Source of the DNA: Streptococcus pneumoniae
GTDB lineage: Bacteria; Bacillota; Bacilli; Lactobacillales; Streptococcaceae
DNA length: 64,000 nt
NCBI RefSeq assembly: GCF_001457635.1
Contig: NZ_LN831051.1
Coordinates: 1 to 64,000, forward strand
Reading direction: 5' to 3'
Part shown: piece by piece, positions 1-64,000 of the stretch
Position numbering within the stretch: the stretch's first letter is position 1
Layout of the letters: each line of letters begins with the position of its first letter
Position numbers and translations under genes: made by a program
Notes under the pieces: model-generated
What the model was told of the DNA's origin: nothing
What the model saw: the letters and a program-made list of their open reading frames with translations, nothing else
Databases searched by the model: none

Positions 1-1337
1 AGGTCATGAAGTCAACTTTGATGTTTTGGTATCTCCAAAAGCAGCATTGAAACGATGAGTACCTCAAACAAAAAATTAGCAGAAGTTGAAAGCTGCTAAA
101 GAACAGGTGGTCTTATAAACTTTGCTTCACCAGAAAGTAAAAAAGAAGCTTTCTTGAAAGCAATTGAAGCGCGAACAAGTGTTGAAAGACCATGAAATTA
201 GCACCCAAGATCAAGTCAATGACCGACTTAATAAATTGACAGAAGCTCATAAAGCTCTGAATGGTCAAGAGAAATTTAAGGAAGAAAAGACAGAGCTTGA
301 TCGTTTAACAGGTGAGGTTCAAGAACTCTTGGATGCAAACCAAACCATCCTTCAGGTTCTGCCCTAGCTCCGCTTCTTGAGAAAAACAAGGTCTTGGTTG
401 AAAAAGTAGATTTGAGTCCAGAAGAGCTTGCAACAGCGAAACAGAGTCTAAAAGATCTGGTTGCTTTATTGAAAGAAGACAAGCCAGCAGTCTTTCTGAT
501 AGTAAAACAGGTGTTGAAGTACACTTCTCAAATAAAGAGAAGACTGTCATCAAGGGTTTGAAAGTAGAGCGTGTTCAAGCAAGTGCTGAAGAGAAGAAAT
601 ACTTTGCTGGAGAAGATGCTCATGTCTTTGAAATAGAAGGTTTGGATGAAAAAGGTCAAGATGTTGATCTCTCTTACGCTTCTATTGTGAAAATCCCAAT
701 TGAAAAAGATAAGAAAGTTAAGAAAGTATTTTTCTTACCTGAAGCAAAGAGGCAGTAGAATTGGCTTTTGAACAAACGGATAGTCATGTTATCTTTACAG
801 CACCACACTTTACTCATTATGCCTTTGTTTTATGAATCTGCTGAAAAACCACACCTGCTAAACCAGCACCACAAAACAAAGTCCTTCCAAAACCTACTTA
901 TCAACCGGCTTCTGATCAACAAAAGGCTCCTAAATTGGAGTTCAAGAGGAAAAGGTTGCCTTTCATCGTCAAGAGCATGAAAATGCTGAGATGCTAGTTG
1001 GGGAACAACGAGTCATCATACAGGGACGAGATGGACTGTTAAGACATGTCTTTGAAGTTGATGAAAACGGTCAGCGTCGTCTTCGTTCAACAGAAGTCAT
1101 CCAAGAAGCGATTCCAGAAATTGTTGAAATTGGAACAAAAGTAAAAACAGTACCAGCAGTAGTAGCTACACAGGAAAAACCAGCTCAAAATACAGCAGTT
1201 AAATCAGAAGAAGCAAGCAACAATTGCCAAATACAGGAACAGCTGATGCTAATGAAGCCCTAATAGCAGGCTTAGCCAGCCTTGGTCTTGCTAGTTTAGC
1301 CTTGACCTTGAGACGGGAAAGAGAAGATAAAGATTAA
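1..1337 (+). pseudogene. endoD: endo-beta-N-acetylglucosaminidase 3' end, multiply frameshifted copy
   Basis: The C-terminal part of the same protein encoded intact at 17832-22772. Fragments of the right sequence appear in all three forward frames, including the C-terminal LPNTG-type sorting region near 1226-1337; the stop is at 1335-1337. Differences from the intact copy are almost all homopolymer length changes: about seven single-base changes within the first 120 bases, GGCC read as GC near 175, GCC shortened near 337, GG to G near 744, AAA to AA near 1220. This looks like low-accuracy consensus, not evolutionary decay. The gene runs off the left edge. Confidence 0.9.
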
Positions 1338-1380
1338 ATATCGAAAATCTTGTGAAATCTTTCCTTATATTTCCAAAGTG

Positions 1381-1389
1381 TGATATAAT
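1381..1389 (+). promoter_or_regulatory. pgk extended -10 promoter (left copy)
   Basis: TGATATAAT is a TG-extended -10 element about 36 bases before the pgk ATG. No convincing -35 box is visible. A GGAG ribosome binding site lies at 1411-1414. Confidence 0.5.
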
Positions 1390-1424
1390 AGTTTCGAATA
1401 AAATAATAAAGGAGTTTTTGTAAC

Positions 1425-2626
1425 ATGGCAAAACTTACTGTTAAAGACGTTGACTTGAAAGGTAAAAAAGTCCTCGTTCGTGTTGACTTCAACGTACCAT
1501 TGAAAGATGGCGTAATCACTAACGATAACCGTATCACCAGCAGCTCTTCCAACTATTAAGTACATCATCGAACAGGGTGGACGTGCAATTCTTTTCTCTC
1601 ACCTTGGACGTGTGAAAGAAGAAGCTGATAAAGCTGGTAAATCACTTGCTCTTGTAGCGCTGACTTGGCAGCAAAACTTGGTCAAGATGTTGTTTTCCCA
1701 GGTGTCACTCGTGGTGCTGAATTGGAAGCGGCAATCAACGCTCTTGAAGATGGACAAGTTCTCTTGGTTGAAAACACTTCGTTACGAAGATGTTGACGGC
1801 AAGAAAGAATCTAAAAACGATCCTGAACTTGGTAAATACTGGGCATCACTTGGAGATGGTATCTTCGTAAACGATGCATTCGGTACAGCTCACCGTGCAC
1901 ACGCATCTAACGTTGGTATCTCAGCAAACGTTGAAAAAGCAGTTGCTGGTTTCCTTCTTGAAAACGAAATTGCCTACATCCAAGAAGCAGTTGAAACTCC
2001 AGAACGTCCATTCGTGGGCTATCCTTGGTGGTTCAAAAGTTTCAGACAAGATCGGTGTTATCGAAAACTTGCTTGAAAAAGCTGATAAAGTCCTTATCGG
2101 TGGTGGGATGACTTACACATTCTACAAAGCACAAGGTATCGAAATCGGTAACTCACTTGTAGAAGAAGACAAATTGGATGTTGCGAAAGCTCTTCTTGAA
2201 AAAGCAAATGGTAAATTGATCTTGCCAGTTGACTCAAAAGAAGCTAACGCATTTGCTGGTTACACTGAAGTGCGTGACACTGAAGGTGAAGCAGTTTTCT
2301 GAAGGCTTCCTTGGTCTTGACATCGGTCCAAAATCTATCGCCAAATTGGACGAAGCTTTGACTGGTGCCAAAACAGTTGTATGGAACGGACCTATGGGTG
2401 TATTTGAAACCCAGATTTCCAAGCTGGTACAATCGGTGTGTGTGATGGACGCTATCGTGAAACAACCAGGAGTTAAATCAATCATCGGTGGTGGTGACTC
2501 AGCTGCCGCAGCGATTAACTTGGCCGTGCAGACAAGTTCTCATGGATTAGTACGGGTGGTGGAGCATCAATGGAACTTCTTGAAGGTAAGGTTCTTCCAG
2601 GACTTGCAGCCTTGACAGAAAAATAA
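1425..2626 (+). pseudogene. pgk: phosphoglycerate kinase, frameshifted copy
   Basis: Same gene as the intact pgk at 16546-17742 (398 codons). This copy is 5 bases longer overall and has at least eight indels: +C near 1538, -A near 1659, +T near 1780, +G near 2018, +T near 2297, -A near 2410, +4 in a GT repeat near 2438, -C near 2520. The one apparent substitution (AAATTTGAC read as AAATTGGAC near 2344) is itself two compensating homopolymer errors. An essential glycolytic gene cannot be this damaged in a living cell unless the other copy is used, so sequencing error in a terminal, thinly covered stretch is the best explanation. Confidence 0.93.
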
Positions 2627-2761
2627 GATTTTATAAATAAATCAAAGAAGAGAGGGATGAAAGTTCCTCTTTTCTTTTGCTTAAAATAAAAACGCTTCCT
2701 CTCAACTATTACTCATAAAAATCACCGATTTATGATAAAATGGAAATAGAAAGTTGAGATT

Positions 2762-3289
2762 ATGAGTTATTTTAAAAAATATAAATTCGATAAATCCCAG
2801 TTCAAACTTGGTATGCGAACCTTTAAAACAGGTATTGCTGTTTTTCTAGTTCTCTTGATTTTTGGCTTTTTTGGCTGGAAAGGTCTTCAAATTGGTGCTT
2901 TGACAGCCGTTTTTAGCCTGAGGGAGAGTTTTGATGAGAGTGTTCATTTTGGGACTTCGCGTATTCTAGGAAATAGTATCGGTGGACTCTATGCCTTGGT
3001 CTTCTTCTTATTAAATACCTTTTTCCATGAAGCCTTTTGGGTGACCTTGGTAGTTGTTCCAATCTGCACCATGTTAACCATTATGACAAATGTAGCCATG
3101 AATAACAAAGCAGGGGTTATTGGTGGTGTAGCAGCTATGTTAATCATTACCCTATCAATTCCAAGTGGTGAGACAATTTCGTACGTGTTTGTGCGTGTAT
3201 CAGAAACGTTTATGGGAGTTTTTGTCGCAATTATCGTAAATTACGATATTGATCGTATTCGTCTCTTTTTAGAGAAAAAAGAAAAATAA
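2762..3289 (+). CDS. FUSC / aromatic acid exporter-type membrane protein (left copy)
   Basis: A 175-residue membrane protein with a short basic N-terminus (rich in Lys, Phe and Tyr) followed by about four to five hydrophobic segments (roughly residues 25-45, 70-88, 92-115, 118-135 and 148-165), resembling the small aromatic-acid-exporter/FUSC family (DUF939-like). The substrate is unknown. It lies between pgk and glnR. Its stop codon abuts the GlnR operator of the next operon. It is identical to the copy at 15883-16410. Confidence 0.75.
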   Translation: MSYFKKYKFDKSQFKLGMRTFKTGIAVFLVLLIFGFFGWKGLQIGALTAVFSLRESFDESVHFGTSRILGNSIGGLYALVFFLLNTFFHEAFWVTLVVVPICTMLTIMTNVAMNNKAGVIGGVAAMLIITLSIPSGETISYVFVRVSETFMGVFVAIIVNYDIDRIRLFLEKKEK

Positions 3290-3306
3290 TGTTACATTTT
3301 ATAACA
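3290..3306 (+). promoter_or_regulatory. GlnR operator upstream of glnRA (left copy)
   Basis: TGTTACATTTTATAACA fits the GlnR/TnrA consensus TGTNA-N7-TNACA exactly. It begins one base after the stop codon of the upstream membrane protein and sits just 5' of the glnR -35 box, where bound GlnR would repress glnRA when glutamine is plentiful. Confidence 0.85.
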
Positions 3307-3313
3307 TTATCAA

Positions 3314-3342
3314 TTGACGTTTGTCTTTTTTTAGACTATAAT
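3314..3342 (+). promoter_or_regulatory. glnRA promoter (left copy)
   Basis: TTGACG (3314-3319), a 17-base spacer, then TATAAT (3337-3342). The glnR ATG follows at 3366 with an AAGGAAAT ribosome binding site. Confidence 0.85.
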
Positions 3343-3365
3343 AGACAGAAAGAAGGAAATTGTAA

Positions 3366-3722
3366 ATGAAGGAAAAAGAATTTCGCCGAAATATGGCTGT
3401 TTTTCCTATCGGCAGTGTTATGAAGTTGACCGATCTATCGGCGCGTCAGATTCGTTATTATGAAGATCAAGAGTTGATCAAGCCCGATCGAAACGAAGGA
3501 AATCGTCGCATGTATTCCTTGAATGACATGGATCGTCTGCTTGAAATCAAAGATTATATCTCTGAAGGTTATAATATCGCTGCCATTAAGAAAAAATATG
3601 CTGAACGTGAAGCGAAATCCAAGAAAGCGGTTAGTCAGACTGAAGTACGTCGTGCACTTCACAATGAACTCCTCCAACAGGGGCGTTTTGCTTCAGTACA
3701 GTCACCTTTTGGTCGCGGTTAG
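3366..3722 (+). CDS. glnR: glutamine synthetase repressor GlnR (left copy)
   Basis: A 118-residue MerR-family regulator. The N-terminal winged helix carries the typical LSARQIRYYEDQ motif (about residues 25-36) followed by the NRRMYS wing. GlnR senses nitrogen through glutamine-bound glutamine synthetase and represses glnRA and related genes in Firmicutes. It is co-transcribed with glnA 36 bases downstream, and the operator TGTNA-N7-TNACA lies upstream of its own promoter, which implies autoregulation. It duplicates 15450-15806. Confidence 0.93.
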   Translation: MKEKEFRRNMAVFPIGSVMKLTDLSARQIRYYEDQELIKPDRNEGNRRMYSLNDMDRLLEIKDYISEGYNIAAIKKKYAEREAKSKKAVSQTEVRRALHNELLQQGRFASVQSPFGRG

Positions 3723-3758
3723 GCAACCGCAAGTAGTCATAGATTAAGGAGAAAACTT

Positions 3759-5105
3759 ATGCCAATCACAGCTGCAGATATTCGTCGTGAAGTCAAGGAA
3801 AAAAATGTTACCTTTATTCGTCTTATGTTCTCAGATATTTTGGGAACCATGAAAAACGTCGAAATTCCTGCTACAGATGAACAGTTAGATAAGGTCTTGT
3901 CGAACAAGGTTATGTTTGATGGATCTTCTATTGAAGGTTTTGTACGTATCAATGAGTCGGATATGTACTTGTACCCGGACTTGGATACATGGACAGTCTT
4001 CCCTTGGGGAGATGAAAATGGAAGTGTTGCAGGTCTGATCTGTGATGTCTATACAACAGAAGGTGAACCATTTGCGGGTGACCCTCGTGGTAATTTGAAA
4101 CGAGCTCTTCGTCACATGGAAGAAGTTGGATTCAAATCCTTCAACCTTGGTCCAGAGCCAGAATTCTTCCTATTTAAGTTGGATGAAAATGGGGACCCAA
4201 CACTTGAAGTGAATGACAAGGGTGGCTACTTTGATTTGGCACCTACTGACCTTGCGGACAACACACGTCGTGAGATTGTGAATGTCTTGACCAAAATGGG
4301 ATTTGAAGTAGAAGCGAGTCACCACGAGGTTGCGGTTGGACAGCATGAGATTGACTTTAAGTACGATGAAGTTCTCCGTGCTTGTGATAAGATTCAAATC
4401 TTTAAACTTGTTGTTAAAACCATTGCTCGCAAACACGGACTTTACGCAACATTTATGGCGAAGCCAAAATTTGGTATTGCTGGCTCAGGTATGCACTGTA
4501 ATATGTCCTTGTTTGATGCAGAAGGAAATAACGCCTTCTTTGATCCAAATGATCCAAAAGGAATGCAGTTGTCAGAAACAGCTTACCATTTCCTAGGCGG
4601 TTTGATCAAGCATGCTTACAACTATACTGCCATCATGAACCCAACAGTTAACTCATACAAACGTTTGGTTCCAGGTTATGAAGCGCCTGTTTACATTGCT
4701 TGGGCTGGTCGTAACCGTTCGCCACTTGTGCGCGTACCTGCTTCACGTGGTATGGGAACTCGTCTTGAGTTGCGTTCAGTGGATCCAATGGCGAACCCTT
4801 ACATTGCTATGGCTGTTCTTTTGGAAGTTGGTTTGTATGGTATTGAAAATAAAATCGAAGCACCAGCTCCTATCGAAGAAAATATCTACATCATGACAGC
4901 AGAAGAGCGCAAGGAAGCTGGTATTACAGACCTTCCATCAACTCTTCATAATGCTTTGAAAGCTTTGACAGAAGATGAAGTGGTTAAAGCTGCTCTCGGA
5001 GATCACATCTACACTAGCTTCCTTGAAGCCAAACGAATCGAATGGGCAAGTTATGCAACCTTCGTTTCACAATGGGAAATTGATAATTATTTAGACCTTT
5101 ACTAA
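3759..5105 (+). CDS. glnA: glutamine synthetase type I (left copy)
   Basis: 448 residues, the normal length of the short GSI-alpha class. It makes glutamine from glutamate, ammonia and ATP, and in its feedback-inhibited form chaperones GlnR onto DNA. Visible hallmarks are the beta-grasp N-domain, the [10 protein letters not shown] loop (about residues 51-60), the PEPEFF metal-binding segment, the [20 protein letters not shown]-site region and the NRSPLVRVP motif. No adenylylation-type (beta subclass) insert is apparent. The ATG is preceded by AAGGAG. It is identical to the copy at 14067-15413. Confidence 0.95.
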
Positions 5106-5176
5106 TATAGAAGAAAGATTGCCTGTGGGTAAACAGTCACACAGCAGTCTAAGCCATCAAATACCTATAACCCTTA

Positions 5177-5206
5177 AAATAGCGATTTCGGTCGCTATTT
5201 ATTTTT
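5177..5206 (+). terminator. glnRA intrinsic terminator (left copy)
   Basis: A 9-bp stem AAATAGCGA / TCGCTATTT around a TTTCGG loop (5177-5200) followed by ATTTTT. Confidence 0.8.
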
Positions 5207-5218
5207 CGAAAAATCCTC

Positions 5219-5247
5219 TTGACTCTTTTGCGAATTAGATTTATCAT
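5219..5247 (+). promoter_or_regulatory. Promoter of the small ORF at 5279 (left copy)
   Basis: TTGACT (5219-5224), a 17-base spacer, then TATCAT (5242-5247), located after the glnA terminator. It drives a short gene that runs into the IS element. Confidence 0.6.
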
Positions 5248-5278
5248 CAGACGTGTAGAAGAAAATCAAGGAGTCACT

Positions 5279-5407
5279 ATGGAAAAATTCAATTTCAAAA
5301 ACAATATCGGGCAAGAAAACAAGTTACTTCAAATCGAAATCTACAAGTTTACTAACCCCAAATCATTCATACCTCTCTCAACTAGATGTAACTTACAAAA
5401 CCCCTGA
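5279..5407 (+). pseudogene. 42-residue ORF, probably a gene 5' end cut by the IS (left copy)
   Basis: An ATG with a good AAGGAG site and its own promoter opens a 42-codon frame starting MEKFNFKNNIG. The stop codon (5405-5407) lies inside a 13-bp stem at the probable IS border, so the original gene most likely continued and was truncated by insertion. I do not recognise the N-terminal sequence. It is mirrored at 13765-13893. Confidence 0.4.
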
Positions 5408-5447
5408 CCTCATGAGCCACTTTCTTCCTCCTCATGAGGTCAGTTTT
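5404..5447 (+). terminator. Strong hairpin at the IS edge (left copy)
   Basis: A perfect 13-bp stem CTGACCTCATGAG / CTCATGAGGTCAG (5404-5416 with 5431-5443) followed by TTTT. It would stop transcription entering the IS from the host side, which is common at IS ends. Confidence 0.7.
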
Positions 5448-5547
5448 ACTTTCTGCTGTTCCAGTATCGTTTTTCCTCGCTAGATTTCCTCAAAAGGGCA
5501 GACTCCTCCCTTGGTGCGTCACACGATTTTTTCATCTCGACTGTTCT

Positions 5548-6894
5548 TTAATGCATCATTAACGACGCTTTTCTTCTAGGTGGTTCATAAGGAACAGGAA
5601 GATTCAGGTTGACTTTTCTAATCCTAGGATAAAGTGCTGAAAACAATTCGGAATAGGCATAGAGACTAGACAATTTGAGGAGCTGCTTGCGTCCTGTTCG
5701 AACACATTTTCCCACCACGTGAAGAAAAAGATGGCGGAAGCGTTTGATTGTTAAAGTTTGGAAGTCACCTCCAGCTAGATGTTTGAGAAAAAGATAGAGA
5801 TTGTAGGCGATACAGCTCATCATCATACGAACTTCGTTTTTGATTAAGCTTGAACTATCCGTTTTATCGCCAAAAAATCCCTCCTTCATCTCCTTGATGA
5901 AATTCTCGGCTTGACCACGTCCACGATAAAGCTGAAACTGGTCTTGGCTTGTTCCACTCGTCATATTTGTAACGAGAGAAATAACATCGTAGAACAAGTT
6001 TCCTTCTTTTCGTTCAGAGAACTGGCAGACACGACGCTTGTGCGACCAAGATCCTGCTTGATAGAGAGTTTCTGAGTAGGCGGAGTGGGGCAAGATGGTT
6101 AAGTCCTCATCCTGTGGGCAAGGGAGGGAAAGGTCTCCAAGACGGCTCAGAACAGTATTTTTCTTGAGTTTTATGAGGTAGTATTGCCCTGTTTTTTCAA
6201 TTAAATCGTATAATTTTGGGGTCGCAAAGCCACTATCCATTCGAAAGAGAAGTTGATTAAACCGTTCTAAAACAGGTGTGATAAAGCTGTCTGCCTCTTC
6301 AGAACAATAACGATTACCAGGACGAAGCTGGGCATTGAAACAATAACCTGTCTTCCCCTCGAAAGCATAAAGAGGATGATAGCCATGAGCACGATAGTGG
6401 GCGTTATAAGCAACACCTTCTTGCTTGCCATAAGTTGTGAAATGGGTAGAATCGATATCTACAATGAGTTGGTTTAGCTGGTGAAACTGTAAAAAGAATT
6501 CGACCAATTCAAGGTTGAGGCATCGCAAACTACGGACTGTTTCCTCGTCAGTTCTGGAAAGAAAACGGGATAAGGTTGGCTGTGAAGCAAGCTGCCCTCC
6601 TTCCAACAATTTTGGAAAGTAGGCATCAGCTGACAATTCTTTACAAGCATAGTCCGTTCCATAGCCTGTTAACAGTTGAAAGAGGAACTGAACAAGGATA
6701 TCTGAATCCGAATAACGACAGTAGCGGCGTTGGTCATTCGTTACTAAATACTTAGAAATCCGCTCTTTTAGTTTCAACTGGGAAAAAAGTTCCTGAAAAA
6801 AGATAAGACCACCATACTGGGTTAAATGACCTCCATCGAAAGATAGTTGGTAAAAAGACTTGTTTTGGAAGTGATGATTTGGTAAACTGTTCAT
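5548..6894 (-). CDS. IS1380-family transposase (left copy)
   Basis: A 448-residue DDE transposase. The first catalytic Asp is in the IVDIDSTHF region (about residue 145), the second in FRMDSGFATPKLYD, and the Glu in the GRGQAENFIKEMKEGFF segment, the order typical of IS1380/IS4-like transposases. The protein is full length and intact. The start ATG at 6894 follows an AAGGAAAC site. It resembles the element called IS1380-Spn1 in pneumococci; the exact name is not confirmed. Confidence 0.85.
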   Translation of the reverse strand: MNSLPNHHFQNKSFYQLSFDGGHLTQYGGLIFFQELFSQLKLKERISKYLVTNDQRRYCRYSDSDILVQFLFQLLTGYGTDYACKELSADAYFPKLLEGGQLASQPTLSRFLSRTDEETVRSLRCLNLELVEFFLQFHQLNQLIVDIDSTHFTTYGKQEGVAYNAHYRAHGYHPLYAFEGKTGYCFNAQLRPGNRYCSEEADSFITPVLERFNQLLFRMDSGFATPKLYDLIEKTGQYYLIKLKKNTVLSRLGDLSLPCPQDEDLTILPHSAYSETLYQAGSWSHKRRVCQFSERKEGNLFYDVISLVTNMTSGTSQDQFQLYRGRGQAENFIKEMKEGFFGDKTDSSSLIKNEVRMMMSCIAYNLYLFLKHLAGGDFQTLTIKRFRHLFLHVVGKCVRTGRKQLLKLSSLYAYSELFSALYPRIRKVNLNLPVPYEPPRRKASLMMH

Positions 6895-7124
6895 GTGAGT
6901 TTCCTTTCTTTTTGTGTTTTTTTCTACACTTATACCATAAAGGGGAAACTCTTTTTTGTCTAGTAAAAAACACCCATTGGGTGAAAAAAGAAACCATCCA
7001 GGATCTAAGCTAAGGCAAGGATTCTGGATGATTTTTAGATTAGGGGTGAATAATTGGGGCTAACTTTTGCAAGCTTCAAAATTACACATCTGTAAATATT
7101 TTTTCGAAAGATATATTTGAAGCC

Positions 7125-7230
7125 ATAGTAAATTGAGACTAGAATAGTACACTACATCTGCTAAAAATTTCTAGAAATTAATTTAACTTTCCTAATCGAT
7201 TTGTTTACATCTTATTTCAATCTACTATAT
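7125..7230 (+). repeat. RUP element (left copy)
   Basis: A 106-bp element beginning ATAGTAAATTGAGACTAGAA and ending TTTCAATCTACTATAT, the form and length of the Repeat Unit of Pneumococcus (about 107 bp, thought to be mobilised in trans by IS630-Spn1). It abuts the zinc-ribbon remnant. With the tail of the IS1380 element it fills the gene-free stretch 6895-7228. Confidence 0.85.
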
Positions 7231-7417
7231 TATCTCAATAAATGATGATGGCGACTGTTTTGTTTGTGCTTGTCGATTTTTGAATCCTGATCGAGCGGAA
7301 GAATATTTCTGCCGAGGTTGTCAAGGGGAAAATCCTGAAGATATTGAATTTTATGATGAACAATTACAGGCAGAAAAGGTGGAGGCTTTGAATATTCGAT
7401 TGGAAGTAAAAAATTGA
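7229..7417 (+). pseudogene. Zinc-ribbon-like small protein, 5' end lost at a RUP (left copy)
   Basis: The open frame encodes a ~60-residue acidic segment with four cysteines, CFVCAC at the start and FCRGCQGEN 19 residues later, a plausible zinc ribbon. No start codon exists: the frame runs back into the RUP and hits a stop at 7193. The RUP has apparently replaced the 5' end. The family is not identified. It lies between the IS and the hsdS locus, and is mirrored at 11755-11943. Confidence 0.5.
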
Positions 7418-7467
7418 ATTATCTACAATCTCATCAACAATAAACCTATTTCAACCCCATTATCTAT

Positions 7468-7489
7468 AGGCGTATTTTTACGCCTTTTT
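7468..7489 (+). terminator. Terminator flanking the ivr locus (left copy)
   Basis: AGGCGTA-TTTT-TACGCCT (7468-7485) followed by TTTT. It terminates transcription just outside the hsdS 5' repeat. Mirrored at 11683-11704. Confidence 0.65.
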
Positions 7490-7508
7490 ATATACTTGAA
7501 GCACATAA

Positions 7509-7593
7509 GAAACATTATGGGAAGTTTGCTGATGGAAGTACTCAAGAAATTGATGTTCCTTATGATATTCCTGATACTTGGGAGTGGGTGAGG
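7509..7593 (+). repeat. hsdS 5' inverted repeat (IR1-type), left copy
   Basis: The 85 bp ending at 7593 are identical in inverted orientation to 11579-11663. They encode the hsdS N-terminal segment ending DTWEWVR. In SpnIII loci an ~85-bp repeat, IR1, is the site at which TRD1 modules are swapped. Here the identity continues outward because the whole flank is duplicated, so the true outer edge of IR1 cannot be defined from this window. Confidence 0.75.
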
Positions 7594-8868
7594 ATAAAAT
7601 CAATTTATTGGAATTTTGGGCAAAATAAGCCAGAGAAATCCTTTAGGTATATAGATACGTCTAGTATTGATAGAAAAAAGAACATAATCAACTACAAAAA
7701 TCTACAATATCTTTCACCTGAACAAGCGCCTTCCCGTGCCAGAAAATTAGTTTCGCAGAATAGTGTCTTATTTTCAACAGTTAGACCATATCTAAAAAAT
7801 ATTGCTGTAGTTAGAGAACTTAAAGAGTATTTGATAGCTAGTACAGCATTTATTGTTTTGGATACTTTACTTAACGAAACATATTTGAAATATTATTTAT
7901 TATCAGATAATTTTATCAATCGTGTTAATAATAAATCTACTGGAACAAGTTATCCTGCAATCAATGATTATAATTTTAATCTATTATTAATTGCTCTCCC
8001 CCCACTATCCGAACAACAACGAATAGTAGAAGCAATCGAATCAGCTTTAGAAAAAGTAGATGAATATGCTGAAAGTTATAATAGACTAGAACAGCTAGAT
8101 AAAGAATTTCCAGATAAACTAAAAAAATCTATTCTTCAATATGCTATGCAAGGAAAATTAGTTGAACAAGACCCAAATGATGAATCAGTCGAAGTTTTAC
8201 TTGAAAAAATACGAGCAGAAAAACAAAAACTCTTTGAAGAAGGCAAGATTAAAAAGAAAGATTTGGACATTTCTATTGTTTCCCAAGGAGATGATAACTC
8301 TTATTATGAGGAAGTACCTTGTGAAATACCAGAAAGTTGGGAATGGGTGAGGTTAAACGATATAACCTCCTACATTCAAAGAGGGAAGTCTCCAAAATAT
8401 TCAAATATTCCTATATACCCTGTGATTGCTCAGAAATGTAATCAATGGTCTGGCTTTTCTATTGACTTAGCAAGATTTATTGATCCCGAAACAGTTCATA
8501 GTTACCAGAAAGAAAGATTACTAAGGGATGGTGATTTAATGTGGAATTCAACAGGTCTAGGTACGTTAGGACGATTAGCTATTTACCATGAAAATAAAAA
8601 TCCTTATGCCTGGGCTGTTGCAGATAGCCATGTTACAGTTATAAGAGTCTTATCGGGGGTTATTAATTGCCATTTCATCTATAATTTTCTTTCCTCTCCT
8701 ATTGTTCAGTCAGTTATTGAAGAAAAAGCGTCGGGTAGTACAAAACAAAAAGAATTATTAACGAAAACTATAAAAGAATATTTAATCCCCCTCCCACCCC
8801 TTCCTGAACAATCCAGAATCGTTGATAAAATCGAACAATTTTTCGCCCATATTGACGCACTAATTTAG
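7588..8868 (+). CDS. hsdS: Type I restriction specificity subunit HsdS, cassette A (TRD1 + TRD2)
   Basis: The reading frame holds a complete two-domain specificity subunit: TRD1 (about residues 1-135), central conserved helix starting PPLSEQQRIVEAIESALEK (about 135-240), TRD2 (240-395) and the distal repeat IPLPPLPEQSRIVDKIEQ at the C-terminus. HsdS binds DNA and positions HsdM/HsdR. There is no real start codon: the frame runs upstream through IR1 without an ATG and the GTG at 7588 is only the first nominal start. No hsdM lies upstream, so in this orientation the cassette would be silent, as expected for the non-expressed hsdS' of an ivr locus. Its TRD1 and TRD2 differ from those of the copy at 10286-11584. 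Confidence 0.85.
   Translation: MRIKSIYWNFGQNKPEKSFRYIDTSSIDRKKNIINYKNLQYLSPEQAPSRARKLVSQNSVLFSTVRPYLKNIAVVRELKEYLIASTAFIVLDTLLNETYLKYYLLSDNFINRVNNKSTGTSYPAINDYNFNLLLIALPPLSEQQRIVEAIESALEKVDEYAESYNRLEQLDKEFPDKLKKSILQYAMQGKLVEQDPNDESVEVLLEKIRAEKQKLFEEGKIKKKDLDISIVSQGDDNSYYEEVPCEIPESWEWVRLNDITSYIQRGKSPKYSNIPIYPVIAQKCNQWSGFSIDLARFIDPETVHSYQKERLLRDGDLMWNSTGLGTLGRLAIYHENKNPYAWAVADSHVTVIRVLSGVINCHFIYNFLSSPIVQSVIEEKASGSTKQKELLTKTIKEYLIPLPPLPEQSRIVDKIEQFFAHIDALI
7994..8308 (+). repeat. hsdS central inverted repeat (IR2-type), left copy
   Basis: About 315 bp encoding the conserved helix between the two TRDs, repeated in inverted orientation at 10846-11160 with constant offset (x + y = 19154) and at least two mismatches near 8033-8036. 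This corresponds to the ~333-bp IR2 of SpnIII systems. The offset differs from the 19172 of the outer arms, showing it is an independent repeat. Confidence 0.85.
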
Positions 8869-8924
8869 TATAATAGTTTTACGTGCGGTGGAATTTCTAT
8901 CAAACATAAGATAGGAGTTTTACG

Positions 8925-9722
8925 TTGAAAGATTTTGAATTACATTTGAAGAAAGCTGGTTTAGCTGAAAATACTGTGCGTTCGTACCTTTATGGTGTTC
9001 GATTTTTCTTGGAGAATTACGAACTCAAAATGGAAGATTTATTTGAATACAAAGGATATTTATTAGACAATTTTAAACCTAAAACTGTCAATTTGCGACT
9101 ACAAGGAGTAAATAAATATCTGGCTTTTATTGGTCATGATGATTTGAAATTAAAATTTGTCAAAGTACAGCAAAAACCGTTTTTAGAAGATGTCATTAGC
9201 CATGCTGATTACCTTTTTCTTAAACGTAGTTTGAAAAAAGATGGTATTTTAAAATGGCATTTTGTCGTTTGGTTTTTAGGTGCAACTGGGGCTCGTGTAA
9301 GTGAACTTATTAAACTAAAAGTAGAGCATGTAGAAATCGGTTATTTTGACATTTACTCAAAAGGTGGTAAAATTCGTAGACTGTACATTCCTAAAAAATT
9401 AAGAAATAGTTGTCTTAGTTGGTTAGAATCAGAAAATCGTCGAAGTGGTTATTTATTTTTGAATAAATTTAACGAACCAATTACAGCAAGAGGAGTTGCT
9501 CAACAGTTAAAAAATTATGCTGATAAATACAAAATGAATCCTAAAGTAATTTACCCTCATTCTTTTAGGCATTTATTTGCTAAGAATTTTTTAGCGAAGT
9601 ATAATGATATTGCCTTGCTTGCAGATTTGATGGGACACGAAAGTATAGAAACTACTCGAATTTATCTAAGGAAAACAGCTACTGAACAACAAAATATTGT
9701 AGATAAAATTGTTAATTGGTAA
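8925..9722 (+). CDS. creX: Tyrosine recombinase of the invertible hsdS locus
   Basis: 265 residues with an N-terminal SAM-like core-binding domain (about 1-85) and a C-terminal catalytic domain. The catalytic set is visible: Arg124 in TGARVSE, Lys in the beta-hairpin KGGKIR (146-150), His212 and Arg215 in PHSFRHLFA, His238 in LMGHES and the Tyr247 nucleophile in TTRIYLRK. It starts at TTG with ATAGGAG upstream. This enzyme (also called IvrR or PsrA) catalyses inversions between the hsdS repeats in pneumococci. It lies between the two hsdS cassettes, as in SpnIII. Confidence 0.92.
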   Translation: MKDFELHLKKAGLAENTVRSYLYGVRFFLENYELKMEDLFEYKGYLLDNFKPKTVNLRLQGVNKYLAFIGHDDLKLKFVKVQQKPFLEDVISHADYLFLKRSLKKDGILKWHFVVWFLGATGARVSELIKLKVEHVEIGYFDIYSKGGKIRRLYIPKKLRNSCLSWLESENRRSGYLFLNKFNEPITARGVAQQLKNYADKYKMNPKVIYPHSFRHLFAKNFLAKYNDIALLADLMGHESIETTRIYLRKTATEQQNIVDKIVNW

Positions 9723-9732
9723 AAAATAACAG

Positions 9733-10338
9733 GTGGTCAAACTGACTACCTGCTATTTTTGTGATTATGGCTCTTATTATGGGAATATACCTATGAATTG
9801 GGTTGTTATAAAAATAAAAGATATTTTTTCAATGAATACAGGTCTTTCTTACAAGAAGGGCGATTTAAGCATTAATAATAAAGGTGTTAGAATTATACGT
9901 GGTGGTAATATTAAGCCTTTAGAATTTTCTCTGTTGGATAATGATTACTACATTGATACACAATTCATCTCCTCTGAACAAGTTTATTTAAAACATAATC
10001 AGCTAATAACACCTGTATCAACCTCTTTAGAACATATTGGAAAGTTTGCAAGAATCGATAAAGACTATGATGGTGTTGTGGCTGGTGGATTTATTTTCCA
10101 ATTAACACCATTCGAAAGTTCAGAGATTATTTCAAAATTTCTATTATTTAACTTGTCTTCTCCGTTATTTTATAAACAATTGAAAGCAATAACTAAACTA
10201 TCAGGTCAAGCTTTATATAATATTCCTAAAACTACACTGAGCGAGCTATTAATTCCGTTAGCTCCTTTTGAGGAACAGGAACTTATTACTCAAAAAGTTG
10301 AGAAACTTTTTGAAAAAGTAAATCAACTTTGGAAATGA
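9733..10338 (+). CDS. Silent partial HsdS cassette (TRD2 only)
   Basis: A 201-codon frame encoding a single target-recognition domain and the distal conserved helix PLAPFEEQELITQKVEK; TRD1 and the central helix are missing. It enters through the 15-bp repeat at 9771-9785 (reading GSYYGN), which matches the junction in the full hsdS at 10842-10856, so inversion would splice this TRD2 onto that gene. The nominal GTG start at 9733 is probably never used. Its 3' end overlaps the convergent hsdS by 53 bp. Confidence 0.85.
   Translation: MVKLTTCYFCDYGSYYGNIPMNWVVIKIKDIFSMNTGLSYKKGDLSINNKGVRIIRGGNIKPLEFSLLDNDYYIDTQFISSEQVYLKHNQLITPVSTSLEHIGKFARIDKDYDGVVAGGFIFQLTPFESSEIISKFLLFNLSSPLFYKQLKAITKLSGQALYNIPKTTLSELLIPLAPFEEQELITQKVEKLFEKVNQLWK
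9771..9785 (+). repeat. 15-bp inverted repeat (IR3-type), copy 1
   Basis: CTCTTATTATGGGAA, exactly inverted at 10842-10856. In SpnIII the IR3 pair is 15 bp long and exchanges TRD2 modules. The third hsdS junction at 8298-8308 shares only CTCTTATTATG, so this pair specifically links the TRD2 cassette to the right-hand hsdS. Confidence 0.85.
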
Positions 10339-11584
10339 TTCTTTTCATCTCTTCATGATTAGAAATAGGGATTAATAATTCGGAGATACTGGTACTATTT
10401 AATGTTTTCCCTTTGATAGCATCTTTTGAATCACCTAAAGTAGAGATAAGTGGCAAAAATATCATTAAGTAATCTCTGATAATATTTTCTTTATTAGCAT
10501 AGGGGAATATCGATATAATGGCTTCATTATGAGTGGCAGGAATATCCAATATGGCAACTTTTCCAATAGATAATTTAAAACTCATTAATAAAGTTCCTTT
10601 AGGTGAAATGTCTATTTTCTTTGATTTTAATGCTAATTTAGAAATAGATTCTCTCGTATTAGTTACATAACCAGATATAGGCATATCTGATATAGATACC
10701 CAAGGTATTTCAGTTCCCCAAAAAGTAGCTTCACTGCGTGGAGGAGTTTTTCCTATTCTGAAGTTAACTAGGCTAGCAAATTTAATATATCTCCATGCTT
10801 CTGGGATTTCATATATAGGATAAGAGGTTGTTTCGTCTTTGTTCCCATAATAAGAGTTATCATCTCCTTGGGAAACAATAGAAATGTCCAAATCTTTCTT
10901 TTTAATCTTGCCTTCTTCAAAGAGTTTTTGTTTTTCTGCTCGTATTTTTTCAAGTAAAACTTCGACTGATTCATCATTTGGGTCTTGTTCAACTAATTTT
11001 CCTTGCATAGCATATTGAAGAATAGATTTTTTTAGTTTATCTGGAAATTCTTTATCTAGCTGTTCTAGTCTATTATAACTTTCAGCATATTCATCTACTT
11101 TTTCTAAAGCTGATTCGATTGCTTCTATTATGCGTTGTTGTTCGGATAGTGGGGGGAGAGGGATAAGAATAGAAGCAACTTTATCACTATTCAAGTTTTT
11201 CACAACAGCTCCACTAATTAGAGATAGAAATTGAGAATAAACTACATTTGATGAAAGAATATAGAATAGGTAATCTTTATTTAATGAGTTTTCATAGTTC
11301 GAAATAGCCAACCATCCATCGTGTATTGCACCATCAACATTCAAAATATAAGGTCTACCAAAACTCATAGAATTAGTTAACAAAAATGTACCTTTTTTTA
11401 CAAATCTAGTTTTGTTAAGCCCTGATTTTTTGATTTTTTCTTTAACATTATTTATATACTTTTCACCCTTTTCAGTATCACCTATTTTTATCCAATTTAT
11501 TCCATCTACTTCAGAAGTAAGATAATCTTTGATTGGTCGTGGAGAGCCACCTCTGACAATTTCAACCAATGTAGAAAACCTCAC
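10286..11584 (-). CDS. hsdS: Type I restriction specificity subunit HsdS, cassette B (TRD1 + TRD2)
   Basis: A second complete two-domain HsdS on the opposite strand: TRD1 (about residues 1-140), central helix LPPLSEQQRIIEAIESALEK, TRD2 (about 250-400) and a C-terminal helix ending KVDLLFQKVSQLFE. TRD1 begins RFSTLVEIVRGG and is unrelated to that of cassette A. As in cassette A the frame continues upstream through IR1 with no ATG; the nominal GTG start is at 11584. In a normal ivr locus one of the two cassettes is joined through IR1 to the hsdM-proximal start. Here the duplicated glnA-side flank lies there instead. Confidence 0.85.
   Translation of the reverse strand: MRFSTLVEIVRGGSPRPIKDYLTSEVDGINWIKIGDTEKGEKYINNVKEKIKKSGLNKTRFVKKGTFLLTNSMSFGRPYILNVDGAIHDGWLAISNYENSLNKDYLFYILSSNVVYSQFLSLISGAVVKNLNSDKVASILIPLPPLSEQQRIIEAIESALEKVDEYAESYNRLEQLDKEFPDKLKKSILQYAMQGKLVEQDPNDESVEVLLEKIRAEKQKLFEEGKIKKKDLDISIVSQGDDNSYYGNKDETTSYPIYEIPEAWRYIKFASLVNFRIGKTPPRSEATFWGTEIPWVSISDMPISGYVTNTRESISKLALKSKKIDISPKGTLLMSFKLSIGKVAILDIPATHNEAIISIFPYANKENIIRDYLMIFLPLISTLGDSKDAIKGKTLNSTSISELLIPISNHEEMKRIISKVDLLFQKVSQLFE
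10842..10856 (-). repeat. 15-bp inverted repeat (IR3-type), copy 2
   Basis: TTCCCATAATAAGAG on the given strand, the reverse complement of 9771-9785. It sits at the junction between the central helix and TRD2 of the right-hand hsdS and overlaps the end of the IR2-type repeat. Confidence 0.85.
10846..11160 (-). repeat. hsdS central inverted repeat (IR2-type), right copy
   Basis: Inverted partner of 7994-8308, about 315 bp, coding for the conserved helix between TRD1 and TRD2. Recombination with the left copy would exchange TRD1/TRD2 combinations and invert the recombinase gene between them. Confidence 0.85.
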
Positions 11585-11663
11585 CCACTCCCAAGTATCA
11601 GGAATATCATAAGGAACATCAATTTCTTGAGTACTTCCATCAGCAAACTTCCCATAATGTTTC
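11579..11663 (-). repeat. hsdS 5' inverted repeat (IR1-type), right copy
   Basis: Inverted partner of 7509-7593. The inner end is sharp: after the shared GTGAGG the sequences split into ATAAAATC on the left and TTTTCTAC on the right. Confidence 0.75.
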
Positions 11664-11682
11664 TTATGTGCTTCAAGTATAT

Positions 11683-11704
11683 AAAAAGGCGTAAAAATAC
11701 GCCT
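11683..11704 (-). terminator. Terminator flanking the ivr locus (right copy)
   Basis: Mirror of the AGGCGTA/TACGCCT hairpin at 7468-7489, with its T-run on the minus strand. Confidence 0.6.
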
Positions 11705-11754
11705 ATAGATAATGGGGTTGAAATAGGTTTATTGTTGATGAGATTGTAGATAAT

Positions 11755-11943
11755 TCAATTTTTTACTTCCAATCGAATATTCAAAGCCTCCACCTTTTCT
11801 GCCTGTAATTGTTCATCATAAAATTCAATATCTTCAGGATTTTCCCCTTGACAACCTCGGCAGAAATATTCTTCCGCTCGATCAGGATTCAAAAATCGAC
11901 AAGCACAAACAAAACAGTCGCCATCATCATTTATTGAGATAAT
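11755..11943 (-). pseudogene. Zinc-ribbon-like small protein, 5' end lost at a RUP (right copy)
   Basis: Identical to the remnant at 7229-7417: four-cysteine segment (CFVCAC then FCRGCQGEN), no start codon, 5' end fused to a RUP. Confidence 0.5.
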
Positions 11944-12047
11944 ATAGTAGATTGAAATAAGATGTAAACAAATCGATTAGGAAAGTTAAATTAATTTCTA
12001 GAAATTTTTAGCAGATGTAGTGTACTATTCTAGTCTCAATTTACTAT
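11942..12047 (-). repeat. RUP element (right copy)
   Basis: Reverse complement of the 106-bp RUP at 7125-7230. The gene-free stretch 11944-12277 contains this RUP and the upstream end of the IS1380 element, nothing else. Confidence 0.85.
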
Positions 12048-12277
12048 GGCTTCAAATATATCTTTCGAAAAAATATTTACAGATGTGTAATTTTGAAGCT
12101 TGCAAAAGTTAGCCCCAATTATTCACCCCTAATCTAAAAATCATCCAGAATCCTTGCCTTAGCTTAGATCCTGGATGGTTTCTTTTTTCACCCAATGGGT
12201 GTTTTTTACTAGACAAAAAAGAGTTTCCCCTTTATGGTATAAGTGTAGAAAAAAACACAAAAAGAAAGGAAACTCAC

Positions 12278-13624
12278 ATGAACAGTTTACCAAATCATCA
12301 CTTCCAAAACAAGTCTTTTTACCAACTATCTTTCGATGGAGGTCATTTAACCCAGTATGGTGGTCTTATCTTTTTTCAGGAACTTTTTTCCCAGTTGAAA
12401 CTAAAAGAGCGGATTTCTAAGTATTTAGTAACGAATGACCAACGCCGCTACTGTCGTTATTCGGATTCAGATATCCTTGTTCAGTTCCTCTTTCAACTGT
12501 TAACAGGCTATGGAACGGACTATGCTTGTAAAGAATTGTCAGCTGATGCCTACTTTCCAAAATTGTTGGAAGGAGGGCAGCTTGCTTCACAGCCAACCTT
12601 ATCCCGTTTTCTTTCCAGAACTGACGAGGAAACAGTCCGTAGTTTGCGATGCCTCAACCTTGAATTGGTCGAATTCTTTTTACAGTTTCACCAGCTAAAC
12701 CAACTCATTGTAGATATCGATTCTACCCATTTCACAACTTATGGCAAGCAAGAAGGTGTTGCTTATAACGCCCACTATCGTGCTCATGGCTATCATCCTC
12801 TTTATGCTTTCGAGGGGAAGACAGGTTATTGTTTCAATGCCCAGCTTCGTCCTGGTAATCGTTATTGTTCTGAAGAGGCAGACAGCTTTATCACACCTGT
12901 TTTAGAACGGTTTAATCAACTTCTCTTTCGAATGGATAGTGGCTTTGCGACCCCAAAATTATACGATTTAATTGAAAAAACAGGGCAATACTACCTCATA
13001 AAACTCAAGAAAAATACTGTTCTGAGCCGTCTTGGAGACCTTTCCCTCCCTTGCCCACAGGATGAGGACTTAACCATCTTGCCCCACTCCGCCTACTCAG
13101 AAACTCTCTATCAAGCAGGATCTTGGTCGCACAAGCGTCGTGTCTGCCAGTTCTCTGAACGAAAAGAAGGAAACTTGTTCTACGATGTTATTTCTCTCGT
13201 TACAAATATGACGAGTGGAACAAGCCAAGACCAGTTTCAGCTTTATCGTGGACGTGGTCAAGCCGAGAATTTCATCAAGGAGATGAAGGAGGGATTTTTT
13301 GGCGATAAAACGGATAGTTCAAGCTTAATCAAAAACGAAGTTCGTATGATGATGAGCTGTATCGCCTACAATCTCTATCTTTTTCTCAAACATCTAGCTG
13401 GAGGTGACTTCCAAACTTTAACAATCAAACGCTTCCGCCATCTTTTTCTTCACGTGGTGGGAAAATGTGTTCGAACAGGACGCAAGCAGCTCCTCAAATT
13501 GTCTAGTCTCTATGCCTATTCCGAATTGTTTTCAGCACTTTATCCTAGGATTAGAAAAGTCAACCTGAATCTTCCTGTTCCTTATGAACCACCTAGAAGA
13601 AAAGCGTCGTTAATGATGCATTAA
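12278..13624 (+). CDS. IS1380-family transposase (right copy)
   Basis: 448 residues, identical to the protein at 5548-6894 and placed symmetrically (coordinates sum to 19172). Intact DDE transposase with DIDSTHF, MDSGFATPKLYD and the QAENFIKEMKEGFF Glu region. ATG preceded by AAAGGAAAC. Confidence 0.85.
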   Translation: MNSLPNHHFQNKSFYQLSFDGGHLTQYGGLIFFQELFSQLKLKERISKYLVTNDQRRYCRYSDSDILVQFLFQLLTGYGTDYACKELSADAYFPKLLEGGQLASQPTLSRFLSRTDEETVRSLRCLNLELVEFFLQFHQLNQLIVDIDSTHFTTYGKQEGVAYNAHYRAHGYHPLYAFEGKTGYCFNAQLRPGNRYCSEEADSFITPVLERFNQLLFRMDSGFATPKLYDLIEKTGQYYLIKLKKNTVLSRLGDLSLPCPQDEDLTILPHSAYSETLYQAGSWSHKRRVCQFSERKEGNLFYDVISLVTNMTSGTSQDQFQLYRGRGQAENFIKEMKEGFFGDKTDSSSLIKNEVRMMMSCIAYNLYLFLKHLAGGDFQTLTIKRFRHLFLHVVGKCVRTGRKQLLKLSSLYAYSELFSALYPRIRKVNLNLPVPYEPPRRKASLMMH

Positions 13625-13724
13625 AGAACAGTCGAGATGAAAAAATCGTGTGACGCACCAAGGGAGGAGTCTGCCCTTTTGAGGAAATCTAGCGAGGAAA
13701 AACGATACTGGAACAGCAGAAAGT

Positions 13725-13768
13725 AAAACTGACCTCATGAGGAGGAAGAAAGTGGCTCATGAGGTCAG
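13725..13768 (-). terminator. Strong hairpin at the IS edge (right copy)
   Basis: Mirror of the 13-bp perfect stem at 5404-5443. Confidence 0.7.
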
Positions 13769-13893
13769 GGGTTTTGTAAGTTACATCTAGTTGAGAGAGG
13801 TATGAATGATTTGGGGTTAGTAAACTTGTAGATTTCGATTTGAAGTAACTTGTTTTCTTGCCCGATATTGTTTTTGAAATTGAATTTTTCCAT
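13765..13893 (-). pseudogene. 42-residue ORF, probably a gene 5' end cut by the IS (right copy)
   Basis: Mirror of 5279-5407. It has AAGGAG, an ATG and a promoter, and ends inside the IS-edge hairpin. Product not recognised. Confidence 0.4.
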
Positions 13894-13924
13894 AGTGACT
13901 CCTTGATTTTCTTCTACACGTCTG

Positions 13925-13953
13925 ATGATAAATCTAATTCGCAAAAGAGTCAA
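13925..13953 (-). promoter_or_regulatory. Promoter of the small ORF at 13893 (right copy)
   Basis: On the minus strand TTGACT, 17-base spacer, TATCAT; mirror of 5219-5247. Confidence 0.6.
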
Positions 13954-13965
13954 GAGGATTTTTCG

Positions 13966-13995
13966 AAAAATAAATAGCGACCGAAATCGCTATTT
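13966..13995 (-). terminator. glnRA intrinsic terminator (right copy)
   Basis: Mirror of the 9-bp AAATAGCGA/TCGCTATTT hairpin, stem 13972-13995, T-run to the left. Confidence 0.8.
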
Positions 13996-14066
13996 TAAGG
14001 GTTATAGGTATTTGATGGCTTAGACTGCTGTGTGACTGTTTACCCACAGGCAATCTTTCTTCTATA

Positions 14067-15413
14067 TTAGTAAAGGTCTAAATAATTATCAATTTCCCAT
14101 TGTGAAACGAAGGTTGCATAACTTGCCCATTCGATTCGTTTGGCTTCAAGGAAGCTAGTGTAGATGTGATCTCCGAGAGCAGCTTTAACCACTTCATCTT
14201 CTGTCAAAGCTTTCAAAGCATTATGAAGAGTTGATGGAAGGTCTGTAATACCAGCTTCCTTGCGCTCTTCTGCTGTCATGATGTAGATATTTTCTTCGAT
14301 AGGAGCTGGTGCTTCGATTTTATTTTCAATACCATACAAACCAACTTCCAAAAGAACAGCCATAGCAATGTAAGGGTTCGCCATTGGATCCACTGAACGC
14401 AACTCAAGACGAGTTCCCATACCACGTGAAGCAGGTACGCGCACAAGTGGCGAACGGTTACGACCAGCCCAAGCAATGTAAACAGGCGCTTCATAACCTG
14501 GAACCAAACGTTTGTATGAGTTAACTGTTGGGTTCATGATGGCAGTATAGTTGTAAGCATGCTTGATCAAACCGCCTAGGAAATGGTAAGCTGTTTCTGA
14601 CAACTGCATTCCTTTTGGATCATTTGGATCAAAGAAGGCGTTATTTCCTTCTGCATCAAACAAGGACATATTACAGTGCATACCTGAGCCAGCAATACCA
14701 AATTTTGGCTTCGCCATAAATGTTGCGTAAAGTCCGTGTTTGCGAGCAATGGTTTTAACAACAAGTTTAAAGATTTGAATCTTATCACAAGCACGGAGAA
14801 CTTCATCGTACTTAAAGTCAATCTCATGCTGTCCAACCGCAACCTCGTGGTGACTCGCTTCTACTTCAAATCCCATTTTGGTCAAGACATTCACAATCTC
14901 ACGACGTGTGTTGTCCGCAAGGTCAGTAGGTGCCAAATCAAAGTAGCCACCCTTGTCATTCACTTCAAGTGTTGGGTCCCCATTTTCATCCAACTTAAAT
15001 AGGAAGAATTCTGGCTCTGGACCAAGGTTGAAGGATTTGAATCCAACTTCTTCCATGTGACGAAGAGCTCGTTTCAAATTACCACGAGGGTCACCCGCAA
15101 ATGGTTCACCTTCTGTTGTATAGACATCACAGATCAGACCTGCAACACTTCCATTTTCATCTCCCCAAGGGAAGACTGTCCATGTATCCAAGTCCGGGTA
15201 CAAGTACATATCCGACTCATTGATACGTACAAAACCTTCAATAGAAGATCCATCAAACATAACCTTGTTCGACAAGACCTTATCTAACTGTTCATCTGTA
15301 GCAGGAATTTCGACGTTTTTCATGGTTCCCAAAATATCTGAGAACATAAGACGAATAAAGGTAACATTTTTTTCCTTGACTTCACGACGAATATCTGCAG
15401 CTGTGATTGGCAT
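14067..15413 (-). CDS. glnA: glutamine synthetase type I
   Basis: 448 residues, class GSI-alpha; makes glutamine from glutamate, ammonia and ATP. The motifs are as in the left copy ([34 protein letters not shown]). It sits 36 bases after glnR in a two-gene operon ended by the hairpin at 13966-13995. This copy is contiguous with undamaged pgk and endoD and should be taken as the reference one. Identical to 3759-5105. Confidence 0.96.
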
Positions 15414-15449
15414 AAGTTTTCTCCTTAATCTATGACTACTTGCGGTTGC

Positions 15450-15806
15450 CTAACCGCGACCAAAAGGTGACTGTACTGAAGCAAAACGCCCCTGTTGGAG
15501 GAGTTCATTGTGAAGTGCACGACGTACTTCAGTCTGACTAACCGCTTTCTTGGATTTCGCTTCACGTTCAGCATATTTTTTCTTAATGGCAGCGATATTA
15601 TAACCTTCAGAGATATAATCTTTGATTTCAAGCAGACGATCCATGTCATTCAAGGAATACATGCGACGATTTCCTTCGTTTCGATCGGGCTTGATCAACT
15701 CTTGATCTTCATAATAACGAATCTGACGCGCCGATAGATCGGTCAACTTCATAACACTGCCGATAGGAAAAACAGCCATATTTCGGCGAAATTCTTTTTC
15801 CTTCAT
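15450..15806 (-). CDS. glnR: glutamine synthetase repressor GlnR
   Basis: 118-residue MerR-type nitrogen regulator with LSARQIRYYEDQ and an NRRMYS wing. It represses its own glnRA operon through the operator at 15866-15882 when bound glutamine synthetase signals nitrogen excess. Identical to 3366-3722. Confidence 0.94.
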   Translation of the reverse strand: MKEKEFRRNMAVFPIGSVMKLTDLSARQIRYYEDQELIKPDRNEGNRRMYSLNDMDRLLEIKDYISEGYNIAAIKKKYAEREAKSKKAVSQTEVRRALHNELLQQGRFASVQSPFGRG

Positions 15807-15829
15807 TTACAATTTCCTTCTTTCTGTCT

Positions 15830-15858
15830 ATTATAGTCTAAAAAAAGACAAACGTCAA
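15830..15858 (-). promoter_or_regulatory. glnRA promoter (right copy)
   Basis: On the minus strand TTGACG (15853-15858), 17-base spacer, TATAAT (15830-15835). Confidence 0.85.
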
Positions 15859-15865
15859 TTGATAA

Positions 15866-15882
15866 TGTTATAAAATGTAACA
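15866..15882 (-). promoter_or_regulatory. GlnR operator (right copy)
   Basis: TGTTATAAAATGTAACA on the given strand, a full match to TGTNA-N7-TNACA, between the -35 box and the stop codon of the neighbouring membrane protein gene. Confidence 0.85.
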
Positions 15883-16410
15883 TTATTTTTCTTTTTTCTC
15901 TAAAAAGAGACGAATACGATCAATATCGTAATTTACGATAATTGCGACAAAAACTCCCATAAACGTTTCTGATACACGCACAAACACGTACGAAATTGTC
16001 TCACCACTTGGAATTGATAGGGTAATGATTAACATAGCTGCTACACCACCAATAACCCCTGCTTTGTTATTCATGGCTACATTTGTCATAATGGTTAACA
16101 TGGTGCAGATTGGAACAACTACCAAGGTCACCCAAAAGGCTTCATGGAAAAAGGTATTTAATAAGAAGAAGACCAAGGCATAGAGTCCACCGATACTATT
16201 TCCTAGAATACGCGAAGTCCCAAAATGAACACTCTCATCAAAACTCTCCCTCAGGCTAAAAACGGCTGTCAAAGCACCAATTTGAAGACCTTTCCAGCCA
16301 AAAAAGCCAAAAATCAAGAGAACTAGAAAAACAGCAATACCTGTTTTAAAGGTTCGCATACCAAGTTTGAACTGGGATTTATCGAATTTATATTTTTTAA
16401 AATAACTCAT
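15883..16410 (-). CDS. FUSC / aromatic acid exporter-type membrane protein
   Basis: 175 residues, four to five membrane segments, basic N-terminus; small aromatic-acid-exporter-like family, substrate unknown. Conserved neighbour of pgk and glnR in pneumococci. Identical to 2762-3289. Confidence 0.75.
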   Translation of the reverse strand: MSYFKKYKFDKSQFKLGMRTFKTGIAVFLVLLIFGFFGWKGLQIGALTAVFSLRESFDESVHFGTSRILGNSIGGLYALVFFLLNTFFHEAFWVTLVVVPICTMLTIMTNVAMNNKAGVIGGVAAMLIITLSIPSGETISYVFVRVSETFMGVFVAIIVNYDIDRIRLFLEKKEK

Positions 16411-16497
16411 AATCTCAACTTTCTATTTCCATTTTATCATAAATCGGTGATTTTTATGAGTAATAGTTGAGAGGAAGCGTTTTTATTTTAAGCAAAA

Positions 16498-16526
16498 GAA
16501 AAGAGGAACTTTCATCCCTCTCTTCT
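16498..16526 (-). terminator. pgk terminator
   Basis: On the minus strand an AAGAGAGGG...TTCCTCTTTTC hairpin followed by a T-rich run, 20-50 bases after the pgk stop. Confidence 0.65.
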
Positions 16527-16545
16527 TTGATTTATTTATAAAATC

Positions 16546-17742
16546 TTATTTTTCTGTCAAGGCTGCAAGTCCTGGAAGAACCTTACCTTCAAGAAGTTCC
16601 ATTGATGCTCCACCACCCGTACTAATCCATGAGAACTTGTCTGCACGGCCAAGGTTAATCGCTGCGGCAGCTGAGTCACCACCACCGATGATTGATTTAA
16701 CTCCTGGTTGTTTCACGATAGCGTCCATCACACCGATTGTACCAGCTTGGAAATCTGGGTTTTCAAATACACCCATAGGTCCGTTCCATACAACTGTTTT
16801 GGCACCAGTCAAAGCTTCGTCAAATTTGGCGATAGATTTTGGACCGATGTCAAGACCAAGGAAGCCTTCAGAAACTGCTTCACCTTCAGTGTCACGCACT
16901 TCAGTGTAACCAGCAAATGCGTTAGCTTCTTTTGAGTCAACTGGCAAGATCAATTTACCATTTGCTTTTTCAAGAAGAGCTTTCGCAACATCCAATTTGT
17001 CTTCTTCTACAAGTGAGTTACCGATTTCGATACCTTGTGCTTTGTAGAATGTGTAAGTCATCCCACCACCGATAAGGACTTTATCAGCTTTTTCAAGCAA
17101 GTTTTCGATAACACCGATCTTGTCTGAAACTTTTGAACCACCAAGGATAGCCACGAATGGACGTTCTGGAGTTTCAACTGCTTCTTGGATGTAGGCAATT
17201 TCGTTTTCAAGAAGGAAACCAGCAACTGCTTTTTCAACGTTTGCTGAGATACCAACGTTAGATGCGTGTGCACGGTGAGCTGTACCGAATGCATCGTTTA
17301 CGAAGATACCATCTCCAAGTGATGCCCAGTATTTACCAAGTTCAGGATCGTTTTTAGATTCTTTCTTGCCGTCAACATCTTCGTAACGAGTGTTTTCAAC
17401 CAAGAGAACTTGTCCATCTTCAAGAGCGTTGATTGCCGCTTCCAATTCAGCACCACGAGTGACACCTGGGAAAACAACATCTTGACCAAGTTTTGCTGCC
17501 AAGTCAGCTGCTACAAGAGCAAGTGATTTACCAGCTTTATCAGCTTCTTCTTTCACACGTCCAAGGTGAGAGAAAAGAATTGCACGTCCACCTTGTTCGA
17601 TGATGTACTTAATAGTTGGAAGAGCTGCTGTGATACGGTTATCGTTAGTGATTACGCCATCTTTCAATGGTACGTTGAAGTCAACACGAACGAGGACTTT
17701 TTTACCTTTCAAGTCAACGTCTTTAACAGTAAGTTTTGCCAT
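16546..17742 (-). CDS. pgk: phosphoglycerate kinase
   Basis: 398 residues, full length and intact. It converts 1,3-bisphosphoglycerate and ADP to 3-phosphoglycerate and ATP in glycolysis. Visible signatures: [12 protein letters not shown] at residues 14-25, the FSHLGR substrate loop, the [12 protein letters not shown] region, and the C-terminal nucleotide-binding WNGPMGVFE and GGGDSAAA motifs. ATG preceded by AAAGGAG. Transcribed alone from an extended -10 promoter and ended by a hairpin near 16510. This is the intact counterpart of the damaged copy at 1425-2626. Confidence 0.97.
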
Positions 17743-17778
17743 GTTACAAAAACTCCTTTATTTATTTTATTCGAAACT

Positions 17779-17787
17779 ATTATATCA
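17779..17787 (-). promoter_or_regulatory. pgk extended -10 promoter
   Basis: TGATATAAT on the minus strand, about 37 bases before the pgk ATG; the -35 region is poor. It lies just beyond the endoD stop codon. Confidence 0.55.
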
Positions 17788-17831
17788 CACTTTGGAAATA
17801 TAAGGAAAGATTTCACAAGATTTTTCGATAT

Positions 17832-20800
17832 TTAATCTTTATCTTCTCTTTTCCGTCTCAAGGTCAAGGCTAAACTAGCAAGACCAAGGCTGGCTAAGCC
17901 TGCTATTAGGGCTTCATTAGCATCAGCTGTTCCTGTATTTGGCAATTGTTTGCTTGCTTCTTCTGATTTAACTGCTGTATTTTGAGCTGGTTTTTCCTGT
18001 GTAGCTACTACTGCTGGTACTGTTTTTACTTTTGTTCCAATTTCAACAATTTCTGGAATCGCTTCTTGGATGACTTCTGTTGAACGAAGACGACGCTGAC
18101 CGTTTTCATCAACTTCAAAGACATGTCTTAACAGTCCATCTCGTCCCTGTATGATGACTCGTTGTTCCCCAACTAGCATCTCAGCATTTTCATGCTCTTG
18201 ACGATGAAAGGCAACCTTTTCCTCTTGAACTTCCAATTTAGGAGCCTTTTGTTGATCAGAAGCCGGTTGATAAGTAGGTTTTGGAAGGACTTTGTTTTGT
18301 GGTGCTGGTTTAGCAGGTTGTGGTTTTTCAGCAGATTCATAAACAAAGGCATAATGAGTAAAGTGTGGTGCTGTAAAGATAACATGACTATCCGTTTGTT
18401 CAAAAGCCAATTCTACTGCCTCTTTGCCTTCAGGTAAGAAAAATACTTTCTTAACTTTCTTATCTTTTTCAATTGGGATTTTCACAATAGAAGCGTAAGA
18501 GAGATCAACATCTTGACCTTTTTCATCCAAACCTTCTATTTCAAAGACATGAGCATCTTCTCCAGCAAAGTATTTCTTCTCTTCAGCACTTGCTTGAACA
18601 CGCTCTACTTTCAAACCCTTGATGACAGTCTTCTCTTTATTTGAGAAGTGTACTTCAACACCTGTTTTACTATCAGAAAAGACTGCTGGCTTGTCTTCTT
18701 TCAATAAAGCAACCAGATCTTTTAGACTCTGTTTCGCTGTTGCAAGCTCTTCTGGACTCAAATCTACTTTTTCAACCAAGACCTTGTTTTTCTCAAGAAG
18801 CGGAGCTAGGGCAGAACCTGAAGGATGGTTTGGTTTGGCATCCAAGAGTTCTTGAACCTCACCTGTTAAACGATCAAGCTCTGTCTTTTCTTCCTTAAAT
18901 TTCTCTTGACCATTCAGAGCTTTATGAGCTTCTGTCAATTTATTAAGTCGGTCATTGACTTGATCTTGGGTGCTAATTTCATGGTCTTTCAACACTTGTT
19001 CGGCCGCTTCAATTGCTTTCAAGAAAGCTTCTTTTACTTCTGGTGAAGCAAAGTTATAGACCACCTTGTTCTTAGCAGCTTCAACTTCTGCTAATTTTTG
19101 TTTGAGGTACTCATCGTTCAATGCTGCTTTTGGAGATACCAAAACATCAAAGTTGACTTCATGACCTTGGTAACGAAGCGTCAAGGTTTGACGACCAGTC
19201 TTTTGAGCATCGTAACCAGAAATTTCAACTCCCTCATCAGTAAAGGAATGTTCTTCCATGGTGTCATTGCTATAAGCCACTGCAAAGCGTCCTTCAGACA
19301 AGTCTAAGCTATCACCAACTAGGTAATCTTTTTTCGGTTTCTGACTTACTTCAATTCCCAAAATAGTTTTCGGACTTGCTTCGTCTTGGCCAGTGACAGT
19401 CACTGACAAATTAGCATTTACTGGTTGTCCCAAATATTGGAGAGTAAGATTCTGTTCTCCCTTATGATGCGTATCAAAACCTGATACTGATACACCTGCG
19501 TGAGTTAGGCGAATGAGTTCGTCCTCAGTTCCTCCTTCATACTGAACTCGAAGAACACCACCTCTAAGGTCCAAATCCTCCCCTTCGGCGTAGCTTGTTT
19601 TCTTAGGTCCTGTTTCTAGGCTGACTGACTTGATTCTTCTGTCATCTTTTGGAACGGAAACTGCTAGGACATTACTAATTTCCTTGCCTGGCAACTGGGT
19701 ACGATAATAAAGAAGACCAGATTGATTTGTCAAATCCAATGGTGCACTTGCTAGGTCTCCTCCAACTTCGCTCTTCAAGGTTGCGAGCGGAGTTTGAGAA
19801 TTTGGATTATCATAAACGGTAATAGTTGCTCCAGCCTGTACATCTGCAAAGCCAACTTGTACCTTGTTATTGCCTAGAGAACGGGCTGCAGCCTTGGCCA
19901 TCGGAATATTGACACTCTCAGTATCAAGCTTTTCATACATTTTCCAGTTATAGATACGAATAGCCTTCCATGGAGTTCCATTGTCAGAAGTGACAACATT
20001 CAAGCGCCAGTCTTGAGCAGTGATTGGTTTATCAAGAGTGATATCTGTCACGTGTGCTTTGTTGCCACGGACTTCCTTAGCTAGCTTCCACTCACCATCT
20101 GCATCTTTATAATAAAGGTCAAAGTCTTTGGTGTTCATCAAGCCATCGTTAACAGACTCACCACCAGCCCCTGCATGATCCATGACCCATCTAACAACGG
20201 TACGTGGCTTGGTCAAACGAATATCCACACTACCACTCAACTGAGCTGAAGACCATTTATCTGACAAGCTAGTAATGGTACCGTTCAACATACCTTCAAT
20301 ACCTTCTCCACCTTCAGTCTTAGGGAAAGTACTATCAATAACTGTTGCACCTGGAACGATATTTTCAGCTAGTGGTTTTGGTAGGCTGGTATCTTTTACA
20401 GTCATACCCCAATCAAAGGTTGTGGTTGCAGCTTCTGAACGAACTCCATTTTTACCGACTGCTACAACCTTCAGTTCTTGAGTTGTACCCTGAGCACTTG
20501 CTGAGCGGCTAACTTTTGGTAGATAAATAGTTGTAGAAGATGAGCCAGTTAGTAATTTCCAGCTGTCTCCATCTTTTTCATAAACTTCATAGAAATCTGC
20601 ATCCTTGTTGCCTTTAAATTGCACAACTGCTTCCGCTTCTTGGGCATTTTTAAGAGATTGTTTCACTACAGAAAAGCTTGTCGGCGATTGTGGCTCTTGG
20701 TGATTGTCCGAGATAGTTAATTGTCCGAGGTTGAACTGATAATCTTTTACAGCACCTTCATGCTCAAAAAATAGTTTGACTGCATAGATGGTTTTACCTG

Positions 20801-22772
20801 CTAGTGAGCTGAGATCAAATTCTTCATTTGTCCAGTTGTCAGAAAGGGTTAGCTCTTTCCATGCATCTGCATCATCGAATTTGTAGTCTGGAGTTGTAGA
20901 GAATGCCATATAAACTTTAGAACCTTTTCCTCCCTTGTGGGCAACACGAAGTTTGGTCTTCTCAGTTACTTCTAACTTAGTAGAATAAAGTCTCACATCC
21001 TGATCTGTCTTACCGGCTACATCACCAGAGAATTTAAGGGAATTTCCGCCATTATAGGCATCTGTAAAATCATATTCTGCACGAAGTTTTTCCCCTGTTG
21101 AAGTCTGCCACCAGCGCCATGTTGGAAGAACACCTGATACTGAACGATAATTCCACTCAGAATCCTTAGAAACCTTACCATCTACGAACCATTTTTTACC
21201 ATGACCTGTATTAAAAGAAGTAGTAAAAGTATTACCTACCGCTGGCGTACGGTCCGCAACTAGGTTAGCAATACCATACCAATCTTTGTCACCTGGTTTT
21301 TGGCCAGTGGGGTCTCCTTGATAACCTGTAAAGAAGATATCTTCATTTTTATGATAATCTTCACCAGTTTTTCCTAAACTTGTAATGGTATCTGGGGCAA
21401 ATAAACCAAGAGAAAGGCGCAATTTCCCATTTTCGTCTAAAATGTCATTCCACTTAACCTTTGTCTTGTAGGAACCACCCTGTTGCAATTCCAAACCTGC
21501 AAATACATCATAAGGATTACGACCAATCCAGTTGGCAGTTGCAATAGTGTAATCATTTTTAGCCTTATCCCAGTTAAAGTTAGCAAAGAAGTTATCTGCC
21601 GGAACCTTATCTCCTTCTGGTTGCATGAATTGGTAGTTGTATTCTCCCAAACCATCTTGATGGTAACGTCCATAGTTATAGGTCATGGCATCATACCAAG
21701 AATACTTGATTGGATGGTTTACCTTAGCAGCATATTCCTTGCTATAGAGCATAAACTGGCGCATCTTTTCTCCAAGAGGTTTAACCAAATCTCCAGTTGT
21801 TTCTTGGTTGATGAAATAGCCATCATAGCCATAATACTTGGCCATGTCTACCAATTTACGGGCAATTGGGAAGCTACCATCTGCGTCTTGCTTCAAAGCT
21901 TCAGCAAATCTTTCTTGATCTGCAATACTATTAGACCAGTTGAAGAAGAGTGTACCGTATACAGGAACCCCGTTACGGTGACCTGCATCAATAACGTCAG
22001 GAGTTGGTACGAGACCTTCCCAGAAGACCATTGAATCTAGATATTGCCAATAGTCAAAAGCATAGGCCTTGAACTCTTCTCCACCAACAGAAGCATGGTC
22101 TTTTGCTTTAGAATTGGTGTTTGATAAGGCTTGAACTTTTGCTTCCTTGCTAGCTTTTTCATTGACTAAATGACCTGTCCGACGTGAAGCGAGGACAACA
22201 GATCCGCGGTTAATAGCATCATCTTCACGAGCACCTGGTTCCCATTTTAACAATTCTTCCCAAGAATTAAATTTGATTTCCTTTGGTTTTAATGTTTTTT
22301 CTGTATTTTTAGGGACATCTGGCTGGACTTCTTTTTCAGTCTTATTAGCTTCTGCTGCTGGTTTAGACTCATCCCCTTGGTTAGTTGCTTCGGGCTTTGC
22401 TTCTGTTTCCTTGTCAGACTTAGGTTTTGCTTCTGCAGATGGTGTTTCTGCAACCACCTCACCTGCTTTTTCCTCTGGTTTAGCTGCGCTAGCTGCTTCT
22501 GCAGTTTCAGATGCTGTCGCTACTCCTTCTGCCTTTTCTAGCTTGTTTTCTCTAGTATGTTCCCCTTCATTCTGCTTATCAGCTTCATTGGTCGAATGCT
22601 CACTCTCTCCTGAAACAAGCTCTGTATTAGCTCCGCTATTTTCAGGAACTGCAGTTTCTTCAGCCAAGGCTGGACCAACAAATAAAACAGCACCAATCAT
22701 CAGCGAGCAGGCTCCTACTGATAACTTACGAATACTGTAACGACAACGTCTTTCAAAAAATGGATTCTTCAT
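17832..22772 (-). CDS. endoD: cell-wall anchored endo-beta-N-acetylglucosaminidase (EndoD-like, GH85)
   Basis: 1646 residues. The N-terminus has a YSIRK signal (RYSIRKLSVG, residues 11-20) with likely cleavage after ALA at 37, then an acidic Ala/Glu/Lys-rich linker (to about 165). The GH85 catalytic domain follows, with the catalytic pair Asn322/Glu324 in GYFINQETTGD. Then come carbohydrate-binding/discoidin-like and bacterial Ig-like repeats (two LDL-type segments around 1090-1240), coiled alpha-helical parts, and a C-terminal LPNTG sorting signal (about 1610) with a hydrophobic stretch and KREDKD tail. The family cleaves the chitobiose core of N-glycans, releasing host glycans. It belongs to the pneumococcal surface glycosidase set that deglycosylates host proteins. 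Monocistronic, with GGAG before the ATG. Confidence 0.95.
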   Translation of the reverse strand: MKNPFFERRCRYSIRKLSVGACSLMIGAVLFVGPALAEETAVPENSGANTELVSGESEHSTNEADKQNEGEHTRENKLEKAEGVATASETAEAASAAKPEEKAGEVVAETPSAEAKPKSDKETEAKPEATNQGDESKPAAEANKTEKEVQPDVPKNTEKTLKPKEIKFNSWEELLKWEPGAREDDAINRGSVVLASRRTGHLVNEKASKEAKVQALSNTNSKAKDHASVGGEEFKAYAFDYWQYLDSMVFWEGLVPTPDVIDAGHRNGVPVYGTLFFNWSNSIADQERFAEALKQDADGSFPIARKLVDMAKYYGYDGYFINQETTGDLVKPLGEKMRQFMLYSKEYAAKVNHPIKYSWYDAMTYNYGRYHQDGLGEYNYQFMQPEGDKVPADNFFANFNWDKAKNDYTIATANWIGRNPYDVFAGLELQQGGSYKTKVKWNDILDENGKLRLSLGLFAPDTITSLGKTGEDYHKNEDIFFTGYQGDPTGQKPGDKDWYGIANLVADRTPAVGNTFTTSFNTGHGKKWFVDGKVSKDSEWNYRSVSGVLPTWRWWQTSTGEKLRAEYDFTDAYNGGNSLKFSGDVAGKTDQDVRLYSTKLEVTEKTKLRVAHKGGKGSKVYMAFSTTPDYKFDDADAWKELTLSDNWTNEEFDLSSLAGKTIYAVKLFFEHEGAVKDYQFNLGQLTISDNHQEPQSPTSFSVVKQSLKNAQEAEAVVQFKGNKDADFYEVYEKDGDSWKLLTGSSSTTIYLPKVSRSASAQGTTQELKVVAVGKNGVRSEAATTTFDWGMTVKDTSLPKPLAENIVPGATVIDSTFPKTEGGEGIEGMLNGTITSLSDKWSSAQLSGSVDIRLTKPRTVVRWVMDHAGAGGESVNDGLMNTKDFDLYYKDADGEWKLAKEVRGNKAHVTDITLDKPITAQDWRLNVVTSDNGTPWKAIRIYNWKMYEKLDTESVNIPMAKAAARSLGNNKVQVGFADVQAGATITVYDNPNSQTPLATLKSEVGGDLASAPLDLTNQSGLLYYRTQLPGKEISNVLAVSVPKDDRRIKSVSLETGPKKTSYAEGEDLDLRGGVLRVQYEGGTEDELIRLTHAGVSVSGFDTHHKGEQNLTLQYLGQPVNANLSVTVTGQDEASPKTILGIEVSQKPKKDYLVGDSLDLSEGRFAVAYSNDTMEEHSFTDEGVEISGYDAQKTGRQTLTLRYQGHEVNFDVLVSPKAALNDEYLKQKLAEVEAAKNKVVYNFASPEVKEAFLKAIEAAEQVLKDHEISTQDQVNDRLNKLTEAHKALNGQEKFKEEKTELDRLTGEVQELLDAKPNHPSGSALAPLLEKNKVLVEKVDLSPEELATAKQSLKDLVALLKEDKPAVFSDSKTGVEVHFSNKEKTVIKGLKVERVQASAEEKKYFAGEDAHVFEIEGLDEKGQDVDLSYASIVKIPIEKDKKVKKVFFLPEGKEAVELAFEQTDSHVIFTAPHFTHYAFVYESAEKPQPAKPAPQNKVLPKPTYQPASDQQKAPKLEVQEEKVAFHRQEHENAEMLVGEQRVIIQGRDGLLRHVFEVDENGQRRLRSTEVIQEAIPEIVEIGTKVKTVPAVVATQEKPAQNTAVKSEEASKQLPNTGTADANEALIAGLASLGLASLALTLRRKREDKD

Positions 22773-22807
22773 TTTCTCCTCCTAAAAGATTGATTTTGTT
22801 GTTTTCA

Positions 22808-22821
22808 AGAAAGCGCTTTAT
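22808..22821 (-). promoter_or_regulatory. Possible cre-like site upstream of endoD
   Basis: ATAAAGCGCTTTCT on the minus strand matches the CcpA cre consensus TGWAANCGNTNWCA at 11 of 14 positions, with a perfect AAAGCGCTTT core, 36-49 bases before the endoD ATG. Carbon repression of a glycosidase is plausible, but the match is imperfect. Confidence 0.35.
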
Positions 22822-22979
22822 ATTCTGTAGTTTTTTATCAAACTCTAGAACCATGATAATCACATTTTTATCCTAAAACATTTTTAGACAAAAAACAATA
22901 GCTGTTTTCACAAATCTAAAATAAGGTTAAAAACTCTTAAAAATAATACACTTATCAATTATAATTTTCTTTTACAAAC

Positions 22980-23008
22980 TTGACATTAACACTTGTTAGA
23001 TTTACTTT
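22980..23008 (+). promoter_or_regulatory. Possible promoter of the Na/phosphate cotransporter gene
   Basis: TTGACA (22980-22985) is a consensus -35 box; 17 bases on, TACTTT is a weak -10. The gene starts at 23065 after a CGGAGGA ribosome binding site. The divergent spacer 22773-23064 holds this, the endoD leader and nothing else recognisable. Confidence 0.4.
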
Positions 23009-23064
23009 TATCCTTTAAAATAAAATAGGAGATATTCCGCGATTATTTTTCGGAGGAAAAAGAA

Positions 23065-24696
23065 ATGTCCATTAATTGGCAGGAAATTTTATTTCACTTT
23101 TTAGGTGGTCTGGGGCTATTCTTATATAGTATCAAGACCATGGGAGACGGTTTGCAACAAGCTGCTGGAGATCGCCTTCGTTTTTACATTGACAAATATA
23201 CTAGTAATCCTTTCTTTGGAGTTCTGGTTGGTATTGGGATGACTGCTCTAATTCAGTCTAGTTCTGGTGTAACAGTTATTACAGTCGGCCTGGTCAGTGC
23301 CGGTCTCTTAACCTTACGTCAGGCTATCGGGATTGTCATGGGTGCTAATATTGGGACAACTGTCACATCCTTTCTCATCGGTTTTAAATTAGGTAACTAT
23401 GCCCTACCTATGCTCTTTATCGGTGCCGTCTGTCTCTTTTTTACAAAAAATCGGACAGTCAATAATATCGGACGCATCCTCTTTGGTGTCGGTGGTATCT
23501 TTTTTGCCCTCAATCTCATGAGCGGCGCAATGGCTCCACTCAAGGATTTACAGGTCTTTAAGGACTATATGATTGAGCTAAGTAAGAATCCTGTTTTGGG
23601 TGTCTTTGTCGGTACTGGCTTGACCTTGCTAATTCAAGCTTCTTCGGCTACCATTGGGATTTTACAAAACCTCTACGCCGGCAATCTAATTGACCTACAG
23701 GGAGCTTTGCCAGTTCTATTTGGTGACAATATCGGGACAACCATTACAGCCATCATTGCCTCTTTAGGGGCTAATATTGCAGCTAAACGGGTAGCAGGAG
23801 CTCATGTTGCCTTCAACGTTATCGGAACAGTTGTCTGCGTTATTTTTCTAGTTCCTTTTACTGTCCTGATTCATTGGTTTGAAGCTACGCTAAATCTAGC
23901 ACCGGAAATGACCATCGCCTTTGCTCACGGAACCTTTAATATTACCAACACCATTGTCCAATTTCCATTTATCGGAGCTCTGGCTTACTTTGTAACCAAG
24001 ATTATTCCTGGAGAGGACGAGGTTGTCAAATACGAACCCTTATATCTTGATGAACATTTCATCAAACAGGCCCCATCTATCGCTCTAGGAAATGCTAAGA
24101 AAGAGCTCTTGCACTTAGGAAACTACGCTGCTAAAGCCTTTGACCTTTCCTATAAGTACATCATTGACTTGGATGAAAAAGTTGCTGAAAAAGGGCATAA
24201 AACCGAAGAAGCAATTAACACCATCGATGAGCAATTAACACGTTATCTCATTGCCCTTTCAAGCGAAGCTCTCAGCCAAAAAGAAAGTGAAGTGCTTACC
24301 AATATCCTTGATTCCTCCCGTGATTTGGAACGGATTGGAGACCACACGGAGGCTCTACTCAATCTGACTGACTATCTTCAACGGAAAAATGTTGAATTTT
24401 CTGATGCCGCCTTGAAAGAATTAGAGGAAGTTTACCGCCAAACTAGTGACTTTATCAAAGATGCTCTGGATAGTGTGGAAAACAATGATATTGAAAAAGC
24501 ACGCAGTCTTGTAGAACGTCATGAAGCAATCAATAAGATAGAACGTGTTCTCAGAAAAACCCACATCAAACGCCTCAACAAAGGCGAATGTTCAACACAA
24601 GCTGGGGTCAACTTTATCGACATCATCTCACACTACACTCGTGTATCAGACCACGCTATGAACCTTGCTGAAAAGGTTTTTGCAGAACAAATCTAA
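23065..24696 (+). CDS. Na/phosphate cotransporter with C-terminal PhoU-like domain
   Basis: 543 residues. The N-terminal half (about 1-315) carries two inverted Na/Pi-cotransporter repeats, each with the QSSS-type signature: ALIQSSSGVTV near residue 63 and LIQASSATIGI near 190, plus a GANIGTT/GDNIGTT motif after each. The C-terminal 200 residues are helical with paired PhoU-type motifs (DSSRDLERIGDHTEAL and YTRVSDHAMNLAE). This is the NptA/YjbB class that moves sodium with phosphate across the membrane; the PhoU part probably couples it to phosphate status. Single gene, followed by a terminator. Confidence 0.88.
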   Translation: MSINWQEILFHFLGGLGLFLYSIKTMGDGLQQAAGDRLRFYIDKYTSNPFFGVLVGIGMTALIQSSSGVTVITVGLVSAGLLTLRQAIGIVMGANIGTTVTSFLIGFKLGNYALPMLFIGAVCLFFTKNRTVNNIGRILFGVGGIFFALNLMSGAMAPLKDLQVFKDYMIELSKNPVLGVFVGTGLTLLIQASSATIGILQNLYAGNLIDLQGALPVLFGDNIGTTITAIIASLGANIAAKRVAGAHVAFNVIGTVVCVIFLVPFTVLIHWFEATLNLAPEMTIAFAHGTFNITNTIVQFPFIGALAYFVTKIIPGEDEVVKYEPLYLDEHFIKQAPSIALGNAKKELLHLGNYAAKAFDLSYKYIIDLDEKVAEKGHKTEEAINTIDEQLTRYLIALSSEALSQKESEVLTNILDSSRDLERIGDHTEALLNLTDYLQRKNVEFSDAALKELEEVYRQTSDFIKDALDSVENNDIEKARSLVERHEAINKIERVLRKTHIKRLNKGECSTQAGVNFIDIISHYTRVSDHAMNLAEKVFAEQI

Positions 24697-24705
24697 GAAC
24701 CAAGA

Positions 24706-24735
24706 AGCTATCCATCATAATTGGATGGCTTTTTA
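24706..24735 (+). terminator. Terminator of the Na/phosphate cotransporter gene
   Basis: AGCTATCCA / TGGATGGCT stem (one G-T pair) around TCATAAT, then TTTTT. Confidence 0.75.
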
Positions 24736-24789
24736 CTTTTTCCTAAGCAAGACTAGGCTGAATGAAACTGAAAGAGTATTCTGCAGATA

Positions 24790-24897
24790 TATAGTATATT
24801 GAAACTAGAATAGTACACCTCTATTTCTAAAACATTGTTAGAAATCGATTTGACTGTCCTGATCGATTTGTCCTGTTCTTATTTCATTTTACTATAG
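24790..24897 (+). repeat. RUP element 1 of 3
   Basis: About 108 bp, starting TATAGTATATTGAAACTAGA and ending TTCATTTTACTATA, a near-consensus RUP. The gene-free stretch 24697-25254 contains this, two diverged RUPs and two terminators. Confidence 0.9.
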
Positions 24898-24911
24898 TGG
24901 ATTAAATTAAA

Positions 24912-25022
24912 AAAGTATAATGTATTGAATCTATAACAGTACATCTTGACTGCTAAAATATTTCTATAAATTAATTTGACTTTTCTGATAGAGATGTTCA
25001 CATCTTATTTCAATTCACTATA
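24912..25022 (+). repeat. RUP element 2 of 3, diverged
   Basis: Same orientation and layout as RUP 1 (TATAATGTATTGAATCTATA ... TTTCAATTCACTATA) but with many substitutions. Confidence 0.75.
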
Positions 25023-25027
25023 CAATC

Positions 25028-25104
25028 CAGTTCCTAAAACTTTGCTAGAAATTGATTTGGCTTTCCGAATTAATTTGTTCAAATTTTATTTCATTTCAAT
25101 ATAC
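25028..25104 (+). repeat. RUP element 3 of 3, 5'-truncated
   Basis: Begins within the element (CCAGTTCCTAAAACTTTGCT) and ends TTTCATTTCAATATACT; lacks about the first 30 bp. Three RUPs in direct tandem suggest repeated insertion into one another's TA targets. Confidence 0.6.
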
Positions 25105-25213
25105 TGATAAATCCATTCACTAGCACAGGGCAAGAGGGAGTCGCTATTGATTTCAACGGTAGCAGGTACATACAGAGGACTCCTACCTCAGATATACTGC
25201 AATATCATCGTAT

Positions 25214-25245
25214 GCAAAAAACCTCTGAGATTTTTCTCAAAGGTT
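25214..25245 (-). terminator. pyrG terminator
   Basis: AACCTCTGAGA / TCTCAAAGGTT stem with one mismatch and a TTTT loop (25220-25245). On the minus strand it is followed by a T-run (25214-25219), just after the pyrG stop. Confidence 0.75.
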
Positions 25246-25254
25246 CTGATTTTG

Positions 25255-26874
<1,620 letters not shown>

Positions 26875-26971
26875 CTAAAATGCTCAAGGTCTTGTTAACT
26901 ACGAGGGGATATAGAAAACAAGACCCTACTAATAAGAATAATCTGGGACGACTGCACCAGATTCACAACTA

Positions 26972-27124
26972 ATACTCTTCGAAAATCTCTTCAAACCGCG
27001 TCAACGTCGCCTTGCCGTAGATATGTGTTCCTGACTTTGTCAGTCTTATCTACAACCTCAAAACAGTGTTTTGAGCAGCCTACGGCTAGTTTCCTAGCTT
27101 GCTCTTTGATTTTCATTGAGTATA
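26972..27124 (+). repeat. BOX element in the pyrG leader (A-B-C)
   Basis: Starts ATACTCTTCGAAAATCTCTT, contains CGTCAACGTCGCCTTGCCGTAGAT (boxA, closely matching the BOX-PCR primer site) and ends GATTTTCATTGAGTATA (boxC). One boxB. It lies between the attenuator hairpin and the pyrG start, so it is transcribed in the pyrG mRNA. Confidence 0.9.
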
Positions 27125-27153
27125 AAATACAAGAAGATAACTTCTTGAAAAAA

Positions 27154-27205
27154 CAAAAATAGCTCCCTAAGAACTAGGGAGCCCCGACCTCTAAAAGAGG
27201 TGCCC
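27154..27205 (-). promoter_or_regulatory. pyrG attenuator: GGGC start and leader terminator
   Basis: On the minus strand transcription is predicted to start at GGGC (27205-27202), 7 bases after the -10. It is followed by a CACCTCTTTTAGAGGT hairpin and then the terminator GCTCCCTAG...CTTAGGGAGC (27161-27182) with a TATTTTTG run. This is the layout of the Bacillus/Lactococcus pyrG control in which low CTP causes reiterative G addition at the start, and the extra Gs pair with the pyrimidine strand of the terminator to allow read-through. Confidence 0.8.
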
Positions 27206-27212
27206 AAACAAT

Positions 27213-27241
27213 ATGATACCTAAAAATAGGATAATTGTCAA
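27213..27241 (-). promoter_or_regulatory. pyrG promoter
   Basis: Minus strand TTGACA (27236-27241), 17-base spacer, TATCAT (27213-27218). It begins ten bases after the rpoE stop codon, so pyrG has its own promoter. Confidence 0.85.
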
Positions 27242-27251
27242 TAGCTAACTC

Positions 27252-27854
27252 TTATTCCTCGCTGGTTTCAGCGTCGTCATCTGAAAACTCGTCGTCGTCT
27301 TCGTTGAGATCCACATCTTCTCCCAAGTCATCTGGAGCGATTTCGTTGATTTCTGCATCATAAGCTTCCACTTCATTTTTTTCATCATCTGGATTTTCAT
27401 CATCGTATGAAAGAGCTGGATCTGCTTCGTATGCATCTTCGTCTTCTGGATCATCTGCATTGTAGTCAATGGCATCTGAATCACCATCCATAAAGGCATT
27501 GACACGTTTTTTCTTAGCTTTTGGTGCTACTTCATCGTCGTCATTTTCTTCAAGAGCGATGATTTCTTCGTCGATTTCGTCCACACCATACCATGAACGA
27601 AGACCCCATTTGTTGTCCCCAAGTGAGATGAAGCTACCGTCAAAGTTCAACTCTGTGTAGAACAAAGGCAAAGCTTCGCGGATATCGCTGTTTGATGTTC
27701 CAAGGTAGTTTTGAATTTCGTTTACAAGATCGCTAAAATGCATCTCATGATCGCGACCACGAAGTTCCAAGATAGCACGCGCTACCTCAATCATAGATAG
27801 TTCACTTTTTTCTTGCCCAGCAAATACTTCTAATTCCAAAGCGTTTCTCCTCAT
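27252..27854 (-). CDS. rpoE: RNA polymerase delta subunit
   Basis: 200 residues. The N-terminal ~90 residues form the HARE-HTH winged-helix domain ([32 protein letters not shown]). The rest is an intrinsically disordered Asp/Glu-rich tail, as in the Firmicutes delta factor. Delta binds RNA polymerase, reduces non-specific DNA binding and sharpens promoter response to initiating nucleotide levels. It is immediately upstream of pyrG, whose promoter starts just after the rpoE stop. Confidence 0.95.
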
Positions 27855-27966
27855 TTATACTACTATCGCCAGAGCGAACAGACTCTGACCTCATTTTATC
27901 ATTTACTCTTTATTTTACGATAATTTTGCGGAATAGTCAAAGGTTAAGGGGGAGAAAGTGGCAGGA

Positions 27967-28416
27967 TTAGACTAATTCCAATATAAAACTCCTTCCTTTT
28001 TCTGTTGCTCCATTTTCCACAAATCCAAGCGACTTGAAACACCTCCTAGAAGCATGATTGTAGGTGTAGATTTCCTTGACTCTCAATTCTTTCCATCCTT
28101 TTACTCGAGCCAATTCAATCAAAGCACTTAGAATCTTTTTTCCAAGTCCTCGATGTTGGTAAGCGGAATTCCCAATCACAATGGGGAGATTATCCTGAGA
28201 TAGTGTAATATCCCCAATTGGAAACCATTCTCCCTTCTCCTTGACTTCAATCCAAAAAAGCTCACCATGCCGATCCAAATAGGAATACATGGCTTCCAAG
28301 GTCGCTTGACTGTAAGGAAGCTTCACCCCATCTACGAGGTAAACCAAGTTCACATCCTGATACCAAGCAAAAGCTTCCTCACAATAATTGACCTTATAAT
28401 AAGGAACAAAACACAA
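27967..28416 (-). CDS. GNAT-family N-acetyltransferase
   Basis: 149 residues with the acetyl-CoA binding motif A (AYQHRGLGKKILSAL, about residues 92-106) and motif B (YNHASRRCFKSLGFVENG). Substrate unknown. The best start is TTG at 28416, preceded by AAAGG, only 4 bases after the stop of the upstream gene, so translational coupling is likely. Confidence 0.75.
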   Translation of the reverse strand: MCFVPYYKVNYCEEAFAWYQDVNLVYLVDGVKLPYSQATLEAMYSYLDRHGELFWIEVKEKGEWFPIGDITLSQDNLPIVIGNSAYQHRGLGKKILSALIELARVKGWKELRVKEIYTYNHASRRCFKSLGFVENGATEKGRSFILELV

Positions 28417-28420
28417 TGCA

Positions 28421-28810
28421 CTACCTTTTCAACAAAAGAGTTGCTGCTTGATTAAAACCATCACACCAGTTATACCATTTTGCTTCATACCCATCTTGAG
28501 CTAGGATACGATCTTCTAAATCAAAAACAGAGTAAATCTTTCTTTCCTCGCAAGCTTGCGCATAGAGATGATATAGTTCATCACCACCATCTCTATCCCA
28601 CTCAGCAGAAATCGTATCCCGACCTGCCAATAAAGCCTGATAAGCCCTGTGATGCCCATCTGTAATCAGCAAACAATCTCCAAAGGCAAGAATACTGATT
28701 GGATCGACTTGGATTGTTTCTGCCGACTGGTAAAGCATCTGAATATCTTGCAACTTCTTTTCTGATAAATATAGTTGAGTCGGATGAAGATCTGCTATAT
28801 TGACTTTCAT
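28421..28810 (-). CDS. ParB/sulfiredoxin-like domain protein
   Basis: 129 residues. The fold signature is the early segment VNIADLHPTQLYLSEKKL, the middle segment ILAFGDCLLITDGHHRAYQA (about residues 40-60) with the DGHHR motif found in ParB-type nucleotide-binding domains, and a helical C-terminus. Function unknown. It forms a tightly spaced pair with the acetyltransferase downstream. The alternative is simply an uncharacterised conserved protein. Confidence 0.6.
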   Translation of the reverse strand: MKVNIADLHPTQLYLSEKKLQDIQMLYQSAETIQVDPISILAFGDCLLITDGHHRAYQALLAGRDTISAEWDRDGGDELYHLYAQACEERKIYSVFDLEDRILAQDGYEAKWYNWCDGFNQAATLLLKR

Positions 28811-28837
28811 TTCTTTCTCCTCAAGGGAATTCGATAC

Positions 28838-29488
28838 TCACTTCTGTTTGCCTTTAAATCGCCATTGGAAGCGGAGCTTGTCATAGAAGGGAAACTCGAT
28901 AAACAGGACTCCCAAGCCCACACAGAGACTGGCAAGGACGTCTGATGGGTAATGAACTCCCAGATAGACTCTTGATACCAGCACACTGACTAGGTAGAGG
29001 CCAAGGACGATTTGTACGATTTTTCTCCAGACTGGATCTTTAATCCGCTGACTAAGAATAACAATCAAAGTACCTACCATCAAGGTTACAGCCAGAGAAT
29101 GCCCACTTGGGAAGGAAAATCCCTTCTCCTCCACCAGATGTAAGATAGCTGGTCGTGGGCGCTGGTAGATATTTTTAAAGGTCACGATTAAAAGACCTGC
29201 CAAAGCCAGATTTCCCAGCATGAAGAAACTTTCTATCTTCCATCGCTTACGATAAAAGACAAAAGCTGTAATGACAACCCAAGTGATAATCACTGGGATA
29301 TCAATCAGACGTGTGAGGGATCGAAAAAGAATAGTCAAATAATCTGGTAAGTCTCCTCGAATGGCAGTCTGAATCGATTGGTCAAAATTGACCAACATTT
29401 CAGGGTAAAATTTGACCATATAGCCAAGAATAACGAAAAGTAAAAGGGCAAAACTGCCCTTCATTAAAAATGTTTGTTTATCTTTCAT
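28838..29488 (-). CDS. PAP2-family membrane phosphatase
   Basis: 216 residues, about six membrane segments. The three-part acid phosphatase signature is complete: KNIYQRPRP (about residue 105), FPSGHS (about 127) and SRVYLGVHYPSDV (about 172). Family members dephosphorylate lipid pyrophosphates or phosphatidic acid at the outer membrane face; an undecaprenyl- or phosphatidylglycerol-phosphate role is possible. Its start overlaps the end of ribU by 11 bases, so the two are co-translated. Confidence 0.85.
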   Translation of the reverse strand: MKDKQTFLMKGSFALLLFVILGYMVKFYPEMLVNFDQSIQTAIRGDLPDYLTILFRSLTRLIDIPVIITWVVITAFVFYRKRWKIESFFMLGNLALAGLLIVTFKNIYQRPRPAILHLVEEKGFSFPSGHSLAVTLMVGTLIVILSQRIKDPVWRKIVQIVLGLYLVSVLVSRVYLGVHYPSDVLASLCVGLGVLFIEFPFYDKLRFQWRFKGKQK

Positions 29489-30041
29489 AGTGTTTTAAGG
29501 TTGGTTTCAAAAGGACGTACAACAACCAGAATGAAACGGAAAAGATTACACCCTCAATCAAGTTAAAAGGTAATACCATGGTCATTAGGTAGTTGGAAAG
29601 TCCCAAAATTTTTCCAATATCAAAGTTAGCAAACTTAGCGTACAAAGGAACAGCATAAACATAGTTGAGAACCAACATGGCCAAGGTTAAACCAACAGTT
29701 CCAGCTAGAGAGCCTAGTAGGAAACGAAGGGTTGTCCGTTCCTTTTTCCAAATCAAAGCAAATACGATGACAAAAACTCCCAAAGCTACGATATTCATCG
29801 GCAAACCAATGTAAGTATTCACTCCTTGGCTGTTAAGAAGCAATTTCAATAGTGAGCGAAGCAAGAGCACTCCTAGAGCAGCAGGCAAATCCATGACCAC
29901 CAGACCCACAAGGACTGGCAAGATACTAAATTCGATCTTGAGGAAAGATGCCGCTGGTAAAAGCGGAAAGTCAAAGTACATCAGCACAAATGAGATGGCT
30001 GATAAAATTGCAATGGTCGAAAGTCGACGTGTGTTTGTCAT
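29478..30041 (-). CDS. ribU: ECF transporter S component, riboflavin (RibU)
   Basis: 187 residues from the ATG at 30041, chosen over the upstream TTG at 30056 because GGAGG lies 8 bases before it. Six hydrophobic helices with the early RibU-type segment LMYFDFPLLPAASFLKIEFS (about 22-41), characteristic of riboflavin-binding S components. It would work with the shared energising module EcfA/EcfA'/EcfT. The FMN riboswitch directly upstream confirms flavin specificity. Confidence 0.92.
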   Translation of the reverse strand: MTNTRRLSTIAILSAISFVLMYFDFPLLPAASFLKIEFSILPVLVGLVVMDLPAALGVLLLRSLLKLLLNSQGVNTYIGLPMNIVALGVFVIVFALIWKKERTTLRFLLGSLAGTVGLTLAMLVLNYVYAVPLYAKFANFDIGKILGLSNYLMTMVLPFNLIEGVIFSVSFWLLYVLLKPTLKHYER

Positions 30042-30208
30042 AACAGGTTCCTCCAATTTTCTATAAAATCAGAAGAAGTTGGAAAGGATTCCTCTATCTA
30101 TTCTCACTTTTTATATCCCAAAAGTTCCCTCTTACTCTATTAAAGAAAAACAAAGCAAGTGGTTACAATCCGGCTATAAATCTATCAAAACAGACAAAGC
30201 TATTCTTT

Positions 30209-30437
30209 CGTCTTCTCCCATCCAGACTATACTGTCGGTTGTGGAATCTCACCACATCAGCTTGCGCTCGCGGACTTCTTTAAAGAGAAGGAAATAGAGA
30301 TTTTTCTTTTAGACTAGGCGACAAGCTGTAGGCATAACTTCTGGTTAGGCAAAGCTTGTCAACAAAGTATAAAAGGAAAAGATCATTTCCTAGTTAAAGT
30401 CACCGCCGGTCGGGAATCACACCCTGCCCTGAAGACT
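30209..30437 (-). promoter_or_regulatory. FMN riboswitch (RFN element) upstream of ribU
   Basis: On the minus strand it starts CTTCAGGGCAGGGTG, continues GATTCCCGACCGGCGGT, and closes with GATGTGGTGAGATTCCACAACCGACAGTATAGTCTGGATGGGAGAAG: all the invariant RFN blocks in order. The element is about 229 nt, longer than most, with an expanded variable arm (30270-30390). It lies 168 bases before the ribU ATG, leaving room for an expression platform. This explains the gene-free stretch 30042-30493. Confidence 0.95.
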
Positions 30438-30493
30438 CTTTTATCATAACAAAAAACGCTTGCAAGCGCAAGCATTTTGTTCATTTTCATTTT

Positions 30494-30997
30494 TTATTTC
30501 AATTTATCCACTTCATAGGTATGGACGAGCTCAAGACCTGCAAAGTTCTGCTGGCGAAGAGCCTCATAGACAATCATGCAGACGGTATTAGACACATTGA
30601 GACTGCGGACATGTTCATCATTCATGGGAATACGGAGAGCCTTCTCAGGATGTTCTCGCATAAAATCTTCAGGTAAGCCCTTGTCTTCACGTCCAAAGAG
30701 AAAATAATGGTCCTCGTCAGTCGATAAATCCACCTCAGAATAGACTTTTTCCGCGAATTTCGAAATCAGATAGAGTTTTCCCTTCATCTGAGATATGAAA
30801 TCTTCCAAACTCTCGTAAAAATAAATCTCTAGCTTATCCCAGTAATCCAATCCAGCCCGCTTCATCTTGCGGTCATCAATAGGAAAGCCCATAGGCTTGA
30901 TGATGTGGAGGGGAGAATTGGTCGCAGCGCAAGTACGCGCGATATTGCCCGTATTTTGTGGAATTTGAGGTTCAAATAATACAATGTGATTTGTCAT
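30494..30997 (-). CDS. trmL: tRNA (cytidine/uridine-2'-O-)-methyltransferase TrmL
   Basis: 167 residues from the ATG at 30997, preferred over the frame's earlier start because GAAAGGAAG lies just before it. SPOUT-class methyltransferase with the N-terminal [15 protein letters not shown] motif, the middle FGREDKGLP motif and the trefoil-knot end [19 protein letters not shown]. It methylates the ribose of nucleotide 34 in tRNA-Leu. Expressed from its own promoter through a structured leader. Confidence 0.92.
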
Positions 30998-31019
30998 GAC
31001 TTGCTTCCTTTCACCATTG

Positions 31020-31122
31020 CAAAAAAATAGCCACACTGCCCGGAGTCAAGCTCAGCAAACAGCGTGGTTAAGGCATCGTTAACTTACCTCACAACAGGTT
31101 TGAAGTAAATCAGCGAAACTAC
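31020..31122 (-). ncRNA. Structured leader or small RNA upstream of trmL, unassigned
   Basis: Transcription from the promoter at 31129-31156 would give ~100 nt ending in a clear intrinsic terminator: stem CCACGCTG / CAGTGTGG (31031-31067) followed by seven T on the minus strand (31021-31027). An earlier GGTAAG...CTTAACC pairing (31070-31095) could compete. The terminator is upstream of the trmL ATG, so it is either an attenuated leader or a free small RNA. No known riboswitch consensus was recognised. Confidence 0.55.
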
Positions 31123-31128
31123 TTTCTT

Positions 31129-31156
31129 AGTATAACACTTTCAGAATCATTGTCAA
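31129..31156 (-). promoter_or_regulatory. Promoter of the trmL leader RNA
   Basis: Minus strand TTGACA (31151-31156), 16-base spacer, TATACT (31129-31134). Confidence 0.8.
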
Positions 31157-31189
31157 TAGAAATGACTTGATTTTTTCAATTTTTTCAAG

Positions 31190-32020
31190 CTATTTCCAAG
31201 GGTTGTAAAATCGTCCCTGATTCTGCAAGATAAGTAGTAAACTAACTACTAAAAACAAGGTTGCCAAGAGCAAGGTAATATAGTCTCCTTTTTTCAAGGC
31301 CTGATAACTATACCATGTGCGTTTTTTCTCTTTCCCAAAGCGGCGAAGCTCCATGGCAGTCGCAATGGTATCAATGCGTTCTAGCGAGCTAAAAATCAAG
31401 GGCGTAATAATGAGCAGATTGCCTTTGATTCGTTGCATAAGAGAAGCTTTCTTGGATAATTCCATCCCACGCGCCTCCTGAGACATCTTGATAGTAAAGA
31501 ATTCTTCCTGCAAATCTGGAATATAGCGCAAGGTCAGGCTGACAGAATAAGCAATCTTATAGGGCACACCAATTTGATTTAAACTGGAAGCAAACTGACT
31601 AGGATGGGTTGTCATCAAAAAGATAATAGCCAGAGGAATGGTGCAAAGATACTTAATGGCCAAATTTAGCAGATAAAAGAGCTCCTGGCTGGTTAGAGTG
31701 TAGACACCGATTCCCTGCCAAATCACACTTCTCTCTCCATAAAGTCCAACCCCATACTCGGGAGAAAAGAGATAGACCATCAAAACGTTTAAAACGGCAA
31801 ATACCGTCGCAAAAACGGCTACAAAGGAAACATCTTTAAAGCGAATTTCTGATAAATAGAGGAGAAAGACTGAAAAGATGGCAATCAGCAAGAGCATTCT
31901 GGTATCATAGCTAATCATGGCCGCCAATGATACCAGAATGAAAAAGAGAAGTTTCCCAGCTCCTGACAAGCGATGAATCACAGTATCTCTATGCTGGTAA
32001 CCGATTAATTTAGCTTGCAT
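31190..32020 (-). CDS. ecfT: ECF transporter transmembrane protein EcfT (CbiQ family)
   Basis: 276 residues: about six hydrophobic segments and the two cytoplasmic coupling motifs of the family, [10 protein letters not shown] (about residue 177) and [10 protein letters not shown] (about 225), which dock on the ATPases. It overlaps the upstream ATPase gene by 16 bases. With the fused ATPase and the S protein at 34053 it makes a complete energy-coupling-factor importer. A C-terminal TM segment ends the protein. Confidence 0.88.
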
Positions 32021-33687
32021 CCCTCTCTCCTTTCTTTGTAAAATGCCGTTAAATCCAGTGGATCCACATCTAGTTTCTTAGCCAAGTTAAAGATGGAGGT
32101 TTCTTTTAGATTGGCTTTTACTAACAGCTCAGGATCGCTCAACAGACTGGCTGGAACAGTATCGGCAATCAATTCTCCATCCACCATGACAAGGACCCGG
32201 TCTGAATAATCCAGCATCAATTGCATATCATGGGTAATCATGACAATGGTATGCCCTTTTTGATGTAACTCTTCGAGAAATTCCATAATCTCAGTATAGT
32301 TCTTCTGATCTTGACCTGCAGTCGGTTCATCTAGGAGAATAATTTCAGCTCCTAAGACCAAAATTGAAGCAATGGTGACACGTTTTTTCTGACCAAATGA
32401 CAGGGCAGAAATAGGCCAATTACGGAATTCATAAAGTCCACAGATTTTCAAGGTTTCATAGACTCTCGTTTCAATTTCCTTCTCATCCACACCTCGCAAA
32501 CGGAGCCCTAGAGCCACCTCATCAAAAATCATATTGGTTGAAATCATTTGATTAGGATTTTGTAGCACATATCCTACTCGTTCCGCCCGCTCTGCAACAG
32601 AATCGCCTTTTATATCCTGTTTTTCCCAAAGATAGCGTCCTTCCGTCTGAATAAAGCTACTTATAGCCTTGGCTAGAGTTGATTTCCCTGCTCCATTTTT
32701 TCCGACAATAGCAATCTTTTCACCCTTTTTAATATCTAAATGTAGGGATTTTAAAATCGGTCTATCATCATAAGAAAAAGATACTTCCTCTAGTCTAAAG
32801 AGTGACTGCAATTCTGAGGTTTCTTTTACCAGTTCCGTCTGTAACTGGACTTGCCCTTTTGAGATAGACAAGTTATCCAGATCTGCTAATTGTTCTTCCT
32901 TGACTAAGTCCACACCTAATTGACGGAGAGTGGTTAGATAAAGGGGTTCTCGAATTCCATTTTGAGTCAATAAATCAGTCGCAAGCAACTGGTCAGGGCT
33001 CCCATTAAAAAGGATACGACCATCGTTTATCAAGACAATCCGATCCACAGGGCGATGCAGAACGTCCTCCAAACGGTGCTCGATAATCAGAGTCGTCGTC
33101 CCCTCTTCCTTATGAATCTGGTCAATCAATTCGATAATATCCTGACCTGACTTGGGATCTAGATTGGCGAGTGGCTCATCAAACAAGAGAATCGGACTTT
33201 CATCAATCAAGACACCAGCCAGACTGACTCGCTGCTTTTGTCCACCTGACAAATCCTGAGGACGCTGATCCAGTAAAGGAAGAAGGTCCAGCTTTTCAGC
33301 CCATTTATAAACACGACCTTTCATCTCATCTAGGGCTGTCACATCATTTTCCAGAGCAAACGCCAAATCTTCTGCCACAGACAAGCCAATAAACTGCCCA
33401 TCTGTATCCTGCAAAACTGTGCTAACCAGATGAGACTTATCATAGATGCTCATATCAAAGGCTACTTGACCCTTTATCAAAAATTCTCCATATGTCTGAC
33501 CCTTGTAAATATTGGGAATAATCCCATTCAAACACTGACCCAAGGTAGATTTACCTGACCCAGATGGTCCAACAATTAAGACTTTCTCTCCCTTGTAAAT
33601 GGTCAAGTCTATCCCTTGCAAGGTCGGTTCTTGTTGTGTTTCATACCGGAAAGAGAAATCCTTCCACTCAATTATAGCTTCTTTCAT
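32005..33687 (-). CDS. ECF transporter, fused double ATPase subunit
   Basis: 560 residues with two complete ABC modules: Walker [10 protein letters not shown] (about 39) and GKNGAGKST (about 333), signatures LSGGQKQRV (about 148) and LSFGQKKRV (about 436), Walker B ILLFDEP and IILLDEP. A fused ATPase distinguishes dedicated (group I-like, YkoD type) ECF systems from the usual separate EcfA1/EcfA2. It energises uptake through EcfT and the S component upstream. Confidence 0.9.
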
Positions 33688-33856
33688 CTTACTCTCTTCA
33701 TTCGCTTCTTAGACTTCTATTTTATCATAAATCAAGCCCTTCTTGCAGTCTCTTCTCTTAAAATCTTAGCGCCAAAAAGATTCCTATCCTAGCTTACTTG
33801 CCTAACTAATCTATAAACATCGAAAAAGACTAGTTGCCCAGCCTTCCCCATCATTT

Positions 33857-34054
33857 TATACTCTTCGAAAATCTCTTCAAACCACGTCAGCTTCGCCTTG
33901 CCGTAGGTATGGTTACTGACTTCGTCAGTTTCATCTACAACCTCAAAACCATGTTTTGAGCTGACTTCGTCAGTTCTATCCACAATCTCAAAACACTGTT
34001 TTGAGCAACCTGCGGCTAGCTTCCTAGTTTGCTCTTTGATTTTCATTGAGTATT
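33857..34054 (+). repeat. BOX element with two boxB units (A-B-B-C)
   Basis: Begins TATACTCTTCGAAAATCTCT and ends GATTTTCATTGAGTATT. The segment GCTGACTTCGTCAGTTCTATC is present twice, giving an A-B-B-C structure of ~198 bp. It covers most of the 365-bp gap between the S-component and ATPase genes, and its last bases form part of the S-component stop codon. Confidence 0.9.
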
Positions 34055-34601
34055 AGTCCTTTTTCAAACTTCCTGCACGAGTTTGGGTTCCTGCATAGGC
34101 AAGTAAGAGAAGAGTTCCTGCAATAGCTACAGATACACCATTGGCAATTCCCGCAACAATCCCTTGTGCAAATACTTTTTCTGCCGCTTCTTGATAAATC
34201 ACAACATCTCCAAGTGGTGCCAAGACACCCCAAACAAGGGCATTTGCAAGTAGTTGAATGAGGTTAAAAATAAGAATATCTTTCCAGTCAAAAACACCAT
34301 TGATCACTCGAACGTACTTTCTAAAAAGTCCCACAACTAGACCAAAAAGTCCGCTAGCGATAATCCAAGTCCACCATAGACCATAACCAGCAAGAGAGTC
34401 CTTGATTGCATGACCAATCAACCCGACAAGCAAACCGATAATCGGTCCAAAAATAATAGAAAGTAGCGCTTGTACCGCATACTGAAGCTGGATGCTTGTA
34501 TTTGGAACAGGGGTTGGAATGTTGATCATCCCGATGACGACAAAGAGGGCAGCGCCAATTCCGACAGCAACAACTTGTTTAATTGTAAATTTGATTTCCA
34601 T
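34053..34601 (-). CDS. ECF transporter S component, UPF0397 family
   Basis: 182 residues with five to six membrane helices, the N-terminal [19 protein letters not shown] and the loop [20 protein letters not shown] typical of UPF0397/YkoE-like S proteins. Substrate not established; it is often annotated loosely as riboflavin or hydroxymethylpyrimidine related. It heads the three-component operon with the fused ATPase and EcfT, and follows the SAM-hydrolase family gene by 14 bases. Confidence 0.82.
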
Positions 34602-34615
34602 ACTATTCTCCTATT

Positions 34616-35464
34616 TTATCCTTCTATTTTCTTTATTTCAATGGTCCAAGATGAACCGACACCTACATTATAGGCCTTGGCAAAGGAACCTTGGTTGATA
34701 GCCAAACCTAAACGATAGAGAGAGTTGATGTAAAGGATGGGTTGCCCAATTCTCACATCTGCAAATGATTTGCCATAGACAACCTGATTTTGATAGACCA
34801 GCATATCAGCATGATAGATGGTCACTTCAAAACGATCACCAAATTCTGGTTCCAGCTTGTAAAATTCTTCCCGTGTGATAGAGGTCCAAAGCGAACCGAA
34901 ACGCACATCCAGAATATCAATGGCTCCCTTCACCAGATGATCTTCTATGATGGTCGCTACGACTGGAAGCTCTACAATCTGTTCCACACTGAGCTCTGGC
35001 CCTACTTCCTCAAAAGTAATGTGACCACTGGCCAGTTTAGCACCAGTATAGGCATAGACATCACGACCGTGGAAGGTATAAGAATGCTCTGTGTTTTGAC
35101 GCCTATTGGCCACCTCAGAAATCTCACGAATGGCTACAATGCCAACGTGTTTCTTGATAAAGGAAAGCGTCCCATTATCTGGCGTGACAATGTATTGATT
35201 TTTTGCAGTCTTGGCAACTACACTCTTACGTTTCGAACCGACACCTGGATCGACAACCGATACAAACGTCGTTCCCTCAGGCCAGTAATCCACCGTCTGA
35301 AAGAGACGATAGCTCCCCTCAAAAATATTATAAGGCGTGATATCGTGCGTCAAGTGATGGATTTTTAAGGTTGGAGACTCTTCTAAAGCCACTCCAATCA
35401 TAGCCGATACCGCACCATCAACCAGACCAAAGTCTGATTGTAATACCAGTAAATTATTATTCAT
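34616..35464 (-). CDS. SAM hydroxide adenosyltransferase (DUF62 family)
   Basis: 282 residues from the ATG at 35464, chosen over the frame's first start because GGAG lies 5 bases upstream. N-terminal LQSDFGLVDGAVSAM, central VDPGVGSKRKSVVAKT and TPDNGTL motifs are the family hallmarks. Characterised members split S-adenosylmethionine with hydroxide to adenosine and methionine and are relatives of fluorinases. It is first in the operon with the UPF0397 ECF transporter, suggesting a link between the imported compound and SAM or adenosine metabolism. Confidence 0.85.
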   Translation of the reverse strand: MNNNLLVLQSDFGLVDGAVSAMIGVALEESPTLKIHHLTHDITPYNIFEGSYRLFQTVDYWPEGTTFVSVVDPGVGSKRKSVVAKTAKNQYIVTPDNGTLSFIKKHVGIVAIREISEVANRRQNTEHSYTFHGRDVYAYTGAKLASGHITFEEVGPELSVEQIVELPVVATIIEDHLVKGAIDILDVRFGSLWTSITREEFYKLEPEFGDRFEVTIYHADMLVYQNQVVYGKSFADVRIGQPILYINSLYRLGLAINQGSFAKAYNVGVGSSWTIEIKKIEG

Positions 35465-35651
35465 TTTATCTCCTTGTATATCCTTTATCATACCATATTT
35501 CAGAGAAAGTCGCTAATAGCTATTTCAATTGGTTAGGGTATAGTTTTACCTTATAGCGAATTTTCACTAAAAGCTCTTGTTATTAGCTAGTAGGTGCATT
35601 TTTTCTTGAAAAAGGGTATGATAGTTACATCATGAAAAAGTAGGTTTTATT

Positions 35652-37001
35652 ATGAAAATTATCCTTGTCGGAGGGGGAAAAGTTGGTTTTGCCCTCTGTC
35701 GCTCCTTGGTTGCAGAAAAGCATGATGTTTTGCTGATTGAGCAAGACGAAGCTGTTCTCAATCATATTGTCAATCGCTTTGATATCATTGGTATCCTTGG
35801 TAACGGGGCCGATTTTGCCATTCTTGAGCAAGCCAGCGTCCAAGATTGTGATATCTTTATCGCCCTGACTGAGCACGATGAAGTCAACATGATTGCAGCA
35901 GTTCTAGCCAAGAAAATGGGAGCTAAAGAAACTATCGTTCGGGTGCGGAACCCTGAATATTCTAACTCTTATTTCAAGGAAAAGAATATTCTCGGTTTTT
36001 CTCTTATCGTTAATCCTGAGCTCTTGGCTGCCCGCGCTATCGCGAATATCATTGACTTCCCCAACGCCCTGTCTGTCGAACGCTTTGCTGGTGGACGCGT
36101 TAGCCTCATGGAATTTGTCGTCAAGTCCACCAGCGGTCTTTGCCAAATGCCCATTTCTGATTTTCGTAAAAAATTTGGTAATGTCATTGTCTGTGCGATA
36201 GAGAGGGATCATCAAATTATCATTCCAAGCGGTGACATGACTGTACAGGATAAAGATAGAATCTTTGTCACTGGTAACCGTGTCGATATGATACTCTTCC
36301 ATAATTATTTTAAATCACGCGCCGTGAAGAGCCTTCTCATCGTTGGGGCAGGTAGAATTGCCTATTATCTACTTGGTATTCTCAAAGATAGTCGTATCGA
36401 TACAAAAGTCATTGAAATCAATCCTGAAATCGCCAGCTTCTTTAGCGAGAAATTCCCAAATCTCTACATCGTTCAAGGAGATGGAACCGCAAAAGATATC
36501 CTGCTGGAAGAAAGTGCTCAACACTATGATGCCGTTGCGACTCTAACAGGTGTCGATGAGGAAAATCTGATTACATCTATGTTCCTTGACAGGGTAGGTG
36601 TACAGAAAAATATTACTAAGGTCAATCGTACCAGTCTCCTCGAGATTATCAATGCGCCTGATTTTTCAAGTATCATCACACCTAAAAGCATCGCTGTAGA
36701 TACGATTATGCACTTTATTCGTGGTCGAGTTAATGCCCAGTATTCAGACCTTCAAGCCATGCACCATCTAGCCAATGGCCAAATTGAAACCCTGCAATTC
36801 CATATCAAGGAAGCCAATAAAATGACTGCCAAACCTCTTTCTCAACTGAAATTGAAAAAAGGGGTTCTTATTGCAGCCATTATTCGAAAGGGCAAGACTA
36901 TTTTCCCAACTGGGGAGGATATGTTGGAAGTTGGAGACAAGCTCCTAGTAACAACCTTGTTGCCAAACATCACCAAGATTTATGACTTGATTGCGAGGTA
37001 A
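35652..37001 (+). CDS. trkA: Trk potassium uptake regulatory subunit TrkA
   Basis: 449 residues made of two tandem RCK-N/RCK-C units. NAD-binding glycine motifs are GGGKVGFALC at residue 7 and GAGRIAYYLLG at about 235. Peripheral membrane protein that gates the TrkH pore in response to nucleotides. TrkH follows 3 bases downstream in the same operon. A TATGAT -10 lies near 35618. Confidence 0.93.
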   Translation: MKIILVGGGKVGFALCRSLVAEKHDVLLIEQDEAVLNHIVNRFDIIGILGNGADFAILEQASVQDCDIFIALTEHDEVNMIAAVLAKKMGAKETIVRVRNPEYSNSYFKEKNILGFSLIVNPELLAARAIANIIDFPNALSVERFAGGRVSLMEFVVKSTSGLCQMPISDFRKKFGNVIVCAIERDHQIIIPSGDMTVQDKDRIFVTGNRVDMILFHNYFKSRAVKSLLIVGAGRIAYYLLGILKDSRIDTKVIEINPEIASFFSEKFPNLYIVQGDGTAKDILLEESAQHYDAVATLTGVDEENLITSMFLDRVGVQKNITKVNRTSLLEIINAPDFSSIITPKSIAVDTIMHFIRGRVNAQYSDLQAMHHLANGQIETLQFHIKEANKMTAKPLSQLKLKKGVLIAAIIRKGKTIFPTGEDMLEVGDKLLVTTLLPNITKIYDLIAR

Positions 37002-37004
37002 GAA

Positions 37005-38444
37005 ATGAATAAAAGTATGATTCGTTACCTCCTTTCAAAGTTACTTTTGATTGAAGCTGTTCTCCTCTTGGTTCCTGTGGCTATCGCTGTCTATTACCGT
37101 GAATCGAGCCAAGTCTTTACAGCCCTCTTTTCGACCATAGGGATTCTCGTATTGTTAGGCGGTTCAGGGAGTTTACAGAAGCCAAAAAATCAACGGATTT
37201 ATGCCAAGGAGGGAGTCTTGATCGTTGCCCTCTGTTGGATCCTTTGGTCTTTCTTTGGTGGTCTCCCCTTTGTCTTTTCTGGGCAAATCCCTAGCGTTAT
37301 TGATGCCTTTTTTGAAATTAGTTCTGGGTTTACAACTACTGGAGCAAGTATTTTGAACGACATTTCGGTTCTCAGCCGTTCCCTCCTCTTCTGGCGAAGT
37401 TTTACCCACTTGATTGGAGGGATGGGAGTGCTTGTTTTTGCACTTGCTATTATGGACAATGCCAAAAATAGCCACCTAGAGGTGATGAAGGCTGAGGTTC
37501 CAGGTCCTGTTTTTGGCAAGGTTGTATCCAAACTAAAAAACACTGCCCAGATTCTCTATCTCCTTTATCTAGCTCTCTTCTCCCTCTTTGTCATCATCTA
37601 TTATCTAGCTGGTATGCCTCTCTACGATAGTTTTGTCATTGCTATGGGGACAGCGGGAACTGGAGGCTTTACCGTCTATAACGACGGAATTGCCCACTAT
37701 GGCAGCTCACTGATTACCTATCTGGTCAGTATCGGAGTTCTGGTTTTTGGGGTAAATTTCAACCTCTACTACTACCTCATGCTCCGTCGCATCAAGGCCT
37801 TCTTTGGTGACGAAGAACTTCGGGCTTACTTGGTCATTGTACTGGTTTCTACAGGCTTGATTAGCCTCAACACCCTCTACCTCTACCCAGGGTTTTCAAA
37901 GAGCTTTGAAATGACCTTCTTCCAGGTTTCCAACATCATTACAACAACTGGTTTTGGATATGGAGATATTACCAACTGGCCCCTCTTCTCCCAGTTTATC
38001 CTCCTTTTCCTCATGGCAATCGGTGGCTCTGCTGGATCAACTGCAGGTGGACTCAAGATTATTCGAGGCCTCATCCTTTCAAAAATTGCCAAAAACCAAA
38101 TTTTGTCAATCCTATCGCCCCACCGTGTTTTGACCCTCCATGTTAATAAAACGGTGATTGACAAAGATACCCAGCATAAGATTCTCAAGTACTTTGTCAT
38201 CTATGCTATGATTTTGCTAGCGCTTATCTTTATTGTCAGCCTAGATAGCAATGATTTTCTGGTCGTGACCAGCGCTGTCTTTAGCTGTTTCAATAATATC
38301 GGGCCTATTCTAGGAACCACTTCTAGTTTCTCAATCTTTAGTCCCATCTCAAAAATTCTCCTATCCTTTGCAATGATTGCAGGGCGCTTGGAGATTTACC
38401 CAATCCTCCTTCTCTTTATGAAGAGAACTTGGTCTAAGAGATAA
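37005..38444 (+). CDS. trkH: Trk potassium uptake membrane subunit TrkH
   Basis: 479 residues, about ten membrane helices, four selectivity-filter half-repeats including SSGFTTTGAS (about 107), GTAGTGGFTV (about 214) and TTTGFGYGD (about 317). It imports K+ with TrkA as its gate. Second gene of the pair, followed by the shared terminator at 38452. Confidence 0.93.
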   Translation: MNKSMIRYLLSKLLLIEAVLLLVPVAIAVYYRESSQVFTALFSTIGILVLLGGSGSLQKPKNQRIYAKEGVLIVALCWILWSFFGGLPFVFSGQIPSVIDAFFEISSGFTTTGASILNDISVLSRSLLFWRSFTHLIGGMGVLVFALAIMDNAKNSHLEVMKAEVPGPVFGKVVSKLKNTAQILYLLYLALFSLFVIIYYLAGMPLYDSFVIAMGTAGTGGFTVYNDGIAHYGSSLITYLVSIGVLVFGVNFNLYYYLMLRRIKAFFGDEELRAYLVIVLVSTGLISLNTLYLYPGFSKSFEMTFFQVSNIITTTGFGYGDITNWPLFSQFILLFLMAIGGSAGSTAGGLKIIRGLILSKIAKNQILSILSPHRVLTLHVNKTVIDKDTQHKILKYFVIYAMILLALIFIVSLDSNDFLVVTSAVFSCFNNIGPILGTTSSFSIFSPISKILLSFAMIAGRLEIYPILLLFMKRTWSKR

Positions 38445-38451
38445 AATACAA

Positions 38452-38484
38452 AATCCCTCTTTTTACAATTGTGAAAGAGGGATT
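38452..38484. terminator. Bidirectional terminator between trkH and the PTS operon
   Basis: AATCCCTCTTT / AAAGAGGGATT, an 11-bp perfect stem between convergent genes. Confidence 0.8.
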
Positions 38485-38569
38485 CTTATATTAAAAAAGG
38501 GGGAACGTTTTTAAATCCAAGCCTATCTGTAAGCAAAATCTTTACTCAAATAAAAGATGGAAAAACTTA

Positions 38570-40249
38570 CTACACAGCTTGGTAATGCTCCAATACAAAT
38601 TGTAAGGCTTTACTTGGACTCTTTGTTAAATGAATATATTCCATTCCTCTGGTAGCAACTATCTGAATACCTAATCTTTCTGCATCCACCTTCATCTCTC
38701 TATAATAACTCCGAACTTGTGGGGCCAGAATAATTAAATCATAAACACCCATAATATCATAATGAGCTCCGTACGCTCCTGAATTCGCAATCACTCTAAC
38801 TTCTGCTAATTGAGCGCCCTCGTTAATTGCATTGGCTAATTGCGCACTTGTTCCAGACCCTGCACAAAGAACCAGTACTTTCAACTCCTTACTTTTTATT
38901 ACATCTATCTCACAAGGCATTATTTCACTTGTATCCTCCTCTAAAATAATATCATTTGAGCTTGCAATATCTTCTTTCACCAGTAACTGTCTATCATACG
39001 CTCTACAGAATGGCAAATAAATCAATATGTCGACAACTAACATCAAAGATAAAAATACAAAGGAGATAAGTTGAAAATTCGTTCCAATTAACAATCCCAA
39101 GGGACCAGGAAAGGCCCAAGGTAACTGGATATAAAATCCATTCATTCCAAAGAAATCAATAAATACCTTTCCTAGAAATACATTCACTGGTGGAGTCATC
39201 AAAAAAGGGACAAAAAGATAGGGATTCAAAATAACAGGCATACCAAATAGAAGAGGTTCATTTACCGCAAATAAAACAGGAGTAATTGTAGCTTTACCTA
39301 CCGATTTTAATTGTTTAGACCGCATAAAGAAAATCAAAATAAATGGTACAACAAAGGTAGCCCCCGTTCCTCCAATAGCAGCGATATAATTCCCGAAATT
39401 AGGTGTTAAAGAATGATAAGGGAACTGCCCATTTGCAAGAAGTTGAGCATTCTCTTCCATATTGCTCAGTTGTAAAGCTGTAACAGCAGGTAAGACAATA
39501 GATGGTCCATGAATTCCAACAAACCAAAGCAAAGCACACATAAACCAAATCAACATCATAGCAGGATATGATTCTGCCCCCTTAAAAATAGGAGTCAATA
39601 GTTGTTGAAATACTTGGGCAAAAGGAACATCTAAACTAAAACGAGATACAATATCTAACAAACCACTAATAAGTAAAACAAAAGAAAAAGGAAAAATATC
39701 TCTAAAAGCTTGTGATATAGCCCCAGGAACTTCCTTAGGTAAATGAATAGTAATGTCTCGCTTAATACAGAATCGGTAAACATTTACAGTAATAAAGGCA
39801 CTGACAAACGAAGTTATCAATCCTTGAGATCCTAAATAGTTTGTCGACAAACTTGTAGATCCCGTTTTCTCATCAACTACAAGCGTTACAGTTAATACAA
39901 GATAGCCACATATGGCCGCCAACATTGCAGAAGTATCATTTATTACCTTTCCAGGAGGCATTTTTCTATTAACATTTCCAGCCAATGACTTTGCAACTGT
40001 CCCTGAAACAATAATACCCAAAACTCCCATGGTTAGCATATACACTTTCCTCATCCAGGCAATAGCTGGACTCGGTAACTCTACTCCGAAATTTTTAGGA
40101 ATCATAATAATAATCATCAAAAAGCTTGAAAACATAATTAAAGGCATAGTAGCAATAAATCCATCTTTAATAGCCATCATATAATTATTAGTAGAAATTT
40201 TTTCAAATTTCCCTTGTTGCTTTTCAATGGCAGCGACTAACTTATCCAT
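38570..40249 (-). CDS. lacE: PTS lactose/cellobiose-type EIIBC permease
   Basis: 559 residues. EIIC lactose/oligosaccharide domain (about 1-430) with eight to ten helices and the GGTGATF motif. The C-terminal EIIB domain has the phospho-cysteine in VLCAGSGTSAQLA (about residue 465). It imports and phosphorylates a beta-galactoside or related sugar using the IIA at 41741. Last gene of the operon, after the 6-phospho-beta-galactosidase. The lacE name is by resemblance; the true sugar may differ from lactose. Confidence 0.85.
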   Translation of the reverse strand: MDKLVAAIEKQQGKFEKISTNNYMMAIKDGFIATMPLIMFSSFLMIIIMIPKNFGVELPSPAIAWMRKVYMLTMGVLGIIVSGTVAKSLAGNVNRKMPPGKVINDTSAMLAAICGYLVLTVTLVVDEKTGSTSLSTNYLGSQGLITSFVSAFITVNVYRFCIKRDITIHLPKEVPGAISQAFRDIFPFSFVLLISGLLDIVSRFSLDVPFAQVFQQLLTPIFKGAESYPAMMLIWFMCALLWFVGIHGPSIVLPAVTALQLSNMEENAQLLANGQFPYHSLTPNFGNYIAAIGGTGATFVVPFILIFFMRSKQLKSVGKATITPVLFAVNEPLLFGMPVILNPYLFVPFLMTPPVNVFLGKVFIDFFGMNGFYIQLPWAFPGPLGLLIGTNFQLISFVFLSLMLVVDILIYLPFCRAYDRQLLVKEDIASSNDIILEEDTSEIMPCEIDVIKSKELKVLVLCAGSGTSAQLANAINEGAQLAEVRVIANSGAYGAHYDIMGVYDLIILAPQVRSYYREMKVDAERLGIQIVATRGMEYIHLTKSPSKALQFVLEHYQAV

Positions 40250-40318
40250 AAAAACTCCTCCTGTAAAAAATTTAAGCTCATAGTTAAAATATATTAAACA
40301 TCAGTCAAATCGCTAACC

Positions 40319-41731
40319 TTAATTCCGTTTTAGCCCTTTTACCCAAAGAGCACTTTTCTTAATATATCTCTTCTGTGTTTCATAATCAACAAAGAAAAGA
40401 CCATATCGCTTATTGTAGCCATTCGCCCAAGAAAATTGATCTTGCAAAGACCATATAAAATAGCCTTGAATATTGACTCCTCTATCTCGAGCCTCTAAAA
40501 CTTTGTGTAAATGTTGCTCAATATAACGGATTCTCTTACTGTCATCAATAATATCATTCTCGCCCTCTGGCTTAACTTCTTTAAGGGCTGTACCATTTTC
40601 AGTTAAATAAATGACCGGATGTTGAGGATATTCTTCTTTGATACGAAGCAACATATCAAATAACCCTTGAGGATAAATATTCCAATCCCAATCTGTTGTC
40701 GGAATACCAGGTTTTTTTACAAATTCACCTAGAGCATTTAATTTAAAAGAAGACTGTCCTTTTATTCCTGTTGAATTAAATTCTTGTCTATTTTCACCTT
40801 TGTATTCACGAATAAATTCTGAACGATAATAATTCATCCCAAACATCGTATTAAGAGCTGCAGCTCTCTTCATAATTTCTAAATCACCATCTTCAATAAT
40901 AAAGCTAGAATTATTAGCTTCCAATATTTGATTCAAGTGAAAAAGCGTGTCCTCACTGTAGTAGCCCAAAAAAGTTCCATCTAATAGAAATTTATTATTA
41001 TAAACATCATACCGTTTAGCTGCCAAAATATTTTCTTTTTGCCCATCAATAGGATAGCCTGGCTTTAAAGCATGAATACAACCTATCTTTCCCTCAATCC
41101 CTAATTGATGAAATTCGCGGACTGCAAGAGCATGCGCCAACAACATATTATGATTCGCTTGAATTGCTTCAGATAATTGAAAATGATGATTTGGAGGAAA
41201 CTGACCTCCTATATATTGACCTGCAGCAAGAGACATCAGTTCATTGATTGTAAACCAATGCTTGACTTCTGTAAATTCTTGGAAACAAAAGCGAGCATAT
41301 CGTATGAAACGATCAATATTCTCTCTATTCAACCAATCCCCTGTTTCTAACATTTTCTGAGGCGAATCAAAATGATGTAAAGAAACAAACGGAATCACAT
41401 TATGTTTTAAGCAAGACTGAAAGACTCTATGGTAATAACGAACAGCTAATATATTAGGCTCCCCATCTATATCAGGAAATATACGAACCCAAGAAATAGA
41501 TAAACGCAAAGCCTGCAAACCATGTTCTGCCGCCAAAGCTATATCCTCTTCGTAACGATAATAAAAATCACTAGCCGGATCTGGTAAAAACGGACTGTTT
41601 TCTTGCAAATAAACATCCCACATATTTGTTCCTTTGCCATCTACCCTAGTTGCACCCTCTACTTGATAAGCAGCGGTAGCAGCTCCTAATAAAAACTCCT
41701 TCGGTAAGGCTTTAACCTGTAAATTTTCCAT
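40319..41731 (-). CDS. lacG: 6-phospho-beta-galactosidase (GH1)
   Basis: 470 residues. GH1 hallmarks: LGAATAAYQVEGA at residue 15, acid/base Glu in HWFTINELMS (about 162) and nucleophile Glu in VIYLTENGTA (about 377), plus a C-terminal SLQDQFSWANGYNKRYG. It hydrolyses phosphorylated disaccharides brought in by the PTS. It lies between the IIA and IIBC genes. A 6-phospho-beta-glucosidase activity is the alternative. Confidence 0.87.
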   Translation of the reverse strand: MENLQVKALPKEFLLGAATAAYQVEGATRVDGKGTNMWDVYLQENSPFLPDPASDFYYRYEEDIALAAEHGLQALRLSISWVRIFPDIDGEPNILAVRYYHRVFQSCLKHNVIPFVSLHHFDSPQKMLETGDWLNRENIDRFIRYARFCFQEFTEVKHWFTINELMSLAAGQYIGGQFPPNHHFQLSEAIQANHNMLLAHALAVREFHQLGIEGKIGCIHALKPGYPIDGQKENILAAKRYDVYNNKFLLDGTFLGYYSEDTLFHLNQILEANNSSFIIEDGDLEIMKRAAALNTMFGMNYYRSEFIREYKGENRQEFNSTGIKGQSSFKLNALGEFVKKPGIPTTDWDWNIYPQGLFDMLLRIKEEYPQHPVIYLTENGTALKEVKPEGENDIIDDSKRIRYIEQHLHKVLEARDRGVNIQGYFIWSLQDQFSWANGYNKRYGLFFVDYETQKRYIKKSALWVKGLKRN

Positions 41732-41740
41732 GACTAATCC

Positions 41741-42085
41741 TCATTGCAAACCAATATGTTCTTCAATCTTTCGAATTCGTTCATATTCATCAATAAAAAA
41801 CTTGACCTGATCATACAATAGCATCGTTGTCATCAAGGTATCTTGACCATGAATCATGATAAAACTCACTTCAAAATTATCTCCAGATGCCTCCTCCGCT
41901 AATAAATTAGTCTGTTCTCGATGGGCAGACACTATTGAGTCGTTTGCAGACTCAACCAATTCTCTTGCCTGTTCAAAATATCCATCTCTCGCAAACGCCA
42001 AAGCATCCATCAAATCTGACCTTGCATCTCCTGCGTAAGCGACAATTGTAAAACCAAGCATATTTATTTCTTCTTTTGATTTCAT
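41741..42085 (-). CDS. lacF: PTS lactose/cellobiose EIIA
   Basis: 114 residues, all-helical IIA-Lac fold. The phospho-His is in FIMIHGQDTLMT (about residue 80), preceded by the conserved AHREQTNLL segment. It relays phosphate from HPr to the IIB domain of LacE. GGAGG precedes the ATG; lacG starts 9 bases after its stop. It could also serve the second EIIC at 44141. Confidence 0.88.
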   Translation of the reverse strand: MKSKEEINMLGFTIVAYAGDARSDLMDALAFARDGYFEQARELVESANDSIVSAHREQTNLLAEEASGDNFEVSFIMIHGQDTLMTTMLLYDQVKFFIDEYERIRKIEEHIGLQ

Positions 42086-42252
42086 CTTTCTTCCTCCTCA
42101 ATCTTGATCCATCTTTTACACATCATTATTAAAATGACTTCGCTACGATATAAATAGAAAGTCGACCCTAAATATCTTAAAAATCCTTAAATTTCATAAT
42201 ATTTAGGATCAATCTTCTCTGAATACCTTGGTTCATTTTCTATACTTATGAT

Positions 42253-44139
42253 TTATAAGTGGAAACCAGCGTAATTTTTTGCTACTTCAATTACACGATA
42301 AACATCCAAATTAGATTGGAATAGCAGTTCGTGCCCACGGATATAATTCAACACATTTCTCCATTCATCTTGAGCTTGCCTTGTTTTTCCGGTTGCTTGA
42401 AGATATAAAGCCTTCGCCATCTTAACAACATATTCACGATGATAACTGAGCTGTTTCCATTCATCCTTTTGACTATTTAATAACTTAGAAATATTTTCCT
42501 CAATAATTGGCAAAAAATTATCAGCTAGATTGTAAGCTATATAATAATGATTCGCTAAAACATCATTTTGACGACTGCCAATTGCATTAAAATAATCACA
42601 TGAGGAATAACTGGATAATTTTTCTAAATATTCAACAACAGACTGCCAATTTGACCCATACAAAGCAGAAAAGTATTCTTCAATCAATTCTTCATAACTT
42701 CTTGTCTTCTTCCAGAGCATTTCCCCCATAACATAATTAGGAAAATTATGAGGGAATCCGGCACGTAATTCTTGACACGAAATGTAACCGTTCAAATGTA
42801 GGTTAGAAAGATAAGATACATCTCTGTAAATGGTTTGACTAATTTTCATATAGCCTAAATCGCCATAATGAGCACGCCCTAAAGGATAGTCATATACGAA
42901 ACTATCTCCTTTAAATGTTTTTTGCCACTCAAAAAGATAAGATAAATTTTCCTCAAGAGAATTCGGAAGTATAATTTTATTACGCAGATAAGGTTTAGGC
43001 GTAGGTATGGAATTGTCAAAATCTACATCTGCATAACTCATTTCAAATGTTCTTGTAATCGGTGCAAACATCATGGTAAAGCGTTCAGGATTATCTAATT
43101 TTTCTTTCTGAGGCGCCCATAGCAACTCATGGTAAAGCAGAAAACAAATCTTTGTATCTAATCCCTCACTCGTTAAAGCCCTATCCAATTGATTGAGAAT
43201 ACGAATATACTGATCCGAAACCAATTCTTGTCTACAGTTTTCGCATTCACAAATATTATTACGAGCATCCGACAACCATACATGTAAGTAGTTAACATCA
43301 GGTCTTTTCTTGGCATAATCCTTGATAATTTCTACCATCTTATCAGCTACATCTGGATTTGAAAAATCCAGGCTGGTTAAAATCGGAGCCGTATTAAACA
43401 ATTCTCGTTTCCCGTTTATTTCAGCGACATAGGGTTTCTTCTCCTCTGAAATACTAAGACCTGATTCCCAGCCAAATTTTGAAGAGTAACCTAAAACTTC
43501 ACCTGTCCATCCATGACCAACACGATGATGAATAAGACCTCTTTTTTGCAATTCTTTATCCAACCTATCACTCAATTCTTGTACTAATTCATTTGAAAAT
43601 TGTTCTTTATTTAGATATGGATTAAATTCATGTTCATACCAACGTTTCAAAAAAGAGTAAGGATTTTCAAACTGGATGAAAAAACTGTTCATCCCAATCT
43701 TAGGTAGCCAATCAATGAAATCTAGTATATTTTCAAATGAATCCGCTCCCTCTATACATACTCCCCTATGATAGTAACTGGCTGTTTCATCTATAGATAG
43801 CTGTTTATCTAAAAAATCTTCAAATCGTAACTCTGGAACAAAGTCATGTCTGCGCCCTGGTCTAGTATACACAACCCCAAATTCATGAAACATTCGGTAA
43901 ATTCCAATAAGTAAACCTACAATTGTATTAGACTCAATTCTTCCCTTACCCTTGTCTAATGAGATAAGAACATGGTCTTTTCTGTCCTCTTTATTGACTA
44001 ATCCTACAAAAATATCCGCTTCCTTCTCCTCGACAAGCTCTATGTTAGTCTTAAAGACCCGATTCATATAGTAACTTAATTCCTCTAAGGCAAAGCTAGA
44101 ATAAGTATTTTTCTGTTGATCAAATACTCTGATAACCAT
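42253..44139 (-). CDS. DUF4838 family protein, possible glycoside hydrolase
   Basis: 628 residues from the ATG at 44139, preferred because GGAGGG lies 8 bases upstream and the ATG comes one base after the stop of the PTS gene before it. An N-terminal alpha-glucuronidase-like alpha/beta domain (ALEELSYYMNRVF...IFVGLV) is followed by a DUF4838 TIM-barrel-like region with WLSDARNNICECENCRQE (about 295-315), a cluster of acidic and Cys residues. No signal peptide, so it is cytoplasmic. Position in a sugar PTS operon suggests it acts on the phosphorylated product, but activity and residues are not established. Confidence 0.7.
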   Translation of the reverse strand: MVIRVFDQQKNTYSSFALEELSYYMNRVFKTNIELVEEKEADIFVGLVNKEDRKDHVLISLDKGKGRIESNTIVGLLIGIYRMFHEFGVVYTRPGRRHDFVPELRFEDFLDKQLSIDETASYYHRGVCIEGADSFENILDFIDWLPKIGMNSFFIQFENPYSFLKRWYEHEFNPYLNKEQFSNELVQELSDRLDKELQKRGLIHHRVGHGWTGEVLGYSSKFGWESGLSISEEKKPYVAEINGKRELFNTAPILTSLDFSNPDVADKMVEIIKDYAKKRPDVNYLHVWLSDARNNICECENCRQELVSDQYIRILNQLDRALTSEGLDTKICFLLYHELLWAPQKEKLDNPERFTMMFAPITRTFEMSYADVDFDNSIPTPKPYLRNKIILPNSLEENLSYLFEWQKTFKGDSFVYDYPLGRAHYGDLGYMKISQTIYRDVSYLSNLHLNGYISCQELRAGFPHNFPNYVMGEMLWKKTRSYEELIEEYFSALYGSNWQSVVEYLEKLSSYSSCDYFNAIGSRQNDVLANHYYIAYNLADNFLPIIEENISKLLNSQKDEWKQLSYHREYVVKMAKALYLQATGKTRQAQDEWRNVLNYIRGHELLFQSNLDVYRVIEVAKNYAGFHL

Positions 44140-44140
44140 C

Positions 44141-45466
44141 TTATTTCCCTCCAACAGTAGCTTTTTCTTTTTCAAGATTGCGTTTATCTGCAATTTTGAA
44201 GAATGGATAATAAATTGCTACAGAAACCAAAATCAAAACAACTTGTAATAGAGCTCCTCGCCAACTAGCCCCTGTTGCAAGGAAGCCTCCTATAATCGGT
44301 GGCATTGTCCACGGAAGGATTACACCTGTTGTATAGGGTACTAATCCTACAGCCATTGATACATAGGTAATCAAGGCATTGATTGTAGGAGTAGCAATAA
44401 ACGGAATCAGCATAATCGGATTTAAAACTGTTGGAAACGTAAATAGAATAGCTGTATTGATATTAAAAATAGACGGTATAATAGCTAGCTTACCTAATGT
44501 TTTATTCGCACGACTCTTACTAAATAGGAAGAGACAAATCGCAAGACCAATAGTCGCTCCACCGCCACCAATAAATACAAATAAATCTTTAAACGGTAAT
44601 GTAATAATGTGTTGGAGTGTTTGTCCTGCAGCCACAGCTTCTTGGTTTTCTATAGTAAATTGTAACCAAACTGGATCTACAAAAGCATTTAAAACTTGTC
44701 CCCCATTAACTCCACAGAACCAAAAGAATGAGTTTACAATAACACATAGAATCATACCTGGAAGCGTTCCTGCAATTAACTTAAGCGGTGTTCCAACAAT
44801 TGCACCTAGGAGTCCGTTGAGACCTCCTGCAACTCCTGCCGCTTCAAGACCTTTTAAGACCAGAGCCCACAAAACAAAAGTAGTAAAGCCAGGTAAAAGA
44901 GCTGAAAATGATTTACTTACCACATCTGGGACACCACTTGGCATTTTTATCGTAATTCCGCGCTGGATAAACATACGATAAATCTCTGCTGTAACCAATC
45001 CAATAGTAATCGCCATAAACAAAGAAGATGCATTCAGGCTAGAAAATGGTATTGCGCCGCCAAATAACTGCTTGACCTGCTCCCCATTTTTATCATAAAC
45101 CATACTCGAAAAACGAGGTGCCATCAATACAAAACTGGATAAGGCTATGATCCCTGCCGACGGACCATCTGTACCATATCCTTCCGACAACCTGTAGGCA
45201 ATACCGAAACAAGCGACCAAGGAGATAATCGCTACTGTTGACTGATTCATAGTTGTCAAGATACTTAGCAATCCAACACTATTCAGCCAATTTGTAAAAT
45301 CCTCTTGAGGCCAACTGATTAGAATAAGAAATAAAGATCCGACTAAAATCAAAGGCATTGCCATCATAAATCCTTCACGAATAGCTTTCAAATGCCGTTG
45401 GTTGCCAACTTTTTCACCAAACGGAGCGACTTTTGTTTCTAAAAACGCTAAAATATTGTTCATCAC
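44141..45466 (-). CDS. celB: PTS cellobiose-type EIIC permease
   Basis: 441 residues, EIIC only (no IIB domain), about nine helices, with the GGGGATIGLAICLFLFSKS motif (about 301-319) and the PLILVGSLFLIL segment of the lactose/cellobiose superfamily. First gene of the operon, transcribed from the cre-overlapped promoter at 45498-45526. With no IIB partner of its own nearby it probably borrows the IIB of LacE and the IIA at 41741. Confidence 0.85.
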   Translation of the reverse strand: MMNNILAFLETKVAPFGEKVGNQRHLKAIREGFMMAMPLILVGSLFLILISWPQEDFTNWLNSVGLLSILTTMNQSTVAIISLVACFGIAYRLSEGYGTDGPSAGIIALSSFVLMAPRFSSMVYDKNGEQVKQLFGGAIPFSSLNASSLFMAITIGLVTAEIYRMFIQRGITIKMPSGVPDVVSKSFSALLPGFTTFVLWALVLKGLEAAGVAGGLNGLLGAIVGTPLKLIAGTLPGMILCVIVNSFFWFCGVNGGQVLNAFVDPVWLQFTIENQEAVAAGQTLQHIITLPFKDLFVFIGGGGATIGLAICLFLFSKSRANKTLGKLAIIPSIFNINTAILFTFPTVLNPIMLIPFIATPTINALITYVSMAVGLVPYTTGVILPWTMPPIIGGFLATGASWRGALLQVVLILVSVAIYYPFFKIADKRNLEKEKATVGGK

Positions 45467-45497
45467 CGGAACTCCTTTTTTTATTTTTTATAAATTA

Positions 45498-45526
45498 AAT
45501 ATACCACTAACAGAAAGCGTTGTCAA
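45498..45526 (-). promoter_or_regulatory. Promoter of the PTS/glycosidase operon
   Basis: Minus strand TTGACA (45521-45526), 17-base spacer, TATATT (45498-45503), about 32 bases before the ATG. Confidence 0.85.
45512..45525 (-). promoter_or_regulatory. cre site (CcpA) overlapping the PTS operon promoter
   Basis: AGAAAGCGTTGTCA on the given strand matches TGWAANCGNTNWCA at 13 of 14 positions and covers the -35 box and half the spacer. Bound CcpA would block RNA polymerase when a preferred sugar is present. Confidence 0.75.
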
Positions 45527-45630
45527 TATATTTTTTGTTGTTTTTACAATATTTTTTTCTTTGTATAGAATAATAATTTTAATTGATTTTTTCTTATGTT
45601 TAATATAAAATAAACCAAAGGAGGAAACAA

Positions 45631-46854
45631 ATGATTACAAAACAATCAGCCTTTTTACAAAATAGAGCCACTATACTGGAGTTTCTATATCGAAATCCAG
45701 CAACATCCCGTACAGATATTGTTAATGAAACAGGACTTACTCCAGCAACAACGACTAACATCATAAAAGAGCTAAGCGAACAGTCCCTCATATACGAAAC
45801 TGGTGATGAATTTAGCGAGTTTTCCGGATCTGGAAGACGTAGAAAAACTATTTCTATCACAGATAATATTCCGTATGTTGTTGGAGGTATTGAAATAAAC
45901 GTCCTAGGTATCTTTCTCAGTCTATGTGACTTACAAGGGAAAACTCTTTTCGAGACAGAAATTTTGAATGAAGATTATCCTATTTCAGAAATCAATTCCA
46001 CCATTACCAATATGATAAAAACAGCTATAGAGTACGTCCCTTTGGAAACAAAATTACTTGGATTTGGCTTATCAATACCTGGACATTATAACAAAGACTC
46101 CGGAAGTATCATTACAAACAACCCCATATGGGAATCTTTTAATTTATTAAATGTAATTAAAAGATTCAATTTTCCTTTTATTGTAAAAAATAATATCGAT
46201 TGTATGGCTATAGGACAATACCTTTTTAATCCACACAATACCCCCGATAACTTTATTTTCCTACACGCTGGATTAGGTATTTACACTTCCTTTTTCACAA
46301 AAGAAAAAATAGGAGCCTCTAAAAATCCTTATATCGGAGAAATTGGACACACCATTGTCGAATTGAATGGGCAATATTGTGAATGCGGAAAAAAAGGTTG
46401 TTTACAAACATATATTTCGGATGCTTGGTTAATCAAACACGCCCAATTATTATTTAAAAATTCCCAACTAACTGTACTAAAAAGCCTTGTAAAGACTGAA
46501 AAAGACATTCATTTAGACACCCTTTTAACGGCTTATAATTTAGGCGACTCCGCTTTACGTCAACAAATTGATAAAGGAGTCAATTTATTAGCCACTTCTA
46601 TTGCAAATCTTCTCCTCATCAATCCTGCTGATAAAATCTATATCAACAGTCAATTGCTTAATTATCAACCTTTCACTCATGAAGTCAGGGATAAAATCCA
46701 AGACCAGCTCCACTTCGTTCCCTTTACTCGTAATATAGAAATTGAAATTTTACCTTACAACAAACATCGTGGAAGTATAGGAGCTTGTGCATTAGCTATC
46801 GTTGCTTTTTTCATAGAGCATAGCAATGTATTACAAGATATTATTTCACCTTAA
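45631..46854 (+). CDS. ROK-family transcriptional regulator
   Basis: 407 residues. N-terminal winged helix (about 10-65, NPATSRTDIVNETGLTPATT) followed by a ROK kinase-like sensor domain with the zinc-binding cluster CECGKKGCLQTY (about 250-261) and the GEIGH motif. It is divergent from the PTS operon and probably represses it, released by the incoming sugar or its phosphate. The ATG follows AAAGGAGG. Confidence 0.88.
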   Translation: MITKQSAFLQNRATILEFLYRNPATSRTDIVNETGLTPATTTNIIKELSEQSLIYETGDEFSEFSGSGRRRKTISITDNIPYVVGGIEINVLGIFLSLCDLQGKTLFETEILNEDYPISEINSTITNMIKTAIEYVPLETKLLGFGLSIPGHYNKDSGSIITNNPIWESFNLLNVIKRFNFPFIVKNNIDCMAIGQYLFNPHNTPDNFIFLHAGLGIYTSFFTKEKIGASKNPYIGEIGHTIVELNGQYCECGKKGCLQTYISDAWLIKHAQLLFKNSQLTVLKSLVKTEKDIHLDTLLTAYNLGDSALRQQIDKGVNLLATSIANLLLINPADKIYINSQLLNYQPFTHEVRDKIQDQLHFVPFTRNIEIEILPYNKHRGSIGACALAIVAFFIEHSNVLQDIISP

Positions 46855-47133
46855 TATATATTAGAAATCTATAGACCTGTTTAAATCAACTATAACCTGT
46901 AGTAAATATCTCGTATTTAGACAATATGAAAACAAGACGACTTCCATATAGGAAACCGCCTTCTCTCTATGTTGAGTGATTTATATTAAAATAACTTTTC
47001 TTCTAGCTGCATTTTATTATTATAAAAACATTCATCATAACCCCCAGAACTTAAATAACAATTTTTATTCAAGATACATACTCCTAGAATAAACTTTATA
47101 TGAAATCCCCATTTTTGTTTTTACAATTCTCCT

Positions 47134-47285
47134 TATACTCAATGAAAATCAAAGAGCAAACTAGGAAGCTAGCTGCAGGCTGCTCAAAACACTGTTTTGA
47201 GGTTGTAGATAGAACTGACGAAGTCAGTAACATCTATACGGTAAGGCGACGCTGACGTGGTTTGAAGAGATTTTCGAAAAGTATT
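47134..47285 (-). repeat. BOX element (C-B-A as read on the plus strand)
   Basis: TATACTCAATGAAAATCAAA ... GGTAAGGCGACGCTGACGTGG ... TTTTCGAAAAGTATT, a complete 152-bp BOX in the decayed stretch between the ROK gene and the IS1595 remnant. Confidence 0.9.
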
Positions 47286-47394
47286 AGTTAAATCTTGTTT
47301 AATATCTCTACACCATACTATTTTACATATATTATTTAGCGCCACATAGTACTGAACTCTCTCCAAAAACGGTTATGCCTCTTTGAATAGGGCG

Positions 47395-47902
47395 TTATCA
47401 CAAGAAAAGCATCTCCACGTTTCAACTTCATATGGCTCAAAAACAATCAATTGATGCTAAAACCTGTACCTAGATGTTTCGGTTCATAAAACCATGAAAC
47501 TGTAAAAGTGGATGAAATTGATAGCGATAGTCAAATCAAGAGGCATCATAACTCTAAAAAGTCACAATATATAAGTTCATCCTCGGAAAAATATCATTCT
47601 AATTGTTGAAATGGATATATAAACAGGGGTATTAACATTAAATGCTCATGAAACAACGAATACAGGTATCAAAACTATGACAAAACAAGTCCCTAAATTT
47701 ACTAAAGACACTGCTCAACTTTACACCTGTAAATGGTTGTTGTATAATAAAGTTACAAAGATGTACGACCACACTGTTGTAAATCATAGTGTTCGCGAAT
47801 ATATTACTGATAGCATTTCTACAAATACAATTGAAGAGGCTGGATAGGCTTTAAACGAAATATGTCAGTGTTTTGGCATTCCTAGCCTTAATATCATTTA
47901 AA
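47395..47902 (+). pseudogene. IS1595-family (ISXO2-like) transposase remnant
   Basis: Translation with several stops and shifts preserves the family order: HKKSISTFQLHMAQ (like KKGISALQLQRQLG), KVDEIDSDSQ (like VEVDETYIGG), LNAHETTNTGIKT, AQLYTCKWLLYN, and DHTVVNHSVREYI...TNTIE (like VNHSxGEYVxGxIHTNTIE). The TAG at 47845 interrupts the last block. No intact protein can be made. Confidence 0.65.
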
Positions 47903-48458
47903 GAATTGTATAGATAAAATTTTTTCCAATACAGACACTCGTAACAACTGCTTCATTTTTCTACCAACATATTTAGGAACAGGATAAGATACAAGAGGAT
48001 TAATCCATAAATCAGTTCTATACCAATCTAAGACAAATAAGCTAAAAAAACGATTGATAATAAGCAAATAGATTCCAAATTTTCTCTATCTGCTCATTTT
48101 AATAAACAATACTAGTGTAACTATCCTTCCAGTCAGAAACTTGTCAAATCACACCGAAAACTCTTCTAAAATTTATCTCGTTAGGCAATCAAGCAAAAAC
48201 TCGACGATAGTACAAACATTATCATACAGAATTGACTGCCTAAATTATATACTTTAGTAAGGTTTTCGGATAAGAAAAAAGGTTCATTTTACATTTCTAA
48301 ACATTCTTTTCTAAGATGAAAAACAGAATTTTTCGATTGTGATTTAAAGCAACAAGAAGATTTTCAGTATCATCCTATAGATACGAGCTAATTAAGAAAA
48401 ACTACATTTTTGAATATAAACTACAATAATATAAACTAAATTTTATAGGAGGAAGACA
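47903..48458. other. Non-coding stretch with nothing recognised
   Basis: 556 bp of AT-rich DNA with stops in all frames. I see no repeat, RNA or terminator I can name. It probably holds decayed mobile-element DNA. An AGGAGGA ribosome binding site at its end serves the gene at 48459. Confidence 0.5.
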
Positions 48459-48743
48459 ATGGATTGGTACGATTATATGATACAGGCATCCAAACAATCA
48501 CAATTCAACGCAAGCCATTGGTTTCGCTATTTGCGAAAAGTTATTTTTGAAGACTATTCTTATTTAACAAACCAAGATGTAGAAAAGTTGCTAGACTCCA
48601 AAGAACTAACCCGTTTTCAAAAAATTAGCTTGAAGTATGCCTTTCAAGAGCATACTCCAACTCATAAATATGTGATTTCATTAAATAAACCTGCTAAGTT
48701 AACCAATGTTCAAAAATTGATGGAGAAATACAAACATGGATAA
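48459..48743 (+). CDS. Hypothetical protein, upstream partner of a DUF6036-like nucleotidyltransferase
   Basis: 94 residues, basic, no membrane segment; contains ASHWFRYLRKVIFEDYSYL and a Lys-rich C-terminus. Family not recognised. Its stop overlaps the next ATG (ATGGATAA, 48736-48743), so the two were translationally coupled. The small-gene-plus-nucleotidyltransferase layout resembles type IV/VII toxin-antitoxin pairs, but which would be toxin is unknown. Confidence 0.6.
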   Translation: MDWYDYMIQASKQSQFNASHWFRYLRKVIFEDYSYLTNQDVEKLLDSKELTRFQKISLKYAFQEHTPTHKYVISLNKPAKLTNVQKLMEKYKHG

Positions 48744-49288
48744 AATGAAACCGGTCTTCCAAGCCCTAAATAAGAAATTAATTCAGGAAAATCTGACTTT
48801 AACAATTATGGTTATGTCTTAGAATATCATGGTTTACGTGCCACACAAGATGTTGATGCTTTTTATGACCAAAATCAGAAAATCAATGAAATTATTGCTC
48901 GTGTAGGAAAACAGTTTAATCTTAACATCCACGAAGAGTTATGGCTCAACAATCATGTTGCAAAGCAAATATGAACAAACAACCTCCCTTAAGTTTATGC
49001 GAATCCTTGTACTCATTTGAGAATCTGACCGTTTTAGTAGTCCCTATTGAGTATGTGTTAGGAATGAAGATGATGAGTATCAGAGAGCAGGATTTGCAAG
49101 ATATTGGTGCAATTATTAAATACAAAAACTTTCATTCACCATTCGATACCTTTAAATATTTAAAAGACATGGGATTTGATACTATTGACCTCTCTGTTCT
49201 ATTAGAAGGTTTTAGTTATGCTTATGGTATGGATTGGTTAGAAAAATTTTTTAAAGAAAATCAAGATAAACTTCGCGAATTTTATTAA
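48736..49288 (+). pseudogene. DUF6036-like nucleotidyltransferase, frameshifted twice
   Basis: Three consecutive frames join into one family-like protein: MDKMKPVFQALNKKLIQENL (48736 frame), then YVLEYHGLRATQDVDAFYD with the nucleotidyltransferase-type DVD metal motif (frame starting at 48810), then SFENLTVLVVPIEYVLGMKM through REQDLQDIGAIIKY (frame at 48941). Breaks occur near 48805 and 48970. The last piece is 115 codons long but cannot work alone because it lacks the catalytic residues. Confidence 0.7.
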
Positions 49289-49422
49289 CAGTATCAAACA
49301 AGATGATTGTCAATTAGCCAGTCGTCTTATTTTTATGATGAAATGAAATGAAATAAAATCGGAACAAATCACTTAGAGAATTCCAGTCAATTTCTAGCAC
49401 TGTTTGAGCCGTTTCAGCGGAC

Positions 49423-49530
49423 TATAGTAAAATGAAATAAGAATAGGACAAATCGATCAGGACAGTCAAATCGATTTCTAAGAATGTTTTAGAAGTAAAG
49501 GTGTACTATTCTAGTTTCAATCTATTATAT
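49423..49530 (-). repeat. RUP element
   Basis: Starts TATAGTAAAATGAAATAAGA and ends CTAGTTTCAATCTATTATAT: a near-consensus RUP, inverted relative to that at 24790. With the pflB terminator it accounts for the gene-free stretch 49289-49659. Confidence 0.9.
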
Positions 49531-49609
49531 TTCAGATTCGGTCCACTGTTCCTTCCCAAAAACATTGCATATTGCGCCGAAGGAATTGCTCATACTATCC
49601 CAAGCACAA

Positions 49610-49640
49610 AACCCTCAGTCGTTTGACCGAGGGTTCCTTT
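49610..49640. terminator. pflB terminator
   Basis: AACCCTCAGTC / GACCGAGGGTT stem (one internal mismatch) with a GTTT loop, T-runs on both sides. Confidence 0.75.
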
Positions 49641-49659
49641 TTATTATTCAAGAACTTGA

Positions 49660-51984
49660 TTAGCTCAATGCATCCAAGGCGTCATCCATTGAAAGAACTT
49701 CGTGGAAGACACGTTGTGTCAATTCAGTTTTTTGTTCTGGAGTGAGGTATTTAGTGTTTACACAGTATCCAGAGATACGTACGATAACGTCTTCGCCTGA
49801 CATGATTTTTTCGTAAACATCGTTCAAGTCCATAACGTTCAAGTTAACGTGTTGTCCACCGTTTTCGAAGTAACCATCAAGGATTGTTACCAAGTTATCA
49901 ACTTGTTCATCACGAGTCTTACCAAGAGCGCGAGGTGATACTTGTGTAGTCAATGAGATACCGTCAGCTGCATAACTAAAGTCAAGGCTAGAAAGTGAGT
50001 TCAAGTTTTGCAACCAACCACCTTTAGCTTTGTTAGATGGGTTAGCACCTGGTGAGAAGAATTCAAGTTTAGACAAGTTCACAGAACCATCTTCGTTGAG
50101 GTATACACCTTTGTGAACTGGTGAGTTACCAGTTTGTTTAGAGTAAGCAACGTTAGATGTGATTGTCAAAAGTGATACTGTAGCTTCTGCGTCTTTGTAT
50201 AGTTTGTGGCTACGTAGACGAGTTGTGTAAGCTTCGATCAACCATTCTGCCAATTCGTTTGAACGTGGGTCATCTTCACCCCAGCGTGGGTAGTCACCGA
50301 TTGTTTCGTAATCGTAGATGTAGCCATCTTCGTCACGGATTGGTTTAACTGTAGCGTATTTGATAGCTGACAATGTATCAACAGTGTTAGCAAATCCACA
50401 GATACCGAATCCCATGTTGGCACGTTGTTTAGTTGGCAAGAAGGCCATTTGAACAGCTTCGTAGTTGTACCTATCAGTCATGTAGTGGATGATGTTCAAG
50501 GCATCTACGTAAGTGTCAGTCAACCAGTCAAGAGATTTTTCAAAGTTCGCTTTAACTGATTCGAATTCAAGAACTTCGTCACGAATAGGATCGATGTCAA
50601 ATACTTTGTAGTCTTTGTGAACATCGTCGTAACCACCATTCAAACCAGTAAGAAGGGCTTTAAGAACGTTTACACGAGCACCGAAGTACTGGATGTTGTG
50701 GCGTTGTTCTTCATTTTCTGGATCAAGTGGAGACACACAGCATGAGATACAGCTCATTTCACCATATCCGTCTTTAGCCATTGTTGTTACACCTTCGTAT
50801 TGGATAGAAGAGTGTTTGTGGCTCATGTGCATACAGTAGCGACGGAAGTTGTATGGCAATTTGTCAGTCCAAAGAACTGTCAAGTTTGGTTCTGGTGAGT
50901 TACCGATGTTGTCAAGAGTGTTCAAGAAACGGTAGTCCATCTTAGTAACACGGTGACGACCGTCGTTACCCATACCAGCCATAGAAGTTGTGATAAAGGT
51001 TGGGTCACCTGAGTACAATTGGTCATAAGCTTTTGTACGAGCAAATTTAACTGTACGAAGTTTCATAACGAAATCATCAACGAATTCTTGGATTTCTGAT
51101 TCAGTAAATGTACCACGAGCAAGGTCACGTTCTGCAAAGATGTCCAATACGATTGGTACACGACCTAGAGATGTAGCAGCACCGTTAATCACACGGCAGA
51201 CAGCCATGAAAGCAATGTTAACCCATTGGATTGCTTCTTTCACGTTCATCGCTGGTTTGCGAACATCAACCCCGTAAAGGTCACCCAGGCGAACAACTTG
51301 TTGCAATGCTTGGTATTGAAGGTTTACTTCTTCACGAAGACGGATTGTTTCTTCATCGATTTCTTTGATTGCATTCCAGTCGTTTACTTTTTCTTGCATC
51401 AAGTAGTCTGCACCGTAAAGAGCAAGACGTGCGTAAACACCGATGATACGTCCGCGTGAGTATGCATCTGGAAGACCAGTTACAGTGTGTGCATGACGAG
51501 CGCGACGAATATTTGAAGTGTAGGCACGGAAAATACCGTCGTTAACTGTTGTTACATATTTAGTGAAGATTTCGTGAACAGCTGGGTCTGGTTCGTATCC
51601 ATTTTCTTTTAAAGTAGTTTCAGCCATACGGATACCACCTTTTGGCATGAAGTTCAATTTGAAGAGTTCATCATTTTGGATACCAAAGATAACTTCATTT
51701 TCTTTGTCGATAAATCCAGCAGGGATATCAGCGATAGATGTTGGACGAGTGTCCATTGGGAAACGAGTTTCTTCGTAGTGTGCTTTAGTTTCTTCTACAA
51801 TTTTCTTGATGTGAAGTGAACGCTCTGTTGGTCCTGCAAGGAAGCTTTCGTCTCCATCATAAGGTGTGTAGTTAGCTTGTACAAAGCGTGATACACTTGC
51901 TTTTTCTTTCCAATCTACGCCTTTGAAGCCTTCCCAAGCTTTGTCAAAAATATCTTGTGCTTCAACAACCGTCTTAACAACCAT
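49660..51984 (-). CDS. pflB: formate acetyltransferase (pyruvate formate-lyase)
   Basis: 774 residues. Converts pyruvate and CoA to acetyl-CoA and formate in mixed-acid fermentation. Active-site Cys pair in [13 protein letters not shown] (about 415-428) and the glycyl radical in [14 protein letters not shown] (about residue 741) are both present. The radical is introduced by a separate activating enzyme not in this window. Monocistronic, with a palindrome in the leader. Confidence 0.97.
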
Positions 51985-52005
51985 ATTAATGTCCTCTTTT
52001 TTCTA

Positions 52006-52023
52006 GTAACAGTCATCTGTTAC
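52006..52023. promoter_or_regulatory. 18-bp palindrome in the pflB leader
   Basis: GTAACAG-TCAT-CTGTTAC, perfect 7-bp arms, 22 bases before the pflB ATG. It could be an operator or an mRNA hairpin affecting the ribosome binding site. A TATACT -10 lies just upstream on the minus strand near 52038. Confidence 0.5.
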
Positions 52024-52205
52024 ATTCATAAGACAAGTATACCATAAAGTAATCGATTTCAACAAGTGCAAAATCCCTATTTTTACACTTTCTTTTCTAA
52101 AACAGTCTATATTTTATTTCAAACTGTATTATATTTTTGAAAAAAAATAAAGTCCTTTTTTCTTTTTTTCAGAAAAAAGGGTATAATAAAAGAAAATAAG
52201 CAGTA

Positions 52206-52365
52206 ACACTCAATGGAAATCGAAAAGCAAACTAGGAAGCTAGCCGCAGGCTGCTCAAAGCACTGCTTTGAGGTTGTAAATAGAACTGACGAAGTCAGCT
52301 CAAAATACTGTTTTGAGGTTGCAGATGGAAGCTGACGTGGTTTGAAGAGATTTTCGAAGAGTATA
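52206..52365 (-). repeat. BOX element upstream of dinB
   Basis: ACACTCAATGGAAATCGAAA ... AGCTGACGTGGTTTGAAGAG ... TTCGAAGAGTATAA. A slightly diverged BOX of 160 bp containing one boxB-like unit. It ends 14 bases before the dinB start, so the dinB transcript either starts within it or passes through it. Confidence 0.85.
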
Positions 52366-52379
52366 AAAAGGTGCTAGGC

Positions 52380-53441
52380 ATGTTGATTTTTCCTTTGTTA
52401 AATGATTTGTCAAGAAAAATCATCCATATTGACATGGATGCCTTTTTTGCTGCGGTGGAAATCAAGGATAATCCTAAACTCAGAGGAAAACCTGTCATTA
52501 TTGGAAGCGACCCTCGGCAAACAGGTGGACGGGGAGTCGTTTCTACCTGTAGCTATGAGGCTCGAGCTTTTGGTGTCCATTCTGCCATGAGTTCCAAGGA
52601 AGCTTATGAACGTTGTCCCCAGGCCGTCTTTATCTCAGGAAATTATGAGAAATACAAAGCTGTGGGACTCCAGATTCGAGCTATTTTTAAGCGCTATACA
52701 GATTTGATTGAACCCATGAGCATTGACGAAGCCTATTTGGATGTGACAGAAAATAAACTCGGTATCAAGTCAGCGGTCAAAATTGCTCGCCTCATTCAAA
52801 AAGATATCTGGCAAGAACTCCATCTAACTGCTTCTGCCGGTATTTCCTACAACAAGTTCTTAGCTAAAATGGCGAGTGATTATCAAAAACCTCATGGTTT
52901 GACAGTGATTCTACCTGAACAGGCTGAGAATTTTCTCAAACAAATGGATATTTCCAAATTTCATGGAGTAGGAAAAAAGACAGTAGAACGTCTTCATCAA
53001 ATGGGCGTTTTTACTGGTGCTGATTTACTTGAAGTTCCTGAGGTGACCCTAATAGACCGTTTTGGTAGACTAGGCTATGATCTGTATCGAAAGGCTCGTG
53101 GCATTCACAACTCTCCAGTCAAATCCAATCGCATCCGTAAATCAATCGGCAAGGAGAAAACCTACGGGAAGATTCTCCGTGCTGAGGAAGATATCAAAAA
53201 AGAGCTGACTCTTCTATCAGAAAAAGTCGCTCTCAATCTACATCAACAAGAAAAAGCTGGAAAAATTGTCATTTTGAAAATCCGCTACGAGGACTTTTCA
53301 ACTCTTACCAAACGAAAAAGTCTTGCTCAAAAAACACAAGATGCTAGTCAGATAAGCCAAATAGCCCTGCAACTCTATGAAGAATTAAGCGAGAAAGAAA
53401 GAGGTGTCCGCCTATTGGGGATTACCCTGACTGGATTTTAA
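52380..53441 (+). CDS. dinB: DNA polymerase IV
   Basis: 353 residues from the ATG at 52380, preferred over the GTG at 52371 because AAAGGTG precedes it at a usable distance. Y-family polymerase for translesion synthesis. Catalytic residues are visible in [13 protein letters not shown] (Asp residues near 18-20) and [10 protein letters not shown] (about 112), then the helix-hairpin-helix thumb ([16 protein letters not shown]) and little finger domain. Flanked on both sides by BOX elements. Confidence 0.95.
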
Positions 53442-53442
53442 A

Positions 53443-53554
53443 GCTCAATGAAAATCAAAGAGCAAACTAGGAAGCTAGCCGCAGGCTGCTCAAAACACTG
53501 TTTTGAGGTTGCAGATAAAGCTGACGCGGTTTGAAGAGATTTTCTAAGAGTATA
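53443..53554 (-). repeat. BOX element downstream of dinB (no boxB)
   Basis: Begins AGCTCAATGAAAATCAAAGA 2 bases after the dinB stop and ends TTCTAAGAGTATA: a 112-bp A-C BOX lacking boxB. Confidence 0.85.
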
Positions 53555-53555
53555 A

Positions 53556-53583
53556 AACCTTGAAGAGTTGCCCCTTCAAGGTT
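53556..53583. terminator. Terminator between dinB and uppP
   Basis: AACCTTGAAG / CTTCAAGGTT stem with an AGTTGCCC loop, flanked by A- and T-runs, shared by two convergent genes. Confidence 0.8.
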
Positions 53584-53587
53584 TTTC

Positions 53588-54433
53588 TTATACAAATAAA
53601 CGGACAAAACTGTAAAGTAGCAAAACACTACCAAGCACGATACGGTATTTACCAAAAAGGGTGAAGTCGTGTTTTTTCACATAGCTGGTCAAGAAGCGAA
53701 TAGCCACCATGCTGACCGCAAAAGCTACTCCCATCGCGACCAAGAGCAAAAACAATTGCCCAAAGCTCAAGAGTTCTCCGGCTTTCACAAATTTGAAAAT
53801 CTTTAAGGCACTAGCTCCAAACATAACGGGAATCCCAAGATAGAAGGTAAATTCTGTCACAACTGAACGACTGGTTCCATTTAACAAACCACCGACAATC
53901 GTTGCACCTGAACGGCTAGTCCCTGGTAAAAGAGCAAGAACTTGGAAGAGTCCGATATAGAAAGCGGTCGTATAAGGAAGCTTGTCCAACTCTGTTACAC
54001 TTGGCTCGATAGCACGCGCTTTATTGCGCTTTTCCAAATAGATGAAGGCAACCCCGTAGATAATCAACATGAGAGCAACTGAAACCATGTTATGGAAGTG
54101 GGTATCAAACCAATCATCAAATTTAAAGACACCAAGTAAAGGCAAAGTGGCAATCAAGACCTTCAACCATAGTCTCCAAGTCTTACGAACTTCCTGTTTG
54201 TCCTTAGTCGGTTTAAAAGGATTGAGCTTGTTAAAATAAATCACCATAACTGCTAAAATAGCACCAAGCTGAATCACGACATTAAACATGGACATAAAGG
54301 CTTCATTTTGATTTTGGTATTGGATAAACTCCTCTGCTAAAATCAAGTGACCTGTACTGGAAATCGGCAACCATTCCGTAATTCCTTCAACAATCCCGAA
54401 GAAGATAGATTTTAAAATTTCAATAAGATACAT
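53588..54433 (-). CDS. uppP: undecaprenyl-diphosphatase
   Basis: 281 residues, about eight membrane helices. Family motifs: [20 protein letters not shown] (about 13-32) with the catalytic Glu and Ser, and [16 protein letters not shown] (about 168-183). It recycles the undecaprenyl carrier for peptidoglycan, teichoic acid and capsule synthesis; overproduction gives bacitracin resistance in other species (bacA). Confidence 0.95.
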
Positions 54434-54688
54434 ATATTTCTCCTTATATTATATTTAACGCAGTTAGCTACTGCCAAAGCCCAAGTGGTATACTTGGAAT
54501 AAGCCACTGTGGATTAGTTCATTTCCTCCAATCGCTTGACGATTTCCGAAAGGGTCTAACAACAGCTTTTTGTTTCAATTGGTAATGAGTTTGATAACGC
54601 ATAGACGTTTTATCTCGTCTAAGGTAACAAGGCAAAAAGTTCGTGGATAACCAAGTAGACTTGAAATACTATATCTGGAGGTACTCCC
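54434..54688. other. Region between uppP and the IS110 remnant
   Basis: 255 bp with no ORF. It contains what is probably the non-coding left end of the IS110 element, which lacks inverted repeats in this family. An IS-side GGAGG ribosome binding site lies at 54678-54682. Confidence 0.4.
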
Positions 54689-55659
54689 ATGCTTTATGTG
54701 GGCATTGATGTCGCTAAAAATAAACACGATGTTACAGCCTTGAATGTTCGAGGAAAACTGTTCTTAAACCACTCACTTTTTCAAATAATAAAGCTGGTTT
54801 TGAACTCTTAGATCTGTCTTTTCGACAGCTCAACCAAGACTGTCTCATCGCTCTTAAACTTCTTTCTGACCCCAATCGTGAACAATTTCAACACGATAAT
54901 CGGCAAGTAGAACTAAAAATACTGGCTAGACATATTCATCGTCTCAAGAAAAAACAGTCTGATTGGAAAGTACAATACACTCGTTGTCTTGATATCATCT
55001 TTCCTGAGTTGGATAAAATCGTTGGAAAGCATTCAGAATATACCTACCAACTCTTGACACGCTACCCTAATCCTCAGAAAAGGCTTGAGGCAAGATTTGA
55101 TAAGCTGATAGAAATTAAGCGATTGACCGCTTCTAAAATTCAGGATATCCTCTCAGTCGCACCTCGTTCTATCGGAACAACATCTCCTGCTCGTGAATTC
55201 GAAATCATCGAAATCATCAAACATTACAAGAGGCTCATTGACAAGGCGGAAACATGTGTCAATGACTTGATGGCTGAGTTCAACTCGGTCATCACGACGG
55301 TTACTGGGATTGGGGGTCGTTTAGGGGCGGTCATTTTAGCCGAGATTCGAAATATTCATGCCTTTGATAATCCTGCTCAATTACAAGCTTTCGCTGGACT
55401 GGATTCTTCTATTTATCAGTCAGGTCAGATTGATTTAGCTGGAAGAATGATCAAACGGGGTTCCCCTCATCTGCGGTGGGCACTCATACAAGCTGCCAAA
55501 GCATGCGCTCGCTTTTCACCTGCTTTTAAGGCCTATCTTAAGACTAAGTTAGAATAAGGAAAACATTACAATGTAGCCATCATCCACCTTGCAAAAAAAC
55601 TTATCCGAACCCTGTTTTATATCCTAAAAAAGAGCTGCCATTTGACGAACAAAAAGTGA
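54689..55659 (+). pseudogene. IS110-family transposase remnant
   Basis: The start MLYVGIDVAKNKHD is the first part of the DEDD catalytic domain. A frameshift near 54760-54790 then moves into the frame of 55009-55557. The middle jumps from NQDCLI straight to ALKLLSDPNREQ, so a DEDD core segment is deleted. The C-terminal Transposase_20 domain with VTGIGGRLGAVILAEI and FAGLDSSIYQSG follows. A TAA at 55555 interrupts the last 33 codons (GKHYNVAIIHLAKKL), which end at TGA 55657-55659. Confidence 0.75.
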
Positions 55660-55857
55660 TGTAATTTCTGAAATTAACACAGGATTACCTTTGAAAAAAT
55701 GGACTTTTTCAAGGGCTTTTTGCCGTGCTCTAAAATCATCGCCAAATCATCAAATTGAAATAAGAAATAGTTTAGATAAAACTATTGACTTTTCTTATAG
55801 TTTGTCTTTCTTCTATCTTCCATTATATCATACTTTTTCAGTCTATGGTAGCTCTCT

Positions 55858-57750
55858 TTAAAAGGCTCCGATACTGCCGCCACCTCCGCCTCCAGAGAAG
55901 CCACCGCCAGAACTTCCACTTCCAGAAGATACGGAGTAGGTACTTGCTGTATTTGCGACACTAGCATAATGGCTCATTTGCGCGCTTGAATGATAAAACA
56001 TACTGTGCCAGCCATAAGCTACATAGAGATTGATATCTGGATTTTCAACTTGAATCTGATGAACCTTCATCAAATGACTAACCTTGTCCGCATAGCCAAA
56101 TAAGGTTGCATAGACCAAGAGACGATTCCAAACAACAATACTTTCCAATTCAGCCTTATCCAGTCGTGCAATCTCACGTAACATATTTTCAAAACTGGTC
56201 CAGAGATAGTAGACCTCAGCTCCCGCTTCATTTAGAACACCATCACGATTATCTAGTCGAAGCTTCCAATAATAGAAAACAGACAAAACTAACCCTAGAA
56301 AACCAAGTATTGGCAAAGGGAGGTAAAGATAGCCATGAACGTCTAAACTGTACAAGAACAAACCAAATCCGATAAATAGGGGCAAGATAGTCAAGACACC
56401 CATACCCACTTGCAAAGCCTTTTCCAAACCAGTTAAAGGACGATAGTAATCTGGGAGCCCCCAGAAGGAAACTCGTTTTCTCACTCCTTCTTGCATCTGG
56501 TTCAATACCTCTTCAAAAGAAGATTTGAGTTGAAGCCCTCTTGCTTGAATCCGTTTTTCATCAGAAACTTTGGCTCTACGATAAAGACTATCAGATACCT
56601 TGTAATCCGCAAACAAATTGGAAAGAGTTTCTTCTTTTTTACCTGAAAAAGCTAGATTTAGGCAGTCTTTCTCAAAGCTTGACAAACCATCTTCTTTTAC
56701 TAGCCTCAAACCAACTGCATCTCCTTCTGAAATGATAGAGACATTCCCACGGTCTATCACATCTAGCAAGGTAGCTTGAATAAGTTGATCAAAGGTGAAT
56801 TTTCCAGCTCCCTTGACCAAGGGACTCACTTCCTCCAAGGAGGTCGAGTAGACTGCTTCTGATAAAACCATAGGCTCTAATTCCATTGGGGGTTCATAGA
56901 GACGATGATTTTTAGCATATTTGATTGAAGGAGCGGTCTTTCTTCTATAGATAAAATAGAAACAGATGCTCAATAACAAGGAGATGGAAAGGATCGAAGG
57001 GAAGATCCAAGTAAGTAGTTGTTTACTTTGATCTTTTTCTTTAACGATCGAATCCTCTATCTTATTAAACTCTTCTAAACGATTCCCTTTCAAGCCCTGA
57101 TCCCTAGCGCTAGCAAAATCAGTTCGCGGCCAGTAGGCATGCAATTCAACTCCACGCTTAGCCGGAAGATTGTCTAAACGAATAGTATAATCAAGGTTAC
57201 TCTTTTCAACCGTTCTCTCTCTAAAAAGTTTCCCTGTATGGAAAAAGAGTTTCTCAGCCCCCTTGTCTCCCCTTACATGAAATTCAAACTTTTCAATAGA
57301 CTCTGAACTATCTGTCAGAGGTTGCCAATTTAATTCAGCGATATCATCATAAAGGAAAAGTAAATTTTTTAAGTTCCAGACGAGGTCAACTTCAACTATG
57401 TCGCCCTCCTGACCTGGATTATAGACTCTCACAGTATAACCATCCGCTTCTTCTGTTACTTCGCTAGTCACATCTGCTAGTTCTGCACCGTTTTTCGCGG
57501 CCTGAATCTTTGGATGAGGGTCAATGTCAAACCCGCTAGGCATCTTACCAGCACGTCCAAGTCCCACGATTTGGCCCTTAAAGTCCTCCTCAAACTGGTA
57601 AACTATCTTCTGTCTAAACTCTGCCGTATTGTCTGCATGAATATACAAATCCCCTTGATAAGAGTTTATCTTGAAATCAATGGCAAAAACAGAGAGTGGA
57701 AGAAGGCAAAACAAGCCTAACACCAGTAAGAAAAAAGTTTTTTTCATCAA
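55858..57750 (-). CDS. DUF2207 domain membrane protein
   Basis: 630 residues. Signal peptide (about 1-23, LLVLGLFCLLPLSVFA), a large extracellular domain beginning DFKINSYQGDLYIHADN (DUF2207), one membrane helix (about 250-268), a cytoplasmic stretch, two more helices (about 440-490), and a Gly/Ser-rich C-terminus (SGSGSSGGGFSGGGGGGS). Function unknown; the glycine-rich end with Phe resembles other Firmicutes DUF2207 proteins. Single gene, divergent from the glutamine transporter. Confidence 0.8.
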   Translation of the reverse strand: MMKKTFFLLVLGLFCLLPLSVFAIDFKINSYQGDLYIHADNTAEFRQKIVYQFEEDFKGQIVGLGRAGKMPSGFDIDPHPKIQAAKNGAELADVTSEVTEEADGYTVRVYNPGQEGDIVEVDLVWNLKNLLFLYDDIAELNWQPLTDSSESIEKFEFHVRGDKGAEKLFFHTGKLFRERTVEKSNLDYTIRLDNLPAKRGVELHAYWPRTDFASARDQGLKGNRLEEFNKIEDSIVKEKDQSKQLLTWIFPSILSISLLLSICFYFIYRRKTAPSIKYAKNHRLYEPPMELEPMVLSEAVYSTSLEEVSPLVKGAGKFTFDQLIQATLLDVIDRGNVSIISEGDAVGLRLVKEDGLSSFEKDCLNLAFSGKKEETLSNLFADYKVSDSLYRRAKVSDEKRIQARGLQLKSSFEEVLNQMQEGVRKRVSFWGLPDYYRPLTGLEKALQVGMGVLTILPLFIGFGLFLYSLDVHGYLYLPLPILGFLGLVLSVFYYWKLRLDNRDGVLNEAGAEVYYLWTSFENMLREIARLDKAELESIVVWNRLLVYATLFGYADKVSHLMKVHQIQVENPDINLYVAYGWHSMFYHSSAQMSHYASVANTASTYSVSSGSGSSGGGFSGGGGGGSIGAF

Positions 57751-57884
57751 CTAAGCCCCCTTTTTATCTTTCTTATCATTATAGCATTTTTTCGTAAGTA
57801 AAGGCTTACTTATGTTGAAAAATTACGCATTTTTCGATAAAATAGGAGACAGTTATTTTTTAATAGATCAGAATAGGAGAAATC

Positions 57885-59450
57885 ATGAGAAAAATATACT
57901 TATCTATTTTCACAAGTCTCTTGCTGATGCTAGGACTTGTCAATGTTGCTCAAGCCGATGAATATTTACGCATCGGTATGGAAGCAGCATATGCTCCCTT
58001 TAACTGGACCCAGGATGATGATAGCAACGGAGCTGTCAAAATCGATGGGACCAATCAGTATGCCAACGGATACGATGTTCAAATCGCCAAGAAAATCGCT
58101 AAGGACTTAGGTAAAGAACCTTTGGTTGTTAAAACCAAGTGGGAAGGTCTAGTCCCTGCCCTTACTTCTGGTAAGATTGACATGATTATCGCAGGTATGA
58201 GTCCAACTGCAGAACGCAAACAAGAAATTGCCTTTTCGAGCAGTTACTATACTAGCGAACCAGTTTTGCTTGTCAAAAAAGATTCTGCCTACGCAAGTGC
58301 TAAATCTTTGGATGACTTTAACGGTGCAAAAATCACTTCTCAACAAGGGGTCTACCTTTATAACTTGATTGCACAAATCCCAGGTGCTAAAAAAGAAACA
58401 GCCATGGGAGACTTCGCTCAAATGCGACAAGCTCTTGAGGCTGGTGTCATTGATGCTTATGTTTCTGAACGTCCAGAAGCACTGACTGCTGAAGCTGCGA
58501 ACTCTAAGTTCAAGATGATTCAAGTAGAACCTGGTTTCAAAACTGGGGAAGAAGATACAGCTATCGCTATCGGGCTTCGTAAAAATGACAATCGTATTAG
58601 CCAAATCAATGCCAGCATTGAAACCATTTCAAAAGATGACCAAGTTGCCTTGATGGATCGTATGATCAAGGAACAACCTGCCGAAGCTACAACAACTGAA
58701 GAGACTAGCAGTAGTTTCTTTAGCCAAGTTGCTAAAATTCTTTCTGAAAACTGGCAACAACTCTTGCGTGGTGCTGGTATCACTCTTTTAATCTCTATCG
58801 TCGGAACCATCATAGGTCTCATTATTGGACTTGCCATTGGTGTCTTCCGTACTGCTCCTCTCTCTGAAAACAAAGTCATTTACGGCCTACAAAAACTAGT
58901 CGGCTGGGTTCTCAATGTCTACATTGAAATTTTCCGTGGTACGCCAATGATTGTTCAATCGATGGTTATCTACTATGGAACTGCCCAAGCTTTCGGGATC
59001 AACCTTGACCGTACACTGGCTGCTATCTTCATCGTTTCAATCAATACCGGTGCCTACATGACTGAAATCGTCCGTGGTGGTATCCTAGCAGTTGACAAGG
59101 GACAATTTGAAGCTGCGACTGCTCTTGGTATGACCCATAACCAGACCATGCGTAAGATTGTCCTACCTCAGGTAGTCCGTAACATCCTACCTGCAACTGG
59201 TAATGAATTTGTCATCAATATCAAAGATACATCTGTATTGAACGTTATCTCTGTTGTCGAACTTTATTTCTCAGGAAATACCGTGGCAACACAAACCTAT
59301 CAATACTTCCAGACATTTACAATCATCGCCGTGATTTACTTTGTCCTCACCTTCACCGTAACACGTATCCTACGCTTTATCGAGCGCAGAATGGACATGG
59401 ATACCTACACTACAGGTGCTAACCAAATGCAAACGGAGGATTTGAAATAA
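57885..59450 (+). CDS. Amino acid ABC transporter, fused substrate-binding and permease protein
   Basis: 521 residues. Signal peptide (1-24, ending AQADEYL), solute-binding domain family 3 (about 25-265, with [13 protein letters not shown] and [17 protein letters not shown]), linker, then a HisM/GlnP-type permease (about 285-505) with the EAA loop [20 protein letters not shown]. The fused design is typical of streptococcal glutamine/polar amino acid importers. Its stop overlaps the ATPase gene start by one base (TAATG). Confidence 0.93.
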
Positions 59451-60190
59451 TGACACAAGCAATCCTTGAAATTAAACACCTCAAAAAATCCTATGGACAA
59501 AACGAAGTGCTAAAAGACATTTCACTCACTGTCCACAAGGGAGAGGTCATCTCTATCATCGGAAGCTCTGGAAGCGGAAAATCGACCTTCCTACGCTCCA
59601 TTAACCTACTTGAAACACCAACTGATGGACAAATCCTTTATCATGGACAAAACGTCCTCGAAAAAGGCTATGACCTCACGCAATACCGTGAAAAGTTGGG
59701 GATGGTTTTCCAATCCTTTAACCTCTTTGAAAATCTCAATGTTCTTGAAAACACAATCGTCGCTCAGACAACTGTCCTAAAACGCGAACGCACAGAAGCT
59801 GAAAAGATTGCCAAAGAAAACCTGGAAAAGGTCGGCATGGGAGAACGCTACTGGCAAGCCAAACCAAAACAACTCTCAGGTGGTCAAAAACAACGTGTGG
59901 CCATCGCTCGTGCCCTCTCCATGAATCCGGACGCTATTCTCTTTGATGAACCAACATCAGCTCTCGATCCAGAAATGGTTGGAGAAGTCCTCAAAATCAT
60001 GCAGGACCTGGCTCAGGAAGGCTTGACCATGATTGTCGTAACCCATGAAATGGAATTTGCCCGTGATGTCTCTCACCGTGTTATCTTTATGGATAAGGGC
60101 GTGATCGCTGAAGAAGGTAAACCAGAAGACCTCTTCACCAATCCTAAAGAAGACCGAACAAAAGAGTTCCTTCAACGCTATCTCAAATAA
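59450..60190 (+). CDS. Polar amino acid ABC transporter ATPase
   Basis: 246 residues. Walker [10 protein letters not shown] (about 38), Q-loop [10 protein letters not shown], signature [15 protein letters not shown] (about 143), Walker [15 protein letters not shown] and switch His in [12 protein letters not shown]: complete GlnQ-type ATPase. Translationally coupled to the fused permease. Terminator just downstream. Confidence 0.95.
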
Positions 60191-60197
60191 AAAGAAA

Positions 60198-60225
60198 AGG
60201 CTGCATCAACCGTGCAGTCTTTTTG
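60198..60225 (+). terminator. Terminator of the amino acid transporter operon
   Basis: AGGCTGCA / TGCAGTCT stem (one G-T pair), loop TCAACCG, followed by TTTTT. Confidence 0.8.
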
Positions 60226-60298
60226 CTGTCCTCAAAATGAAAAGGCAGATTCTCTATCTCTACTACTTGAAGGTCAAGAATCCGCCGTTATCCAAAGA

Positions 60299-60514
60299 TT
60301 AATCTTCAAATTTTTCATAATTTTTTTCATAGAAATCAATTAGGCCTAGGGCTGTTTCAAATGAAATATTTTTTACTTTTGCACGACCCTGCGCCAGAGC
60401 AATGATAGACATTTCACGCGCATTCGTTTCTTTAGAGATACGGTAGCCTGTGATTTTCTTATCACGAACCCAGCCAACAACTGATTCTACTTTTTCAAAG
60501 TTTGACTTAGCCAT
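60299..60514 (-). CDS. Small HTH-like protein
   Basis: 71 residues, basic then acidic. VVGWVRDKKITGYRISKETN... NISFETALGLIDFYEKN is consistent with a short helix-turn-helix of the Cro/phage type. The ATG is preceded by AGGAGA. Single gene with no linked partner. Function unknown; a small DNA-binding regulator is likely. Confidence 0.65.
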   Translation of the reverse strand: MAKSNFEKVESVVGWVRDKKITGYRISKETNAREMSIIALAQGRAKVKNISFETALGLIDFYEKNYEKFED

Positions 60515-61062
60515 GTTTTTCTCCTATTTTCTTCTTTATAATATTTAATTGTATACGTTTTTACTACTTTTGTCAATAAAAAAAACATATATTCAACGAA
60601 AATAATTAGTTCAGAATTTTCTTACTTCCTTTTTAAATCCGATAATATATAGGTTTTGCTAGCCTCTACACCATAAATATTTGCTAATAAAAATACTGTA
60701 TTATTACCCTCTTAAGGTGCGAAATTATTCAAGTTCTTAAAAAATGCTTCTCTATTTCCGTAAGATAGCTTATTTCTTCGATTTAAGAACTGAAGATGAT
60801 AGTTCTAACCTTTAGAAATCCAAGCCTTCACTAGCTCAAAAACTCCTATCTTTCTTCCTCAATAAATCATCTGAGAGATAGGTATTCCTTATGTCCTTCA
60901 AATTCATCACTCCTTTGGATATTGAGGTGCTAGCCTAGAAGCAGACACCCGATTATCTAAACCATCCTTAATAGAGATGACAAGACAGATAAGCTCAGTT
61001 AATTACTTATATATCTTTTTAATATGGTATATTTGTCAACAAAAAGAAATCAAATCATACCT
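60515..61062. other. Gene-free stretch between the small HTH gene and a BOX
   Basis: 548 bp of AT-rich sequence with no sustained ORF and no repeat I recognise. It and the sequence 61178-61384 probably include the promoter of the HTH gene near 60550 and the tail of the ilvA transcript. Confidence 0.4.
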
Positions 61063-61177
61063 TATACTCAATGAAAATCAAAGAGCAAACTAGGAAGCTA
61101 GCCGCAAGTTGCTCAAAACACTGTTTTGAGGTTGCAGATAGAGCTAACGTGGTTTGAAGAGATTTTCGAAGAGTATT
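61063..61177 (-). repeat. BOX element (no boxB)
   Basis: TATACTCAATGAAAATCAAA ... TTGCTCAAAACACTGTTTTGAG ... TTTTCGAAGAGTATT, 115 bp, a C-A BOX without boxB. Confidence 0.88.
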
Positions 61178-61384
61178 AAAGACAGTGTGACTATGCTTGT
61201 CAATAGATAGGAAATCAAAATGAAGGATGGAAATCTGAGCCAAACATCATAAGTGCTATAATGAACAGAAGTAAGAATTGCACGATAAGTTTTCTAAAAC
61301 CATAGGAATCGTCCCCTTTCTTCATCTTCATTATAGCACATATACATCAGTTGTACAAATAATATGATATTTTTTTATTAGTCC

Positions 61385-62635
61385 TCAGACAAGCATATTA
61401 TAAAGCGTTTCATTACCATTTAAGTTAATATAAGCTGGATCAAAACCTTCCATTCTACGAATCAAACCTGCATAATCATGCTTATCTGCTAAAGCGATCC
61501 CAATTAATACTGGGCCTGTTCCCTTGCTAGCTCGTTTGATATACTCAAAACGTGTGATATCATCATTTGGCCCCAGGATATCATTTACAAACTCACGCAA
61601 AGCTCCTGGACGTTGTGGGAAATTGACCACAAAGTAATGTTTGATACCATCATAAATCAAGGCACGCTCTTCCATTTCTGGCATACGGTTGATATCATTA
61701 TTTCCTCCAGAAATGATACAACAAATGGTTTTCCCCTTAATATATTCAGCTAAAACCTCTAAAGAGGCGATACTAGCCGCTCCAGCAGGTTCTGCGACTA
61801 TCCCTTGCTTAGAGTAAAGGTCAATCAAGGTTTCAGAAATCAATCCCTCATCGACACCTACCAAAGTTTTAATATGTTGACGAGTTGCTTCATAGGTCAA
61901 CTGACCTACCTTTTGCACAGCAATCCCATCAGCAAATTTATCAATTTCCTTGAGTTTGACTGGACCTCCAGCCTCAAAGGCAGCTTTCATGGAACGCGCT
62001 CCATTCGCCTCTACTCCGATAACCTCAATCTCTGGACTTGTTTCCTTGATATAGGTAGAAACCCCGGCAATGAGACCGCCACCACCAACAGGAACCAAGA
62101 CAGCATCAAAATCAATCGATTCTTTTCGAGCTTCTTCTAAAATCTCATAAGCAACTGTTCCTTGACCTGCTTGAACATGAGCATCATCAAAAGGATCAAT
62201 AAAGGTACGATTTTCAGAGACTGTAAATTCTTGAGCTGCTTTGGCTGAGGCATCAAAGGTATCTCCAACTAGTTTAATAGTTACAAAATCCCCACCAAAA
62301 AAGCGAACCTGACCAATCTTTTGTTGTGGCGTAGTAATGGGCATAAAGATAGTAGCAGGAATTTTCATTTCATTACAAGTATAGGCTACTCCCTGCGCAT
62401 GATTTCCCGCAGAAGCGCAGACTACCCCACGTTCACGTTCTTCCTTGCTGAGCTGGGAAATGGCATAATAGGCACCACGAATTTTAAAGGAGCGAACACG
62501 CTGGGCATTTTCTTTTTTCAAATAAATCTTAGCACCATACTTCTCCGATAAATAATGATCGTAATCCAGTGGAGTATTCACAACCACACCGTTCAAGACC
62601 TTGTGAGCCTTGATTATATCTTTTGAACTTAACAT
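61385..62635 (-). CDS. ilvA: threonine dehydratase (biosynthetic type)
   Basis: 416 residues. Deaminates threonine to 2-oxobutanoate, first step to isoleucine. PLP lysine in RVRSFKIRGAYYA (about residue 47) and the glycine-rich PLP phosphate cup GGGGLIAGV (about 183-191). A short C-terminal ACT-like domain (about 335-416) gives the catabolic/short form rather than the long two-ACT form. Distal gene of the ilv cluster; a perfect hairpin lies 20 bases before its ATG. Confidence 0.93.
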   Translation of the reverse strand: MLSSKDIIKAHKVLNGVVVNTPLDYDHYLSEKYGAKIYLKKENAQRVRSFKIRGAYYAISQLSKEERERGVVCASAGNHAQGVAYTCNEMKIPATIFMPITTPQQKIGQVRFFGGDFVTIKLVGDTFDASAKAAQEFTVSENRTFIDPFDDAHVQAGQGTVAYEILEEARKESIDFDAVLVPVGGGGLIAGVSTYIKETSPEIEVIGVEANGARSMKAAFEAGGPVKLKEIDKFADGIAVQKVGQLTYEATRQHIKTLVGVDEGLISETLIDLYSKQGIVAEPAGAASIASLEVLAEYIKGKTICCIISGGNNDINRMPEMEERALIYDGIKHYFVVNFPQRPGALREFVNDILGPNDDITRFEYIKRASKGTGPVLIGIALADKHDYAGLIRRMEGFDPAYINLNGNETLYNMLV

Positions 62636-62654
62636 ATAAAACCTCTTTTTCTAT

Positions 62655-62682
62655 AAAAAACAGTCACTAATGACTGTTTTTT
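62655..62682. terminator. Perfect 12-bp hairpin between the immunity-like gene and ilvA
   Basis: AAAAAACAGTCA-CTAA-TGACTGTTTTTT. On the minus strand the second arm of the stem ends in six T, so it looks like an intrinsic terminator only 20 bases before the ilvA ATG with no promoter between. Read-through, attenuation or RNA processing must occur for ilvA to be made from the upstream operon. Confidence 0.65.
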
Positions 62683-62684
62683 AG

Positions 62685-63041
62685 TTATTCATCTCCGAAA
62701 ACTTCAGTAACACTTTCATGGTATTTATGAGCCATACGAATCGAAAACTCTTTAGGAAGTTCATAACGATTTGTGGAAATCCAATCATATAACCATTCTA
62801 CCAAACTTTCTTCACTATCATTACGATGGAAGATAAAATAGTTTAAAATTTCTTTATATTCTACATCATTCAAATCCAACGTGTCTACAAATTGACTACG
62901 AGGAACAAAATTAGAATCTAATTTTCTTAGTTGATCTGTCAATTCTCCCAATTGTAAATCCAACTGAAAAAATAGTTTTTGCAGTTGCCTATCAGTTTCA
63001 TCACATCCTGTCTTGATAGAAAACAAATTGGTAATATTCAT
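62685..63041 (-). CDS. Hypothetical protein, possible immunity partner
   Basis: 118 residues, acidic, no signal or membrane segment. Helical start (TDRQLQKLFFQLDLQLGELTDQL) and a C-terminal VEWLYDWISTNRYELPKEF. Family not recognised. It starts 13 bases after the end of the broken secreted-protein gene, in the same direction, the layout of a toxin-immunity pair. No direct evidence of that role. Confidence 0.6.
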   Translation of the reverse strand: MNITNLFSIKTGCDETDRQLQKLFFQLDLQLGELTDQLRKLDSNFVPRSQFVDTLDLNDVEYKEILNYFIFHRNDSEESLVEWLYDWISTNRYELPKEFSIRMAHKYHESVTEVFGDE

Positions 63042-63054
63042 ATGATTTCAACCC

Positions 63055-63591
63055 CTAAATAAGTACATCTAATATCCCACGAATAGCTGAAGCTAAAGTT
63101 TTCGCAGTCCAGTCATTTAAACCCGATTCTTTCAATCCAGATGCAATAATTTGCTCTATTTGATATAAATCGCCATCTATCGTCTCATTTATTCTGCGAA
63201 GAGGACCTTCAATATAGGATAAAGCTTCTCCGAATCTAACAGCTGATTTAGGTCCTAATGATTTACCAACTATATTTGTTAATGTTTTTTATTTCTCAAA
63301 ATCCATTTCGCTATATAACGAGCAGATTTAGTCGCATCAGCTCTCTCAAACGGAGAATGAATTTCAAGACCTTCTTCTCTAGCTATTTGTGCCAATTTGA
63401 AGAATTGTTCAAAGGTCATATGCAACCTACCATCTTCAAAATTAGCATCATCATAAATGTTAATTACAGCATTTTCATCATACGACCAATCTGCTTTATT
63501 TTGGTCTGCTAGCACTATTACCGACGGTGTAATTACATTATACAACTAGAACCAATAATAACGATGCAATTTTTCTCATAATCTTTTTCAT
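63055..63591 (-). pseudogene. Secreted small protein, toxin/bacteriocin-like, two frameshifts
   Basis: Three minus-strand frames join into one ~180-residue protein. Frame 1 (from ATG 63591, GGAG upstream) gives the signal start MKKIMRKIASLLLVLVV. After a shift in a TATA tract near 63542 it continues YNVITPSVIVLA|DQNKADW, completing the signal peptide, then through FFKLAQIAREEGLEIH to ILRNKK. A shift in a six-A run at 63280-63285 continues as TLTNIVGKSLGPKSAVRFG through GILDVLI with stop at 63055-63057. Both breaks are in simple repeats. Function unknown. Confidence 0.65.
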
Positions 63592-63621
63592 AAAATCATC
63601 TCCAGCGCTATATATTTCTAA

Positions 63622-64000
<379 letters not shown>

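Follow-up and report, generated by a model that had tools for sequence, protein, structure and literature searches.

The closest described relatives of the locus studied here are the phase-variable type I restriction–modification systems of the SpnIII/ivr type. The available sections of the SpnD39III study give the inverted repeats of that system as 85, 333 and 15 bp (PMC4190663), and those of a second study give 85, 298 and 15 bp for the ST556 locus, adding that PsrA in ST556 and TIGR4 acts on the 15-bp repeat only and that the enzymes for the longer repeats were then unknown (PMC4948785). One comparative paper, as far as its available part goes, finds the system in every S. pneumoniae and S. 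pseudopneumoniae genome that it covers (100%), the latter figure being a reading of a table without headings. On the side of assembly, the accessible text on the PacBio assembly of E. coli EC958 cautions that the integration of contigs of alternative orientation leads to artefactual duplications (PMC4134206), and that of the Circlator paper describes low-quality contig ends (PMC4699355). In this work we have analysed the window, the first 64,000 bp (C1:1-64000) of a one-contig S. pneumoniae assembly of 2,110,968 bp rated 100% complete, in which the glnA-side flank of such a locus appears twice, in opposite orientation. It was compared with the last 20 kb of the contig (L009) and with a 20.8-kb stretch of S. 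pneumoniae 19F (L010), on which the synteny comparison rests. Our reading is that this palindrome was almost certainly produced by the assembly, where a chromosome contig left uncircularised begins, and is most likely not a biological feature.

By its sequence, the locus under the palindrome is recognizable as a known SpnIII/ivr-type system. We found hsdR, hsdM and hsdS in a row, the hsdS being a predicted one whose frame is broken in the assembly and which we read as a mixed consensus. A tyrosine recombinase stands between hsdS and a silent hsdS, there are inverted repeats of 85, 333 and 15 bp, and inversion states are seen both as an exact inversion over the 15-bp repeat and as the joining of glnA to two different 5' TRDs. 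These are named A (window 7594-7979) and B (11174-11578), and the 3' TRDs D, E and F (Table 1). As in the described systems, the order is hsdR-hsdM-hsdS-creX(psrA)-silent hsdS-hsdS, the repeat pairs measure 85, about 333 and 15 bp, there are two 5' and three 3' TRDs, and the recombinase protein is 100% identical to that of 19F. It differs in the IS1380 element between the locus and glnA, in TRDs which are partly unlike those of 19F, and in the aligned locus pieces being 92-98% identical to 19F. The names glnR, endoD, IS1380 and RUP for the flank genes and elements are used here as our assumption, as are dnaK, grpE and hrcA for the genes that precede hsdR in L009. The flank also encodes a membrane protein of FUSC/ArAE-like type (Pfam). 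The IS1380-type element extends over about 5353-7059 and 12113-13819, between glnA and the hsdS locus, is absent at the 19F site, appears by eye to be flanked by the direct repeat CTAA, and has a further 100% identical copy at C1:1376840-1378546. Farther along, at 24-64 kb of the window, we observed a dispersed repeat family of about 80-160 bp in both orientations (for example 26967-27125, 33858-34064, 47131-47289, 52194-52368, 53444-53557 and 61060-61180), perhaps what we take to be BOX-like elements.

Table 1. Features of the locus and its flanks (window positions, unless L009, the last 20 kb of the contig, is named)
Feature	Position	Strand	Remark
Left palindrome arm	1..7593		Reverse-complement copy of 11579-19167; opens the contig; read as a dangling redundant end, an artefactual copy of the glnA-side flank
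Right palindrome arm	11579..19167		Intact reading frames; read as the genuine glnA-side flank, runs on into the rest of the chromosome
IR1, left copy, 85 bp	7509..7593	+	Exact reverse complement of 11579-11663; matches the hsdM-side copy L009 12583-12667
IR1, right copy, 85 bp	11579..11663	-	
IR2, first copy, ~333 bp	7980..8313	+	97.9% to the reverse complement of 10842-11173
IR2, second copy	10842..11173	-	
IR3, first copy, 15 bp	9771..9785	+	Exact reverse complement of 10842-10856; borders the segment inverted between contig ends
IR3, second copy, 15 bp	10842..10856	-	
hsdS frame, TRD A + TRD D	7588..8868	+	Methylase_S; joined to the glnA flank here
creX/psrA tyrosine recombinase, 265 aa	8925..9722	+	Phage_integrase, E 3.7e-25; protein 100% to S. 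pneumoniae 19F
Silent hsdS fragment, TRD F	9733..10338	+	Opposite contig end has TRD E at this place
hsdS frame, TRD B + TRD E	10286..11584	-	Pfam; joined to the glnA flank; opposite contig end joins B to F
IS1380-type transposase	12278..13624	+	DDE_Tnp_1_4; mirror copy 5548-6894 (-)
glnA, genuine copy	14067..15413	-	Pfam; mirror copy 3759-5105 (+)
glnR	15450..15806	-	MerR by Pfam; mirror copy 3366-3722 (+)
pgk, intact, 398 aa	16546..17742	-	Pfam; left-arm counterpart split by indels (pieces such as 1612-2076, 2229-2615)
endoD-like surface glycosidase, 1646 aa	17832..22772	-	Single open frame; left arm 1 to ~1340 is a broken copy of its 3' end
hsdR	L009 8583-10916		Contig end opposite the window
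hsdM	L009 10929-12392		Contig end opposite the window
IR1, hsdM-side copy	L009 12583-12667		Followed by hsdS with a broken frame
creX, opposite-end copy	L009 14033-14830		Followed by a silent hsdS piece
Reverse hsdS, opposite-end copy	L009 15397-16692		
IR1, glnA-side copy at the opposite end	L009 16687-16771		Followed by a RUP-like repeat, IS1380, partial glnA and the contig stop

The original prediction was that the same flank genes stand on both sides of the locus in opposite orientation, with an exact symmetry from about 2523 to 7593 which stops sharply at the inner edge of IR1 on both sides. The gene content is as it described, and the symmetry is slightly wider: around the mirror axis x + y = 19172 there are zero mismatches over 2519-7593 and 11579-16653. 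That 5,075 identical bases arose by chance is out of the question. The inner border (7593/11579) does coincide with the inner edge of the 85-bp repeat, whose limits were taken from S. pneumoniae 19F and from the hsdM-side copy that lies at the opposite contig end. When gaps are allowed, window 1-7593 pairs with 19167-11579 on the reverse strand in 7,607 columns at 99.54% identity, with 3 mismatches and 27 gap openings that comprise 32 gap bases (BLAST). None of the 30 differences between the arms (14 insertions, 13 deletions and 3 substitutions) lies beyond base 2519, and 12 fall within the first 500 bases. When aligned by MAFFT, 1-2530 and its partner differ in 48 columns (17 insertions, 12 deletions and 19 substitutions), and we prefer the BLAST count because many of the MAFFT columns are merely shifted beside indels or at the cut end. 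Both pgk and the tail of endoD are disrupted in the left arm only. An old, diverged duplication was rejected on the kind of difference: 27 indels to 3 substitutions between the arms, compared with 156 substitutions to 4 gap openings against 19F over 13816-17840.

Could the mirror image come from a single fold-back read with a missed hairpin adapter? PacBio contig ends are indeed screened for hairpin artefacts, according to the available text of the EC958 paper (PMC4134206), but such a read would mirror the sequence up to its turning point, and here the centre of 3,985 bp has no overall mirror symmetry, and the left arm runs into TRD A but the right arm into TRD B. Contradicted on both counts, this origin is scarcely conceivable and was rejected.

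The other end of the contig is more informative. The original prediction allowed for hsdM and hsdR lying at another contig end, and that is where they are (C1:2099551-2103360, L009 8583-12392). Behind them stand the hsdS locus again and, up to the last base of the contig, a third IS1380-glnA flank with a partial glnA (C1:2107655-2110968). Moreover, L009 15950-20000 overlaps window 10842-14895 at 99.83% identity, without a single substitution; its 6 indels are confined to the last 1,293 bases. Over 4 kb compared with S. pneumoniae 19F (window 13816-17840 for the right arm), the same 156 substitutions appear in each arm, while gap openings number 15 in the left arm and 4 in the right; L009 5718-12582, which closes with hsdR-hsdM, shows a single gap opening over 6,865 columns. 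An excess of indels which rises toward contig ends is a sign of thinly covered long-read sequence. Both ends of this contig fit that profile, and the indels point to sequencing by long noisy reads. Indel-rich sequence at both ends argues for an uncircularised contig end, and the contig resembles a circle whose ends were not joined. The left arm is thus terminal, redundant with the other end and increasingly erroneous outward. The near-identical overlap and the low-quality ends are those of the uncircularised long-read contigs described in the accessible part of the Circlator paper (PMC4699355); the difference is that here one end adds an inverted repeat, which would be owing to the two-state locus. 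The third glnA-flank copy, the 4-kb overlap and the joining of hsdR-hsdM to the same locus at the opposite end all support the reading of the palindrome as an artefact.

The same evidence bears on the rival view that the glnA flank was really duplicated in inverted form through IR1 and that this arrangement became fixed in the chromosome. An exchange at IR1 between sister chromosomes would equally give an exact 5-kb symmetry ending at the recombination repeat. Yet the duplicated arm would have to start precisely at a contig end, rich in errors and with a broken pgk, while the other end has the normal hsdM-hsdS-glnA joining and the terminal overlap of 4 kb. Closing the circle with the arm kept would require a further, unsupported join and three copies of glnA. 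We also searched 97 genomes, our own included, with a 2.3-kb stretch covering glnA, glnR and the membrane protein gene, scoring 3 candidate places per genome, and obtained matches in 94. At the 3 places scored in each, no second copy was seen in any of the 57 other genomes of the genus (57/57), some of which are drafts that may collapse a duplicate; additional rows came from parts of a single copy that do not overlap, or from matches of 37 bases. Our own genome has two full copies of the stretch, and a third, of 829 bases, where the contig ends. In the 19F stretch, hsdR-hsdM-hsdS-creX-hsdS'-hsdS''-glnA-membrane gene-pgk occurs once (its glnR falls below the length cut-off of the gene listing but lies inside the aligned stretch), window 11576-17840 is collinear with it except for the IS1380 insertion, and identity to it is about 96% in the arms and in hsdR-hsdM, a level that by itself would suggest a host close to S. 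pneumoniae, possibly S. pseudopneumoniae. We consider a fixed duplication very improbable.

More can be said about the states in which the locus was sequenced. In the window the left glnA adjoins TRD A and the right glnA adjoins TRD B, and at the opposite end glnA adjoins B. Window 9771-10856 is inverted between the contig ends at 100% identity, with the exact 15-bp repeats at its borders, so that the silent TRDs E and F are swapped. The hsdM-side TRD resembles B over most of its length and follows A in one stretch, and its frame is broken several times. In a three-way alignment from IR1 to IR2 (849 columns), all three sequences agree in 576 columns, the hsdM-side TRD follows only B in 222, only A in 37 and neither in 14, and 32 of the 37 A-only columns fall in columns 181-360. 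A 135-base piece of the hsdM side scores 48 against A and 51 against B, whereas 1,000 shuffles of A scored at most 16 and none of B's own 135-base pieces more than 11 against A. The frame trouble is limited to this TRD and the first bases of IR2. Because the frame is broken there while the adjacent hsdR-hsdM is intact, the TRD looks like a consensus of mixed reads and not like the product of poor coverage. A genuine hybrid TRD was rejected as unlikely in view of the several frame breaks, confined to the TRD and the start of IR2, next to a clean hsdR-hsdM. The mosaic occupies C1:2103636-2104055 (L009 12668-13087), and the hsdM-side hsdS would probably be annotated automatically as a pseudogene, with mixed states in the culture as the likely cause. 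Most simply read, the DNA was a mixture in which both the 85-bp and the 15-bp repeat occurred in at least two states. From the two glnA junctions, the A/B mosaic and the E/F swap we infer that the culture used for sequencing probably contained several hsdS states side by side.

Most probably the real locus is present once, as hsdR-hsdM-IR1-[hsdS-creX-silent hsdS-hsdS]-IR1-RUP-IS1380-glnA-glnR-pgk-endoD. Inversion at IR1 would give two cell types, hsdM-A...B-glnA and hsdM-B...A-glnA. In the direction from A to B, the 4-kb cassette would be identical in the two, with their flanks exchanged. At this fork the assembler may have been unable to close the circle, and it would have ended the contig by leading the glnA-A path of one state (now the left arm) through the cassette into the B-glnA path of the other (now the right arm). 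Combining a left and a right flank from opposite states in this way makes glnA-A...B-glnA, which is the arrangement in the window. The original prediction had likewise proposed that an assembler merged two inversion states, and the joining of glnA to both A and B and the A/B mixture on the hsdM side accord with it. A comparable case is given by the phage tail-fibre loci of E. coli EC958, where, in the available text, alternative orientations in one culture led to conflicting assembly paths; those were separate small contigs with real variation and no hairpin artefact was found, whereas the chromosome contig studied here carries a mirrored arm at its end (PMC4134206). Two points count against the artefact. 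The 5,075 identical bases mean that the left arm does not derive from one raw read alone, which polishing by reads mapping to both copies could explain, and long reads spanning the 4-kb cassette, if dominant, should have prevented the join.

Is it possible that the join reflects mixed molecules and not just mixed reads? Exchange at IR1 between sister chromosomes might make glnA...glnA and hsdM...hsdM molecules in a small share of cells; there is a slim chance that such a by-product of phase switching was caught here. A minority of real inverted-duplication molecules, one read of which seeded the left end, would suit a locus in several states, and a few real reads would account for the error-rich outer arm. 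It is unneeded, since ordinary inversion states already yield every junction, and the assembly holds no counterpart hsdM...hsdM junction, though a one-contig assembly could hide one. This origin of the left end is highly improbable to us, and we favour a join of mixed reads from ordinary inversion states.

Lastly, we looked for the recombinase in other genomes. Among 97 relatives, creX gave 5 matches, our own included; of the other four, one reached 70% and three spanned about 40 bases. This search thus found no near relative carrying the locus. Across 197 genomes of the genus there were 12 matches, again with our own, three of them at 98%. A separate search for creX relatives gave 98%-identical recombinases in records of S. 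infantis, S. sanguinis and S. taonis, which speak against the creX-type system as a simple species marker. For a base rate we used 80 of the 90 creX relatives found. The recombinase lay less than 2.5 kb from a contig end in 25 of the 80, many of them metagenome bins, against 12.0 (sd 2.6) expected under uniform placement, and on contigs of at least 50 kb it was near the end in 6 of 46 (1.5 expected under the same placement). This is a weak sign that creX-type loci tend to break assemblies. Within stretches of at most 20.8 kb, and at the settings used, an inverted repeat was present in 36 of the 80 and exceeded 600 bp in one (L050), a scaffold of Phocaeicola coprocola whose creX relative is covered by an inverted duplication of 1.67 kb at 96% identity (7311-8975 and 9911-11578).

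An active invertible locus can thus leave a false inverted duplication of housekeeping genes, here glnA, glnR and pgk, in a reference assembly, and the false arm needs to be trimmed before studies of gene copy number or rearrangement. At the same time, the errors of the assembly double as a record of several hsdS states that probably coexisted in the culture.
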